From assembly GCA_014763765.1 (NCBI GenBank), contig JACXUT010000009.1, positions 1-37,982 of the forward strand: DNA of 37,982 nucleotides, read 5' to 3'. Position numbers and translations under genes: made by a program. Below, piece after piece: positions 1-37,982 of the stretch. Within the stretch, counting starts at the first letter, position 1. Every line of letters starts with the position of its first letter. This DNA is from Micrococcales bacterium (lineage in GTDB: Bacteria; Actinomycetota; Actinomycetes; Actinomycetales; Cellulomonadaceae). The notes below the pieces were generated by a model. It was not told the origin of the DNA. It searched no databases and saw only the letters and a list, made by a program, of their open reading frames with translations.

Positions 1-1209
1 GAGCACCCCAGCACGGACCGCGACCACCCCGAGACGGACGACGACGCCCACCCCGTCGCCGACCTCGGCGAGCCCGCGCGAGCCGGCTCGCCCGCGCGAG
101 CCGGCTCGCCCGCACGGGCCTGCCCACCGACCGAACCGGTCCCCGCTCAGCCCGAGCTCGACGCCTCCACCGAGCCGGACCGGTCCGCCTCCGCGCGGCT
201 CGTGCCGTGGCCCGAGATCGCCCCAGCCCCCCGGGACGCCGACCCGCAGGCCGCGGCGCCGACGATCGCGCCGGACGAGCCGCCCGATTCTGGTCCGCGT
301 CCCGCATCCGGCGAGGTGGTCGCGCTCGTCGCGGACCTCGTGACGCGGGCCAAGGCGGCTGAGGCCGACGCGGCGGCCGCCCGAGCCGAGCTCGAGACGC
401 GGACCAAGGAGGCTGAGGCCGACGCGGCGGCCGCCCGAGCCGAGCTCGAGACGCTGACGGCGGAGATCACCCGGCAAGTCCACTTCGCCGACGCCCCGCC
501 GGCGGCGCCGGTTGCCGACGACCCGACCGCGGTGCCAGCCGGGTCGCACGAGCCGGGTACGCGGCCCCGCTCCGGCCACAAGCGAGCGTTGGCGGCGGCC
601 GGCGTGGTGGTCGCGTGCGCGCTCGCCGTGGGCGTCCTGCGGAGCATCGCCCCAGCTGAGCGTGACGGCGCCGGTCCGGCCGCTCCATCACCTGTCCCGA
701 CAGCAACCGCAACCGCGACCACAGCCGCCGAGCCGGCCCCAGCACCCGAGCCCGAGGAGCCGGCACCCGAGGAAGACGGCGCCGACGTCCCCGAGCCCGC
801 CGACCCCGCGGCCGAGGCCGACCCGGGCCAGGAGCAGCCGCCCGCGGCCGCCGAGGCACCAGCTGCGGGCGGAGGGGGCGAGCAGCGCCAGAACCAGGCA
901 CCCCAGCCCGCGCCCGAGGGGGCACGCACCAACGAGCAGTCACCCGTCCAGGCGGACAGCGCCCCGGCCCCCGTGGTCGAGCGCGCCAGCGCACAGCAGA
1001 CCGTCTCTTGCACCGTCCCAGCGACGGTCGTGTTCACAGCCAGCGGAGGCGGACGCGTCGACCTGGTCGCCGCCGGGCAGAACACCACCGGCACCGGCAG
1101 CGCCAGCCTGACCGTGCAGACCGCCGGATCCGTGACGGCATCAGCGAGCGGCGACGGGTCGGTGCGCATCACGTTCGACTGGGCCGCGCCAGGCGGCACC
1201 TGCAACTGA
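1..1209 (+). CDS. Membrane-anchored repeat/coiled-coil protein, 5' end outside window
   Basis: The frame is open from the first base, so the gene very probably begins upstream; a GTG at 202 is the first candidate start inside the window. The visible protein has a Pro/Asp/Glu-rich start with a six-residue PARAGS tandem repeat (72-107). Two 18-residue tandem units follow (343-396 and 397-450), sharing EADAAAARAELET and likely to form a short coiled coil. Next come a basic stretch with one hydrophobic segment (about 583-650, AAAGVVVACALAVGVL), a long Pro/Ala/Glu linker, and a compact beta-rich C-terminal domain with Cys near both ends (VSCTV and GGTCN). This suggests a single-pass protein with a cytoplasmic coiled-coil N-terminus and an exported, possibly disulfide-closed C-terminal domain. 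I do not recognise the family. The next gene in the same direction starts about 90 bp downstream. Confidence 0.7.
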   Translation, partial: EHPSTDRDHPETDDDAHPVADLGEPARAGSPARAGSPARACPPTEPVPAQPELDASTEPDRSASARLVPWPEIAPAPRDADPQAAAPTIAPDEPPDSGPRPASGEVVALVADLVTRAKAAEADAAAARAELETRTKEAEADAAAARAELETLTAEITRQVHFADAPPAAPVADDPTAVPAGSHEPGTRPRSGHKRALAAAGVVVACALAVGVLRSIAPAERDGAGPAAPSPVPTATATATTAAEPAPAPEPEEPAPEEDGADVPEPADPAAEADPGQEQPPAAAEAPAAGGGGEQRQNQAPQPAPEGARTNEQSPVQADSAPAPVVERASAQQTVSCTVPATVVFTASGGGRVDLVAAGQNTTGTGSASLTVQTAGSVTASASGDGSVRITFDWAAPGGTCN

Positions 1210-1301
1210 GTCGTCGACCACGCAGCGGACCACTCAACATCGTCCCGGAGTCCCGGCGGGTCGCCCGCGGTTGCCTCCTGCCCCGATGCTGTGGAGCGAC
1301 G

Positions 1302-2276
1302 ATGCGACTTGTGGCGTCGTCGCGCGGCACCCGGCGCGGGCGGCGCGGCTCACGACCAGAGACTTGGAGCACGGCTTCGGTGTCCGCCAAGCACGACAGC
1401 CCACGAGCGGGCAACCCGTCTGAGCCTCCCGATCGCAAGGGTGGTCGGTACCGCAGCCGCAACCGCTCGAAGACCCGGTTTCCTGCTGGTCGCCTGTTCG
1501 CGGGCACTCTTGCGGTGCTTGCAGCCGCGGTCCCAATAACCATGCTGTACCGGGACTGGCGCGCGGACCACGAGGTCAGGCGGCTCCTCGAGCAGGCGGA
1601 GCCCGCCAGCAAGGCAGGGCTCGTCATCAGCGAGCCACCCTCGGGCGCGCTGGGGGTGCCTCCGGTCTGGCAGAAGGCGAACGGGGAGATCTGGTTCGAG
1701 CGCAGCGCGTCGACAACGCACTACGTCGAGACGAACACCTCCAGCGCCACGGTGTGGGTCTTCGACGTCCGGGAGATCGACGCAGACGGAAGACCGACGG
1801 CGAACCGATGGTGTGGGGGCCCCAGAGAGATCGAGATCCAGCCCGGCCGCGCTGTGCCGTTCGTGTTCCAGCACGTCCGCGAGCCGCAGCGCGCGATCGT
1901 GGACCCCAACGGCAACATCACGTCGACGTTGTCTGACGTCCTGTTCGTCTCCGAGCTGCTGGTCCTGACCGGCGCCCAAGACCAGCCTGTGCCGTACGTG
2001 GAGCGCGAGCTCGGTGAGTTCGCCGGCTCGATGACACAGGCCCTGTCCGAGCAGGTGGACGAGCAGATCGCCCTCTGCGACGAGGTGCGACCGAAGTTCG
2101 CCCCGAGCTGGTGCGGCTCGCTCGCTGATCGGAGGTGCGGCGACCCTGCGACCCCGGGAGCGACTCCGCCGCGGGGCCGCGCCTGCCGCGCTCACCTATG
2201 CGGCTGCTTCGGAGCCCTCGCCGTCGGCCTGGCGCCCGTCCCCGCTACGGCACCAACTCACGAAGGACCGACCTGA
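1302..2276 (+). CDS. Unknown single-pass membrane protein
   Basis: The frame is open from 1008, but the upstream part overlaps the preceding gene. ATG 1302 has GGAG five bases before it; GTG 1380 is an alternative. The N-terminus is Arg-rich and basic, followed by one hydrophobic segment (AGTLAVLAAAVPITMLY) and a probably extracytoplasmic domain. The domain contains an NTSSATVWVFDVREID strand region, a WCGG motif and two further Cys (ALCDE, SWCGS) that could pair outside the membrane. The last 45 or so residues are low-complexity and overlap the convergent gene at 2196-2570, so the true C-terminus or reading frame there is uncertain. No family recognised. Its placement beside other one-pass proteins suggests a surface or conjugation-associated role, which is inference. 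Confidence 0.5.
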   Translation: MRLVASSRGTRRGRRGSRPETWSTASVSAKHDSPRAGNPSEPPDRKGGRYRSRNRSKTRFPAGRLFAGTLAVLAAAVPITMLYRDWRADHEVRRLLEQAEPASKAGLVISEPPSGALGVPPVWQKANGEIWFERSASTTHYVETNTSSATVWVFDVREIDADGRPTANRWCGGPREIEIQPGRAVPFVFQHVREPQRAIVDPNGNITSTLSDVLFVSELLVLTGAQDQPVPYVERELGEFAGSMTQALSEQVDEQIALCDEVRPKFAPSWCGSLADRRCGDPATPGATPPRGRACRAHLCGCFGALAVGLAPVPATAPTHEGPT

Positions 2277-2570
2277 GACGAGCGCGAGGACCAGGAAAGC
2301 AGCACGTAGCCAGTGCGCGAGCGTCAGGCGCACGGACTCGGCGCTGAACGGCTCGGCTCCCGGAAGCGTGCTGGGGGCGAGCAGTGCCGCCGCGATCTGC
2401 ATGAGGACGACGCATCCCACCCAGGCCGCGCCGACACAAATCACGCGCCGAGCCCAGGGCGCCGACCTTTCCTCAGGCGCGACCAGGGAGGCGCAACCCG
2501 CTAGGCCCACGACGACCGCGCTGCTGACGACCAGACTCTCCAGCACCGCTTCAACTCCGATCCGCACCAC
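2196..2570 (-). CDS. Small multi-pass membrane protein, unknown
   Basis: A 124-residue protein with a GTG start and a GGAG about eight bases upstream. Hydrophobicity suggests three membrane segments (near residues 9-31, 43-66 and 85-103) separated by short charged loops, with a hydrophilic C-terminal tail ending in SEAAA. It runs convergent to the upstream gene and overlaps its 3' end by about 80 bp. Its third-position composition and hydrophobic periodicity look more gene-like than the competing frames here. No family recognised; small membrane proteins of this kind are common in conjugation regions, but nothing in the sequence proves that role. Confidence 0.5.
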   Translation of the reverse strand: MVRIGVEAVLESLVVSSAVVVGLAGCASLVAPEERSAPWARRVICVGAAWVGCVVLMQIAAALLAPSTLPGAEPFSAESVRLTLAHWLRAAFLVLALVSGRSFVSWCRSGDGRQADGEGSEAAA

Positions 2571-2794
2571 GAGAACGGCTCCGCGCGGGCATCACCGCGT
2601 GGCTTCTGCGGGTAACCCCGCAACGTGCGCACCGCGACCGGGACGCCGATAGTGATGCCGCGCCGGGACAGCGTTCGTCGAGCCGCGACGGCAGCTCCCC
2701 AGTGCCGGCTGATGGCGGCGTGTCGGTGCTCAGCGATACGGTCGTCCCACCTGGATCCGTCAGCCGCGGTACATCCCGAGGTGGTTGACGACCC

Positions 2795-3847
2795 ATGAGC
2801 ACTCCGACCCTGAACGACGCCGCGGCGGACACGCGCCAGACGCCGCCGGAGCGGGCCCCCGGGCCGCGGCGGTTCTGGTCGCGATCTCGCCTGATGATCG
2901 CGGCGGCCCTCGTCCTGGCCCTTGCCGTCGGCGGCACGATTCTGGCGGCGCAGTCGGCCCGTGCCGCGGCTGCCGAGCGGGAGCGGGTGGCTGCGCTCGA
3001 GCAGGCCCAGGTCGGCTTCGCGGATGCCGCCGCCGACCTGTCCACCGCGCTCGACGCCGCCGCGGCGGCGATCGCCACGACGGCGCTGGCCGTGACCGCC
3101 GAGGAGGTCACCGACGCCGCGACCCTCGACGCGCTGCAGCACGCGCGCGGCGAGCTCGCTGCCCTGGTCGACTCGCCGCCGGCGGCCGTTGCCGCCGACA
3201 CCGCCGGATGGGACACCGACGCGCTCAACACCGCCACGCAGGAACTGGCCGCGCACACCGCTGCGGCGACGGCGGCGACCACCGCTGCGGTCGAGGCGGT
3301 CCAGGCCTCGCACGACGCCTGGGTCCTGGAACGAGCGACCGGCGCCTGGACCGCAGCGCGGGCGGAGCTCGCCACATCGCTGGAGTCCGCGCGGGCACTG
3401 CTCGACAGCACGAACGAACAGGTCGCCGACGTTCAGACCCGGTTCGACCTCACCGCCGCGATCGACGCCGCCCAGGCCGTGCACGACGGAGCTGTCGACG
3501 ACAAGGACCCGGCCGTGCTCGACGCCGCTGCGGCCGCCGCGTCCGCTCGCGTCGTCGACCTGCAGGCGGTCTCCGAGACCGTGTCCGCCTCGCACACCCA
3601 GTGGAAGAACAACCAGAAGTCTGCGACGTCGGCGAAGCCCGCAGCCGGTATCCCGTCCAACGGCGCCAAGGTCGAGACCGCGCCCAAGCGGAAGCCGAAG
3701 GGCGACGTGGGCGCGGGAGGCGGGGGCACGAACAACGTCGCACCGAAGGCACCCGCAGCAGAGGACAACCGCTCGCTGGAAGACCTATTCGGCGGAAGAA
3801 GCCCGTCAGTCTGCACGAGCAGCAACGGTGACGTCTGGGACTGCTAA
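2795..3847 (+). CDS. Membrane-anchored alanine-rich helical protein
   Basis: 350 residues from ATG 2795. The N-terminus is basic, followed by one membrane segment (about residues 33-51, LMIAAALVLALAVGGTILA), then about 230 residues that are extremely Ala-rich with heptad-like patterns, consistent with an extended extracytoplasmic helical stalk. A Lys/Pro/Gly linker containing GAGGGGTNN leads to a short C-terminal tail with two Cys (SVCTSSNGDVWDC) that could form a small disulfide loop. The general plan (TM anchor, stalk, linker, small Cys-closed tip) parallels the protein at the start of the window. The gene ends 15 bp before a strong terminator-like hairpin. No family recognised. Confidence 0.75.
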   Translation: MSTPTLNDAAADTRQTPPERAPGPRRFWSRSRLMIAAALVLALAVGGTILAAQSARAAAAERERVAALEQAQVGFADAAADLSTALDAAAAAIATTALAVTAEEVTDAATLDALQHARGELAALVDSPPAAVAADTAGWDTDALNTATQELAAHTAAATAATTAAVEAVQASHDAWVLERATGAWTAARAELATSLESARALLDSTNEQVADVQTRFDLTAAIDAAQAVHDGAVDDKDPAVLDAAAAAASARVVDLQAVSETVSASHTQWKNNQKSATSAKPAAGIPSNGAKVETAPKRKPKGDVGAGGGGTNNVAPKAPAAEDNRSLEDLFGGRSPSVCTSSNGDVWDC

Positions 3848-3862
3848 GCGATCCGGGCACAC

Positions 3863-3891
3863 GAAGCCCTCGGCCCGGCGCCGAGGGCTTC
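3863..3891 (+). terminator. Strong intrinsic terminator-like hairpin
   Basis: A perfect 12-bp inverted repeat (gaagccctcggc / gccgagggcttc) with a 5-nt loop starts 15 bp after the stop codon of the helical stalk protein. There is no T-tract after it, which is usual for GC-rich actinobacterial terminators. It separates this transcript from the surface-protein gene that follows. Confidence 0.8.
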
Positions 3892-3997
3892 GCCACGCGG
3901 CCGTCGATATCGCTCGCGACTGTTTGGCCGGCACGCACGGGGATTAGGGGCGAGCGCCGCCGTCGGCGGCGCGTCTCGAGTCTCCGCGGAGGTTGGC

Positions 3998-6900
3998 ATG
4001 CGCGTGTGGTCCTGGTGGCCGGGCTGGAAGGCCCACCCCGAGAGGTCGGCTTCGGACCGAGGCGGTGGCGCGTCCCGACGCCCCAGACCCGAACGGATGC
4101 GATGGCTGCGGAGGCGCGTGGCGATCGCTGCCACGCTCGCCCTCACTGCCGGGCTGTTCGTCGCCACCAGCACCACGGCCAGCGCCGGCGATGGTGGACG
4201 AGTCGCAGCCGGGCAGGCGATCGCCGGCGGTAACGCAGCCGGTGACGGATGGCTCATCACCGGTGTCACGAGCTACGGATCGGCCTTCCTGGGACCGCTC
4301 TATGACCCCACCGGCAGTAGCGACTGGGTCTGGTGCATCAACTTCGGACTCGCCCTGCCGTCAGGCCCGACCACTCCCCAGACAGTCTCGGACGCGAACG
4401 CCGCCGCGATGGCCTGGCTCCTCACTCGGCTCCAGTACGACCCCGCGGCGCTCGGAGTCAGTGACCGAGGACTCTCCAACGCCGCTGGCTCCTTCCTCGT
4501 GCACCGGCACTACGAGGAGGGCAACAAGGCTGGCGTCTCCGCCGACGCTCGCAAGGTCGCCCTCGAGGCCGCAGCCTGGCCGGCGCTCACGGCAGAGGCC
4601 GACCGGCTCTGGTCGCTGGCAACCGCGAACGCGAATCTGTCCGCCGCCACCGAGATCCAGACCTACACGTTCGCGCAGCGCACCGGCGTGATCGGCAACA
4701 TCGGCATCCAGAACTCGCGTGGCGAGTGGATCCCGGGGATCAACTTCACCTCGACCTTGACCACGGGCGCGGTCTGGGACACGAACGGGAACGGCCAGGC
4801 CGACCCCGGGGAGTCCGCGACCTTCAGCGGTACGACCGGTAGCAGCCCGATCACTCTTGGTTGGGTCGCAACACCTGGGGTTCATGACGTGCACGGGAAG
4901 ACCGACTACGCGACGACCAGGGCGGATCTCTTGGCGTTGCGTGCGGCCACGAGCGTGCAGGACAGCATCAAGCGAGGCGCGGACGACCCGCAGTTGCTGT
5001 CGTCGGCGGGGGTGCGGTTCCGGGCGGTGGGGTCGTTCCAGCCGGTGGTGATGACGCAGGTGGTGCAGGAGGTCGTCGATGCCGGGCAGTCGGTTCCGGA
5101 CTGGGTGACGTTCGCCGCGCAGGCGGGTGAGAGCTGGATCCCGGGGACGCTGGTGTGCGCGGACGGCACGCTGTACGGGCCGTACGCCTCGGAGCAGGCG
5201 ACCTCGTCGCAGGTCCCTGCGGGTGCACCGATTGCTGGTACCGCGCGGGTGTGTTCCCGGGAGCCGGCCACGGTGATGGCCGGCTCGGACGTCCACGCCC
5301 CGAACGTCGGGGTCTACACGTGGAACTGGCGGATCGACAAGGCGACGCAGGAGAACCCGGACCTGATCACCGGGAACTACGACGACGGGTTCTTCACCAC
5401 GGGTGAGACGTCGTTCGCGCGGCTGCGGATGGACCTGTCCTCGCAGGTCGCCTCACACACGCAGGTGATCTCCAAGGGCCAGACGGTGGTGGACTCCTTC
5501 ACCCTGGCCCCGGTGGCGCTCGGTGACCTGTGGCTGGCCCCGGAGGGCGTGCCGGTGGAGGTCCCGATGCTCGCGGAGATCTCGGCGCCGGTGTCCGAGG
5601 AGGGCCTGGAGATCGTGGGCGTGAGCCAGTCGATTCGGTTCACCGCGTCCCAGTTCGGGACGTACACGACGGGGCAGGACGGGGTGCCGTCGTTCGCGCC
5701 GACGGTGCACTCGGGTGCGTACTCGGTGCGGCTGAGCGTGGACACGGAGGCGCTGTCCGACCGCACGCGGTACTGGCTGCAGGAGGCGTACCACGACGCG
5801 ACGGACGGGTGGTGGGCGCCGCAGGAGACGTTCGTCGTGCGGATGGCGCCGGAGATCTCCACGGAGGTCGCTCAGCGGATCTTCGACCAGGTCTCCTGGG
5901 ACGCCCCGGCGGAGTTCCCGGTGGTCGACCACGTGACGGCGTGGCTGCGGGACGCCGGCGACGTGTGGCTCACCCGCGACGGGCAGCCCGTGCCGATCCC
6001 GGCGGACAACACGTTCTGGGGGATGTTCGACCAGCCGATGACTCCGGGCCCGCTATCGGCCGCGCCGGCGGGCAGCGAGATCGGCACCGAGCGGGTGGTG
6101 TTCACCGAGCCGGGGACCCTGGCGACGGCGGGCGCGACGAAGACGACCGGTGTCGGGTTCGGGACCTGGACCACGGTCGTGGAGCCGGACCCGATGTGGT
6201 TCGACGGCTACGAGTCGCGGTTCTTCGAGGAGTCCGAGACGGTCAGCGTGCGACGGGCGGTGCGGCACTCCTCGCTGGTGCGGGAGTACTCGGTGGACGG
6301 CGGCGACCGGGCGTTCGACACGGTGACCAACTCCCGGCTGTCGCCGACGGCGGGCCTGTTCGACGGCCTGGGCGGGTGGGAGCCGGACGCCAAGGCGGCG
6401 TCCATGAGCCTGTACGGGTACCACTCGGAGCCCTCGACGGTCAAGGTCCCCGACGACGCGGTGCTGCTGTGGCAGTGCGACTACGCGGACCTGGTGTTCA
6501 ACGGCACGTTCGAGATCGGGTGGGGCGAGAAGGGCGAGTGCGACCGGGTCGAGATCCCCGAGCCGCTGTACCCGGACGGCACCTTCTACGTGTTCGTGTT
6601 CGACCACCCCGGCGACGACCGGCACGCCCCCTACACCAGCCCGTTCAACGACGTGCGCGAGCGCATGTTCGACAAGACCGGCGTCACGGGCCCGAGCGTG
6701 GTCACCCGCGCGCAGGTCCTGGCCGGGGTCGGTGAGCCGTTCACGGACGAGGCGATCGTGCTCGACGCCCCGGCGGGGTCGTGGCTGACGTGGCGGGCGC
6801 ACGGTCCGCAGGACCCGGGCTGGACGGGCCCGGACGGCCGCGAGGACACCGCCGACGACGTCCCGGTGTGCACCGAGGAGAACCTGATCCTGGACACCGG

Positions 6901-8095
6901 CGCGACCGGTGACCTGGTGTTCGTCCGCGGTGACGGGATCTACACCTCCCCGGCCGCGGTGTCCCTCACCTCCGGGGACGTGCTGTGGGTGGAGACCCTG
7001 CACCACCCGGGCGCCGACGGTGTCCCGGGGACGGGCGACGACCGGGTCCTGGCCCAGGGGCGGTGCGGGCAGGCCGGGGAGACCACCCGGGTGGTCGACG
7101 AGCCGTGGGTCGCGACCCAGGCCGTGGTGACCCACGCCGAGACCGGTGAGGTGACCTCGATCCCCGTCGCCGGCGACCTGGTCGCCGACGAGCTCACCTA
7201 CGGCGGCGACCACGCCGCGGGGTCGTACACGGTGGTCGACGCCTACTACGCCCCCCACGGTCAGCCGCTGGTCTGCTCCCCGGACCAGCACGTCGCCCAG
7301 TCCGAGGCCGTCGAGCTCGACTCGAGCGTGCCGGCCGAGGAGCGGGTGGTCACCACCGAGGCGTTCGTGACGATCCCCGGCGCGGGAACGCTCGGTCTGG
7401 TCGAGACGACCCGCGGCCCCGACGGCGTGGTGACCTCGGTCGGCGAGTGCGGCGACCCGACCGAGACGGTGTCCGCGATCGCGCTGTCCACCACGATCGG
7501 GCACGAGGACACCAACGGCGACGGCCTGGCCGGCGCCGGGGACGAGCTGTGGGACGAGATCCACCTGACCGGCGTGCTGCGCGCCGGCGACACGGCGGCG
7601 CTGTCCTCCACGGTGTACGAGCTGACGTCCGACCAGGTCACCTGGGGGGACGCTGCGATCAACACCGGCGTCGGGAACATCTCGGTCCAGCCGGACGTCT
7701 GCACGCCCGAGGCGGTGTACACCGAGCTGGTCGTGGAGCAGGTCGTGACCGAGGCCGGGACGTACGCCACCGGACGGTTCACGGTGCCGGACGCCGGGGA
7801 GCGGGTGGTCGGCGGTCTGACGATGGTCGAGACCGCGACCATCACCCGCGAGGAGGAGACCCGCACCGTCACCGGCGAGTGCGGCGCACCGGACGAGTCG
7901 ATCGGCCCGGTGTACTTCGGGTCCGGCGGCGGCGGCGTGGTCGCGGCCGCGGCGTCCCCGCCGGGCGAGCTCGCCAAGACCGGCGTCGAGCGCCTGGTGT
8001 GGATGCTCGCGGCCGCGGCGCTGCTGGCCGCGGTCGGCGGGTCCGCTTCGCGGTGGGCTGAGCAGCGCAAGCACAAGGGCGCCTCGACCGCCTGA
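3998..8095 (+). CDS. Large sortase-anchored surface protein (LAXTG type)
   Basis: 1365 residues. ATG 3998 has GGAGG five bases upstream; ATG 4097 would give a more ordinary signal peptide (MRWLRRRVAIAATLALTAGLFV..ASAG) but has a weaker ribosome site. The long basic leader before the hydrophobic core may be an extended signal peptide. The C-terminus has the classic cell-wall sorting order: LAKTG (residues 1325-1329), a hydrophobic segment, then a basic tail (RWAEQRKHKGASTA). LAXTG is the pattern preferred by class E sortases of high-GC Gram-positives. The N-terminal third has a WCINFGLALP motif, reminiscent of the Cys region of thioester surface domains, but I cannot find the partner Gln motif. 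The rest is beta-rich, with repeated acidic turns such as DTNGNGQADPGE and DTNGDGLAGAGDE (calcium-loop-like) and recurring GEC/GRC strand ends. Likely an adhesin or coat protein. Confidence 0.9.
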   Translation: MRVWSWWPGWKAHPERSASDRGGGASRRPRPERMRWLRRRVAIAATLALTAGLFVATSTTASAGDGGRVAAGQAIAGGNAAGDGWLITGVTSYGSAFLGPLYDPTGSSDWVWCINFGLALPSGPTTPQTVSDANAAAMAWLLTRLQYDPAALGVSDRGLSNAAGSFLVHRHYEEGNKAGVSADARKVALEAAAWPALTAEADRLWSLATANANLSAATEIQTYTFAQRTGVIGNIGIQNSRGEWIPGINFTSTLTTGAVWDTNGNGQADPGESATFSGTTGSSPITLGWVATPGVHDVHGKTDYATTRADLLALRAATSVQDSIKRGADDPQLLSSAGVRFRAVGSFQPVVMTQVVQEVVDAGQSVPDWVTFAAQAGESWIPGTLVCADGTLYGPYASEQATSSQVPAGAPIAGTARVCSREPATVMAGSDVHAPNVGVYTWNWRIDKATQENPDLITGNYDDGFFTTGETSFARLRMDLSSQVASHTQVISKGQTVVDSFTLAPVALGDLWLAPEGVPVEVPMLAEISAPVSEEGLEIVGVSQSIRFTASQFGTYTTGQDGVPSFAPTVHSGAYSVRLSVDTEALSDRTRYWLQEAYHDATDGWWAPQETFVVRMAPEISTEVAQRIFDQVSWDAPAEFPVVDHVTAWLRDAGDVWLTRDGQPVPIPADNTFWGMFDQPMTPGPLSAAPAGSEIGTERVVFTEPGTLATAGATKTTGVGFGTWTTVVEPDPMWFDGYESRFFEESETVSVRRAVRHSSLVREYSVDGGDRAFDTVTNSRLSPTAGLFDGLGGWEPDAKAASMSLYGYHSEPSTVKVPDDAVLLWQCDYADLVFNGTFEIGWGEKGECDRVEIPEPLYPDGTFYVFVFDHPGDDRHAPYTSPFNDVRERMFDKTGVTGPSVVTRAQVLAGVGEPFTDEAIVLDAPAGSWLTWRAHGPQDPGWTGPDGREDTADDVPVCTEENLILDTGATGDLVFVRGDGIYTSPAAVSLTSGDVLWVETLHHPGADGVPGTGDDRVLAQGRCGQAGETTRVVDEPWVATQAVVTHAETGEVTSIPVAGDLVADELTYGGDHAAGSYTVVDAYYAPHGQPLVCSPDQHVAQSEAVELDSSVPAEERVVTTEAFVTIPGAGTLGLVETTRGPDGVVTSVGECGDPTETVSAIALSTTIGHEDTNGDGLAGAGDELWDEIHLTGVLRAGDTAALSSTVYELTSDQVTWGDAAINTGVGNISVQPDVCTPEAVYTELVVEQVVTEAGTYATGRFTVPDAGERVVGGLTMVETATITREEETRTVTGECGAPDESIGPVYFGSGGGGVVAAAASPPGELAKTGVERLVWMLAAAALLAAVGGSASRWAEQRKHKGASTA

Positions 8096-8109
8096 GTGCG
8101 CCCCGGGGT

Positions 8110-8137
8110 GTGGCCCGGCCCGGCAGGGCCGGGCCAC
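8110..8137 (+). terminator. Intrinsic terminator-like hairpin after surface protein
   Basis: A perfect 12-bp stem (gtggcccggccc / gggccgggccac) with a GGCA loop begins 15 bp after the stop codon of the sortase-anchored protein. All stem pairs but three are G-C and no T-tract follows. Confidence 0.8.
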
Positions 8138-8256
8138 GCCACCGCCGGCGGGTGAGGGCCGGCACCACCAGCACCCGGCGTGGACCGGCGGCGCGATCCT
8201 CACACCTCCGCGCCGTCGGCCCCGCCGCCCAGCACCTCAGCTCGTGGGAGCCAGCC

Positions 8257-8706
8257 ATGCCGGTGGACATCTCCTCCTGGGCGGCCGACGGTCCGTGGCC
8301 GCTGCGCCTGGCGGTGGGCCTGGCCGTCGTCGCCCTGCTCGCCTCGGCCCTTCGGCGCCGGCGCGTGCCGGTGCGACGGCGCGACCCGTCGCGGTGGTTC
8401 GACACCTCCATGCGATCGGCGGGCCACGCCCTGGCCGGCGGGCGATGCGAGTACCCGGCCAGGCTCGCCCCCTGGCAGCGCTGCCCGGACCGCGCCACCG
8501 AGAGCGACCACTTCTACCCGTGGGTGGCCGGCGGCGCCACGAGCATGACGAACCTCGTGGCCGCCTGCCGGTGGCACAACCAGACCAAGTCCGCGCGCAC
8601 GCCCAGCCGCCACCTCGCCCGGGCGATCGCCCGCCGCCGGCGGGCCTACTACCCGCCAGGTCGGCCGACCCGGCCCGGCGAGCGGTACCAAGCCCGGCGC
8701 CGCTGA
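8257..8706 (+). CDS. Membrane-tethered HNH endonuclease-like protein
   Basis: 149 residues from ATG 8257, which has GGGAG seven bases upstream; longer upstream starts cross the terminator hairpin and are unlikely. Residues about 16-32 form a single membrane segment (LRLAVGLAVVALLASAL) followed by a strongly basic stretch. The C-terminal half is an HNH nuclease core: structural Cys at 64, 76 and 104, D84-H85 followed by P88 and GG, N99-L-V, and N108 with K111-S (pattern DHxxP..GG....NLVxxCxxxNxxKS). HNH proteins normally nick or cut DNA with a beta-beta-alpha-metal fold. A transmembrane anchor on such a small HNH protein is uncommon and would place the nuclease at the membrane. The basic tail (RRRRAYYPPGRP) may bind nucleic acid. 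It precedes the redoxin-fusion gene by 30 bp, probably in the same transcript. Confidence 0.8.
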   Translation: MPVDISSWAADGPWPLRLAVGLAVVALLASALRRRRVPVRRRDPSRWFDTSMRSAGHALAGGRCEYPARLAPWQRCPDRATESDHFYPWVAGGATSMTNLVAACRWHNQTKSARTPSRHLARAIARRRRAYYPPGRPTRPGERYQARRR

Positions 8707-8736
8707 CCAGACCGCCACCTTTCGGAGGACGCCACG

Positions 8737-9882
8737 ATGAGCCAGTTCCCGCCGCCCTCGACCCCCGCCGAGCTGTCCGAAGCGTTGACCGCACTGGACC
8801 CTGCCGTGCAGGCCGCGGCCGGCGACCCCCTCGAAGCGGCGAGAGCCGCGGAGACGCGTCTCGGCGACCTCAAACACGCAGACCCCGTGACGGTGCCTGC
8901 GGAGGCGCACGCCGCGACCGCCAGGCCCGCGCCGGTGCTCGACGACGGACCAGGGCACGACGCGCTCTCTGCCGCCGAGCTCGCCCTGTCGGGCCCGCCC
9001 TCACCGCACCTAGCGGCCGTCCTAGCCGAGGTACGTGGCGGGGCGTATGCGGAGCAGGTCGACGAGCTCGTCGGGGCGATGTTCCAGGTCCCGACGAGGA
9101 CGTTCTTCGACCAGCACCCGCAGGCCCGGGAACTCGTCTACCGGGCCGTCGCCGAGGAGGTCGCGGCCACCGAGACTGGGTCGGGCCACTTCGAGGCCGC
9201 GATGGACGTACTCGAAGCCGGGTTCCTGCGCGCCGGCCGCTCGTGGTCGTCCCCGGCAGAGGCGGATCGCGCCGCCCAGGCGCGGCGGATCGCATCGGAC
9301 ATGACCGCGGCCACGGGCCCGGTGCCGGAGGCCGAGCGGGGTACCGGCGAGCCTGACGTCGACCGTGCCCGACGTCCGGAGCGTCGCCGCACCGAGGCGG
9401 AGATGGAGCTCGAGTACCTGATGGACGAGTACCGCGAGGCCGCCACACGCGACCTGGACGCCCTCGACGACGAGCCGCAGGATCCGTGGGACCTGCCGAA
9501 CCCCTACAGCCCTGACGCCGACACCGCGTTCGACCCCGAGGTCGACGCCGGGGACTACCTGAGGGACGAGACGGACCAGCCGCCCGTCGAGACAGACCCC
9601 GACGACCGCGAGGTGGTCAAGGTGTTCTGCGCCCCGCAGTGCCTTGCGTGCGACGCGACGGTCCGCTCGCTGACGAAGGCGGGCGTCGATTTCGAGCGGA
9701 TCGAGCTGGAGTCGCTGGACCCGCAGGAGAGGGCCGAGGTGGTTGCGGGACACCTGCAGGCCCCGGTCGTGCAGGCACCGGGGGTGGGGACCTGGGACAG
9801 GCACCGACCGACGCAGATCGAGCGGCTGATCGCGACCCGATCCGGCCCCGAGACCGACCTAGAGCCGGGTGGCCCGCGGTGA
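8737..9882 (+). CDS. Mobile-element protein with C-terminal NrdH-like redoxin domain
   Basis: 381 residues from ATG 8737 with TTTCGGAGG close upstream. The first 200 residues are helical and unrecognised; residues about 205-290 are acidic and Arg/Glu-rich. From about 291 to 370 a glutaredoxin/NrdH-like domain is clear: VVKVFCAPQCLACDAT gives a CxxC active site (C302-L-A-C305). This is followed by the NrdH-style spacing of helix (VRSLTKAGVDFE), strand, LQAPVV with the cis-proline, and a final R-PTQIERL helix. An extra Cys (C298) sits four residues before the active site. NrdH proteins reduce class Ib ribonucleotide reductase; glutaredoxin-like proteins are also common in actinophages. Here the domain is an appendage of a larger cytoplasmic protein, so its role is unknown. 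No signal peptide is visible. Confidence 0.8.
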   Translation: MSQFPPPSTPAELSEALTALDPAVQAAAGDPLEAARAAETRLGDLKHADPVTVPAEAHAATARPAPVLDDGPGHDALSAAELALSGPPSPHLAAVLAEVRGGAYAEQVDELVGAMFQVPTRTFFDQHPQARELVYRAVAEEVAATETGSGHFEAAMDVLEAGFLRAGRSWSSPAEADRAAQARRIASDMTAATGPVPEAERGTGEPDVDRARRPERRRTEAEMELEYLMDEYREAATRDLDALDDEPQDPWDLPNPYSPDADTAFDPEVDAGDYLRDETDQPPVETDPDDREVVKVFCAPQCLACDATVRSLTKAGVDFERIELESLDPQERAEVVAGHLQAPVVQAPGVGTWDRHRPTQIERLIATRSGPETDLEPGGPR

Positions 9883-9997
9883 GCTGGCCGGTCCACAGAC
9901 CCCCGGGAGCAGCGTTGTCCACAATCCGTAGCCCGTCGACCGGACCGGCCGGGCCACGTCGTGGTGACCTGCGGAAATCACTACTCACGAACGGGAG
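9883..9997 (+). other. Intergenic region with DnaA-box-like sequences and inverted repeats
   Basis: This 115-bp gap contains TTGTCCACA at 9915-9923, identical to the DnaA-box consensus known from Streptomyces and other high-GC actinobacteria, and a 7-of-9 match (CGGTCCACA) at 9889-9897. Inverted arms ggccggtcc (9886-9894) and ggaccggcc (9942-9950) flank the perfect box, and a short palindrome ccacg-t-cgtgg follows at 9954-9964. One perfect box can occur by chance in GC-rich DNA, so an origin or regulatory role is only a possibility. Confidence 0.35.
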
Positions 9998-10309
9998 ATG
10001 ACGATGACGCCTGAGCACCTTGACCTGCTGATCACAGCTCGCTCACACCTGGCAGCTCTGGCCGACACCGCGCCGGTGGAAGCCGACTACGAGGACATCC
10101 TGCTCGACCTCAGCGAACTGCACCCGTCCTGCCCGGCGACGCCAATCGTCCCGACAAGGCCGAACCGCGCGGCCTGCTACCGCCGCGCGCGTCGCGCTGT
10201 CTGGGGGCTGCGCTCTCACGGCGTGCACGAGCTGTCGCTGGCATTGCTGGTTGCTCGACTGGACGGGGCGTGGGATGCCGAACGGCACGCTGCGCGCGGT
10301 GCGCCGTGA
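9998..10309 (+). CDS. Small unknown helical protein
   Basis: 103 residues from ATG 9998, with GGGAG five bases upstream. The protein is predicted helical, with an Arg-rich segment (NRAACYRRARRAVWGLR) that could contact nucleic acid. It lacks membrane segments or a signal peptide. Its TGA overlaps the GTG start of the next gene (GTGA at 10306-10309), which implies translational coupling and a shared function. No family recognised. Confidence 0.65.
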   Translation: MTMTPEHLDLLITARSHLAALADTAPVEADYEDILLDLSELHPSCPATPIVPTRPNRAACYRRARRAVWGLRSHGVHELSLALLVARLDGAWDAERHAARGAP

Positions 10310-11703
10310 CCTACGGCGAGTCCAGTGCGGCCCTGCAGCACGCGCTCGCCGACCTGCTGGCGCGGTTCCGTCGGGTCGACCGGCACCTGGGCGGCGCCGT
10401 GGGCCGGCACCCCGCGACCCGCACCGTGCCCGAGCGCGCCGAGCTGAGCGCGCTCGTACAGCGGTTCAGGTGGCCGGTGCTGTTGTGGGCGCGAGACGCC
10501 GGCGCGATCGCCGCGACCCCTACCCTTCACGGTTCGAGCATCGGACGCCCGGGGCTGCGAGTCTCACGTGCCCTGGCTGCCTGGACCCCGCCCGCGCGGG
10601 ACCTGCCGGGCGGCCGCGGGCCCAGCACGGGTGAGCTGAGCACCGCGCACGAGGTCCCGGTGGTCGAGGCGTGGCGCCGCGCCGCGGTCGCCGCGGTCGA
10701 CGCCTGCGAGCGAGACCTGCCCGCAGTCCAAGTCGGGTCGCCGCTGTCCGCCGAGGACCGACGGGACATCGCCCGCGACGTGATGGCTGTCGCCGACGCG
10801 CTCGTGGCCCTGGATCGGCGGTGGGCGGACTCCGACCGTGCGTGGCGGCTGTTGACGCCCACAAGCGCCAAGCAGGTCCTGACCCGTTCTGGGCGCGGGG
10901 TGCGCGCTCTGCTGGACGCCACCGGCCCGCCGCGATGGGAGGTGGACGACCGCGGCGCCCCCGCACGCACCGCCTACCCGCCGGCGAACGCCGCCGAGGC
11001 GTGGTCCCAGGTCGCCTCGGCGATCGAGGAGACCGAGCCGTCAGCCATCACGCTGCTGCGGGTGATCCGCAAGACCGCGGTCGCCCGCGCGCACGCCGCG
11101 GGTCTCGCCCGCGAAGCAGGGCGCGGCGACCTGGCCGAGGCCTGGAGCCGGGCGTCCGACGAGTTGGTGCGGCTGTCCCAGTACGCGCGCAACGTCGCCT
11201 CTCTGGACCCGGGTGACGACACCCGGGCCATGGATGCGGTGCGCGAGGCCCAGGCGTGGCTGGAACGCCCGGCCGGGGCGACCGGCGCGGACTTCGACCT
11301 TCTCGCCGTCGGGTTCGCTCAGGCCGAGCACGCGATCGGGGTGAGGCTGGAGGACGGCATCGGGGTCGGCACTTACCTCGGGACGTTCACCTCCCGCCTC
11401 GAGCGACGAGCGATCGGGGGTGTGCGGCACGCTCGGGCGTTCTTCGAACCGATCACCCCCGACAACCACCCCGACCTGCTCGCGGCCACCGCTGACCTGA
11501 CCCGCACCCTGCCCGGGCTGCTGCCACGGCCCGCGCAACGTCCCGGCCGGGTGGCGTTGGCCCAGGCGCTGCAGGAGCAGCACGCGCCGGTCGCTGGCGG
11601 GACGCCGCGTCCCGAGCACGGCCGCGGGGTGGCCGCGCTCATCGCAGAGCAACGCGCCGCACAGGCCAATCCCGGCGGGCCCGAACCGCGGGAACCCAGG
11701 TGA
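10306..11703 (+). CDS. Unknown large helical protein of the mobile-element operon
   Basis: 465 residues. I choose GTG 10306 because it makes a GTGA overlap with the preceding stop; GTG 10270 is in frame but would overlap that gene by 40 bases. The protein is soluble and almost wholly helical, with repeated Arg/Ala/Glu helices and no membrane segment. Motifs that stand out are RFRWPVLLWARDAG near the start, a DARRDIARDVMAVADALVALDRRW-like helix near residue 160, and SAITLLRVIRKTAVARAHAAG near residue 250. The Pro/Gly-rich C-terminus ends in GPEPREPR. It sits in a coupled string with the 103-residue protein and an HNH nuclease, so a DNA-processing or partner-protein role on the element is plausible, but I recognise no domain. 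Confidence 0.75.
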   Translation: MTYGESSAALQHALADLLARFRRVDRHLGGAVGRHPATRTVPERAELSALVQRFRWPVLLWARDAGAIAATPTLHGSSIGRPGLRVSRALAAWTPPARDLPGGRGPSTGELSTAHEVPVVEAWRRAAVAAVDACERDLPAVQVGSPLSAEDRRDIARDVMAVADALVALDRRWADSDRAWRLLTPTSAKQVLTRSGRGVRALLDATGPPRWEVDDRGAPARTAYPPANAAEAWSQVASAIEETEPSAITLLRVIRKTAVARAHAAGLAREAGRGDLAEAWSRASDELVRLSQYARNVASLDPGDDTRAMDAVREAQAWLERPAGATGADFDLLAVGFAQAEHAIGVRLEDGIGVGTYLGTFTSRLERRAIGGVRHARAFFEPITPDNHPDLLAATADLTRTLPGLLPRPAQRPGRVALAQALQEQHAPVAGGTPRPEHGRGVAALIAEQRAAQANPGGPEPREPR

Positions 11704-12233
11704 GCGACGGCACGCAACGCGACCCGGACCGCGACCAGCTAGTGGCAGCGGCGGCCCGGTCCGCGGACGTGACGGCCCGTTACTTCTCGCACATCGCCTT
11801 GCTCGACGGCGAGGACTGTTGGTGGTGGACCGGAGCGATCAGCTCGCGAGGCCACGGTCGGTTCTGGGTGCGACGGCCCGTGGTGGTGATCGCACACCGG
11901 TTCGGTTGGCTCCTGGCGCACCCGGGGCGGCCACCGCCGGACCTCCTGGCGCACAGCTGCGACAACCCACTGTGTCAGAACCCGGCACACCTGCACCCGA
12001 GCGACCCGGGCGACAACCGCCGGCAGTGGGCGGCGCGCCGGCACGTGCCCGGCAACCCGCTGCGCGACACCCGCGGCGCCCGGGCACGGGCGTTGGCAGT
12101 ACGAACTGCCCTGCTGGCCGGCCTGAGCGTGCAGGACGCGATCGCCGCCGGTACACCCGCCGTGGATCTCGGGCAGAGCACTCTCTGGGAACCGATCGGC
12201 GCCAAGACCCGGTCGTCGTCCCAGCCCGGGTGA
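11700..12233 (+). CDS. HNH endonuclease (HNH_3-like)
   Basis: 177 residues; GTG 11700 overlaps the previous stop (GTGA), so this is the third member of a coupled operon. The core follows the small HNH family seen in phages and mobile elements: C40-W-W-W-T-G, then a GHGRFW strand and AHRFGW (H66). After these come H85-S-C87-D-N89-P-L-C92-Q-N94-P-A-H97-L and a GDNRRQW helix. The Cys residues probably bind structural zinc, and the H/N/H residues the catalytic metal. The tail (residues 120-177) contains a helix-turn-like segment (VRTALLAGLSVQDAIAAGT) that may help DNA binding. Such proteins are free-standing homing-type or packaging-associated nicking enzymes. Nothing shows a restriction partner here. 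Confidence 0.88.
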   Translation: MSDGTQRDPDRDQLVAAAARSADVTARYFSHIALLDGEDCWWWTGAISSRGHGRFWVRRPVVVIAHRFGWLLAHPGRPPPDLLAHSCDNPLCQNPAHLHPSDPGDNRRQWAARRHVPGNPLRDTRGARARALAVRTALLAGLSVQDAIAAGTPAVDLGQSTLWEPIGAKTRSSSQPG

Positions 12234-12380
12234 TCCACCCACGCGCGCGTCCCGAGCAGACTCTCCGAGTCTCGGCCTGACCACGGACGGCCTACGTCGA
12301 CCGATGCACCTCAGACAGCCAGCTGCGGGCTTCACGGGCGCTGCGCTCTCGCGACCCACGAGGCGAGAACAGCCTTGGTC

Positions 12381-12442
12381 GATGAAGGTTCGCTGAAGAG
12401 ACGGCGGCACCGGCATTGGAGCAGGGGCTCGACGCCTACGGT
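12381..12442 (+). promoter_or_regulatory. Operator (site a) and candidate promoter of the riboswitch/NlpC operon
   Basis: GATGAAGGTTCGCTGAAG at 12381-12398 is a direct repeat of TGAAG with an 11-bp period. A -10-like TACGGT at 12437-12442 lies 38 nt after the element, inside cctacggt, a string also found 39 nt after the matching element before the M23 gene. Transcription would start near 12449, giving a leader of about 190 nt that holds the riboswitch. I infer binding by an OmpR-family regulator in an upstream-activator position. Confidence 0.6.
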
Positions 12443-12504
12443 CGAGAAATCCGGACGCTTGTCCGGGAGCCGCGCGGATGCCGAGTCCTGCCGCCGCCCG
12501 GCCC

Positions 12505-12632
12505 GTCGACGTCGCATGGCAGGAGCGGGGGACCCAGGTTCCACGGGCGCTCACGCGCCCTCGGGGTGAAGCGAGCCCAAGAGGCCAGCCGGACGGCTCC
12601 GTCCGAACCCGACAGCTCACCTCGCAGGCGCC
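12505..12632 (+). ncRNA. Cyclic-di-AMP riboswitch (ydaO/yuaA type)
   Basis: The leader of the NlpC/P60 gene carries the conserved blocks of the ydaO/yuaA element in order. These are gcgggggacccaggttcc (from 12525), a hairpin gggcgc-tcac-gcgccc (12545-12560), and cggggtgaagcgagcc (12562-12577). A small stem ggacg-gctc-cgtcc (12591-12604) and the signature ccgaacccgacagctcacc (from 12603), ending ctcgcaggcg (12621-12630), complete it. The AGGAG ribosome site follows directly (12633-12637), with ATG at 12643. This class binds c-di-AMP and in actinobacteria usually turns off cell-wall hydrolase genes (NlpC/P60, Rpf). The control step cannot be decided here; the ribosome site lies just outside the last conserved helix. 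The 5' boundary is approximate. The rest of the 409-bp gap (12234-12642) holds only the upstream operator and promoter. Confidence 0.85.
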
Positions 12633-12642
12633 AGGAGCTCAC

Positions 12643-13437
12643 ATGCCTGCCCACCTGCGTGCGCCGTCGCGCCATCGCAACCCCGGTCGCGCCCGTACAC
12701 CCCTCACCGACGCCGGCACCAGCGCGCGAGTGACTGCTGCAGCCGTTGGCCGGCGCACCGGTGCGGTCGTCGCCACCTCCGGACTCGCGGTCTCCCTTGC
12801 TGCTGTCCCCGCGTCGGCTGCGCCCTCATCGAGCGGCGCTGCTGGAGCCATCGACTTGAGCGTCCTGGATGATGCGAGGGCCCTGGCTACCGCAGCGCCG
12901 TCGGCGGCAGCACCGGCAGCAGCCACCTGGTCGTTCGACGTTCCGGCCGCGACGGTGGTCCTCCCGCCTCCTCCGCCGCCGCCGGTGGTCGAGGAACAGC
13001 CAACCCGAAGCAGTGGCGGAGCCACGTCGCGCAGCACCCAGCGTACGGAGGTCGCCGAGCCCACCGAGCCTGCGCCGATCGGCGCACCGCCTCCCGCGTC
13101 CGCCAACGGGAGCGCCGTCGTCGAGATCGCGTCCGGGCTGGTCGGCGTCCCGTACGTGTACGGCGGCACCACCCCGGCCGGCTTCGACTGCTCGGGGTTC
13201 ACGTCATACGTCTACGCCCAGGTCGGGATCTCGATCCCGCGGACCTCGACTGCGCAGCGGGACGCCGGCACGGTCGTGCCCCGGGACCAGGCGCAGCCGG
13301 GTGACCTGATCTGGTCGCCGGGTCACATCGCGATCTACGCCGGCGGGAACCTCCAGGTCGACGCCCCCGTTCCGGGCAAGTCCGTGCAGATCCGCGAGAT
13401 CTGGCAGTCCGATCCGCTGTTCATCCGGATCGGCTGA
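12643..13437 (+). CDS. Secreted NlpC/P60 peptidoglycan endopeptidase
   Basis: 264 residues; ATG 12643 has AGGAG just upstream, directly after the riboswitch. A signal peptide (residues about 28-55, core AVVATSGLAVSLAAV, cleavage near ASA-AP) is followed by a Pro/Ser/Thr-rich linker with a PPPPPPP run. The catalytic NlpC/P60 domain occupies about residues 160-264. It hydrolyses peptide bonds in wall stem peptides. The catalytic Cys is in FDCSGF (C183) and the His in SPGHIAIY (H228). The third polar residue, usually His in this family, is Asp (QVDAP, D240); an acidic residue is known at this place in mycobacterial RipA. Expression should respond to c-di-AMP and to the upstream direct-repeat operator. 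The cytochrome c assembly gene follows after only 5 bp. Confidence 0.93.
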   Translation: MPAHLRAPSRHRNPGRARTPLTDAGTSARVTAAAVGRRTGAVVATSGLAVSLAAVPASAAPSSSGAAGAIDLSVLDDARALATAAPSAAAPAAATWSFDVPAATVVLPPPPPPPVVEEQPTRSSGGATSRSTQRTEVAEPTEPAPIGAPPPASANGSAVVEIASGLVGVPYVYGGTTPAGFDCSGFTSYVYAQVGISIPRTSTAQRDAGTVVPRDQAQPGDLIWSPGHIAIYAGGNLQVDAPVPGKSVQIREIWQSDPLFIRIG

Positions 13438-13442
13438 CCGGC

Positions 13443-14456
13443 GTGCCCCTCGGAGACCTCAGCACGCTGCTCGTGTGGGGAGCGGTCACGGCGTACACCA
13501 TCGCCCTGGTGGCGTACTCCGCCGCGCTCGCCCGGGTCGCCGACGCCTCGGCCCGCTCGCAGCGCCGTCTCGCAGCGGTCGGGGCCGGAGCCGGGGGCGC
13601 TGACGCGCCTGCCTCGCAGGACCCGGCACCGTCGGTGCCGGGCGGGCGAGCGGCCGGCATCGCGCGGTCAACGGCGACCGTGGCGACCGCGCTGCTGCTG
13701 GCCGGTGTGGCGCTGCGGGGGGTGGCGGCGGGCAGGTGGCCGACCGCGAACATGTACGAGTTCACGATCTTCGGGATCCTCGTGGCCGCGCTGGTGTTCC
13801 TCGGGGTGCGGCGCACGCGCACGGTTCCCTTCGTCGGGGTGCTGGTCACCGGCATCGCCGTGCTGGCGTTGATCGTGGCGCAGAACTCGTTCTACCTGCG
13901 GGCGGACGCGGTGCAGCCGGCGTTGCAGAGCTACTGGCTGGTGATCCACGTGAGCATCGCGGTCGTGGCGACCGGGATCTTCACGGTCGCGTTCGCGACG
14001 TCGGTGCTGCAGGTCCTGCAGGACGCCCGCGAGTCGGGACGGTCGCGGCTGGACCGCCCGTGGCGCGCGGGCGACGAGCTGCGGCGTTCGCTGCGAAGGT
14101 GGCGGATCACCGGGCCGGCGTGGTCGTGGCTGCGCACGGTGCCGACCGCGGTCCGGCTTGAGGCGTTGTCGTTCCGGCTGAACGCGATCGCGTTCGTGCT
14201 GTGGACGCTCACGCTGATCGGCGGCGCGATCTGGGCCGAGCAGGCGTGGGGCCGGTACTGGGGCTGGGACCCCAAGGAGGTCGCGACCTTCGTCGCCTGG
14301 GTGGTGTACGCGGCGTACCTGCACGCGCGGACGACGCGGGGTTGGCAAGGGCGACGCGCAGCCTTCCTGGTGTACGTCGGGTATGCCGTCGTAATCGCGA
14401 ACTTCACGGTGGTGAACCTGTTCATCAACGGCAAGCACTCCTACTCGGGCATCTGA
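13443..14456 (+). CDS. ccsB: Cytochrome c biogenesis protein CcsB/ResC
   Basis: 337 residues from GTG 13443. This is the heme-handling subunit of system II cytochrome c assembly, a multi-pass membrane protein that with CcsA/ResB-type partners moves heme and ligates it to apocytochrome c outside the membrane. About eight membrane segments are visible. The tryptophan-rich heme-binding segment WGRYWGWDPKEVATFVAW lies between the last ones. Conserved His residues occur in YWLVIHVSIA, in YLHARTTRGWQG and in the final GKHSYSGI. A poorly conserved Ala/Pro-rich loop (residues about 40-75) separates the first two segments, as in other actinobacterial homologues. The usual ResB partner is not in this window. 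Placement directly behind the c-di-AMP-controlled hydrolase suggests co-transcription. Confidence 0.93.
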   Translation: MPLGDLSTLLVWGAVTAYTIALVAYSAALARVADASARSQRRLAAVGAGAGGADAPASQDPAPSVPGGRAAGIARSTATVATALLLAGVALRGVAAGRWPTANMYEFTIFGILVAALVFLGVRRTRTVPFVGVLVTGIAVLALIVAQNSFYLRADAVQPALQSYWLVIHVSIAVVATGIFTVAFATSVLQVLQDARESGRSRLDRPWRAGDELRRSLRRWRITGPAWSWLRTVPTAVRLEALSFRLNAIAFVLWTLTLIGGAIWAEQAWGRYWGWDPKEVATFVAWVVYAAYLHARTTRGWQGRRAAFLVYVGYAVVIANFTVVNLFINGKHSYSGI

Positions 14457-14459
14457 CGC

Positions 14460-14705
14460 GTGCGCCGCCCACTGCTGCCACGCCGTCGCGGCCCGCGCGA
14501 CGATCGCGCCGTGCCGGACCGGCGCCGCCCCCCGCAGGACGACCGTTCTGCGATCGTCCTGATCGTCGTGGCACTCGTCGCGGGCGGCGCCCTGACCCTC
14601 ACCGGCGTCCTGACGAGCAGCCTCGACTCAACGGCCGCCGGAGTCGTCGTGCTGTTCGTCTGCTCGACCGCGACGCGGATCTGGTACCTGCGCCGTCGAC
14701 GGTGA
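14460..14705 (+). CDS. Small two-span membrane protein
   Basis: 81 residues starting at GTG 14460, three bases after the ccsB stop, so probably the last gene of the riboswitch operon. An Arg-rich cytoplasmic N-terminus is followed by two hydrophobic segments (SAIVLIVVALVAGGALTLTGVL and TAAGVVVLFVCSTATRIWYL) and an RRRR tail. No family recognised; no catalytic motif is visible. Confidence 0.6.
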   Translation: MRRPLLPRRRGPRDDRAVPDRRRPPQDDRSAIVLIVVALVAGGALTLTGVLTSSLDSTAAGVVVLFVCSTATRIWYLRRRR

Positions 14706-14728
14706 CGGTCGGGGCCGTGCTCCCGGTG

Positions 14729-15058
14729 CTAGTCGCGCGAGCGGGGTGGGCGGTCGCGCCGGTGCAGGACGGCCGAGGGCGCGGCCGCGATGGCGGCCAT
14801 GCCGAGGCCGACGAGCGCCCACCGCACGTCGAACGGCAGCCGCTCGGCCGCCGCGGGCGCGGTCTCGGGCGCGGGCGCGGTGGTCGGCGCGGTGCTGCCG
14901 GGGTCGGCGCTCTCGGTCGCCGCGGGGGAAGGGGGCACCTCGACCGCCCGCGACCCGTCGGTGGGCAGGACGGTCAGCACCAGGAGCAGACCCGTGGCAG
15001 CGAGCGGACCCGCCGGCCGCAGGTGGGTCCGGGCGTCTCGTCTCAGCGCGGCGGGCAC
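14729..15058 (-). CDS. Small unknown membrane protein
   Basis: 109 residues from a GTG start, convergent with the preceding small membrane gene. It has an N-terminal hydrophobic segment (PLAATGLLLVLTVLPT, signal-like), a Pro/Ala/Thr-rich middle (about residues 38-72), and a second hydrophobic segment (VRWALVGLGMAAIAAAPSAVL) with a basic HRRDRPPRSRD tail. This order (signal, low-complexity stretch, TM, positive tail) resembles a small secreted, C-terminally anchored protein. No family recognised. Confidence 0.45.
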   Translation of the reverse strand: MPAALRRDARTHLRPAGPLAATGLLLVLTVLPTDGSRAVEVPPSPAATESADPGSTAPTTAPAPETAPAAAERLPFDVRWALVGLGMAAIAAAPSAVLHRRDRPPRSRD

Positions 15059-15150
15059 AGGGCGCCGCCCGAGGTCGTGGTGCCGCTCCGGGGAGGGATC
15101 TCCCCGACGGCGGGTGCGCGGGCGCTGTCGGTCTCAGGCACCGGCGGCCT

Positions 15151-16125
15151 TCAGGAGCCCGTCACCGCGGCGCGGCGCTGGAAGATCAGCACCGCGTTGC
15201 CCTGGTACCGCGGGAGCACGAGCCGGCCCATGGAGAGGTCCCGGACGTAGGTGAACCCGGTCTGGCGCCGGTAGTCGAACCAGTTCCCGCTGCCGGTCTC
15301 GCGAGTGCTGCCGATGACGATGTACGTCTCGACACTGGGGGTGCGGAACACCTCGCGCTCGAACGCGTTGCCGACAGGAGGCCAGGAGCACACCACGACC
15401 TGGGGGCGGCGGGCGCGCAGGGCTGCGACGGCGTCCTGGCGGACGACGTCGTCGGGGTAGTCGATGGACCGTGCCCAGCTGTGGTTGTCGGTCGCGACGA
15501 CGTCGACACCTCGCTGGCGCAGGAACCGGCTGAGCGTCCCGTCGCCGGCGGCGATCTCGAGGGTCTCGCGCGAGCCGATCAGCTTCGCGAGCCTGCGCAC
15601 GAGGGCCGCCGAGTAGAAGCAGTACACCCCGCGCGGGCGGACCAGGGGCATGACGTACCGGCGTTGGCGCGCGAGCGGCCACAGCAGCGTGTAGGCGAGC
15701 GTCGAGACGGGCTTGCGCTCCAGCCCGCGATGGAAGAACAGCCGCTGCAGGATCTGGCCGTTGAGCCGGTCGAACGCGATCTCGGAGCGGTCGACGCCGG
15801 CCTCGGCCGTGAACGCGGCACGTTGGACGGCGTGCAGGAGCATCTGCCGGCGGACCTCGTCGGCGACCAGGTCGTCCTTCCGGCGGCGGCGGTCGGGCGA
15901 TCCGACCCTGGGGGCGCTCAGCTCCGCGACCAGGGCGTGCAGCGCGGTCTCACCGTCCTCCGCGGCGGCGGACAGGCGCGTCTGCACGTCCTCCCACACG
16001 TGGGGGAAGACCCGGAGCAGCTCGTCGAGCGTCGGTTCGGTGTCGAGCCAACGCAGGACGTCGGGACGGCGCCCGTCTCGGCTCACAGGACCTCCAGGCT
16101 CGCCGCGGTTGTGCCCTTGCAGCAT
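15151..16125 (-). CDS. SAM-dependent methyltransferase-like protein
   Basis: 324 residues from ATG 16125. GTG 16086 is an alternative with GGAGG four bases upstream, a short spacing. The C-terminal half shows a class I methyltransferase fold: LEIAAGDGTLSRFLRQ (motif I, SAM-binding glycine region), VDVVATDNHSW (acidic residue after strand 2), a DVVRQDAV region, and VVVCSWPPVGNAFE where catalytic motifs usually sit. The N-terminal half is helical and basic, with RLNGQILQRLFFHRGLERKP. No DNA-methylase NPPY motif is present (SWPP occupies that place), so the substrate is unknown. The direct-repeat element (site c) lies 45 bp upstream, in reverse orientation relative to this gene. Confidence 0.7.
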   Translation of the reverse strand: MLQGHNRGEPGGPVSRDGRRPDVLRWLDTEPTLDELLRVFPHVWEDVQTRLSAAAEDGETALHALVAELSAPRVGSPDRRRRKDDLVADEVRRQMLLHAVQRAAFTAEAGVDRSEIAFDRLNGQILQRLFFHRGLERKPVSTLAYTLLWPLARQRRYVMPLVRPRGVYCFYSAALVRRLAKLIGSRETLEIAAGDGTLSRFLRQRGVDVVATDNHSWARSIDYPDDVVRQDAVAALRARRPQVVVCSWPPVGNAFEREVFRTPSVETYIVIGSTRETGSGNWFDYRRQTGFTYVRDLSMGRLVLPRYQGNAVLIFQRRAAVTGS

Positions 16126-16169
16126 CGCCGCCGCCTGCGCGGGATCGGTGCGAGAAGCACCCGTTCGCC

Positions 16170-16187
16170 GATGAAGGTCTGCTGAAG
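16170..16187 (+). promoter_or_regulatory. Direct-repeat operator, site c
   Basis: GATGAAGGTCTGCTGAAG differs from sites a and b only in the centre and keeps the two TGAAG half-sites 11 bp apart. It fills the gap between the 3' end of ccdA and the 5' end of the methyltransferase-like gene (both minus strand). No convincing -10 box at the expected distance was found for the minus-strand gene, so the function here is less clear than at the other sites. Confidence 0.5.
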
Positions 16188-16203
16188 GTTCGGGCGCCCC
16201 TCG

Positions 16204-17025
16204 TCACACGACGGGCTGAAAGATCAGGATCAGGCCCTGGAGGCTCTGCGCCCACCGGCCCCACAGGCCGGTGACCAGGGCGATCCCGATCAGCACCAGC
16301 ATGGTTCCTCCCACGACGGAGATGGCGCGGCGTCGACGGCGCACGAGGTCGAGCAGGCGGCTGCTGCGCTGGAGCCCGAGAGCGAGGAGCACGAACGGCA
16401 GGCCCAGCCCGAGGGCGTAGGCGGCGGACAGCACGGCGCCCCGGGCGGGTGACCCGCCGTCGAGGGACAGGGCCATCACGGCGGCGAGCGTGGGGCCGAT
16501 GCACGGGGTCCAGCCGAGCCCAAACGTCACGCCGAGCACGGGGGCGCCCCACAGCGTCGCCGGCGGGCGGCGGTGCACCCGGACCTCGCGCTGCAGGAAG
16601 GGCACGCCGCCGAGGAACGCGACGCCCATGACGATCACGACCACGCCGAGCGCCCGGGTGATCGGGTCCTGCCAGCGCAGCAGCGCCCCGCCGAGCGACC
16701 CCGCGAGGGCACCGAGCGCGACGAACACCAGGGCGAACCCGAGCACGAACAGCGCGACACCGAGAGTGAGCCGGCCGCGCCCGGGGGCAGCCGGGGCCGG
16801 TGTGCGCCCTGCGACCGCGCGTGCCGGCTGCACGGTCTGCGCGGTCAGCCCGCTGAGGAATCCGAGGTAGCCGGGGACGAGCGGCAGGACGCAGGGTGAG
16901 GCGAACGACACCGCGCCGGCGACCAGCGAGACGAGCAGGGCGAGCAGCAGGGGGCCGGAGAACGCGGTGGTCGCGAACGCGGACCCGACGTCGGCTGCGG
17001 CCGCGAGGGTAGCGGGGGCCGTCAC
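16204..17025 (-). CDS. ccdA: CcdA-type transmembrane thiol-disulfide transporter
   Basis: 273 residues. GTG 17025 overlaps the ATPase stop (GTGA); the longer open frame upstream is only the shadow of the ATPase gene. CcdA proteins carry reducing electrons from cytoplasmic thioredoxin across the membrane to exported thioredoxin-like proteins used in cytochrome c assembly. About six membrane segments are visible. The two redox Cys are in the hallmark sites SFASPCVLPLVPGYLGF (first segment) and GLGWTPCIGPTLAA (fourth segment). A basic Pro-rich loop (AGRTPAPAAPGRGR) links two halves, as in actinobacterial forms. Plausible local clients are the TlpA-like lipoprotein and the CcsB pathway. It is the distal gene of the cmtR-ATPase transcript. 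Confidence 0.93.
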   Translation of the reverse strand: MTAPATLAAAADVGSAFATTAFSGPLLLALLVSLVAGAVSFASPCVLPLVPGYLGFLSGLTAQTVQPARAVAGRTPAPAAPGRGRLTLGVALFVLGFALVFVALGALAGSLGGALLRWQDPITRALGVVVIVMGVAFLGGVPFLQREVRVHRRPPATLWGAPVLGVTFGLGWTPCIGPTLAAVMALSLDGGSPARGAVLSAAYALGLGLPFVLLALGLQRSSRLLDLVRRRRRAISVVGGTMLVLIGIALVTGLWGRWAQSLQGLILIFQPVV

Positions 17026-19064
17026 GCGGGCGCCGGGGTGGGTGCCGGTGCGGCGAGTGCGCGGTCGGCGCCGGTGCGCGGTCCCGGGGTGGTGACGTGG
17101 GCGGCTCGGATGCCGTTGAGGATGACCACGACCTCGGCGACCTCGTGCACGAGGACGACGCCTGCCAGGCCCAGCGTGCCGGTCAGGGCCAAGGGGAACA
17201 GCGCGACGATGATGAGCAGCGCGAGGCCGATGTTGCCGGTCATGATGCGTCGCCCGCGTCGGGCGTGGGTGATGGCGCGGGGCAGCAGCCGCAGGTCGTT
17301 GCCGGTGAACGCGACGTCGGCGGACTCGACCGCGGCGGCGGTGCCGGTGGCGCCCATCGCGATGCCGACGTCCGCGGCGGCAAGCGCGGGGGCGTCGTTC
17401 ACGCCGTCGCCGACCATGGCGGTGCCGGGACCCAGTTCGAGGACCGCGGTAGCCTTGTCCTCGGGTCGCTGCTCGGCGCGCACGTTCTGGATGCCTGCGG
17501 CTGCGGCGAGGGCGTGCGCGGTGCGGCTGTTGTCGCCGGTGAGCATGGTGGTCCGCAGTCCGGCGGCGTGCAGCGCGGCGACGGCCTCGGCGGCCTCCGG
17601 GCGCAGCTCGTCGCGGATCCCGATCACGCCGACTGTGCGTGCGTCGGCGCGCACGACGACGGTGGTCATGCCGGCGGTCTCCATGGCGTCCAGGGCACCG
17701 GTGAGGGACCCCGCGTCGAGCCAGCGGGTGGAGCCGACCTCCACGCGCACACCACCGACCGTCCCGGTGATCCCGCGCCCGGGCTCCTCGACGACGTCCT
17801 CGGCCGTCCCTGCGCCGGGAGACGCGGTGAGCAGGGCGCGGGCCAGCGGGTGCGCGCTGCGTGCCTCGACGGCGGCCGCCCAGGCCAGCACCTGCTCGGG
17901 GGTGGTGCCCTCGATGGTCCGGGTGTCCACCACCTCGGGCCGGTTCACGGTCAGGGTGCCGGTCTTGTCCAGAGCGACCGTGCGCAGGGCACCCAGCTGC
18001 TCGAACGCCTCGCCGGACTTGATCGCGACGCCGAACCTGCTCGCCGATCCGATCGCGGAGATCACCGTGACGGGCACGGCGATCGCCAGCGCGCACGGGG
18101 AGGCGGCCACGAGCACGACGAGCGCGCGGTCGATCCAGACCGACGGGTCGCCCAGCAGCGAACCGAGCACAGCAACACCGGCGGCGACCACCAGGACCGC
18201 GGGGACCAGGGGCTTGGCGATGCGGTCAGCCAGCCGCGCCCGCTCGCCCTTGCGGGCGTGCGCCTCCTCGACGAGCCGCACGATGGTCGTGAGCGAGTTG
18301 TCCCGGCCGTCGGCGGTCGCCTCGAGCTCGAGCGCGCCGGTGCCGTTGACCGCGCCGGCCGGGACGGCGTCGCCAGGCCCGACCTCGACGGGGATGGACT
18401 CACCGGTGACTGCCGAGGTGTCCACCGCGCTGCGCCCGGTCACGACCACGGCGTCGGTCGCGACCCGCTCGCCCGGGCGCACCACCAGCACATCGAGCTC
18501 GCGGACGTCCTGGGCAGGCACGACGACCTCGCTGGCCAGGCGGGAGAGGCGGGCGGTCTGCGGCATGAGCGTCAGCAGCGCCCGCAGGCCGTGCTTGGCG
18601 CGGTCCATGGCCCGGTCCTCGAGGGCCTCGGCGATGGAGAAGAGGAACGCGAGTGCCGCGGCCTCGGCGACGTGCCCCAGGACCACGGCGCCGGTAGCCG
18701 CGATGGTCATCAGCAGGCCGACCCCGAGCCGCCGGCGTCGGAGTCGACGCAGGGCACCGGGCACGAACGTCCAGGCCCCGGCGGCCAGCCCGAGCGCGAA
18801 CGCCACGGTGCTGGCCACCTGCCCGGCGCCCGACCAGTCGAGGGCGTATCCGGTGAGCAGCAGCACGCCGGAGGCAGCGGGCAGCCGCAGCGCGGGGTCG
18901 CGCCACCAGGCGACGAACGGGTCCTCGTCCGCGTCGAGGGGTGGGGCGTCGTGGTCGCAGCAGTCGTCCGGCTCGGGGCGCGGGGGCGTGCTGCTCGCGG
19001 GGCGCACGCCGATGGACAGGGTCGGTCGCGGCGCGTCCTCCGGGCCGCAGCACTCCCGGCTCAT
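17022..19064 (-). CDS. P1B-type soft/transition-metal exporting ATPase with SPC motif
   Basis: 680 residues; ATG 19064 overlaps the regulator's stop (ATGA). This is an inner-membrane P-type ATPase that would pump metal out. The N-terminus has no full metal-binding domain but carries Cys/His clusters (MSRECCGP and DDCCDHDAP). Catalytic parts are complete: TGES actuator loop (VTGESIPVEV), DKTGTL phosphorylation site near residue 366, an HPLA nucleotide-site motif (SAHPLARAL), TGDN and GDGVNDAPAL. The membrane metal site reads ASPCALAIAVP near residue 320, SPC instead of the CPC usual in Cd/Zn/Pb or Cu pumps. SPC is typical of the P1B-4 group (Co, Zn, Cd, Fe). The last segments contain HEVAEVVVILNGIR. 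Regulation by the adjacent CmtR-like sensor favours Cd/Pb as inducers. The gene is followed by ccdA with a GTGA overlap. Confidence 0.93.
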   Translation of the reverse strand: MSRECCGPEDAPRPTLSIGVRPASSTPPRPEPDDCCDHDAPPLDADEDPFVAWWRDPALRLPAASGVLLLTGYALDWSGAGQVASTVAFALGLAAGAWTFVPGALRRLRRRRLGVGLLMTIAATGAVVLGHVAEAAALAFLFSIAEALEDRAMDRAKHGLRALLTLMPQTARLSRLASEVVVPAQDVRELDVLVVRPGERVATDAVVVTGRSAVDTSAVTGESIPVEVGPGDAVPAGAVNGTGALELEATADGRDNSLTTIVRLVEEAHARKGERARLADRIAKPLVPAVLVVAAGVAVLGSLLGDPSVWIDRALVVLVAASPCALAIAVPVTVISAIGSASRFGVAIKSGEAFEQLGALRTVALDKTGTLTVNRPEVVDTRTIEGTTPEQVLAWAAAVEARSAHPLARALLTASPGAGTAEDVVEEPGRGITGTVGGVRVEVGSTRWLDAGSLTGALDAMETAGMTTVVVRADARTVGVIGIRDELRPEAAEAVAALHAAGLRTTMLTGDNSRTAHALAAAAGIQNVRAEQRPEDKATAVLELGPGTAMVGDGVNDAPALAAADVGIAMGATGTAAAVESADVAFTGNDLRLLPRAITHARRGRRIMTGNIGLALLIIVALFPLALTGTLGLAGVVLVHEVAEVVVILNGIRAAHVTTPGPRTGADRALAAPAPTPAPA

Positions 19065-19465
19065 ACGCGCACCTCGATCCGGTCGTCGCCGATTACCCGC
19101 GCGGCCGGCCCGGGGTCGCAGTCCGCGCAGCATCCCGGGACGTCGCACGTGTCGTTCGCGCACGGCGTGCCGTCGTCGACGGCGAGGACCACCTCGACGA
19201 GGGCGGTCAGCGCGTGCGCGAGGTGCGCGTCGGCGATCGCGTACCGCGTGCGGCGCCCCTCGGTCTCGGCGAGCACGAGCCCGCAACCCCGGAGGCACGC
19301 GAGGTGGTTCGAGACGTTCGAGCGTGTCATCCCCAGGACGTCCGCGAGCTCGGCGGGGTAGGCCGGGCCGTCGGTGAGAGCGGCCAGGATCCGCGCGCGG
19401 CTGAGGTCGGCCATGGCCCGGCCCAGGCGGGTGAAGACGTCGACGCGCGAGGAACTGGTCAGCAT
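19061..19465 (-). CDS. cmtR: CmtR-like Cd(II)/Pb(II)-sensing repressor (ArsR family)
   Basis: 134 residues from ATG 19465. The winged-helix fold and recognition helix (MTRSNVSNHLACLRGCGLV) closely resemble mycobacterial CmtR. The Cd/Pb ligands of CmtR (C57, C61 and C102) occur here at the same residue numbers: C57 and C61 in ACLRGC, C102 in GTPCAND. Four more Cys follow in the tail (DTCDVPGCCADC), which is longer than the classic protein and could strengthen or widen metal binding. In the absence of metal such repressors block their own promoter; metal releases DNA. The gene heads a transcript with the P1B ATPase and ccdA. Its promoter appears leaderless and overlaps a palindrome. Confidence 0.92.
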   Translation of the reverse strand: MLTSSSRVDVFTRLGRAMADLSRARILAALTDGPAYPAELADVLGMTRSNVSNHLACLRGCGLVLAETEGRRTRYAIADAHLAHALTALVEVVLAVDDGTPCANDTCDVPGCCADCDPGPAARVIGDDRIEVRV

Positions 19466-19492
19466 GGGCTGAACAGTACAGCCCTCGCTGTA
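19466..19492 (-). promoter_or_regulatory. Leaderless promoter and operator of cmtR
   Basis: Reading leftwards, TACTGT (19478-19473) is a -10 box seven bases before the ATG, the geometry of a leaderless actinobacterial promoter. It is overlapped by the perfect palindrome tacagc-cctc-gctgta (19477-19492), a suitable ArsR-family operator. Repressor on the palindrome would cover the -10 to -35 region. Confidence 0.7.
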
Positions 19493-19521
19493 TCGACGAG
19501 AAGGGCGATCCGGCGGTCGGC

Positions 19522-20157
19522 TCACGGCACGAGGGTCGACCAGTACGACCAGAACCGCTGGACCGCGAGCAGGGCGATCGCGAGGTACCAGACGGTGAGG
19601 ATGGTCGAGCGGTAGTCCACCGCGACGGCGAGCGCCGACCGGGCGGGTCGCGGCAGGGACAGCTGCCAGCGCTGGAGGTTGCGCAGCGTGACCGACAAGA
19701 ACAGCGGGATCATGACGGCCCACACGACCAGGCAGTACGGGCACAGGGCACCGATCCGGTAGAGGCTCTCGAACGCCAGCCAGTGCACGAAGACCACGCC
19801 GAAGGTCACGCCGGCCTGCAGGCCGAGCCAGAACCACTCCCCGAGGCGGGCGCCGCTGAGCATGCTCGCACCCGCGGTCAGGACCACGGTGAAGCCCACG
19901 ACGCCGATCAGCGGGTTCGGGAACCCGAACACCGACGCCTGGTCCGACGCCATCACCGAGGTGCAGGACAGGATCGGGTTCAGCGTGCAGCTCGGGACGT
20001 GGGTGGGGTCCTCGAGGATCGCGAACCGCTCGAGGAGCAGGGCGACCGCCGCGGCGAGCCCGATGGCGGCCAGTGCGGTCACCGCGATCGCGCGCCGCCG
20101 TTCGGCCGCACGGGGCTCGAACAGCACGGTGCCGGGCGTCGTGGCGACCGCGGTCAC
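19522..20157 (-). CDS. Vitamin K epoxide reductase family protein (VKOR)
   Basis: 211 residues; GTG 20157 overlaps the dsbA-like stop (GTGA). VKOR homologues re-oxidise DsbA-like proteins in actinobacteria, passing electrons to menaquinone, and replace DsbB. Four to five membrane segments are visible. The loop Cys pair is C57 and C65 (PSCTLNPILSC) and the quinone-proximal CxxC is C139-P-Y-C142 (ALCPYCLVVW). All four Cys needed for electron relay are present. The tight overlap with the upstream thioredoxin-fold oxidase gives a complete DsbA-VKOR oxidative unit. The last 55 residues add one further membrane segment (ILTVWYLAIALLAVQRFW). The cmtR promoter follows after 30 bp. Confidence 0.93.
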   Translation of the reverse strand: MTAVATTPGTVLFEPRAAERRRAIAVTALAAIGLAAAVALLLERFAILEDPTHVPSCTLNPILSCTSVMASDQASVFGFPNPLIGVVGFTVVLTAGASMLSGARLGEWFWLGLQAGVTFGVVFVHWLAFESLYRIGALCPYCLVVWAVMIPLFLSVTLRNLQRWQLSLPRPARSALAVAVDYRSTILTVWYLAIALLAVQRFWSYWSTLVP

Positions 20158-20861
20158 GCGCTGCCCGACGCGTCGAGGGCGCGGTCCAGGGCGTCGGTCA
20201 GGTCCTGGACGCTGCTGAGCTCGAGGCGCTCACCGTCGAGGAAGAACGTCGGGGTGCCCTGCACGCCGAGCGCCTGCCCGTCGTCGAGATCCTGCTGGAC
20301 CCGCTCCTGGGTCGAGGGGTCTGCGATCGCGTCGTCGTAGGCGGCCAGGTCGAGACCGAGGTCCTCGGCGAACGAGCGGAACAGTTCCGCCTGCGAGGTC
20401 TGCTGCTCGCCCCACTCGGCCTGGGTCTCGAACATCCGGTGGTACATGTCCTCGACCTGGCCCTGCTGCGCGGCGGCCTCGACGGCCAGCGCCGCGTTCA
20501 TCGCGTTGGCGTGGCTCGCGATCGGGAAGTAGCGGATGACGTAGTTGATCTGCCCGGCGTACTGCTCGCGGATCTGCTCCACGACGGGGTAGAAGGCGCC
20601 GCACGCCTCGCACTCGAAGTCCATGAACTCGACCAGCGTCGGTGCGTCCGGCCCCGCCTCGTCCAGCACGTGCGAGTCGGTGCGGGTCGCGGGCAGCGCG
20701 CCGTCCTGCTGCTCCGGCGCCAGCCCGCGCGGCCCGGTGGCGAGCGCGTAGACCAGCACGACGGTGATCGCGACCACCACCAGAGCGCCCGCGATCAGCG
20801 CGCTGCGCATGCGCGGGCTCAGCGGTGTCGGGGCGTTCGCGGCGGCGGCGTCGGTCCTCAT
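20154..20861 (-). CDS. DsbA-like membrane-anchored thiol oxidase
   Basis: 235 residues from ATG 20861. A single N-terminal membrane anchor (about residues 20-42) is followed by a DsbA/thioredoxin-fold domain. The active site is C84-E-A-C87 in FMDFECEACGAFYPVV, with the FxDFxCxxC context of the bacterial DsbA/DSBA-like oxidoreductases. The cis-Pro loop is GVQGTPTFFLDG, and a helical insert spans about residues 110-170. It should oxidise exported proteins outside the membrane and be recycled by the VKOR encoded next to it. Upstream, a shared region with the arsR gene carries site g and a TAGCGT -10 box, so the DsbA-VKOR pair may belong to the direct-repeat regulon. Confidence 0.93.
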   Translation of the reverse strand: MRTDAAAANAPTPLSPRMRSALIAGALVVVAITVVLVYALATGPRGLAPEQQDGALPATRTDSHVLDEAGPDAPTLVEFMDFECEACGAFYPVVEQIREQYAGQINYVIRYFPIASHANAMNAALAVEAAAQQGQVEDMYHRMFETQAEWGEQQTSQAELFRSFAEDLGLDLAAYDDAIADPSTQERVQQDLDDGQALGVQGTPTFFLDGERLELSSVQDLTDALDRALDASGSA

Positions 20862-20869
20862 GGCATCGC

Positions 20870-20968
20870 ACGCTAGGCGAGCCCGTGGTGCCCATCCGCC
20901 GACGGAGATTGAGATTCGATGAAGACTCCCGATGGTCCTGGTCGGAGACTGCCCCTAGCCCGTAACAT
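20870..20968. promoter_or_regulatory. Divergent promoter region with operator site g
   Basis: The 18-bp element GATTGAGATTCGATGAAG (20907-20924) lies between dsbA-like (minus) and arsR (plus). Rightwards, TAACAT (20963-20968) is 38 nt away and six bases before the GTG of arsR, a leaderless arrangement. Leftwards, TAGCGT (20875-20870) is 31 nt away and serves dsbA. These distances match those of other copies of the element in each orientation. Confidence 0.55.
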
Positions 20969-20974
20969 CGCCAC

Positions 20975-21355
20975 GTGACGATGACATCCCCAGTGGTCGA
21001 TAATGAGAACGACGCCCGTTCCGCGGACGACGCCGCGCTCACGGCCCCGACCGCCGCGCTGTTCCGGGCGCTGGGCGAGCCGGCGCGGCTGACGATGCTG
21101 CGGCACCTGTTCACGGGGGAGCACTCGGTGCGCGAGCTCACCGACCACCTCGGCCTCGCTCAGTCCACTGTGAGCGTGCACCTGGCGTGCTTGCGGGACT
21201 GCGGGCTGGTGACGGTGCGGCAGCGGGGGCGGTCCTCGATCTACGCGATCGCCGACCCCGGCCGGCTGGCGACGCTGGTCGGCGCGGCGGAGGACCTGCT
21301 GCACGGCGGGTCGAGCCCGGACGCGTGCGCGCACCTGACGGGGGGCGAGCGGTGA
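20975..21355 (+). CDS. ArsR-family metal-sensing repressor upstream of CDF exporter
   Basis: 126 residues; GTG 20975 is placed six bases after a TAACAT -10 box (leaderless). Winged-helix fold: ALFRALGEPARLTMLRHL, SVRELTDHLGL, recognition helix QSTVSVHLACLRDCGLV and wing RQRGRSSIYAIA. C72 and C76 (ACLRDC) match the CmtR/CadC-type metal-site pair in the recognition helix, and a third Cys occurs near the C-terminus (C118, PDACAH), the same arrangement as CmtR. It overlaps the CDF gene (GTGA), so it most likely represses that exporter until Cd, Pb or Zn is bound. The N-terminal 20 residues are acidic and variable. Confidence 0.9.
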   Translation: MTMTSPVVDNENDARSADDAALTAPTAALFRALGEPARLTMLRHLFTGEHSVRELTDHLGLAQSTVSVHLACLRDCGLVTVRQRGRSSIYAIADPGRLATLVGAAEDLLHGGSSPDACAHLTGGER

Positions 21356-22281
21356 GCCACGGCCACGACCACGCGCCCGCGGGGGCGGGCGCCCCGGCCG
21401 ACCACCGGCGTCGGCTCGCGATCGCCTTCGGGCTGACCTCGACCGTGCTGGTCGCCCAGGCCGTGGGCGCGGTGCTCACGGGCAGCCTCGCGCTGCTCGT
21501 GGACACCGCGCACATGCTGACCGACGCCGCGGGGCTGGCGATGGCGCTGGTCGCCGCGCATCTGGCGCTGAAGCCCGCGACCTCGCGGCGGACCTGGGGC
21601 TACCGCCGCGCGGAGGTGCTGGGCGCCCTGGCGCAGTCCGCGGTGCTGCTGGCCGTCGGCGGCTACGTGCTGGTCGAGGGCGTCCGGCGGCTGTTCGCGC
21701 CGCCGGAGGTGCCCTCGACCGAGCTGATCGTGTTCGGCGTCATCGGCCTGGTCGCGAACGTGGCGGCGATCGCGGTGCTGGCGGGCGGCCGGAAGGCGAA
21801 CTTCAACCTGCGCGCGGCGTTCCTCGAGGTCCTGAACGACGCGCTCGGCTCGGTCGGTGTGATCGTCGCGGCGATCGTGATCGCGACCACGGGCTGGTAC
21901 CAGGCCGACGCCGTCGCGGGCCTGCTCATCGGGGCGCTGATCGTCCCCCGGGCGTTCAAGCTGCTGCGGGAGACGAGCGCGGTGCTGCTGGAGTCCACCC
22001 CGGCGGGGCTCGACCTGGACGCGGTGCGGGAGCATCTGCTCGGCGTCGAGCACGTGCGCGCGGTGCACGACCTGCACGCGACGCTCGTCGCGACCGGCCT
22101 GCCGGTCGTCACCGCGCACATCACGGTCGACGATGAGTGCTTCTCCGACGGGCACACGGCCCGCATCCTCGACCAGCTGCAGTCCTGCCTTGCCACGCAC
22201 TTCCCGATCTCCGTCGAGCACTCGACGTTCCAGATCGAGCCCGCGTCGCACCGCACGCACGAGCACCTGGGGCACGCGTGA
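21352..22281 (+). CDS. Cation diffusion facilitator (CzcD/ZitB-like metal exporter)
   Basis: 309 residues; GTG 21352 overlaps the repressor stop. CDF proteins exchange cytoplasmic Zn, Cd or Co for protons. Six membrane segments are visible, after a short His-rich start (MSHGHDHAPA). The transport site in the second segment is the usual DTAHMLTDA (H54, D58). In the fifth segment the usual HxxxD is ExxxD: LEVLNDALGSVG, E159 and D163. A Glu here may change metal preference. The C-terminal domain (about residues 215-300) has the dimerising alpha-beta fold with VHDLHATLVATGLPVVTAHI and an EHSTFQIE strand, plus a His-rich end (HRTHEHLGH). The ICMT-like gene follows with another GTGA overlap. Confidence 0.93.
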   Translation: MSHGHDHAPAGAGAPADHRRRLAIAFGLTSTVLVAQAVGAVLTGSLALLVDTAHMLTDAAGLAMALVAAHLALKPATSRRTWGYRRAEVLGALAQSAVLLAVGGYVLVEGVRRLFAPPEVPSTELIVFGVIGLVANVAAIAVLAGGRKANFNLRAAFLEVLNDALGSVGVIVAAIVIATTGWYQADAVAGLLIGALIVPRAFKLLRETSAVLLESTPAGLDLDAVREHLLGVEHVRAVHDLHATLVATGLPVVTAHITVDDECFSDGHTARILDQLQSCLATHFPISVEHSTFQIEPASHRTHEHLGHA

Positions 22282-22784
22282 GCCTCCGGACCGCGCCTGC
22301 ACTCCCGCCGGTGGCCGTCGCCACGGCCGCCGGCGCGCTCCAGCTCGCGGTCTCCCGGCGCACGAGGCCCACGCCCGGCTCGCTCGCCGCGGCCGCGCTC
22401 CCCGCCGCCGCGGCGGCCTGCCTGCTCGGCGACGCCCTGGTCCGGTTCCGGCGCGCCCGCACGACCGTCGACCCCACCGCCCCGGCGGCGGCCAGCGTCC
22501 TGGTGGTCTCCGGCGCCAACCGGGTCAGCCGGAACCCCATGTACCTGGGCATGGCCGCCGCGCTGCTCGCGCACGCCGTTGCTTGCCGGTCCGCCGTCGC
22601 GCTGGTACCGGTCGCCGGGTTCGTCGGGGTGCTGACCACCGGGCAGATCGCCGCCGAGGAGATGGCGCTCGACGCGCGGTTCGGCGAGCAGTACGCGCGG
22701 TACCGCGCCGAGGTGCCGCGCTGGGCGGACCTGCGCTCGGTACGAGCGCTCGTCGCGGCTGCCCGCGCGGTGAAGTTCCGATGA
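22278..22784 (+). CDS. Isoprenylcysteine/phospholipid methyltransferase-family membrane protein
   Basis: 168 residues; GTG 22278 overlaps the CDF stop (GTGA). The family is recognised from the signature SGANRVSRNPMYLGMAAALLAHA in the middle and EEMALDARFGEQYARYRAEVPRW near the end, which form the SAM- and lipid-facing site of ICMT/PEMT-like enzymes. Three to four membrane segments are visible. Bacterial members, often found beside metal-resistance genes, have mostly unknown substrates (lipids or isoprenoids). The gene's TGA stop is part of the second half-site of operator site f, so the coding end and the operator overlap. Confidence 0.85.
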   Translation: MSLRTAPALPPVAVATAAGALQLAVSRRTRPTPGSLAAAALPAAAAACLLGDALVRFRRARTTVDPTAPAAASVLVVSGANRVSRNPMYLGMAAALLAHAVACRSAVALVPVAGFVGVLTTGQIAAEEMALDARFGEQYARYRAEVPRWADLRSVRALVAAARAVKFR

Positions 22785-22786
22785 AG
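22769..22786 (+). promoter_or_regulatory. Direct-repeat operator, site f, before the two-component genes
   Basis: GGTGAAGTTCCGATGAAG keeps both TGAAG half-sites at the 11-bp period and sits 61 bp before the response-regulator start, overlapping the preceding stop codon. No -10 box is seen at 38-39 nt; the sequence GACGGT appears 50 nt away, one 11-bp period further, but it overlaps the region expected for ribosome binding. Autoregulation of the two-component system is the natural reading. Confidence 0.5.
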
Positions 22787-22847
22787 GCCGAGGTGGATCG
22801 CTGCCGCCTTGGCACGGATCGGGAACCGGCGCGTGCGACGGTGGACC

Positions 22848-23549
22848 ATGCCCACTGAGACGGACCGCGTGCGCGTCCTGGTCGTCGAGGACGAGAGCGT
22901 GCTCGCCGCCGTCATTGGCGACTACCTGCGCGCCGACGGGTACGACGTGGCCGTGGTCGGCGACGGGGCCCGCGCGCTGGAGGCGGCCCGGTCGATCGCC
23001 CCGCACGTCGTCGTCCTCGACCTCGGGCTGCCCACGGTCGACGGCATCGAGGTCTGCCGGCAGCTGCGGGAGTTCTCCGACGCCTACGTCGTGATGCTCA
23101 CCGCCCGCGCCGATGAGACCGAGGTGCTGCAGGGGCTGCGCTCAGGGGCGGACGACTACATGACCAAGCCGTTCCGGCCGCGTGAGCTCCTCGCGCGGGT
23201 CCGCACGCTGCTGCGTCGCGCCCGCACCCCCGGGCCGCTCGCCCCACCCACCCGCGAGGTGGGCGCCCTGGTGGTGGACCTGCGCAGCCGCGAGGTGACG
23301 CTGGCGGGGGCCCTGATCGATCTGACGCCGACCGAGTTCGACCTGCTGGCGTGCCTGCTCGACAACGCCGGGACCGCCATGACCCGGCGGGCGCTGATCG
23401 AGGCGCTGCGCGGGGAGAACTGGTTCGGCGACGAGAGCCTGATCGACGTGCACGTGCTGCACCTGCGCCGCAAGCTCGGCGACGACGCCGCCACCCAGCG
23501 GTTCGTGCGGACCGTGCGCGGCATCGGCTACCAGCTGGGCGACGGATGA
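22848..23549 (+). CDS. OmpR-family response regulator
   Basis: 233 residues from ATG 22848. The receiver domain (residues about 8-120) has acidic residues E14-D15, phospho-acceptor D58 in VVVLDLGLPTVDG, T/S in VVMLTAR and Lys in YMTKPFRP. The winged-helix output domain follows (about 135-232): LIDLTPTEFDLLACLLDN, the recognition-helix region ESLIDVHVLHLRRKLGDD, and the C-terminal wing FVRTVRGIGYQLGDG. OmpR-type regulators bind tandem half-sites about 10-11 bp apart. This matches the seven TGAAG repeats in this window, one of which lies just upstream of this gene. It is coupled to the kinase gene by an ATGA overlap. Confidence 0.96.
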   Translation: MPTETDRVRVLVVEDESVLAAVIGDYLRADGYDVAVVGDGARALEAARSIAPHVVVLDLGLPTVDGIEVCRQLREFSDAYVVMLTARADETEVLQGLRSGADDYMTKPFRPRELLARVRTLLRRARTPGPLAPPTREVGALVVDLRSREVTLAGALIDLTPTEFDLLACLLDNAGTAMTRRALIEALRGENWFGDESLIDVHVLHLRRKLGDDAATQRFVRTVRGIGYQLGDG

Positions 23550-24685
23550 GTCGCGCGCCCTGGCGCCGGTGGGGCGTCGCCCTCCGGCTGAGCGTCGCGC
23601 TCTGGGCGGTCATCGTGGTCACCGTCGCGACCGCCGGCGCGGTCGCGTGGGTGATCGGGCCGGGGATCTTCCACGAGAACCTGCTCCAGCACAACGAGGA
23701 CGCGTCCGACGACGCGACCGAGCACGCCGAGGCCGCGTTCGGCACGGCCGGGAGCGTCTCGCTGGCGGCTGCCCTGCTGCTGGCCCTTCTCGTGTCGTCG
23801 GCCCTGAGCACCTGGATCGCCGGGCGGGTGACCCGCTCGCTGCAGCCGATCGTCACCGCGGCCGGGAGCGTGGCCCGTGGGGTGTACGACCGCCGGGTCC
23901 CGGTGCCGGGTCTGGGCGCCGAGTTCGACGACGTCGCGACCGCGATGAACGCGATGTCCGAGCGTCTCGAGCACGTCGACGGCACCCGCCGCCGGCTCCT
24001 GGCGGACCTGGCGCACGAGATGCGCACGCCGCTGGCGACCTTGACCGTGTACGTCGACTCGATCGAGGACGGGCTGCGGGATCCGGACGCGGCGACGCTG
24101 CAGGTGCTGCGCGACCAGGTCGACCGCCTCAGCCGGCTCGCCGAGGACGTCTCGGCGGTCTCGCTGGCCGAGGAGCGACGCCTGCCCCTGCGGCTCGCCG
24201 ACGCCGCACCCGAGGACCTGGTGCGGGCCGCGGCCGCGGCCGCCAACCCCGCCTTCGCCACCAAGGGCGTCTACCTCCAGGTCGACGCAGCGGTCCGGGT
24301 CCCTGCCGTCAGCGTCGACCGTGACCGGATCGGGCAGGTCCTGGCGAACCTGCTCGACAACGCGCTGCGGCACAGCGACCGCGGGGCCGCCGTCGTCGTG
24401 CGCGTGCGCGCCGAGCGCGACGCCGTGGCCATCGCGGTGCACGACACCGGGGACGGCATCGCTGCGGAGCACCTGTCCCACGTGTTCGACCGGTTCTACC
24501 GCGCCGACACCGCCCGGGACCGCGACCACGGCGGGTCAGGGATCGGGCTGACCGTGAGCAAGGCATTCGCCGAGGCCCACGACGGCTCGCTGGACGCCGC
24601 CAGCCCCGGCACCGGGCAGGGCGCGACCTTCACCCTCCGACTCCCGGTCCGACGCAGCCGCAGCGCCGCGGCGAGCCCCAGATGA
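23546..24685 (+). CDS. Sensor histidine kinase
   Basis: 379 residues; ATG 23546 overlaps the regulator stop. Two membrane segments (about 12-36 and 69-90) enclose a sensor loop of only about 30 residues that is rich in His and acid (FHENLLQHNEDASDDATEHAE). This is suitable for a metal or other small cationic ligand, but the signal is unknown. A HAMP-like region is followed by the dimerisation helix with phospho-acceptor H157 (DLAHEMRTPLATL). The ATPase domain has an N box (LLDNALRHS), G1 (HDTGDGI), F box (VFDRFYRAD) and G2 (GGSGIGLTVSKAF). All catalytic elements are intact. The stop codon lies inside operator site b. Confidence 0.96.
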   Translation: MSRAPWRRWGVALRLSVALWAVIVVTVATAGAVAWVIGPGIFHENLLQHNEDASDDATEHAEAAFGTAGSVSLAAALLLALLVSSALSTWIAGRVTRSLQPIVTAAGSVARGVYDRRVPVPGLGAEFDDVATAMNAMSERLEHVDGTRRRLLADLAHEMRTPLATLTVYVDSIEDGLRDPDAATLQVLRDQVDRLSRLAEDVSAVSLAEERRLPLRLADAAPEDLVRAAAAAANPAFATKGVYLQVDAAVRVPAVSVDRDRIGQVLANLLDNALRHSDRGAAVVVRVRAERDAVAIAVHDTGDGIAAEHLSHVFDRFYRADTARDRDHGGSGIGLTVSKAFAEAHDGSLDAASPGTGQGATFTLRLPVRRSRSAAASPR

Positions 24686-24743
24686 AGGAACGCTGAAGGC
24701 GCGCCCGCGCCCCGGCCGCACAGTGGCCGCCCCGACCTACGGT
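24681..24743 (+). promoter_or_regulatory. Operator (site b) and candidate promoter of the M23 operon
   Basis: GATGAAGGAACGCTGAAG (24681-24698) differs from site a at two central bases. TACGGT (24738-24743), within cctacggt, lies 39 nt after it, and transcription would start near 24750, about 30 nt before the M23 start codon. The element overlaps the stop codon of the kinase gene. Confidence 0.6.
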
Positions 24744-24778
24744 GGTCGCGCCCTCGTGCCCCACGACAGGAATCCCGC

Positions 24779-26125
24779 ATGCGCCCCGCCCTCCGTCCCG
24801 TCCGCGCCTGGAGGCGCCTGATCGCCACGCTGGTCGCCGCCGCCGTGCTGGTCTCGGTCGCCCCGGTCACCGGGTCCGCCGACGACCTGGACGACCGGCG
24901 CCGGGCCGCGCAGGAACGCGCGGACGCCGCGCAGCAGCGCTCCGACGACCTGCAGGCGTCGGTCGAGGGGCTTTCCGCCGAGCTCGCCCAGGCGGTCAGC
25001 GACCTCGCGGCGACTGAGGCCCGGCTCCCGGCCGCGCAGGCCGAGCTGAAGGCCGCGCAGGACGAGCTGGCCGGTGCCGAGCGCCGGGCGGCGCTCGTCC
25101 AGGCCCGGCTCACGGACGCCACCGAGCAGCAGGAGCGCATCACCGCGCAGGTCGCCGAGTCCGCCACCCGCGGCGAGGAGGTGCGGGCCAGCGTCGGGCA
25201 GCTGGCGCGCCAGGCGTACCAGAACGGCGGCGAGGTGTCCCCCCTCGCCGTGGTCCTGGACGCCCAGGACCTGGACGACTTCAACCGCCGCTACCAGGCT
25301 GCCGCCGCCGCTCAACGGGCTCAGTCGGAGATGGTCGACGAGCTGGCGCGGCTCGCCGGGGAAGCCCGCCAGGCCGAGGCCCGGCTCGTCGCGGTCACCG
25401 ACCGGATCGCCGACCTCAAGGTGGAGGCGGACGAGGAGGTCGCCGTCGCGGACCAGGCCCGAGCAGCAGCGGCCACCCGTGAGCAGGAGATCGAGCAGCT
25501 GATCACCGATCAGCGAGCGAGCCAGCAGCGGCTGGCCGGCATGAAGGCGCAGGCCGAGGCCGAGCAGGCGCAGGCGGAGCGTGAACGCGGCGCGCTGGAG
25601 AGCGAGCTCGCGGGGATCATCGCCGAGCAGCGTCGGCAGGCCGAGGCCGCGGCGGCGGCGAACCAGCCCGCGGCGCCCGGTCCCGCAGCCCCTCCTCCGC
25701 CCTCGTCGGGGTCCGGGGCGATCTTCGCCAACCCCACCTCGATCAACCCGATGTACGTCACCTCGAACTACGGCATGCGGCTGCACCCGATCCTGGGTTA
25801 CACCCGCCTGCACGCCGGGATCGACCTGCGCACCTATTGCAACACCCCGCTCTACGCCCCCCGCGACGCGACCGTGCAGTGGGCGCAGTGGCGCAACGGG
25901 TTCGGCAATCAGGTGATGCTCAACTACGGCACCGTGAACGGGCAGCCCATGATGAGCAGCTCCAACCACATGACCCGGTCCGTCGTCTCCGCGGGCCAGC
26001 AGGTCCGCCAGGGCGACCTCATCGGCTACTCCGGCAACACCGGGCTGTCCGGGGCGTGCCACCTGCACTTCGAGGTCTACGTCAACGGCTCCACCGTCGA
26101 CCCGGCACCGCTGCTGGGGAGGTGA
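24779..26125 (+). CDS. Secreted M23/LytM-type peptidase with long coiled coil
   Basis: 448 residues from ATG 24779. A signal peptide (about residues 13-36, ending GSA-DD) leads to a coiled coil of about 250 residues, very rich in Ala, Gln, Glu and Arg, and a Pro-rich hinge. The LytM domain (about residues 325-448) carries SNYGMRLHPILGYTRLHAGIDL with H345 and D349, and CHLHFEVYVNG with H430, the zinc-site residues; a further His sits in SSNHMTRS. All ligands are present, so it is probably an active peptidoglycan endopeptidase, unlike EnvC/NlpD-type activators. The coiled coil resembles division-associated LytM proteins (EnvC, RipA partners). It starts a transcript that continues into the TlpA-like gene by overlap or very close spacing. 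Confidence 0.94.
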   Translation: MRPALRPVRAWRRLIATLVAAAVLVSVAPVTGSADDLDDRRRAAQERADAAQQRSDDLQASVEGLSAELAQAVSDLAATEARLPAAQAELKAAQDELAGAERRAALVQARLTDATEQQERITAQVAESATRGEEVRASVGQLARQAYQNGGEVSPLAVVLDAQDLDDFNRRYQAAAAAQRAQSEMVDELARLAGEARQAEARLVAVTDRIADLKVEADEEVAVADQARAAAATREQEIEQLITDQRASQQRLAGMKAQAEAEQAQAERERGALESELAGIIAEQRRQAEAAAAANQPAAPGPAAPPPPSSGSGAIFANPTSINPMYVTSNYGMRLHPILGYTRLHAGIDLRTYCNTPLYAPRDATVQWAQWRNGFGNQVMLNYGTVNGQPMMSSSNHMTRSVVSAGQQVRQGDLIGYSGNTGLSGACHLHFEVYVNGSTVDPAPLLGR

Positions 26126-26130
26126 ACGGG

Positions 26131-26718
26131 GTGCGCGGCACATGCCGCGCCGCGGGGCTGATCGCGACCGCGGTGCTGGCCCTCGCCGCCTGCAGCCCGC
26201 CGTCGACGACGGGCGCGACCGTCCCCGACCAGGGGTACGTCTCAGGCGACGGCAGCGTCCAGACGTGGGAGCGCGACGAGCGGGGCGAGCCCGTGGCCGT
26301 CACCGGCACCACCTACCAGGGCGACCAGGTCGACACCGCCGACTGGGCCGGCGACGTCGTCGTGCTCAACACCTGGTACGCCGCCTGCCCGCCGTGCCGC
26401 GCCGAGGCGCCGACCCTCGCGGCGCTCGCTCGAGACCGCGCGGACGACGGAGTGCGGCTGCTGGGGATCAACGTCGAGGACGCCGCCGGCGCGGCACTGG
26501 CGTTCGAGCGCACCTTCGACATCCCGTACCCGTCAATCGACGACTCGACCGGCACCGCGGTAAGCGCCCTGTCAGGGACCGTCCCCCTGCAGGCCGTACC
26601 CACCACCGTCGTCCTCGACCGTCAGGGGCGCGTCGCCGCCCGGATCGTCGGGCTCGCCGAGGAGTCCACCCTGGACGCGGTGGTCGGTGACGTGGTCGAC
26701 GAAGCCGGTGCACCGTGA
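26131..26718 (+). CDS. TlpA/ResA-like lipoprotein thioredoxin
   Basis: 195 residues with GTG 26131, which has GGGGAGG eight bases upstream; GTG 26122, overlapping the M23 stop, is an alternative. A short signal ends in the lipobox LALAAC (Cys 21 with this start), so the protein is a membrane-bound lipoprotein outside the cell. The thioredoxin-like domain has VVLNTWYAACPPCRAEAPTLA (active site CPPC), a GINVEDAAGAALAFERTFDIPYP insert, and the cis-Pro loop AVPTTVVLDRQGRVA. It would act as a reductant in cytochrome c or copper-protein assembly, fed by CcdA. It also needs lipoprotein processing, which fits the lnt gene nearby. CtaG follows after 19 bp. Confidence 0.93.
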   Translation: MRGTCRAAGLIATAVLALAACSPPSTTGATVPDQGYVSGDGSVQTWERDERGEPVAVTGTTYQGDQVDTADWAGDVVVLNTWYAACPPCRAEAPTLAALARDRADDGVRLLGINVEDAAGAALAFERTFDIPYPSIDDSTGTAVSALSGTVPLQAVPTTVVLDRQGRVAARIVGLAEESTLDAVVGDVVDEAGAP

Positions 26719-26737
26719 GACCAGCGGGCGACGCGTG

Positions 26738-27706
26738 ATGCTGCCCGCCGACTTCTCCGGCCCGGCCCTGATCCCGACCGCGCCCCCGAGCCTGGCGACC
26801 TATCTCGCGCCGTGGATCCAGCCGGTCCCGGTGCTGCCGGTGGTCGCCGTCCTGCTCGGCGCCGCCTACGTGGTGGGCGTCGCCCGGCGTCACAGGCGGG
26901 GCCGGCGGTGGCCCGTCAGCCGGACGCTGGCGTTCCTGGGCGGTTGCGTCGTGCTGCTGGTCGTCACCGGGGCCGGTGTCGAGGGGTACGGCTACGAGAT
27001 GTTCTCCGTGTTCATGTTCCAACAGCTCACGCTCATGATGTTCGTCGCGCCCCTGCTGGTGCTCGGCCGCCCGGGCACCCTGCTGCTGCACACGGCTCCG
27101 CACCGCGGGCCGGGGCGGGTGCTCCTGGTCGGGGCGCGCCGTGCGCTGCGGTCACCGGTCGCGGCCGCAGCCCTGCACCCGGCGGTCACCGTGCCGCTGT
27201 TCCTACTCGCCTTCTACGGCCTGTACCTGACCGACGCCGCCGGCCTGGTCCTGTCCTCGTGGGTCGGCCACACCGCGCTCGAGGTCGCCCTGCTCGTGGC
27301 GGGCGTGCTGTTCGCGGCACCGGTGCTCTCGCGCGACCCGCTGCCCAGACGCCAGGGGCACGCGGGTCGCGCGCTGGACGTCGCGGTCGAGATGCCCCTG
27401 CACGCGTTCTTCGGCGTCGTGCTCATGATGGCGACCACACCCGTCGTCGCCGCGTTCGGGCACCCGCCCGCGGGTTGGGGCGTCGACCTGGTCGGCGACC
27501 AGCAAACCGCCGGAGCCCTGGCCTGGTCCTACGGCGAGCTGCCCACCCTGATCGTGCTGCTGATCGTGCTGTCGCGCTGGCACCGCGAGGAGACGGACAG
27601 CACGGCCCTGCGCGACCGCCGCGCCGACCGGGACGGCGACGCCGAGCTCGACGCCTACAACGCCTACCTGGCGGGGCTCGCCGACCGCGACCGTCGCCCC
27701 ACCTGA
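26738..27706 (+). CDS. ctaG: CtaG-family cytochrome c oxidase assembly / copper membrane protein
   Basis: 322 residues from ATG 26738 (GTG 26735 directly before it is also possible). Seven membrane segments are visible. Family marks are YGYEMFSVFMFQQLTLMMFVAPLLVLGRP, the HPAVTVPLFLLAFYGLYLT segment, the GHTALEVALLVAGVLFAAPVLSRDPLP segment and EMPLHAFFGVVLMMATTP, with His residues in several membrane segments that may bind copper. CtaG proteins of this type (PF09678, caa3 assembly) help deliver copper to cytochrome oxidase or other exported copper enzymes. It lies between the TlpA-like and CopC genes, a common neighbour pattern in Gram-positive copper-handling loci. Confidence 0.9.
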   Translation: MLPADFSGPALIPTAPPSLATYLAPWIQPVPVLPVVAVLLGAAYVVGVARRHRRGRRWPVSRTLAFLGGCVVLLVVTGAGVEGYGYEMFSVFMFQQLTLMMFVAPLLVLGRPGTLLLHTAPHRGPGRVLLVGARRALRSPVAAAALHPAVTVPLFLLAFYGLYLTDAAGLVLSSWVGHTALEVALLVAGVLFAAPVLSRDPLPRRQGHAGRALDVAVEMPLHAFFGVVLMMATTPVVAAFGHPPAGWGVDLVGDQQTAGALAWSYGELPTLIVLLIVLSRWHREETDSTALRDRRADRDGDAELDAYNAYLAGLADRDRRPT

Positions 27707-27778
27707 CGCCCACCCGTCCCGCCGGGTCCTAGTTCCGAACCACATCCACCAGCATCCGCACCACCCGAGAGGTCCGAC

Positions 27779-28453
27779 ATGTCCCACGCCCCCACGCCGA
27801 GCCGGCGACGGTCCCTGCTGTCCCGCCTGGTCCTCGTCCCGGTGTTGGCCGCCGCCGCCCTGGCCCTGTCCGTGGTCCCCGCGTCGGCGCACTCCGGGAT
27901 GACTGGGTCGGACCCTTCGGACGGCGCCACCGTCGACGTCGCGCCCGACGCCGTCACGCTGACCTTCAACGAGCCGCCGCAGGCGCTCGGCACTGAGATC
28001 GCGGTCGTCGGGCCTGACGGGACCACCGTTAGCGAGGGGGTCACCACGGTTGCCGACACCACTGTCACCCAGCCGCTCGCTTCGACACGCCCGGCTGGCG
28101 CCTACGTCATCCAGTGGCGGGTGACCTCCGCGGACGGGCACCCCTTGTCCGGTGAGCTCACGTTCACGGCCGCGGCCGAGACCGGGGTGGAAGAGACGGC
28201 TGGCGGGTCGACCCACCCGGAGCCGGAGCCGATCGAGGAGACCACCGCCCCGAGCGCCGAGGACACTGTCGACTCTGCCGCGGCGCCGGACGACCAGCAG
28301 GAGGAGCAGGTCACCTGGCAGTGGGGACCGACGTCGATCGGTGTCCTCATCGCGATCGCCGCAGCAGTCGCCGCCCTCCTCGTCGTCGCACTCCGGCTGC
28401 GCCGGCGGAACCTCGGTGCACCCGAGGGCCACCAGGAGCGGCGCGAGCCGTGA
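27779..28453 (+). CDS. CopC-domain copper-binding membrane protein
   Basis: 224 residues from ATG 27779, preceded by GAGAGG. A signal peptide ends at PASA-HSG, so His 38 becomes the first residue of the mature protein, as in CopC-type domains where the N-terminal His is a Cu(II) ligand. The CopC fold continues with GSDPSDGATVDVAPDAVTL, FNEPPQ and WRVTSADGHPLSGELTF (second copper His, near 123). An acidic Pro/Glu linker and one C-terminal membrane segment (SIGVLIAIAAAVAALLVVAL) anchor it, with a basic tail. It likely holds copper outside the membrane for CtaG or for oxidase assembly, or buffers toxic copper. Confidence 0.93.
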   Translation: MSHAPTPSRRRSLLSRLVLVPVLAAAALALSVVPASAHSGMTGSDPSDGATVDVAPDAVTLTFNEPPQALGTEIAVVGPDGTTVSEGVTTVADTTVTQPLASTRPAGAYVIQWRVTSADGHPLSGELTFTAAAETGVEETAGGSTHPEPEPIEETTAPSAEDTVDSAAAPDDQQEEQVTWQWGPTSIGVLIAIAAAVAALLVVALRLRRRNLGAPEGHQERREP

Positions 28454-28465
28454 CCTCGAACCGGG

Positions 28466-28483
28466 CTTAGCCGGATCTTCACC
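28466..28483 (-). promoter_or_regulatory. Direct-repeat operator, site d, between copC and fliL-like gene
   Basis: On the minus strand the element reads GGTGAAGATCCGGCTAAG, one perfect TGAAG and one degenerate half-site (CTAAG) 11 bp apart. It lies 13 bp after the copC stop and 81 bp before the fliL-like start, in the same relative orientation as site e before lnt. No clear TAnnnT box is present at 31-32 nt. Confidence 0.4.
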
Positions 28484-28563
28484 GAACGGCTCTCACTGAC
28501 AGCCACCGTCGTGACGATCCATTCGCTGCAGAACGCGAGGTGCCGAGCAGCGAGGAGGGGCGG

Positions 28564-29055
28564 ATGCCCGAACAGCGGATCGTCGGGTCCAGCAGCAAGA
28601 TCGGCGGACAACGCCCGTCGTCCACCACGACTGAGCCCGAGTCCACGCCTGCACCGAAGAAGGGAGGCAGGCGTGGGCTGGTGGTCGGCACGGCACTCGT
28701 CGTCGTGGCCGCGGCCGCCTGGTTCCTGCTCCGGCCGGGCGCGGCATCGGAGGCCGCGCCGGCGGAGATCGAGCTTGGCACCGTCCAAGCGGTCGAACCG
28801 ATCAGCATCAACCTTGCCGGCGGCCGATACCTCCGCCTCGGGCTCGGACTGCAGCTGACGGCTGAGGTGGCTGAGGACGTCGACACCGTCAAGGCGCTCG
28901 ACCTAGCGATCGCACTGTTCTCGCAGCGACCCGTCGAGGAGATCAGTACGGCAGAAGGCAGGGACGCACTCAAGCGGGAACTCGCCGCCCAGCTGACCGA
29001 GGTGTACGAGGGCGAGGTTATCGACGTCTACTTCAGCAACTTCGTCTACCAGTGA
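28564..29055 (+). CDS. Orphan FliL-family membrane protein
   Basis: 163 residues; ATG 28564 has GAGGAGGGG upstream. A Pro/Thr/Lys-rich cytoplasmic N-terminus and one membrane segment (LVVGTALVVVAAAAWFLL) are followed by a FliL domain: VEPISINLAGGRYLRLGLGLQLTAE, then KALDLAIALFSQRPVEEIST, GRDALKRELAAQL, and the characteristic end VIDVYFSNFVYQ. FliL normally surrounds the flagellar stator and supports torque; its fold is related to stomatin/SPFH-type ring domains. No other flagellar gene occurs in this window, and the neighbours are copper, disulfide and lipoprotein genes. Its role here is therefore unclear and may be a stator-independent membrane scaffold. Confidence 0.85.
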   Translation: MPEQRIVGSSSKIGGQRPSSTTTEPESTPAPKKGGRRGLVVGTALVVVAAAAWFLLRPGAASEAAPAEIELGTVQAVEPISINLAGGRYLRLGLGLQLTAEVAEDVDTVKALDLAIALFSQRPVEEISTAEGRDALKRELAAQLTEVYEGEVIDVYFSNFVYQ

Positions 29056-29080
29056 CCACACAGGGCCCCCAGTCGCGACT

Positions 29081-29136
29081 CTTCATCGAACCTCAACCGC
29101 CGGCGGCCTCGCCCGAGGGGCACAGACGCTTACGTT
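29081..29136 (+). promoter_or_regulatory. Operator (site e) and candidate promoter of lnt
   Basis: CTTCATCGAACCTCAACC (29081-29098) is the reverse complement of the family element and nearly identical to site g read towards dsbA. TACGTT (29131-29136) lies 32 nt downstream as a -10 box, giving a start near 29143 and a leader of about 87 nt to the lnt start. The 174-bp gap otherwise shows nothing recognisable. Confidence 0.55.
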
Positions 29137-29229
29137 GAATGCACCCCGTGGCGGCCACCTCGATGGATCCGAGCTCGGCCGCCACGGGGACCACCGCACC
29201 CACCCTCGATCGCAGGAGCCGCGCCGGAC

Positions 29230-30861
29230 ATGCACGACGTGCCCCCGGCCCCAACGACGAACACCATTGAGTCGGTCCGTGCCCGCCGACCGGTCGTCCC
29301 GGTCATCTGCGCCGCGGCCGGTGGCACGCTGACCAACGTGGCCTTCCCCGACCTCGGGTGGTGGCCGGTCGCCTTCCTCGGACTCGCCGTCCTGTCGCTC
29401 GCGTCCCGTCGTCTCGGCGTGGGCGCCACCGCGCTGACCTGGTCCGCCTGGGCGCTGGCGTTCTTCCTGCCCCACCTCAGCTGGGCGCGGGAGGCGGCCG
29501 GACTGGCCGCGTGGGTGGCTCTGGCTGTGCTCGAGGCCGCGGTGGTCGCCGCGACCGGGGCGGCGTGGTCGCTGGCGCGGCGGTCCGTGTTTCTCGCGCG
29601 GTTTCCTGGTTTGCTCGCCATCACGTTCGCAGCCGTGTGGGTCACCGGAGAGCAGGTCCGGTCGGTGGTGCCTTTTGGCGGCTTCCCGTGGGGACGGCTG
29701 GCGTTCTCCCAGGTCGACGGTCCGCTGCTCCCGATCGCGTCCGTGGCCGGCGCCCCGGGGGTCTCGTTCGGCGTCGCGCTGGGCGGCTACGTCTTGTCCG
29801 CGGCGCTCGTAGCGGTGATGCGACGTGAGCCCCGCCGTGCCGCGGCCGTGCTCGCAGCTGCCATCGGGGCCCTTGCACCAGGTGCGGTCCTGGCGCTGCC
29901 CACCCAACCCGAGGCGGGCGAGCTCAGCGTCGGAGCTGTGCAGGGGAATGTCCCGGAAATCCCCGGTCCGGGCCGCGCCCGCCAGGTGCTCGCAAACCAC
30001 GTGACCGGGACACGCCACCTCGCCGATTCTCGGTCCGAGCCCTACGACCTAGTGGTGTGGCCGGAGAATGCCACCGACATCGACCCGCGGTCCGACCAGG
30101 ACGCCGCGGCCGAGGTCCGAGCCGCGGCCGCGTCGGTCGGCGCGCCGGTTCTTCTCGGCGCAATGCGGTACGCGCCGGACGCGCGCTACAACGACTTCCT
30201 CGTCTGGGACCCCCAGCGCGGAGCGACCGCGTCGTACACCAAGCAGCGACCCGCGCCGTTCGGTGAGTACATCCCGCTGCGGTCATTCGTCCGGATGCTG
30301 TCAACGCAGGTCGACCGCGTCCCAGTCGACATGGTGGCCGGTCAGGCACCTGCGGTGCTACCGGTTCCCTCGACCCGCCTGGGCCGTGACGTGCTCGCCG
30401 GCACCGTGATCTGCTTCGAGGTCGCATACGACGACGTCGTCCGCGACGCAGTCATCAGGGGGACCGAGATTCTGCTCGTCCCCACTAACAACGCGTCGTT
30501 CGGGCGCACCGCGCAGTCCACGCAGCAGCTCGCGATGTCACGGCTACGCGCCGTCGAGCACGGACGAGCAGCTGTCCAGATCTCGACCGTTGGCGTAAGC
30601 GCGATGATCGCCCCAGACGGGACGGTCCTCGAGCGCACGACGTTGTTCACCCAAGACGTGATGGCTGCTCGCCTGCCGCTACGAACGACGCTGACCATCT
30701 CGGACCGGCTCGGTGATGCCCCCTCTGTCCTGGCGTCGACCTTCGCGTTCGCTACGGTTGCGGCGGGAGCGACCGCCTACGCGCGAGGACGCCGCGTCGA
30801 ACGAGCCAACATCGGCCGTGAACGCACTGGCCCCTCGGCTCAGGGCGAGCAGGTTCCGTGA
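29230..30861 (+). CDS. lnt: Apolipoprotein N-acyltransferase
   Basis: 543 residues; ATG 29230 has AGGAG about 11 bases upstream. The enzyme adds the third acyl chain to the N-terminal Cys of lipoproteins in the membrane. Six to seven N-terminal membrane segments precede a nitrilase-like catalytic domain. The triad is complete: E279 (VVWPENATD), K338 (YTKQRPAPFGEYIPLR) and C395 (GTVICFEVAYDD), close to the E. coli positions 267, 335 and 387. A last membrane segment (about 497-517) and a variable tail follow. A housekeeping lnt is expected elsewhere in an actinobacterial chromosome, so this may be an accessory copy. The TlpA-like lipoprotein is a local candidate substrate. An operator of the direct-repeat family lies upstream. 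Confidence 0.93.
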   Translation: MHDVPPAPTTNTIESVRARRPVVPVICAAAGGTLTNVAFPDLGWWPVAFLGLAVLSLASRRLGVGATALTWSAWALAFFLPHLSWAREAAGLAAWVALAVLEAAVVAATGAAWSLARRSVFLARFPGLLAITFAAVWVTGEQVRSVVPFGGFPWGRLAFSQVDGPLLPIASVAGAPGVSFGVALGGYVLSAALVAVMRREPRRAAAVLAAAIGALAPGAVLALPTQPEAGELSVGAVQGNVPEIPGPGRARQVLANHVTGTRHLADSRSEPYDLVVWPENATDIDPRSDQDAAAEVRAAAASVGAPVLLGAMRYAPDARYNDFLVWDPQRGATASYTKQRPAPFGEYIPLRSFVRMLSTQVDRVPVDMVAGQAPAVLPVPSTRLGRDVLAGTVICFEVAYDDVVRDAVIRGTEILLVPTNNASFGRTAQSTQQLAMSRLRAVEHGRAAVQISTVGVSAMIAPDGTVLERTTLFTQDVMAARLPLRTTLTISDRLGDAPSVLASTFAFATVAAGATAYARGRRVERANIGRERTGPSAQGEQVP

Positions 30862-31071
30862 CCGAGACAGTTCCAGGCGCCACCACGTGACCGTGCTGCC
30901 GGCCCGACCCTCACCCACCGCTCAGGCCTGCATCGTTCGACCGAAACCCAGGCTGCAAGAACGCACCAGCACGCTCCGCCGAGAGAAGGCGGGGGCCACC
31001 AGAGTCCCACGCGAGCACGCTCTGCCGATATCGCCGGTAGTGGGTCCCGCCCGCGTCCACGGGGGCCTTGA
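30862..31071. other. Intergenic gap before the relaxase operon
   Basis: These 210 bp hold no convincing gene. One inverted pair ggtccc (31043-31048) and gggacc (31074-31079) with a 25-nt spacing flanks the proposed start of the next gene. An origin of transfer is often near a MobF relaxase gene, but I cannot identify an oriT here. Confidence 0.4.
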
Positions 31072-31707
31072 GTGGGACCAGGACACCCGCCCCCGAGGGC
31101 AATCGCCAAGACCACCGACGCGCAAGGAACTCGCTGCGCGAATCCGTCGTGCGACGAACGCGTCGGCACCGACCGCGGTCCCAGCGCTCTGTACTGCTCG
31201 TCGGCGTGTAGCGCTCGTGCTCGCGCGGTCCGGTACCGAGCCACACCCGCCGGTGCCGCCCGCGCCTCGCAGTACCGGCGCGCCCGGCGCGCCCAGGAGC
31301 GGGAACGGGCCGCGGGTCGACGAGCCGCCACCGCGGCGGCCGCGCAGGCCGAGCGCCTGGAGAGGGTACGGGCCTCGATCGGCGAGCAGCTGCCCCGCAC
31401 CGCCAGCCAGATCGAGGCGGTGCGGCGGCACATCGCCGACCTGACCGCGCAGCTGGAACGGGCGACCGACGAACGGGACGCCGCGCGCGGTGACGCTCGC
31501 CAGCTCGCGCGCCTGGCCCGGCACCTGTTCCTGACCACGGGCGCGCCCGGGTTCGATCGGGCCGGGATACAAGCGCTGTTCGCGGCCTATCTGACCGCGG
31601 CCGACCGGCGCCAGGTGCCCGCCGTGTACGCCGAGGTCGACCTCGCCGCCCTCGGCGGCGCCGAGCCCGGCCCGGGTGCCGACGGAGGTGAGCGCCCGTG
31701 GCGATGA
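31072..31707 (+). CDS. Zinc-finger and coiled-coil protein upstream of relaxase
   Basis: 211 residues from GTG 31072 (start uncertain). The N-terminus has a four-Cys zinc-finger pattern (RCANPSCDERV..ALYCSSACSARARAVRYR). This resembles the small CxxxxC..YCSxxCRxRA fingers found in DNA-binding proteins of actinobacterial plasmids and phages. Then come an Arg/Ala-rich basic helix, a coiled coil (RTASQIEAVRRHIADLTAQLERATDERDAA) and a compact helical end (FDRAGIQALFAAYLTAADRR). The stop overlaps the relaxase gene by 10 bp, so the two are translationally coupled. Such a DNA-binding partner directly before a MobF relaxase is a good candidate for an accessory relaxosome protein, by inference. Confidence 0.7.
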   Translation: MGPGHPPPRAIAKTTDAQGTRCANPSCDERVGTDRGPSALYCSSACSARARAVRYRATPAGAARASQYRRARRAQERERAAGRRAATAAAAQAERLERVRASIGEQLPRTASQIEAVRRHIADLTAQLERATDERDAARGDARQLARLARHLFLTTGAPGFDRAGIQALFAAYLTAADRRQVPAVYAEVDLAALGGAEPGPGADGGERPWR

Positions 31708-34700
31708 ACATCACCGTGATGCGCTCGGTGTCCTACCTGCTGGACACCTGCCAGAGCGTCGACGGATCGACGAGGGGCCCGGCCGGGTACTACCTGGCTG
31801 ACGGGACCTGGCCAGGGCGCTGGCGCGGGACCGGCCTGGAAGGCCTCGGCCTGAGCGAGGGAGCGCGGGTCGGGCGCGCGGAGGCGGTGGCGCTCTTCCA
31901 CCACTTCGCGCACCCGATCACCGCCGCCGCGCTCGGCCGCACGCCGGCGCCGGGCTCCCAGGTCGTCAACGGGTTTGACCTGACGTTCCGGGTCCCGAAG
32001 TCGGTGTCGCTGGTGTGGGCGGCCGCCGACGACCAGACCCGCCAGGCGATCTGGGACGTGCACGGCGAGGCCGTGGGGATGGCCCTGGACTGGATCGAGC
32101 GGGACGTGCTGCGCACCCGCTCCGGGCGCGACGGGGTGGCCGTGGAGGCAACGCGGGGGCTCGTGGCCGCCGCGTTCGACCACTTTGAGTCCCGCGACGG
32201 CGACCCACATCTGCACACGCACGTCGCGGTGGCGAACCGGGTGCAGCGCGCCCGCGACGGCGCCTGGCGCACGATCGACGGTCGCGCGCTGATGCAGGCG
32301 GGGGTCGCCGCGTCCGAGCTGCACGAGAACCTGCTGCTGGACCTGCTGCACGAACGCCTCGGGATGACGTTCGCCGAACGACCCCGGCCCGGGATCTCCT
32401 CGCGGGCCGTGGTCGCCGACGTCGTGGGCGTCGACCCGGCCCTGATCGAGGCGTTCAGCTCCCGGGACCGGGCGGTCTCGAAGCGGCTCTCGGAGCTGAG
32501 CGCCCAGTGGTCGGCCGAGCACGGCGGCGCGAGTCCGCCGCGCAAGGTCGTGGACTCCCTCAAGCGCACCGCGTGGGCCAGCACCCGCAAGGCCAAGAAG
32601 CAGTCCCCGGACTCCCTGGCCACCCTCACCCGGCGCTGGCGCAGCGAGCTCGCCGACCACGGGACCGACCCGGGCGACCTGGTCGCCGCCGCGATCGGGC
32701 ACCCGGTGCACCAGGTCGCGGTCGAGCGGATCGCCACCGACGAGGCCGTGCTGCGGGACCTGGCGCGGCTGGTCCTGGCCGAGCGCGCCAGCGACTACAC
32801 CGGCAAGGTCGCCCCGGCCGACGTCGACGACGCCGACGTCGACGCCTATCTCGCGGACCTCGCCTCCGACGCGACGACCTTGGGCGCCGCCCTCGGCGCG
32901 CACGTCACCGGCGACCTGGCCGCCGTGGTCCACGACGACCTGTCCGCCCGGTCCGCGACCTGGACCCGCGCCGGCGCAGAAGCGGCCGCCGACCGGCTCA
33001 CCCGCCTGCTACGCACCGCCCCCGCCCAGCGCGAACGGCTCCGCGGGGCGATCGCGGACGCCGCCCTGGCGATGTGCGTGCCGCTGACCACAACCAGGTA
33101 CCGGGCTCCCGCTCGAGCGACCCTCTCGGTCGCCGTCGCCGGAGAGTCGGTGTTCGACTCCCGCAGCCGCGCGGTGTTCACCTCCCGGCGGGTGCTGGAC
33201 GCCGAGGCCCGGCTGCAGCACGCCGCTACGACCGACCTACCCACCGCCGAGTCCGGTGCGCTGCCGCGCGCCGAGTTGCACGAGCACCTGGCGGCCCACG
33301 TCGCCAACAGGGGCCGTCCGCTCGCGCCGGACCAGGCGGCCGCCGTCGAGCACCTGGCCTGCAGCCCACATCGCCTCACGGCGGTCGTCGGGCCGGCAGG
33401 GACCGGCAAGACCACGTCGCTACGCGCCCTGAGCAGCGCCTGGACCACCGAGCACGGACCTGGGAACGTGCTGGCCCTCGCGCCCTCGGCGCGGGCGGCC
33501 AGCGTGCTCCGCCGTGAGCTCTCCGGCGTCGACGCGACCACCCTCGCGGGGTTCATCGCCGCCAACACCGCCCCCGCCAAGGCCCGCCGCACCGCGTGGA
33601 TCGCCCGGTGCGCCGCAGCGCATGCCCAAGCGCGCACCCGCACCGGGCGATCGCGCGCTGCCCACCGCCTCGCCCAGGCGATCGCGGACGACGCCTCGGT
33701 GACGATCCGGCCCGGCACCCTGGTGATCGTCGACGAGGCCGCGATGGCCACGACCGCCGACCTCGACCTGGTCCTGGCCGAGGTTGACGCCGCCGGCGCG
33801 CGCATGGTCCTGGTCGGTGACCCCGGACAGCTCGACGCGGTCGGTGCCGGCGGGGTCCTCGGCCGGCTCGAGCGCACCGGCAACGCCGCGCACCTGACCT
33901 CGATCTTCCGGTTCCACGAACCCTGGCAGGCCGACGCCTCCCGCCGGCTGCACGCCGGCGACGCCACCGTGTTATGGGAGTCCGACCGCGACGACGCCGA
34001 CGAGGACCCCGCCACGACCTACGCCGACGCCGGGTGGGTGCACGACGGCGACGCCGAGACGATGCTCGAGGGCGCCTACCGCGCCACCCAGGCCGCGCTG
34101 GCCGCCGGTCGCGACGCCGTCCTGCTCGTGGCCACCAACGCCGACCTGTCCGACCTGAACACCCGCGCCACCCTCGAGCGCCGCGCGGCCGGACTCGTGG
34201 ACTCCAGCCGCCTGCTGCGGCTTCGTGGAACCGCCGACGCCGGCGTCGGAGACGTCCTGATCGCACGCCGCAACGAAGCCCGCATCACCGACACCGAGGG
34301 ACTGCCCCTGGAGAACGGCGACCTGCTGCGCCTGGTCGCCGTGACCGAGGCCGGCGACGGCGTGTGCCGGCGGGTCACCGGCGCCGGCGAGCACCACGAG
34401 CACGGCGAGCAGATCACCGTGCCGGCCGCCTACCTGCGAGCAGACGCCGAGCTCGGGTACGCGCACACCGCCCACCGAGTCCAAGGGATCACCGTCGACG
34501 AGGCACACCTGGTCATCCCCGACGGCGCGCACATGACCCGCAACCTGGTCTACGTCGCGATGACCCGCGCCCGCGGGCCCAACCACGTCTGGGTCGCCCT
34601 GCCCGACGCCGAGGAGCTGCGCGACGAGCACACCCCGGTGTTCGCGCCCGACGCCGAGGGGCGGATGCGGCCGGTGGAGCACACCGCCGCCACCGTCCTG

Positions 34701-37091
34701 GCCAGGGCGCTGTCCGCCGACACCGCAGCGACCACCGCCCACGAGACCGCCGACGCCGAGCACGAACGCACCACGAGCCTGCGAACCCTCGCCGCCGAGC
34801 ACGAGCACCTGGCCCACCTCGCCGCCGAACCGACCCTCCGGGCGGTCCTGACCGACCTGCACGGCCCGGACTACGCCGAGGCCTACACGAGCAGCGAGGC
34901 GTGGGACGCGCTCGTGGCGAGCTTCACCCGCGCGCACGCCCTGGACCCCGAGCGCACCCGCCGCCTGCTAGCCATCCCGCACCACCGCACCACGCTCCCC
35001 GAACAGGGCGAGCTCGCCCTGTTCGGCAACGCACCACCCCGCGTCCGGCGGACACCAACACCAACACCGCCACCCGCTGCGAGCCCGGACGCGACTCCCG
35101 AAGCTGCGCCCGGACGACAGATGGTCCGACCCCGCCGGGTCGACCCGAACGCCGACGACGCCACCGAACCCGGCGCCGGCGACGCGACCCCGCCCGTGGA
35201 CACCGACGATCCCGCCGCCAGCGACTCACCCGGCTCCCGTGCCGGCGACGCGGCCGCGGATCCCGGCGCCGACGCGCCCGACCCGGCCCGCCTCGCGCAC
35301 TGGACCCTCACCCAGGCGATCGTGCACCCGCACCTGGCGGCGGGCGCCGGCGCCACCTGGATCGGCCAGACACCCCCGGTCCGCAACGGGCCGCCCGACG
35401 TGATCGACATGGCCCAGCAAGCCGAAGAACTGATCGCCCGACGCGTCGAGCACCTGCGCGCCCAGGTCCTCAGCGACGTCCCACCCGCCTGGGTGCACCG
35501 GCTGCCGTCGTGCCCGGACGTCGGGCTCGACCCCGACGCAGCTGCAGCTTGGACCGAGGCCGCCACCGCGGTGGCCACCTACCGCGACACCTTCGACGTC
35601 CAGGGGGCCACGCCGCTCGGGCCCGAACCCGTCAGCGAGCACCAGCGCCGGGCACGTGCGCAGGTCGCAACCCGGCTCGCAGCGCTCACCGACGCCGCGC
35701 CGGCACGTGCGCCGCGCGTGGCGGTGTGGGCTCCGGGCGTCGACCCGGCCGCTGACCCGGCCCGTGACTGGTCCGCCGAGCCGCCCGAGATCAGCGCGCC
35801 GTCCCGCCGCGAGGCGTTCGCGGCCTGCGCTTGGCCGGCCGACTCCTCGGCCGATGAGCCTGAGACCGATGCGGACCCGTTCGTCGACCTCGGCGACGGT
35901 GCCGGCCCCGTGCTCTGGGAGCCCGCCTACACCCTTCCCGCCCCGCGGGCCGACCCGACGACTCAGTCCCGCCCTGCTTCGGTCGACCCGCGCAAGGCCG
36001 ACCGGCTCGCCGCCGTCAACGCGGCCGCCTACGCCTTCTGGACCGACCTCGCCGCCGACTCCTGGGTCCCCGACTACCTCGCAGCCCGCGGCCTCGACGG
36101 CGTGGAACCGGCCTGGGCCCCGGCAGCGTGGACCCAGACCTGCGACCACGTGCGCGCCCGCGGCTTCACCGACGACGACCTCGAGCAGGCCGGCATCGCG
36201 ACCCGCTCCAGCCGAGGCACCCTCATCGACCGGTTCCGCGACCGAGCCGCCGTTCCGATCCACGACGCGGCCGGACGTATCGCGGGCTTCACCGCACGCG
36301 CCAACCCCGCGTGCACCGACCCGGGCGTCCCGAAGTACCTCAACACCCCCTCGACCGGCCTGTTCGACAAGAGCACCCTGCTGGCCGGACTGACCCCCAC
36401 CACCCGGGAAGCTCTGGCTCGCGGTGCCACAGCCGTGATCGTCGAAGGCGCCTTCGACGCAGCCGCCGTCACCACCGCCAGCAACGGCGAGATGATCGGC
36501 GTGGCCCCCTGCGGGACCGCCCTCACCCCCGCCCAGCTCGCCACGCTGGCCGACACCCGCGACGCCGGCCTGAAGGGCCTCGTCATCGGGTTCGACAACG
36601 ACCCCGCCGGCCACGAGGCCGCCGCGCGCACCTGGGACCTACTCAGCCCCGCGACGGCAGCGACTTGCACGCACGCCCGCTGGGACGCAGCCAAGGACCC
36701 GGCCGACCTCGCGGCGCGCGCGGGTACCGGCGCCGTCGTCGCGGCCGTCACCGCCTCCCCCTCCCTGGCCGCGACCATCGTCGAGCGGAACCTGGGCGAC
36801 GTCGACCTCAGCACCGTCGAAGGACGAGTCTGGGCAGCACGCTGCGTCGCCGCATCGATCATCCCCACGCTCGACCAGACGACCATCGACCAAGCCGGTG
36901 CCGCCTTCGCCCGCGCGCTCGTTGACGCAGGCCAGAGCGAGGAAGCCGCTGCCGCGACCTGGCAGATCGCCCATACCGAGGCACTCGTCGCTCACTCCCT
37001 GGCCAGCGACCAAGCGCCCGCGAACCGACACTCGGGACCGCGCGAGGTGGACCATCATCCCGAGCCCGCGCCGGCGCCTCAGATCAGCTAG
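31698..37091 (+). CDS. MobF (TrwC/TraA-like) relaxase-helicase-primase fusion
   Basis: 1797 residues; GTG 31698 has GGAGG nine bases upstream, and ATG 31704 is an alternative. The N-terminal relaxase domain (about 1-300) has a candidate nucleophile Tyr in SVSYLLD, NGFDLTFRVPKSVSLVW and the HUH metal motif H171-L-H173-T-H175. It would nick oriT and remain covalently attached to the strand. The central part (about 540-960) is an RecD/TraI-type superfamily 1 helicase: GPAGTGKTT (from residue 565), VIVDEAAM, GDPGQLDAVGAGG, and HRVQGITVDEAHLVI with VAMTRAR. The C-terminal third, after a Pro/Asp-rich linker, is DnaG-like. It has RFRDRAAVPIHDAAGRIAGFTAR, PKYLNTPSTGLFDK, and a TOPRIM site VIVEGAFD (E1583), GTALT and FDNDPAG (D1633, D1635). 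Joining all three activities would let one transferred protein nick, unwind and prime the DNA. Confidence 0.95.
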   Translation: MAMNITVMRSVSYLLDTCQSVDGSTRGPAGYYLADGTWPGRWRGTGLEGLGLSEGARVGRAEAVALFHHFAHPITAAALGRTPAPGSQVVNGFDLTFRVPKSVSLVWAAADDQTRQAIWDVHGEAVGMALDWIERDVLRTRSGRDGVAVEATRGLVAAAFDHFESRDGDPHLHTHVAVANRVQRARDGAWRTIDGRALMQAGVAASELHENLLLDLLHERLGMTFAERPRPGISSRAVVADVVGVDPALIEAFSSRDRAVSKRLSELSAQWSAEHGGASPPRKVVDSLKRTAWASTRKAKKQSPDSLATLTRRWRSELADHGTDPGDLVAAAIGHPVHQVAVERIATDEAVLRDLARLVLAERASDYTGKVAPADVDDADVDAYLADLASDATTLGAALGAHVTGDLAAVVHDDLSARSATWTRAGAEAAADRLTRLLRTAPAQRERLRGAIADAALAMCVPLTTTRYRAPARATLSVAVAGESVFDSRSRAVFTSRRVLDAEARLQHAATTDLPTAESGALPRAELHEHLAAHVANRGRPLAPDQAAAVEHLACSPHRLTAVVGPAGTGKTTSLRALSSAWTTEHGPGNVLALAPSARAASVLRRELSGVDATTLAGFIAANTAPAKARRTAWIARCAAAHAQARTRTGRSRAAHRLAQAIADDASVTIRPGTLVIVDEAAMATTADLDLVLAEVDAAGARMVLVGDPGQLDAVGAGGVLGRLERTGNAAHLTSIFRFHEPWQADASRRLHAGDATVLWESDRDDADEDPATTYADAGWVHDGDAETMLEGAYRATQAALAAGRDAVLLVATNADLSDLNTRATLERRAAGLVDSSRLLRLRGTADAGVGDVLIARRNEARITDTEGLPLENGDLLRLVAVTEAGDGVCRRVTGAGEHHEHGEQITVPAAYLRADAELGYAHTAHRVQGITVDEAHLVIPDGAHMTRNLVYVAMTRARGPNHVWVALPDAEELRDEHTPVFAPDAEGRMRPVEHTAATVLARALSADTAATTAHETADAEHERTTSLRTLAAEHEHLAHLAAEPTLRAVLTDLHGPDYAEAYTSSEAWDALVASFTRAHALDPERTRRLLAIPHHRTTLPEQGELALFGNAPPRVRRTPTPTPPPAASPDATPEAAPGRQMVRPRRVDPNADDATEPGAGDATPPVDTDDPAASDSPGSRAGDAAADPGADAPDPARLAHWTLTQAIVHPHLAAGAGATWIGQTPPVRNGPPDVIDMAQQAEELIARRVEHLRAQVLSDVPPAWVHRLPSCPDVGLDPDAAAAWTEAATAVATYRDTFDVQGATPLGPEPVSEHQRRARAQVATRLAALTDAAPARAPRVAVWAPGVDPAADPARDWSAEPPEISAPSRREAFAACAWPADSSADEPETDADPFVDLGDGAGPVLWEPAYTLPAPRADPTTQSRPASVDPRKADRLAAVNAAAYAFWTDLAADSWVPDYLAARGLDGVEPAWAPAAWTQTCDHVRARGFTDDDLEQAGIATRSSRGTLIDRFRDRAAVPIHDAAGRIAGFTARANPACTDPGVPKYLNTPSTGLFDKSTLLAGLTPTTREALARGATAVIVEGAFDAAAVTTASNGEMIGVAPCGTALTPAQLATLADTRDAGLKGLVIGFDNDPAGHEAAARTWDLLSPATAATCTHARWDAAKDPADLAARAGTGAVVAAVTASPSLAATIVERNLGDVDLSTVEGRVWAARCVAASIIPTLDQTTIDQAGAAFARALVDAGQSEEAAAATWQIAHTEALVAHSLASDQAPANRHSGPREVDHHPEPAPAPQIS

Positions 37092-37190
37092 GTCCCCGAC
37101 GGGTCGTCCGCTCCCGGCCGACGAACCCAGACCGAGCGCATCTCCTCCGGCAGCGCCTCACGCAGAGGAGTGAGGGCGAGGATGCGCGCC

Positions 37191-37221
37191 TTTATGATCG
37201 ATGGCGGCCGTTTATTATCGA
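37191..37221 (+). promoter_or_regulatory. Leaderless promoter and direct-repeat operator of third arsR
   Basis: TTTATGATCGA (37191-37201) and TTTATTATCGA (37211-37221) are direct repeats 20 bp apart, an unusually AT-rich island in this DNA. TATTAT (37213-37218) within the second copy is a near-perfect -10 box six bases before the ATG, so transcription probably starts at or near the start codon. The repeats are a likely binding site for the ArsR-family product. Confidence 0.6.
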
Positions 37222-37224
37222 CAC

Positions 37225-37617
37225 ATGCAGATCACGGACGAGGTGGAGTGCGTCGCGTCGACGGAGGGGATCGAGCCGGGTGTGGCCCTGTTCCGGTCTC
37301 TGGCCGACCCGGCGCGGTTGGCGATCGTGCGGCGCTTGGCGGCCGGTGAGGCGCGGGTGGCTGAGTTGACCCGCGACCTGGGTCTGGCGCAGTCGACGGT
37401 GTCCTCGCACGTGGCGTGCCTGCGCGACTGCGGGCTGGTCGACGGGCGGATGGAGGGGCGGCGGGTGTACTACTCGCTGGCGCGCCCTGAGCTGCTGGAC
37501 CTGCTGAGCGCGGCGGAGGTGCTGCTGGGAGCGACGGGCAACGCGGTTGCGTTGTGCCCGAATTACGGCGCCGCCGGCTCTCCGGTCGCGACGACCACGA
37601 AGGAGGGTGCGCGATGA
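37225..37617 (+). CDS. ArsR-family metal-sensing repressor
   Basis: 130 residues from ATG 37225; a GTG or ATG further upstream would include the promoter. Winged-helix fold: ALFRSLADPARLAIVRRL, RVAELTRDLGLAQSTVSSHVACLRDCGLV and wing MEGRRVYYSLA. The metal-site Cys pair is C65 and C69 (ACLRDC), with a third Cys at C111 (ALCPNYG), the same plan as CmtR and the other ArsR-family proteins of this window. The stop overlaps the following P-type ATPase (ATGA), so it probably represses that exporter. It is most similar by eye to the regulator before the CDF gene. Confidence 0.9.
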   Translation: MQITDEVECVASTEGIEPGVALFRSLADPARLAIVRRLAAGEARVAELTRDLGLAQSTVSSHVACLRDCGLVDGRMEGRRVYYSLARPELLDLLSAAEVLLGATGNAVALCPNYGAAGSPVATTTKEGAR

Positions 37618-37982
37618 GCGATGCGTGCGGCTGCTCGGACGAGGCCGAGGAGCGCGAGGTCGAGGAGGCCGAGGAGTCGGGCAGCCTGTGGCAGGTCACC
37701 GAGATCCGAGCGGCCGCGCTCGCCGCGCTGGTCCTGGCGGCCGCGTGGTTGGTCTCACGCGCGGACGCCCCGGAGTGGCTGGTCCTGGCCAGCGAGGGCG
37801 CCGCGCTGGTCATCGCGGCCTACACGTTCGTGCCCGGGACCATCCGGCGCCTGCGCCGCGGCAAGATCGGCGTCGGCACCCTCATGACCATCGCGGCCGT
37901 CGGTGCGGTGATCCTCGGTCAGGTCGAGGAAGCGGCGATGCTGGCGATCCTCTACTCGATCTCCGAGGGCCTGGAGGAGTAC
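37614..37982 (+). CDS. P1B-type heavy-metal ATPase, 3' end outside window
   Basis: ATG 37614 overlaps the repressor stop and has AGGAGG eight bases upstream. The frame stays open to the last base (123 residues). The start has a short Cys motif (MSDACGCSDE) and an acidic run instead of a full metal-binding domain. It is followed by two membrane segments and a conserved TFVPGTIRRLRRGKIGVGTLMTIAAVGAVILG region. That region matches, nearly residue for residue, the one in the ATPase at 17022-19064 (TFVPGALRRLRRRRLGVGLLMTIAATGAVVLG). The catalytic half is not in the window, so the CPC/SPC type cannot be read. Confidence 0.88.
   Translation, partial: MSDACGCSDEAEEREVEEAEESGSLWQVTEIRAAALAALVLAAAWLVSRADAPEWLVLASEGAALVIAAYTFVPGTIRRLRRGKIGVGTLMTIAAVGAVILGQVEEAAMLAILYSISEGLEEY

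Follow-up and report, generated by a model that had tools for sequence, protein, structure and literature searches.

Seven direct repeats on a relaxase-bearing actinomycete contig look like conserved sites for a two-component regulator of the copper type whose gene lies in their midst

The window (the whole stretch of DNA analysed, 37,982 nt) carries seven copies of an 18-bp direct repeat, raising the question of which regulator reads them and in response to what signal. The original prediction gave the coordinates and strands of all seven correctly. Its consensus is matched exactly by boxes a and f, with one mismatch by c, with two by g, b and e, and with three by d. Start codons and ORFs, both here and in the relatives' loci, came from a home-made codon-usage finder. 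The boxes are:

12381..12398, plus strand: box a, CopR-type, upstream of the NlpC/P60 and CcsA genes; forward -10-like TACGGT at 12437-12442
16170..16187, plus strand: box c, CopR-type, reverse-oriented upstream of the methyltransferase-like gene 15151-16086 (minus strand); -10-like GATGCT at 16126-16121, minus strand
20907..20924, plus strand: box g, CopR-type, between divergent dsbA/VKOR (minus) and arsR/CDF (plus) genes; -10-like TAACAT at 20963-20968 (plus) and TAGCGT at 20875-20870 (minus)
22769..22786, plus strand: box f, CopR-type, ~62 bp ahead of the response-regulator gene, across the stop codon of the preceding ORF; tentative -10-like GACGGT at 22837-22842
24681..24698, plus strand: box b, CopR-type, across the kinase stop codon, upstream of the M23 peptidase gene; forward -10-like TACGGT at 24738-24743
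28466..28483, minus strand: box d, CopR-type and the weakest, reverse-oriented upstream of the FliL-domain gene; GACGAT at 28513-28518, off the usual spacing
29081..29098, minus strand: box e, CopR-type, reverse-oriented upstream of lnt; -10-like TACGTT at 29131-29136

As had been noted, all seven lie between genes or across a stop codon, f spanning that at 22784 and b that at 24685. The half-sites, described as TGAAG-like, form exact pairs (TGAAG-N6-TGAAG) in a, c, f and b, and one half-site is altered in g and e (TTGAG) and in d (CTAAG). At up to three mismatches to the consensus the window contains eight matches against 0.18 expected, the eighth being at 23840-23857 (minus strand) within the kinase gene and outside the top 20 positions of the relatives' matrix described below. 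Seven further places in the window carry imperfect pairs, in which one or two of the ten half-site bases differ, and four of these places are intragenic (4885, 23840, 27398 and 36560), so that the claim that no such pairs were seen inside genes is valid solely for good matches.

The boxes are interspersed with the following genes, assigned by Pfam search unless indicated otherwise:

12478..13437, plus strand: NlpC/P60 peptidase, target of box a; start codon uncertain
13443..14456, plus strand: cytochrome c assembly protein (CcsA-type)
15151..16086, minus strand: methyltransferase-like protein, below the Pfam cut-off
16204..17025, minus strand: CcdA/DsbD-type membrane thiol transporter
17022..19064, minus strand: heavy-metal P-type ATPase, passing the Cd-family cut-off and missing that of the Cu family (358 of 397 bits)
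19061..19465, minus strand: ArsR-family regulator
19522..20157, minus strand: VKOR-family protein
20154..20861, minus strand: DsbA-like thioredoxin-fold protein, left target of box g
20993..21355, plus strand: ArsR-family regulator, right target of box g
21352..22281, plus strand: CDF cation efflux transporter
22311..22784, plus strand: PEMT-like membrane methyltransferase, just under the Pfam cut-off
22848..23549, plus strand: CopR-like response regulator (Response_reg and Trans_reg_C; Pfam and tree)
23546..24685, plus strand: CopS-like sensor histidine kinase (HAMP, HisKA, HATPase_c); sensor loop GPGIFHENLLQH...TEHAEAAF by loop alignment
24779..26125, plus strand: M23 peptidase, target of box b
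26131..26718, plus strand: TlpA-like redoxin
26738..27706, plus strand: CtaG-family protein
27779..28453, plus strand: CopC-domain protein
28564..29055, plus strand: FliL-domain membrane protein, target of box d
29230..30861, plus strand: apolipoprotein N-acyltransferase Lnt, target of box e
31698..37091, plus strand: MobF/TrwC relaxase with helicase and DnaG-primase-like domains, part of the mobile backbone (profile searches)

A matrix was built solely from the upstream DNA of response-regulator genes other than the window's, with products 50-72% identical to the window's regulator; one region from the same genome (contig C282) was included. The box was present in 49 of the 57 regions used and missing from the remaining 8. 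With this matrix the seven boxes took ranks 1 to 7 among ~76,000 window positions. Box d scored a weak 10.4 bits, the next non-site reaching 8.8 bits and the reversed window sequence 16.1 bits once. Scanning the whole genome at up to two mismatches yielded 14 matches, six in the window and eight outside it (among them a one-mismatch match on contig C312), against three in the backwards control; a second pattern at up to three mismatches yielded 11, comprising six in the window, one before the C282 regulator and four elsewhere, again against three. The genome-wide excess beyond the window is thus small. One of the second-pattern matches elsewhere, on contig C117, abuts a third regulator.

In a phylogenetic tree, the window regulator fell within a 48-row clade (support 100/100) which includes ten corynebacterial rows, defined as neighbours of CopR boxes and not including C. 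glutamicum CopR by name, together with nine plasmid regulators, for each of which the plasmid stretch examined has a multicopper oxidase annotated. Seven other regulators of the same genome, sampled from 35, were excluded from the clade. Within it the window regulator sits on a long stem (0.86). Its score against TIGR01387 (cztR/silR/copR) was 154.9 bits and missed the cut-off of 279.2; its best NCBIfam score, to MtrA, reached 217.8 of the 300 bits of that cut-off, and the BaeR and CpxR cut-offs were missed as well (186 of 380 and 133.7 of 341 bits). The sensor loop of the kinase, FHENLLQH...TEHAEAAF, keeps HAExAF and has lost the second His and the Met of FHxHM, reading FHEN where most relatives have FHxH. 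Given the long stem of the regulator and this FHEN, the stimulus may not be copper. The adjacent multicopper oxidase and copper P-type ATPase expected of a CopRS locus were not found, and Cu-oxidase (PF07732) had no match anywhere in the genome; CopC and CtaG domains are present.

The distribution of the box follows that of the regulator. Among 60 genomes of the genus, including that of the window, the box was found in 28 of the 31 with such a regulator versus 3 of the 29 without (Fisher 2.6e-10), and 109 of the 129 boxes in regulator-bearing genomes lay within 30 kb of such a regulator. No same-strand box (at most one mismatch, within 250 bp) was found for 27 of 63 regulators, and a one-mismatch match occurred in 10 of 59 regulator-negative relatives. 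Strong boxes in 35 relatives' loci were outside ORFs in 90 of 98 cases, though ORFs fill 85% of the DNA; gene labels in the relatives are best BLAST hits to ~66 reference proteins, hand-picked from annotated plasmids and the window itself, and a gene counted as a box target if its predicted start was no more than 350 nt away. The same element precedes orthologous genes in relatives: three more diverged islands retain 169 of 176 core bases against 555 of 880 flanking ones, in eleven comparisons chosen from those available and with the register set by the best core match. Counterparts of box a are present in three relatives' loci (L144, L147 and L149), box e had no aligned counterpart in genomes G016 or G048, and box d shows additional changes in G048. 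Homology to the 96% identical island of genome G057 ends 4 bp left of box a, and on contig C230 of genome G037 box a is replaced by a second box of the c type, accompanied by a methyltransferase remnant.

The original prediction had also reported fixed distances to TAnnnT motifs, which we reproduced: measured from the 16-bp core these are 38 for a, 39 for b, 38 for g rightwards, 33 for g leftwards and 34 for e, the last two corresponding to 31 and 32 from the 18-bp element. In those orthologous islands that were compared, each of the distances varies by no more than 1 bp. Across 92 non-redundant boxes, 63 had a -10-like AnnnT at 34/35 nt against 3.3 expected, the p-value of 1.3e-68 being post hoc as the relaxed pattern was picked after inspecting base frequencies. 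With TAnnnT only, the spacing test was weak (130 boxes; best offsets 4 on one side, 3+2 on the other). Box d, at a spacing of 32, is off the AnnnT peak.

As a whole, these data are best explained by the boxes being operators of a CopR-family regulator controlling a metal-activated mobile regulon, a reading that we hold with considerable confidence. What the sequence shows is the identity of the sites, their conservation and promoter spacing, the regulator's clade and its co-occurrence with the box; binding, activation and stimulus are inferred. The sites support the proposal of a single regulon with the direct-repeat geometry of an OmpR-family dimer. They also favour the local response regulator, already suggested as the likely binder, as the best candidate, since the box precedes its own gene and most relatives' regulator genes; the element matches the CopR box of C. 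glutamicum rather than a PHO or generic envelope-stress box. Box f likely mediates autoregulation of the response-regulator gene.

A regulon driven by generic envelope stress, as originally proposed, through a CpxR-, BaeR- or MtrA-like protein is improbable: several targets are indeed cell-wall, lipoprotein and thiol enzymes and MtrA gives the regulator its top NCBIfam score, but the MtrA, BaeR and CpxR cut-offs are all missed, and half-site, spacing, regulator clade and relatives' neighbourhoods point instead to the CopRS (copper) family. As much of the cargo is envelope-directed, the word envelope is fair for the targets, though probably not for the stimulus. PHO boxes, the other binding site proposed, likewise have an 11-bp direct-repeat period, with GTTCA-type half-sites; the boxes here have TGAAG, TTGAG or CTAAG half-sites and are ranked first, all seven, by a CopR-like matrix, leaving PhoP hardly any likelihood. 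Operator sequence, clade and model cut-offs led us to reject both readings. A role of the repeats in recombination or as mobile-element sites, instead of as operators, could be argued from the halt of G057 homology beside box a and the c-type box replacing a in G037, but we consider this very improbable and set it aside in view of the fixed distance to the -10 element; that the boxes are conserved at orthologous promoter regions also speaks against it.

Somewhat less remote, though still unlikely, is that the paralogous CopR-like regulator on C282 serves the boxes wholly or in part, the two systems cross-regulating shared operators. It is 59% identical to the window's regulator, has a similar recognition-helix region and its own box, GATCAAGGTTCGGTGAAG, ~70 bp upstream, and both regulator types occur together in five other genomes of the genus bearing the window type. 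However, the 38 kb read around the paralogue contain one strong box versus seven in the window, one of which precedes the window's own regulator, and none of the seven window sites has TCAAG, the first half-site usual for the other type at its own promoters (24 of 29). A more speculative variant of the CopR-family reading, which we regard as less likely than not, is that the window pair, a divergent regulator and a kinase whose copper-site histidine has shifted (FHxN in place of FHxH, a new His following four residues later), is a neofunctionalised CopRS answering another metal or envelope thiol damage. Its seven promoters would form a self-contained, horizontally moving regulon that mends the envelope when metals attack it; a standard CopRS-like copy in the same cell would use almost the same operator, the slightly different half-sites providing insulation.

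Under the preferred CopR-family reading, an extracytoplasmic metal signal, most likely copper, would activate the CopS-like kinase (23546-24685), which would phosphorylate the CopR-like regulator (22848-23549). A dimer of the latter would then bind two TGAAG-like half-sites 11 bp, or about one helical turn, apart at seven promoter regions across the mobile island, its own among them, and may activate transcription from -10 elements at fixed phases on both sides, mainly at 34-35 nt on the CTTCA side and at ~27, 39 or 49-50 nt on the TGAAG side. The P-type ATPase and the CDF transporter would pump metal, CopC and CtaG probably handle copper, and thiol enzymes, NlpC/P60 and M23 peptidases and Lnt would maintain the envelope. 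The seven repeats look like conserved sites through which the copper-type regulator encoded among them would switch on mobile metal-defence and envelope genes. If so, what was a copper regulator with a single known site in a single species would become an operator code across actinomycetes, travelling with resistance islands and accompanied by a precise rule for the spacing of box and -10 element, and unannotated genes next to boxes would become testable candidates for copper or envelope defence. With sensor, regulator, operators and cargo on one relaxase-bearing contig and a paralogous pair elsewhere, insulation between two regulators with near-identical operators is directly testable.

Among known systems, the proteobacterial TIGR01387 regulators (cztR/silR/copR) are likewise of the OmpR family and linked to metal operons, with the window regulator below their cut-off; their operators differ from the TGAAG box. 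Among the papers listed in literature searches, titles and the starts of abstracts gave no report of this TGAAG box in actinobacteria outside Corynebacterium, and the exact corynebacterial box had no match in 394 genomes sampled from the class. As far as excerpts of the published accounts go (PMC3140484, PMC3353115), CopRS of C. glutamicum (cg3285-cg3284) acts through one reported functional site, TGAAGATTTnnTGAAGATTT, which is backed by EMSA and mutation data, has TGAAG half-sites with an 11-bp period and lies some tens of bases upstream of copR. By those excerpts, C. glutamicum CopRS shares with the window system the half-sites 11 bp apart, a box upstream of the regulator gene, a short sensor loop with FH...HAExA(F/Y) and a single box able to serve divergent operons; both also have an OmpR-type regulator, corynebacterial CopR-box neighbours falling in the window regulator's clade. 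The window differs in having seven sites in 17 kb on a relaxase-bearing contig versus one, a kinase loop in which FHDHM has lost its second His and its Met, a genome without a Cu-oxidase match and largely envelope-directed targets.

Copper-resistance regions of three plasmids, Cellulomonas sp. C5510 p110066, Rhodococcus pyridinivorans pNAPH and Cryobacterium arcticum pP27867_1, like the window combine a CopR-like regulator and upstream box (a weak one of 14.2 bits in pP27867_1) with P-type ATPases. All three have an annotated multicopper oxidase and DUF305 protein, neither of which was seen in the window, whereas the window, unlike them, has VKOR/DsbA, CDF and CopC/CtaG proteins. M23 peptidases recur on pP27867_1 and, with CcdA, redoxin, C40 peptidases and Lnt, M23-type peptidases also on p110066; Lgt is listed for both plasmids. 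New relative to the known CopR system are the divergent sensor with its altered histidine motif and the promoters at fixed phases beside the box.

The window corresponds to contig C202, one of 373 contigs in a 4.07-Mb assembly. Pfam searches placed in it a MobF/TrwC relaxase and, at 12.4-31 kb, a set of metal-efflux, CopC/CtaG, thiol-redox, cytochrome-assembly, peptidoglycan and lipoprotein genes, amid which lies one OmpR-family two-component system. Seven 18-bp TGAAG-type direct repeats had been picked out here by eye in the original prediction, and a direct sequence check found all their coordinates and strands to be correct; they are listed here together with the regulator and kinase genes:

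12381-12398, plus strand, box a
16170-16187, plus strand, box c
20907-20924, plus strand, box g
22769-22786, plus strand, box f
22848-23549, plus strand, CopR-like response regulator
23546-24685, plus strand, CopS-like kinase
24681-24698, plus strand, box b
28466-28483, minus strand, box d
29081-29098, minus strand, box e

The description of the half-sites as TGAAG-like held exactly (TGAAG-N6-TGAAG) for four of the seven, one half being altered in g and e (TTGAG) and in d (CTAAG). At up to three mismatches, the predicted consensus matched the 37,982-bp window eight times, 0.18 matches being expected; the eighth match, inside the kinase gene, found no support from a matrix built later from relatives. 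This matrix drew only on the upstream DNA of regulators that share 50-72% identity with that of the window (57 regions, seeded with the Corynebacterium glutamicum box; 49 with a box and eight without, one region being that of a paralogue on contig C282 of the same genome). Upon scanning both window strands, the top seven positions were the seven sites, with scores of 27.4, 23.4, 23.4, 22.3, 19.5, 15.7 and 10.4 bits and the next position at 8.8; the reversed window sequence, used as a control, yielded one score of 16.1, then 4.3. Judging from sequence, the seven boxes appear to form a genuine and conserved set of operators for a copper-type two-component system, carried on a contig that also bears a relaxase. 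The operator family is well supported.

Related islands, in DNA pieces ~67-97% identical, occur in five further same-genus genomes, one of which carries two copies. The element recurs in them before orthologous genes, the boxes holding their place while the flanks drift: in eleven chosen comparisons (relatives G027, G016 and G048), 169 of 176 bases of the 16-bp core were kept versus 555 of 880 in the 40-bp flanks. Box b read AGATGAAGGAACGCTGAAG in 5/5 aligned copies and box e CTTCATCGAACCTCAACC in 4/4. Across 35 relatives' loci, 90 of the 98 boxes above 20 bits fell outside predicted ORFs, which make up 85% of the sequence. Homology to the 96% identical G057 island ends at window 12377-12381, 4 bp left of box a, and where box a would be, G037:C230 has a second c-type box and a methyltransferase remnant; two breakpoints of the island therefore lie at or near operator boxes. 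Another ArsR and heavy-metal P-type ATPase pair starts at the right end of the window (37201-37982), short parts of which share 70-73% DNA identity with the relatives' island stretches matching arsR 20993 and ATPase 17022-19064. Elsewhere, 31698-37091 encodes, in a single 1797-aa ORF, the MobF relaxase together with fused helicase and DnaG-primase/Toprim-like domains; 4118-8095 a secreted-looking protein of ~1325 aa, with no Pfam match and a LAKTG-type C-terminus that we take to be a sorting signal; and 8737-9882, in the mobile backbone, a 381-aa ORF with a sub-threshold glutaredoxin match at its C-terminus.

In its own genome, the box set is not a genome-wide regulon. A relaxed consensus (up to two mismatches) matched 14 places, six of them in the window, versus three in a backwards control, and a second pattern (up to three mismatches) matched 11, six again in the window. 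One second-pattern match, GATCAAGGTTCGGTGAAG at C282:35488-35505(-), precedes by ~70 bp the gene of the window regulator's best paralogue, which ranks second of 37 hits at 59% identity; the remaining matches outside the window (seven and four, respectively) are close to control level. One of these, a 3-mismatch box at G000:C117:4828-4845(-) (G000 being the own genome), abuts a third response-regulator gene (C117:4165-4827).

Among 98 genomes including this one, the regulator (hit at E <= 1e-65) was found in 39 and the box (up to one mismatch) in 44. Within the genus, 28 of 31 regulator-positive genomes had the box versus 3 of 29 regulator-negative ones (Fisher 2.6e-10); beyond it, 6 of 8 versus 7 of 30. 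A same-strand box (up to one mismatch) stood 55-114 bp upstream of 36 of 63 regulator genes, and 109 of the 129 boxes of regulator-positive genomes lay within 30 kb of a regulator.

According to PMC3140484 and PMC3353115, C. glutamicum CopR binds TGAAGATTTnnTGAAGATTT, binding is abolished by mutations in the repeats but not in the linker or flanks, and its targets are copper-responsive. This box (up to two mismatches) was present in 98 of 242 genomes of a genus inferred to be Corynebacterium. An OmpR-type regulator 46-47% identical to that of the window lay beside it in nine of the ten loci returned, the aligned part starting 80-98 bp downstream; the tenth, L163, a 2-mismatch match, had no OmpR-type regulator beside the box. 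Because two other own-genome regulators reach 46 and 50%, identity alone was not telling, and a tree of 82 rows was built. A 48-row clade (support 100/100) united the window regulator with same-genus relatives, the C282 paralogue, nine plasmid regulators and ten corynebacterial regulators, and excluded all seven other own-genome regulators sampled, out of 35. The recognition-helix region of aligned members is near GDExx(V/I)DVH(V/I)xx(L/V)RRKL, a Cryobacterium plasmid protein deviating most.

The sensor has diverged. Kinase loops of most relatives read FHxH(M/L)...HxExAF, and that of C. glutamicum CopS is given in PMC3353115 as LFHDHM...FHAEQAY, whereas window-type loops read FH(E/D)NLLQH in 6/6 rows, combined with TEHAEAAF in all but one, which has TEHAEIAF. 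Window-type regulators sit on a long stem in the tree, a profile search of the own genome gave no match to Cu-oxidase PF07732, and the island P-type ATPase scored above the Cd-family but below the Cu-family cut-off; the stimulus may therefore be other than copper. In a paralogous CopS-like kinase (L107 2424-4718, G000:C282), the frame continues without a stop into a CcdA-like part, and this 765-aa ORF may be either a real fusion or an assembly indel.

Relatives' boxes precede the regulator gene itself, many unlabelled genes, and genes labelled DUF305, SHOCT-domain, F510_1955-type, DUF3105, copper ATPase, multicopper oxidase, CsoR, Lgt and NlpC/P60; envelope targets thus recur outside the window. 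One unlabelled family (~223-228 aa, 63-84% identical) starts 91-95 nt from the box on the CTTCA side in 7/7 loci (L181, L198, L199, L201, L203, L204 and L209) making it a candidate for an as yet unstudied copper-regulon member. It is apparently a membrane protein, with a Met/His-rich C-terminus in the L181 copy.

The predicted distances from boxes to TAnnnT were confirmed by re-measurement. Promoter spacing was analyzed with 127 boxes, of which 92 were non-redundant for the CTTCA side and 105 for the TGAAG side. In a post hoc test, AnnnT being picked after looking at the data, 63 of the 92 CTTCA-side boxes had this motif, often GANNNTGG, with its A 34 or 35 nt away from the core (3.3 expected); on the TGAAG side its offsets peaked at 49 (16 boxes), 39 (9), 27 (7) and 50 (7), against a baseline of 2.5. 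The window fits this rule in part: g (34) and e (35) on the CTTCA side, with c (46) one turn further; a and g (both 39) on the TGAAG side, with b (40) and f (51) one off a peak; and d, with a -10 spacing of 32, off the peak. The expanded regulon and the box-to-promoter rule were not met in the literature searched and are, as far as we know, new. A single asymmetric box seems to serve promoters on both sides, a reading that agrees with the C. glutamicum CopR site described in PMC3140484, which serves two divergent operons.
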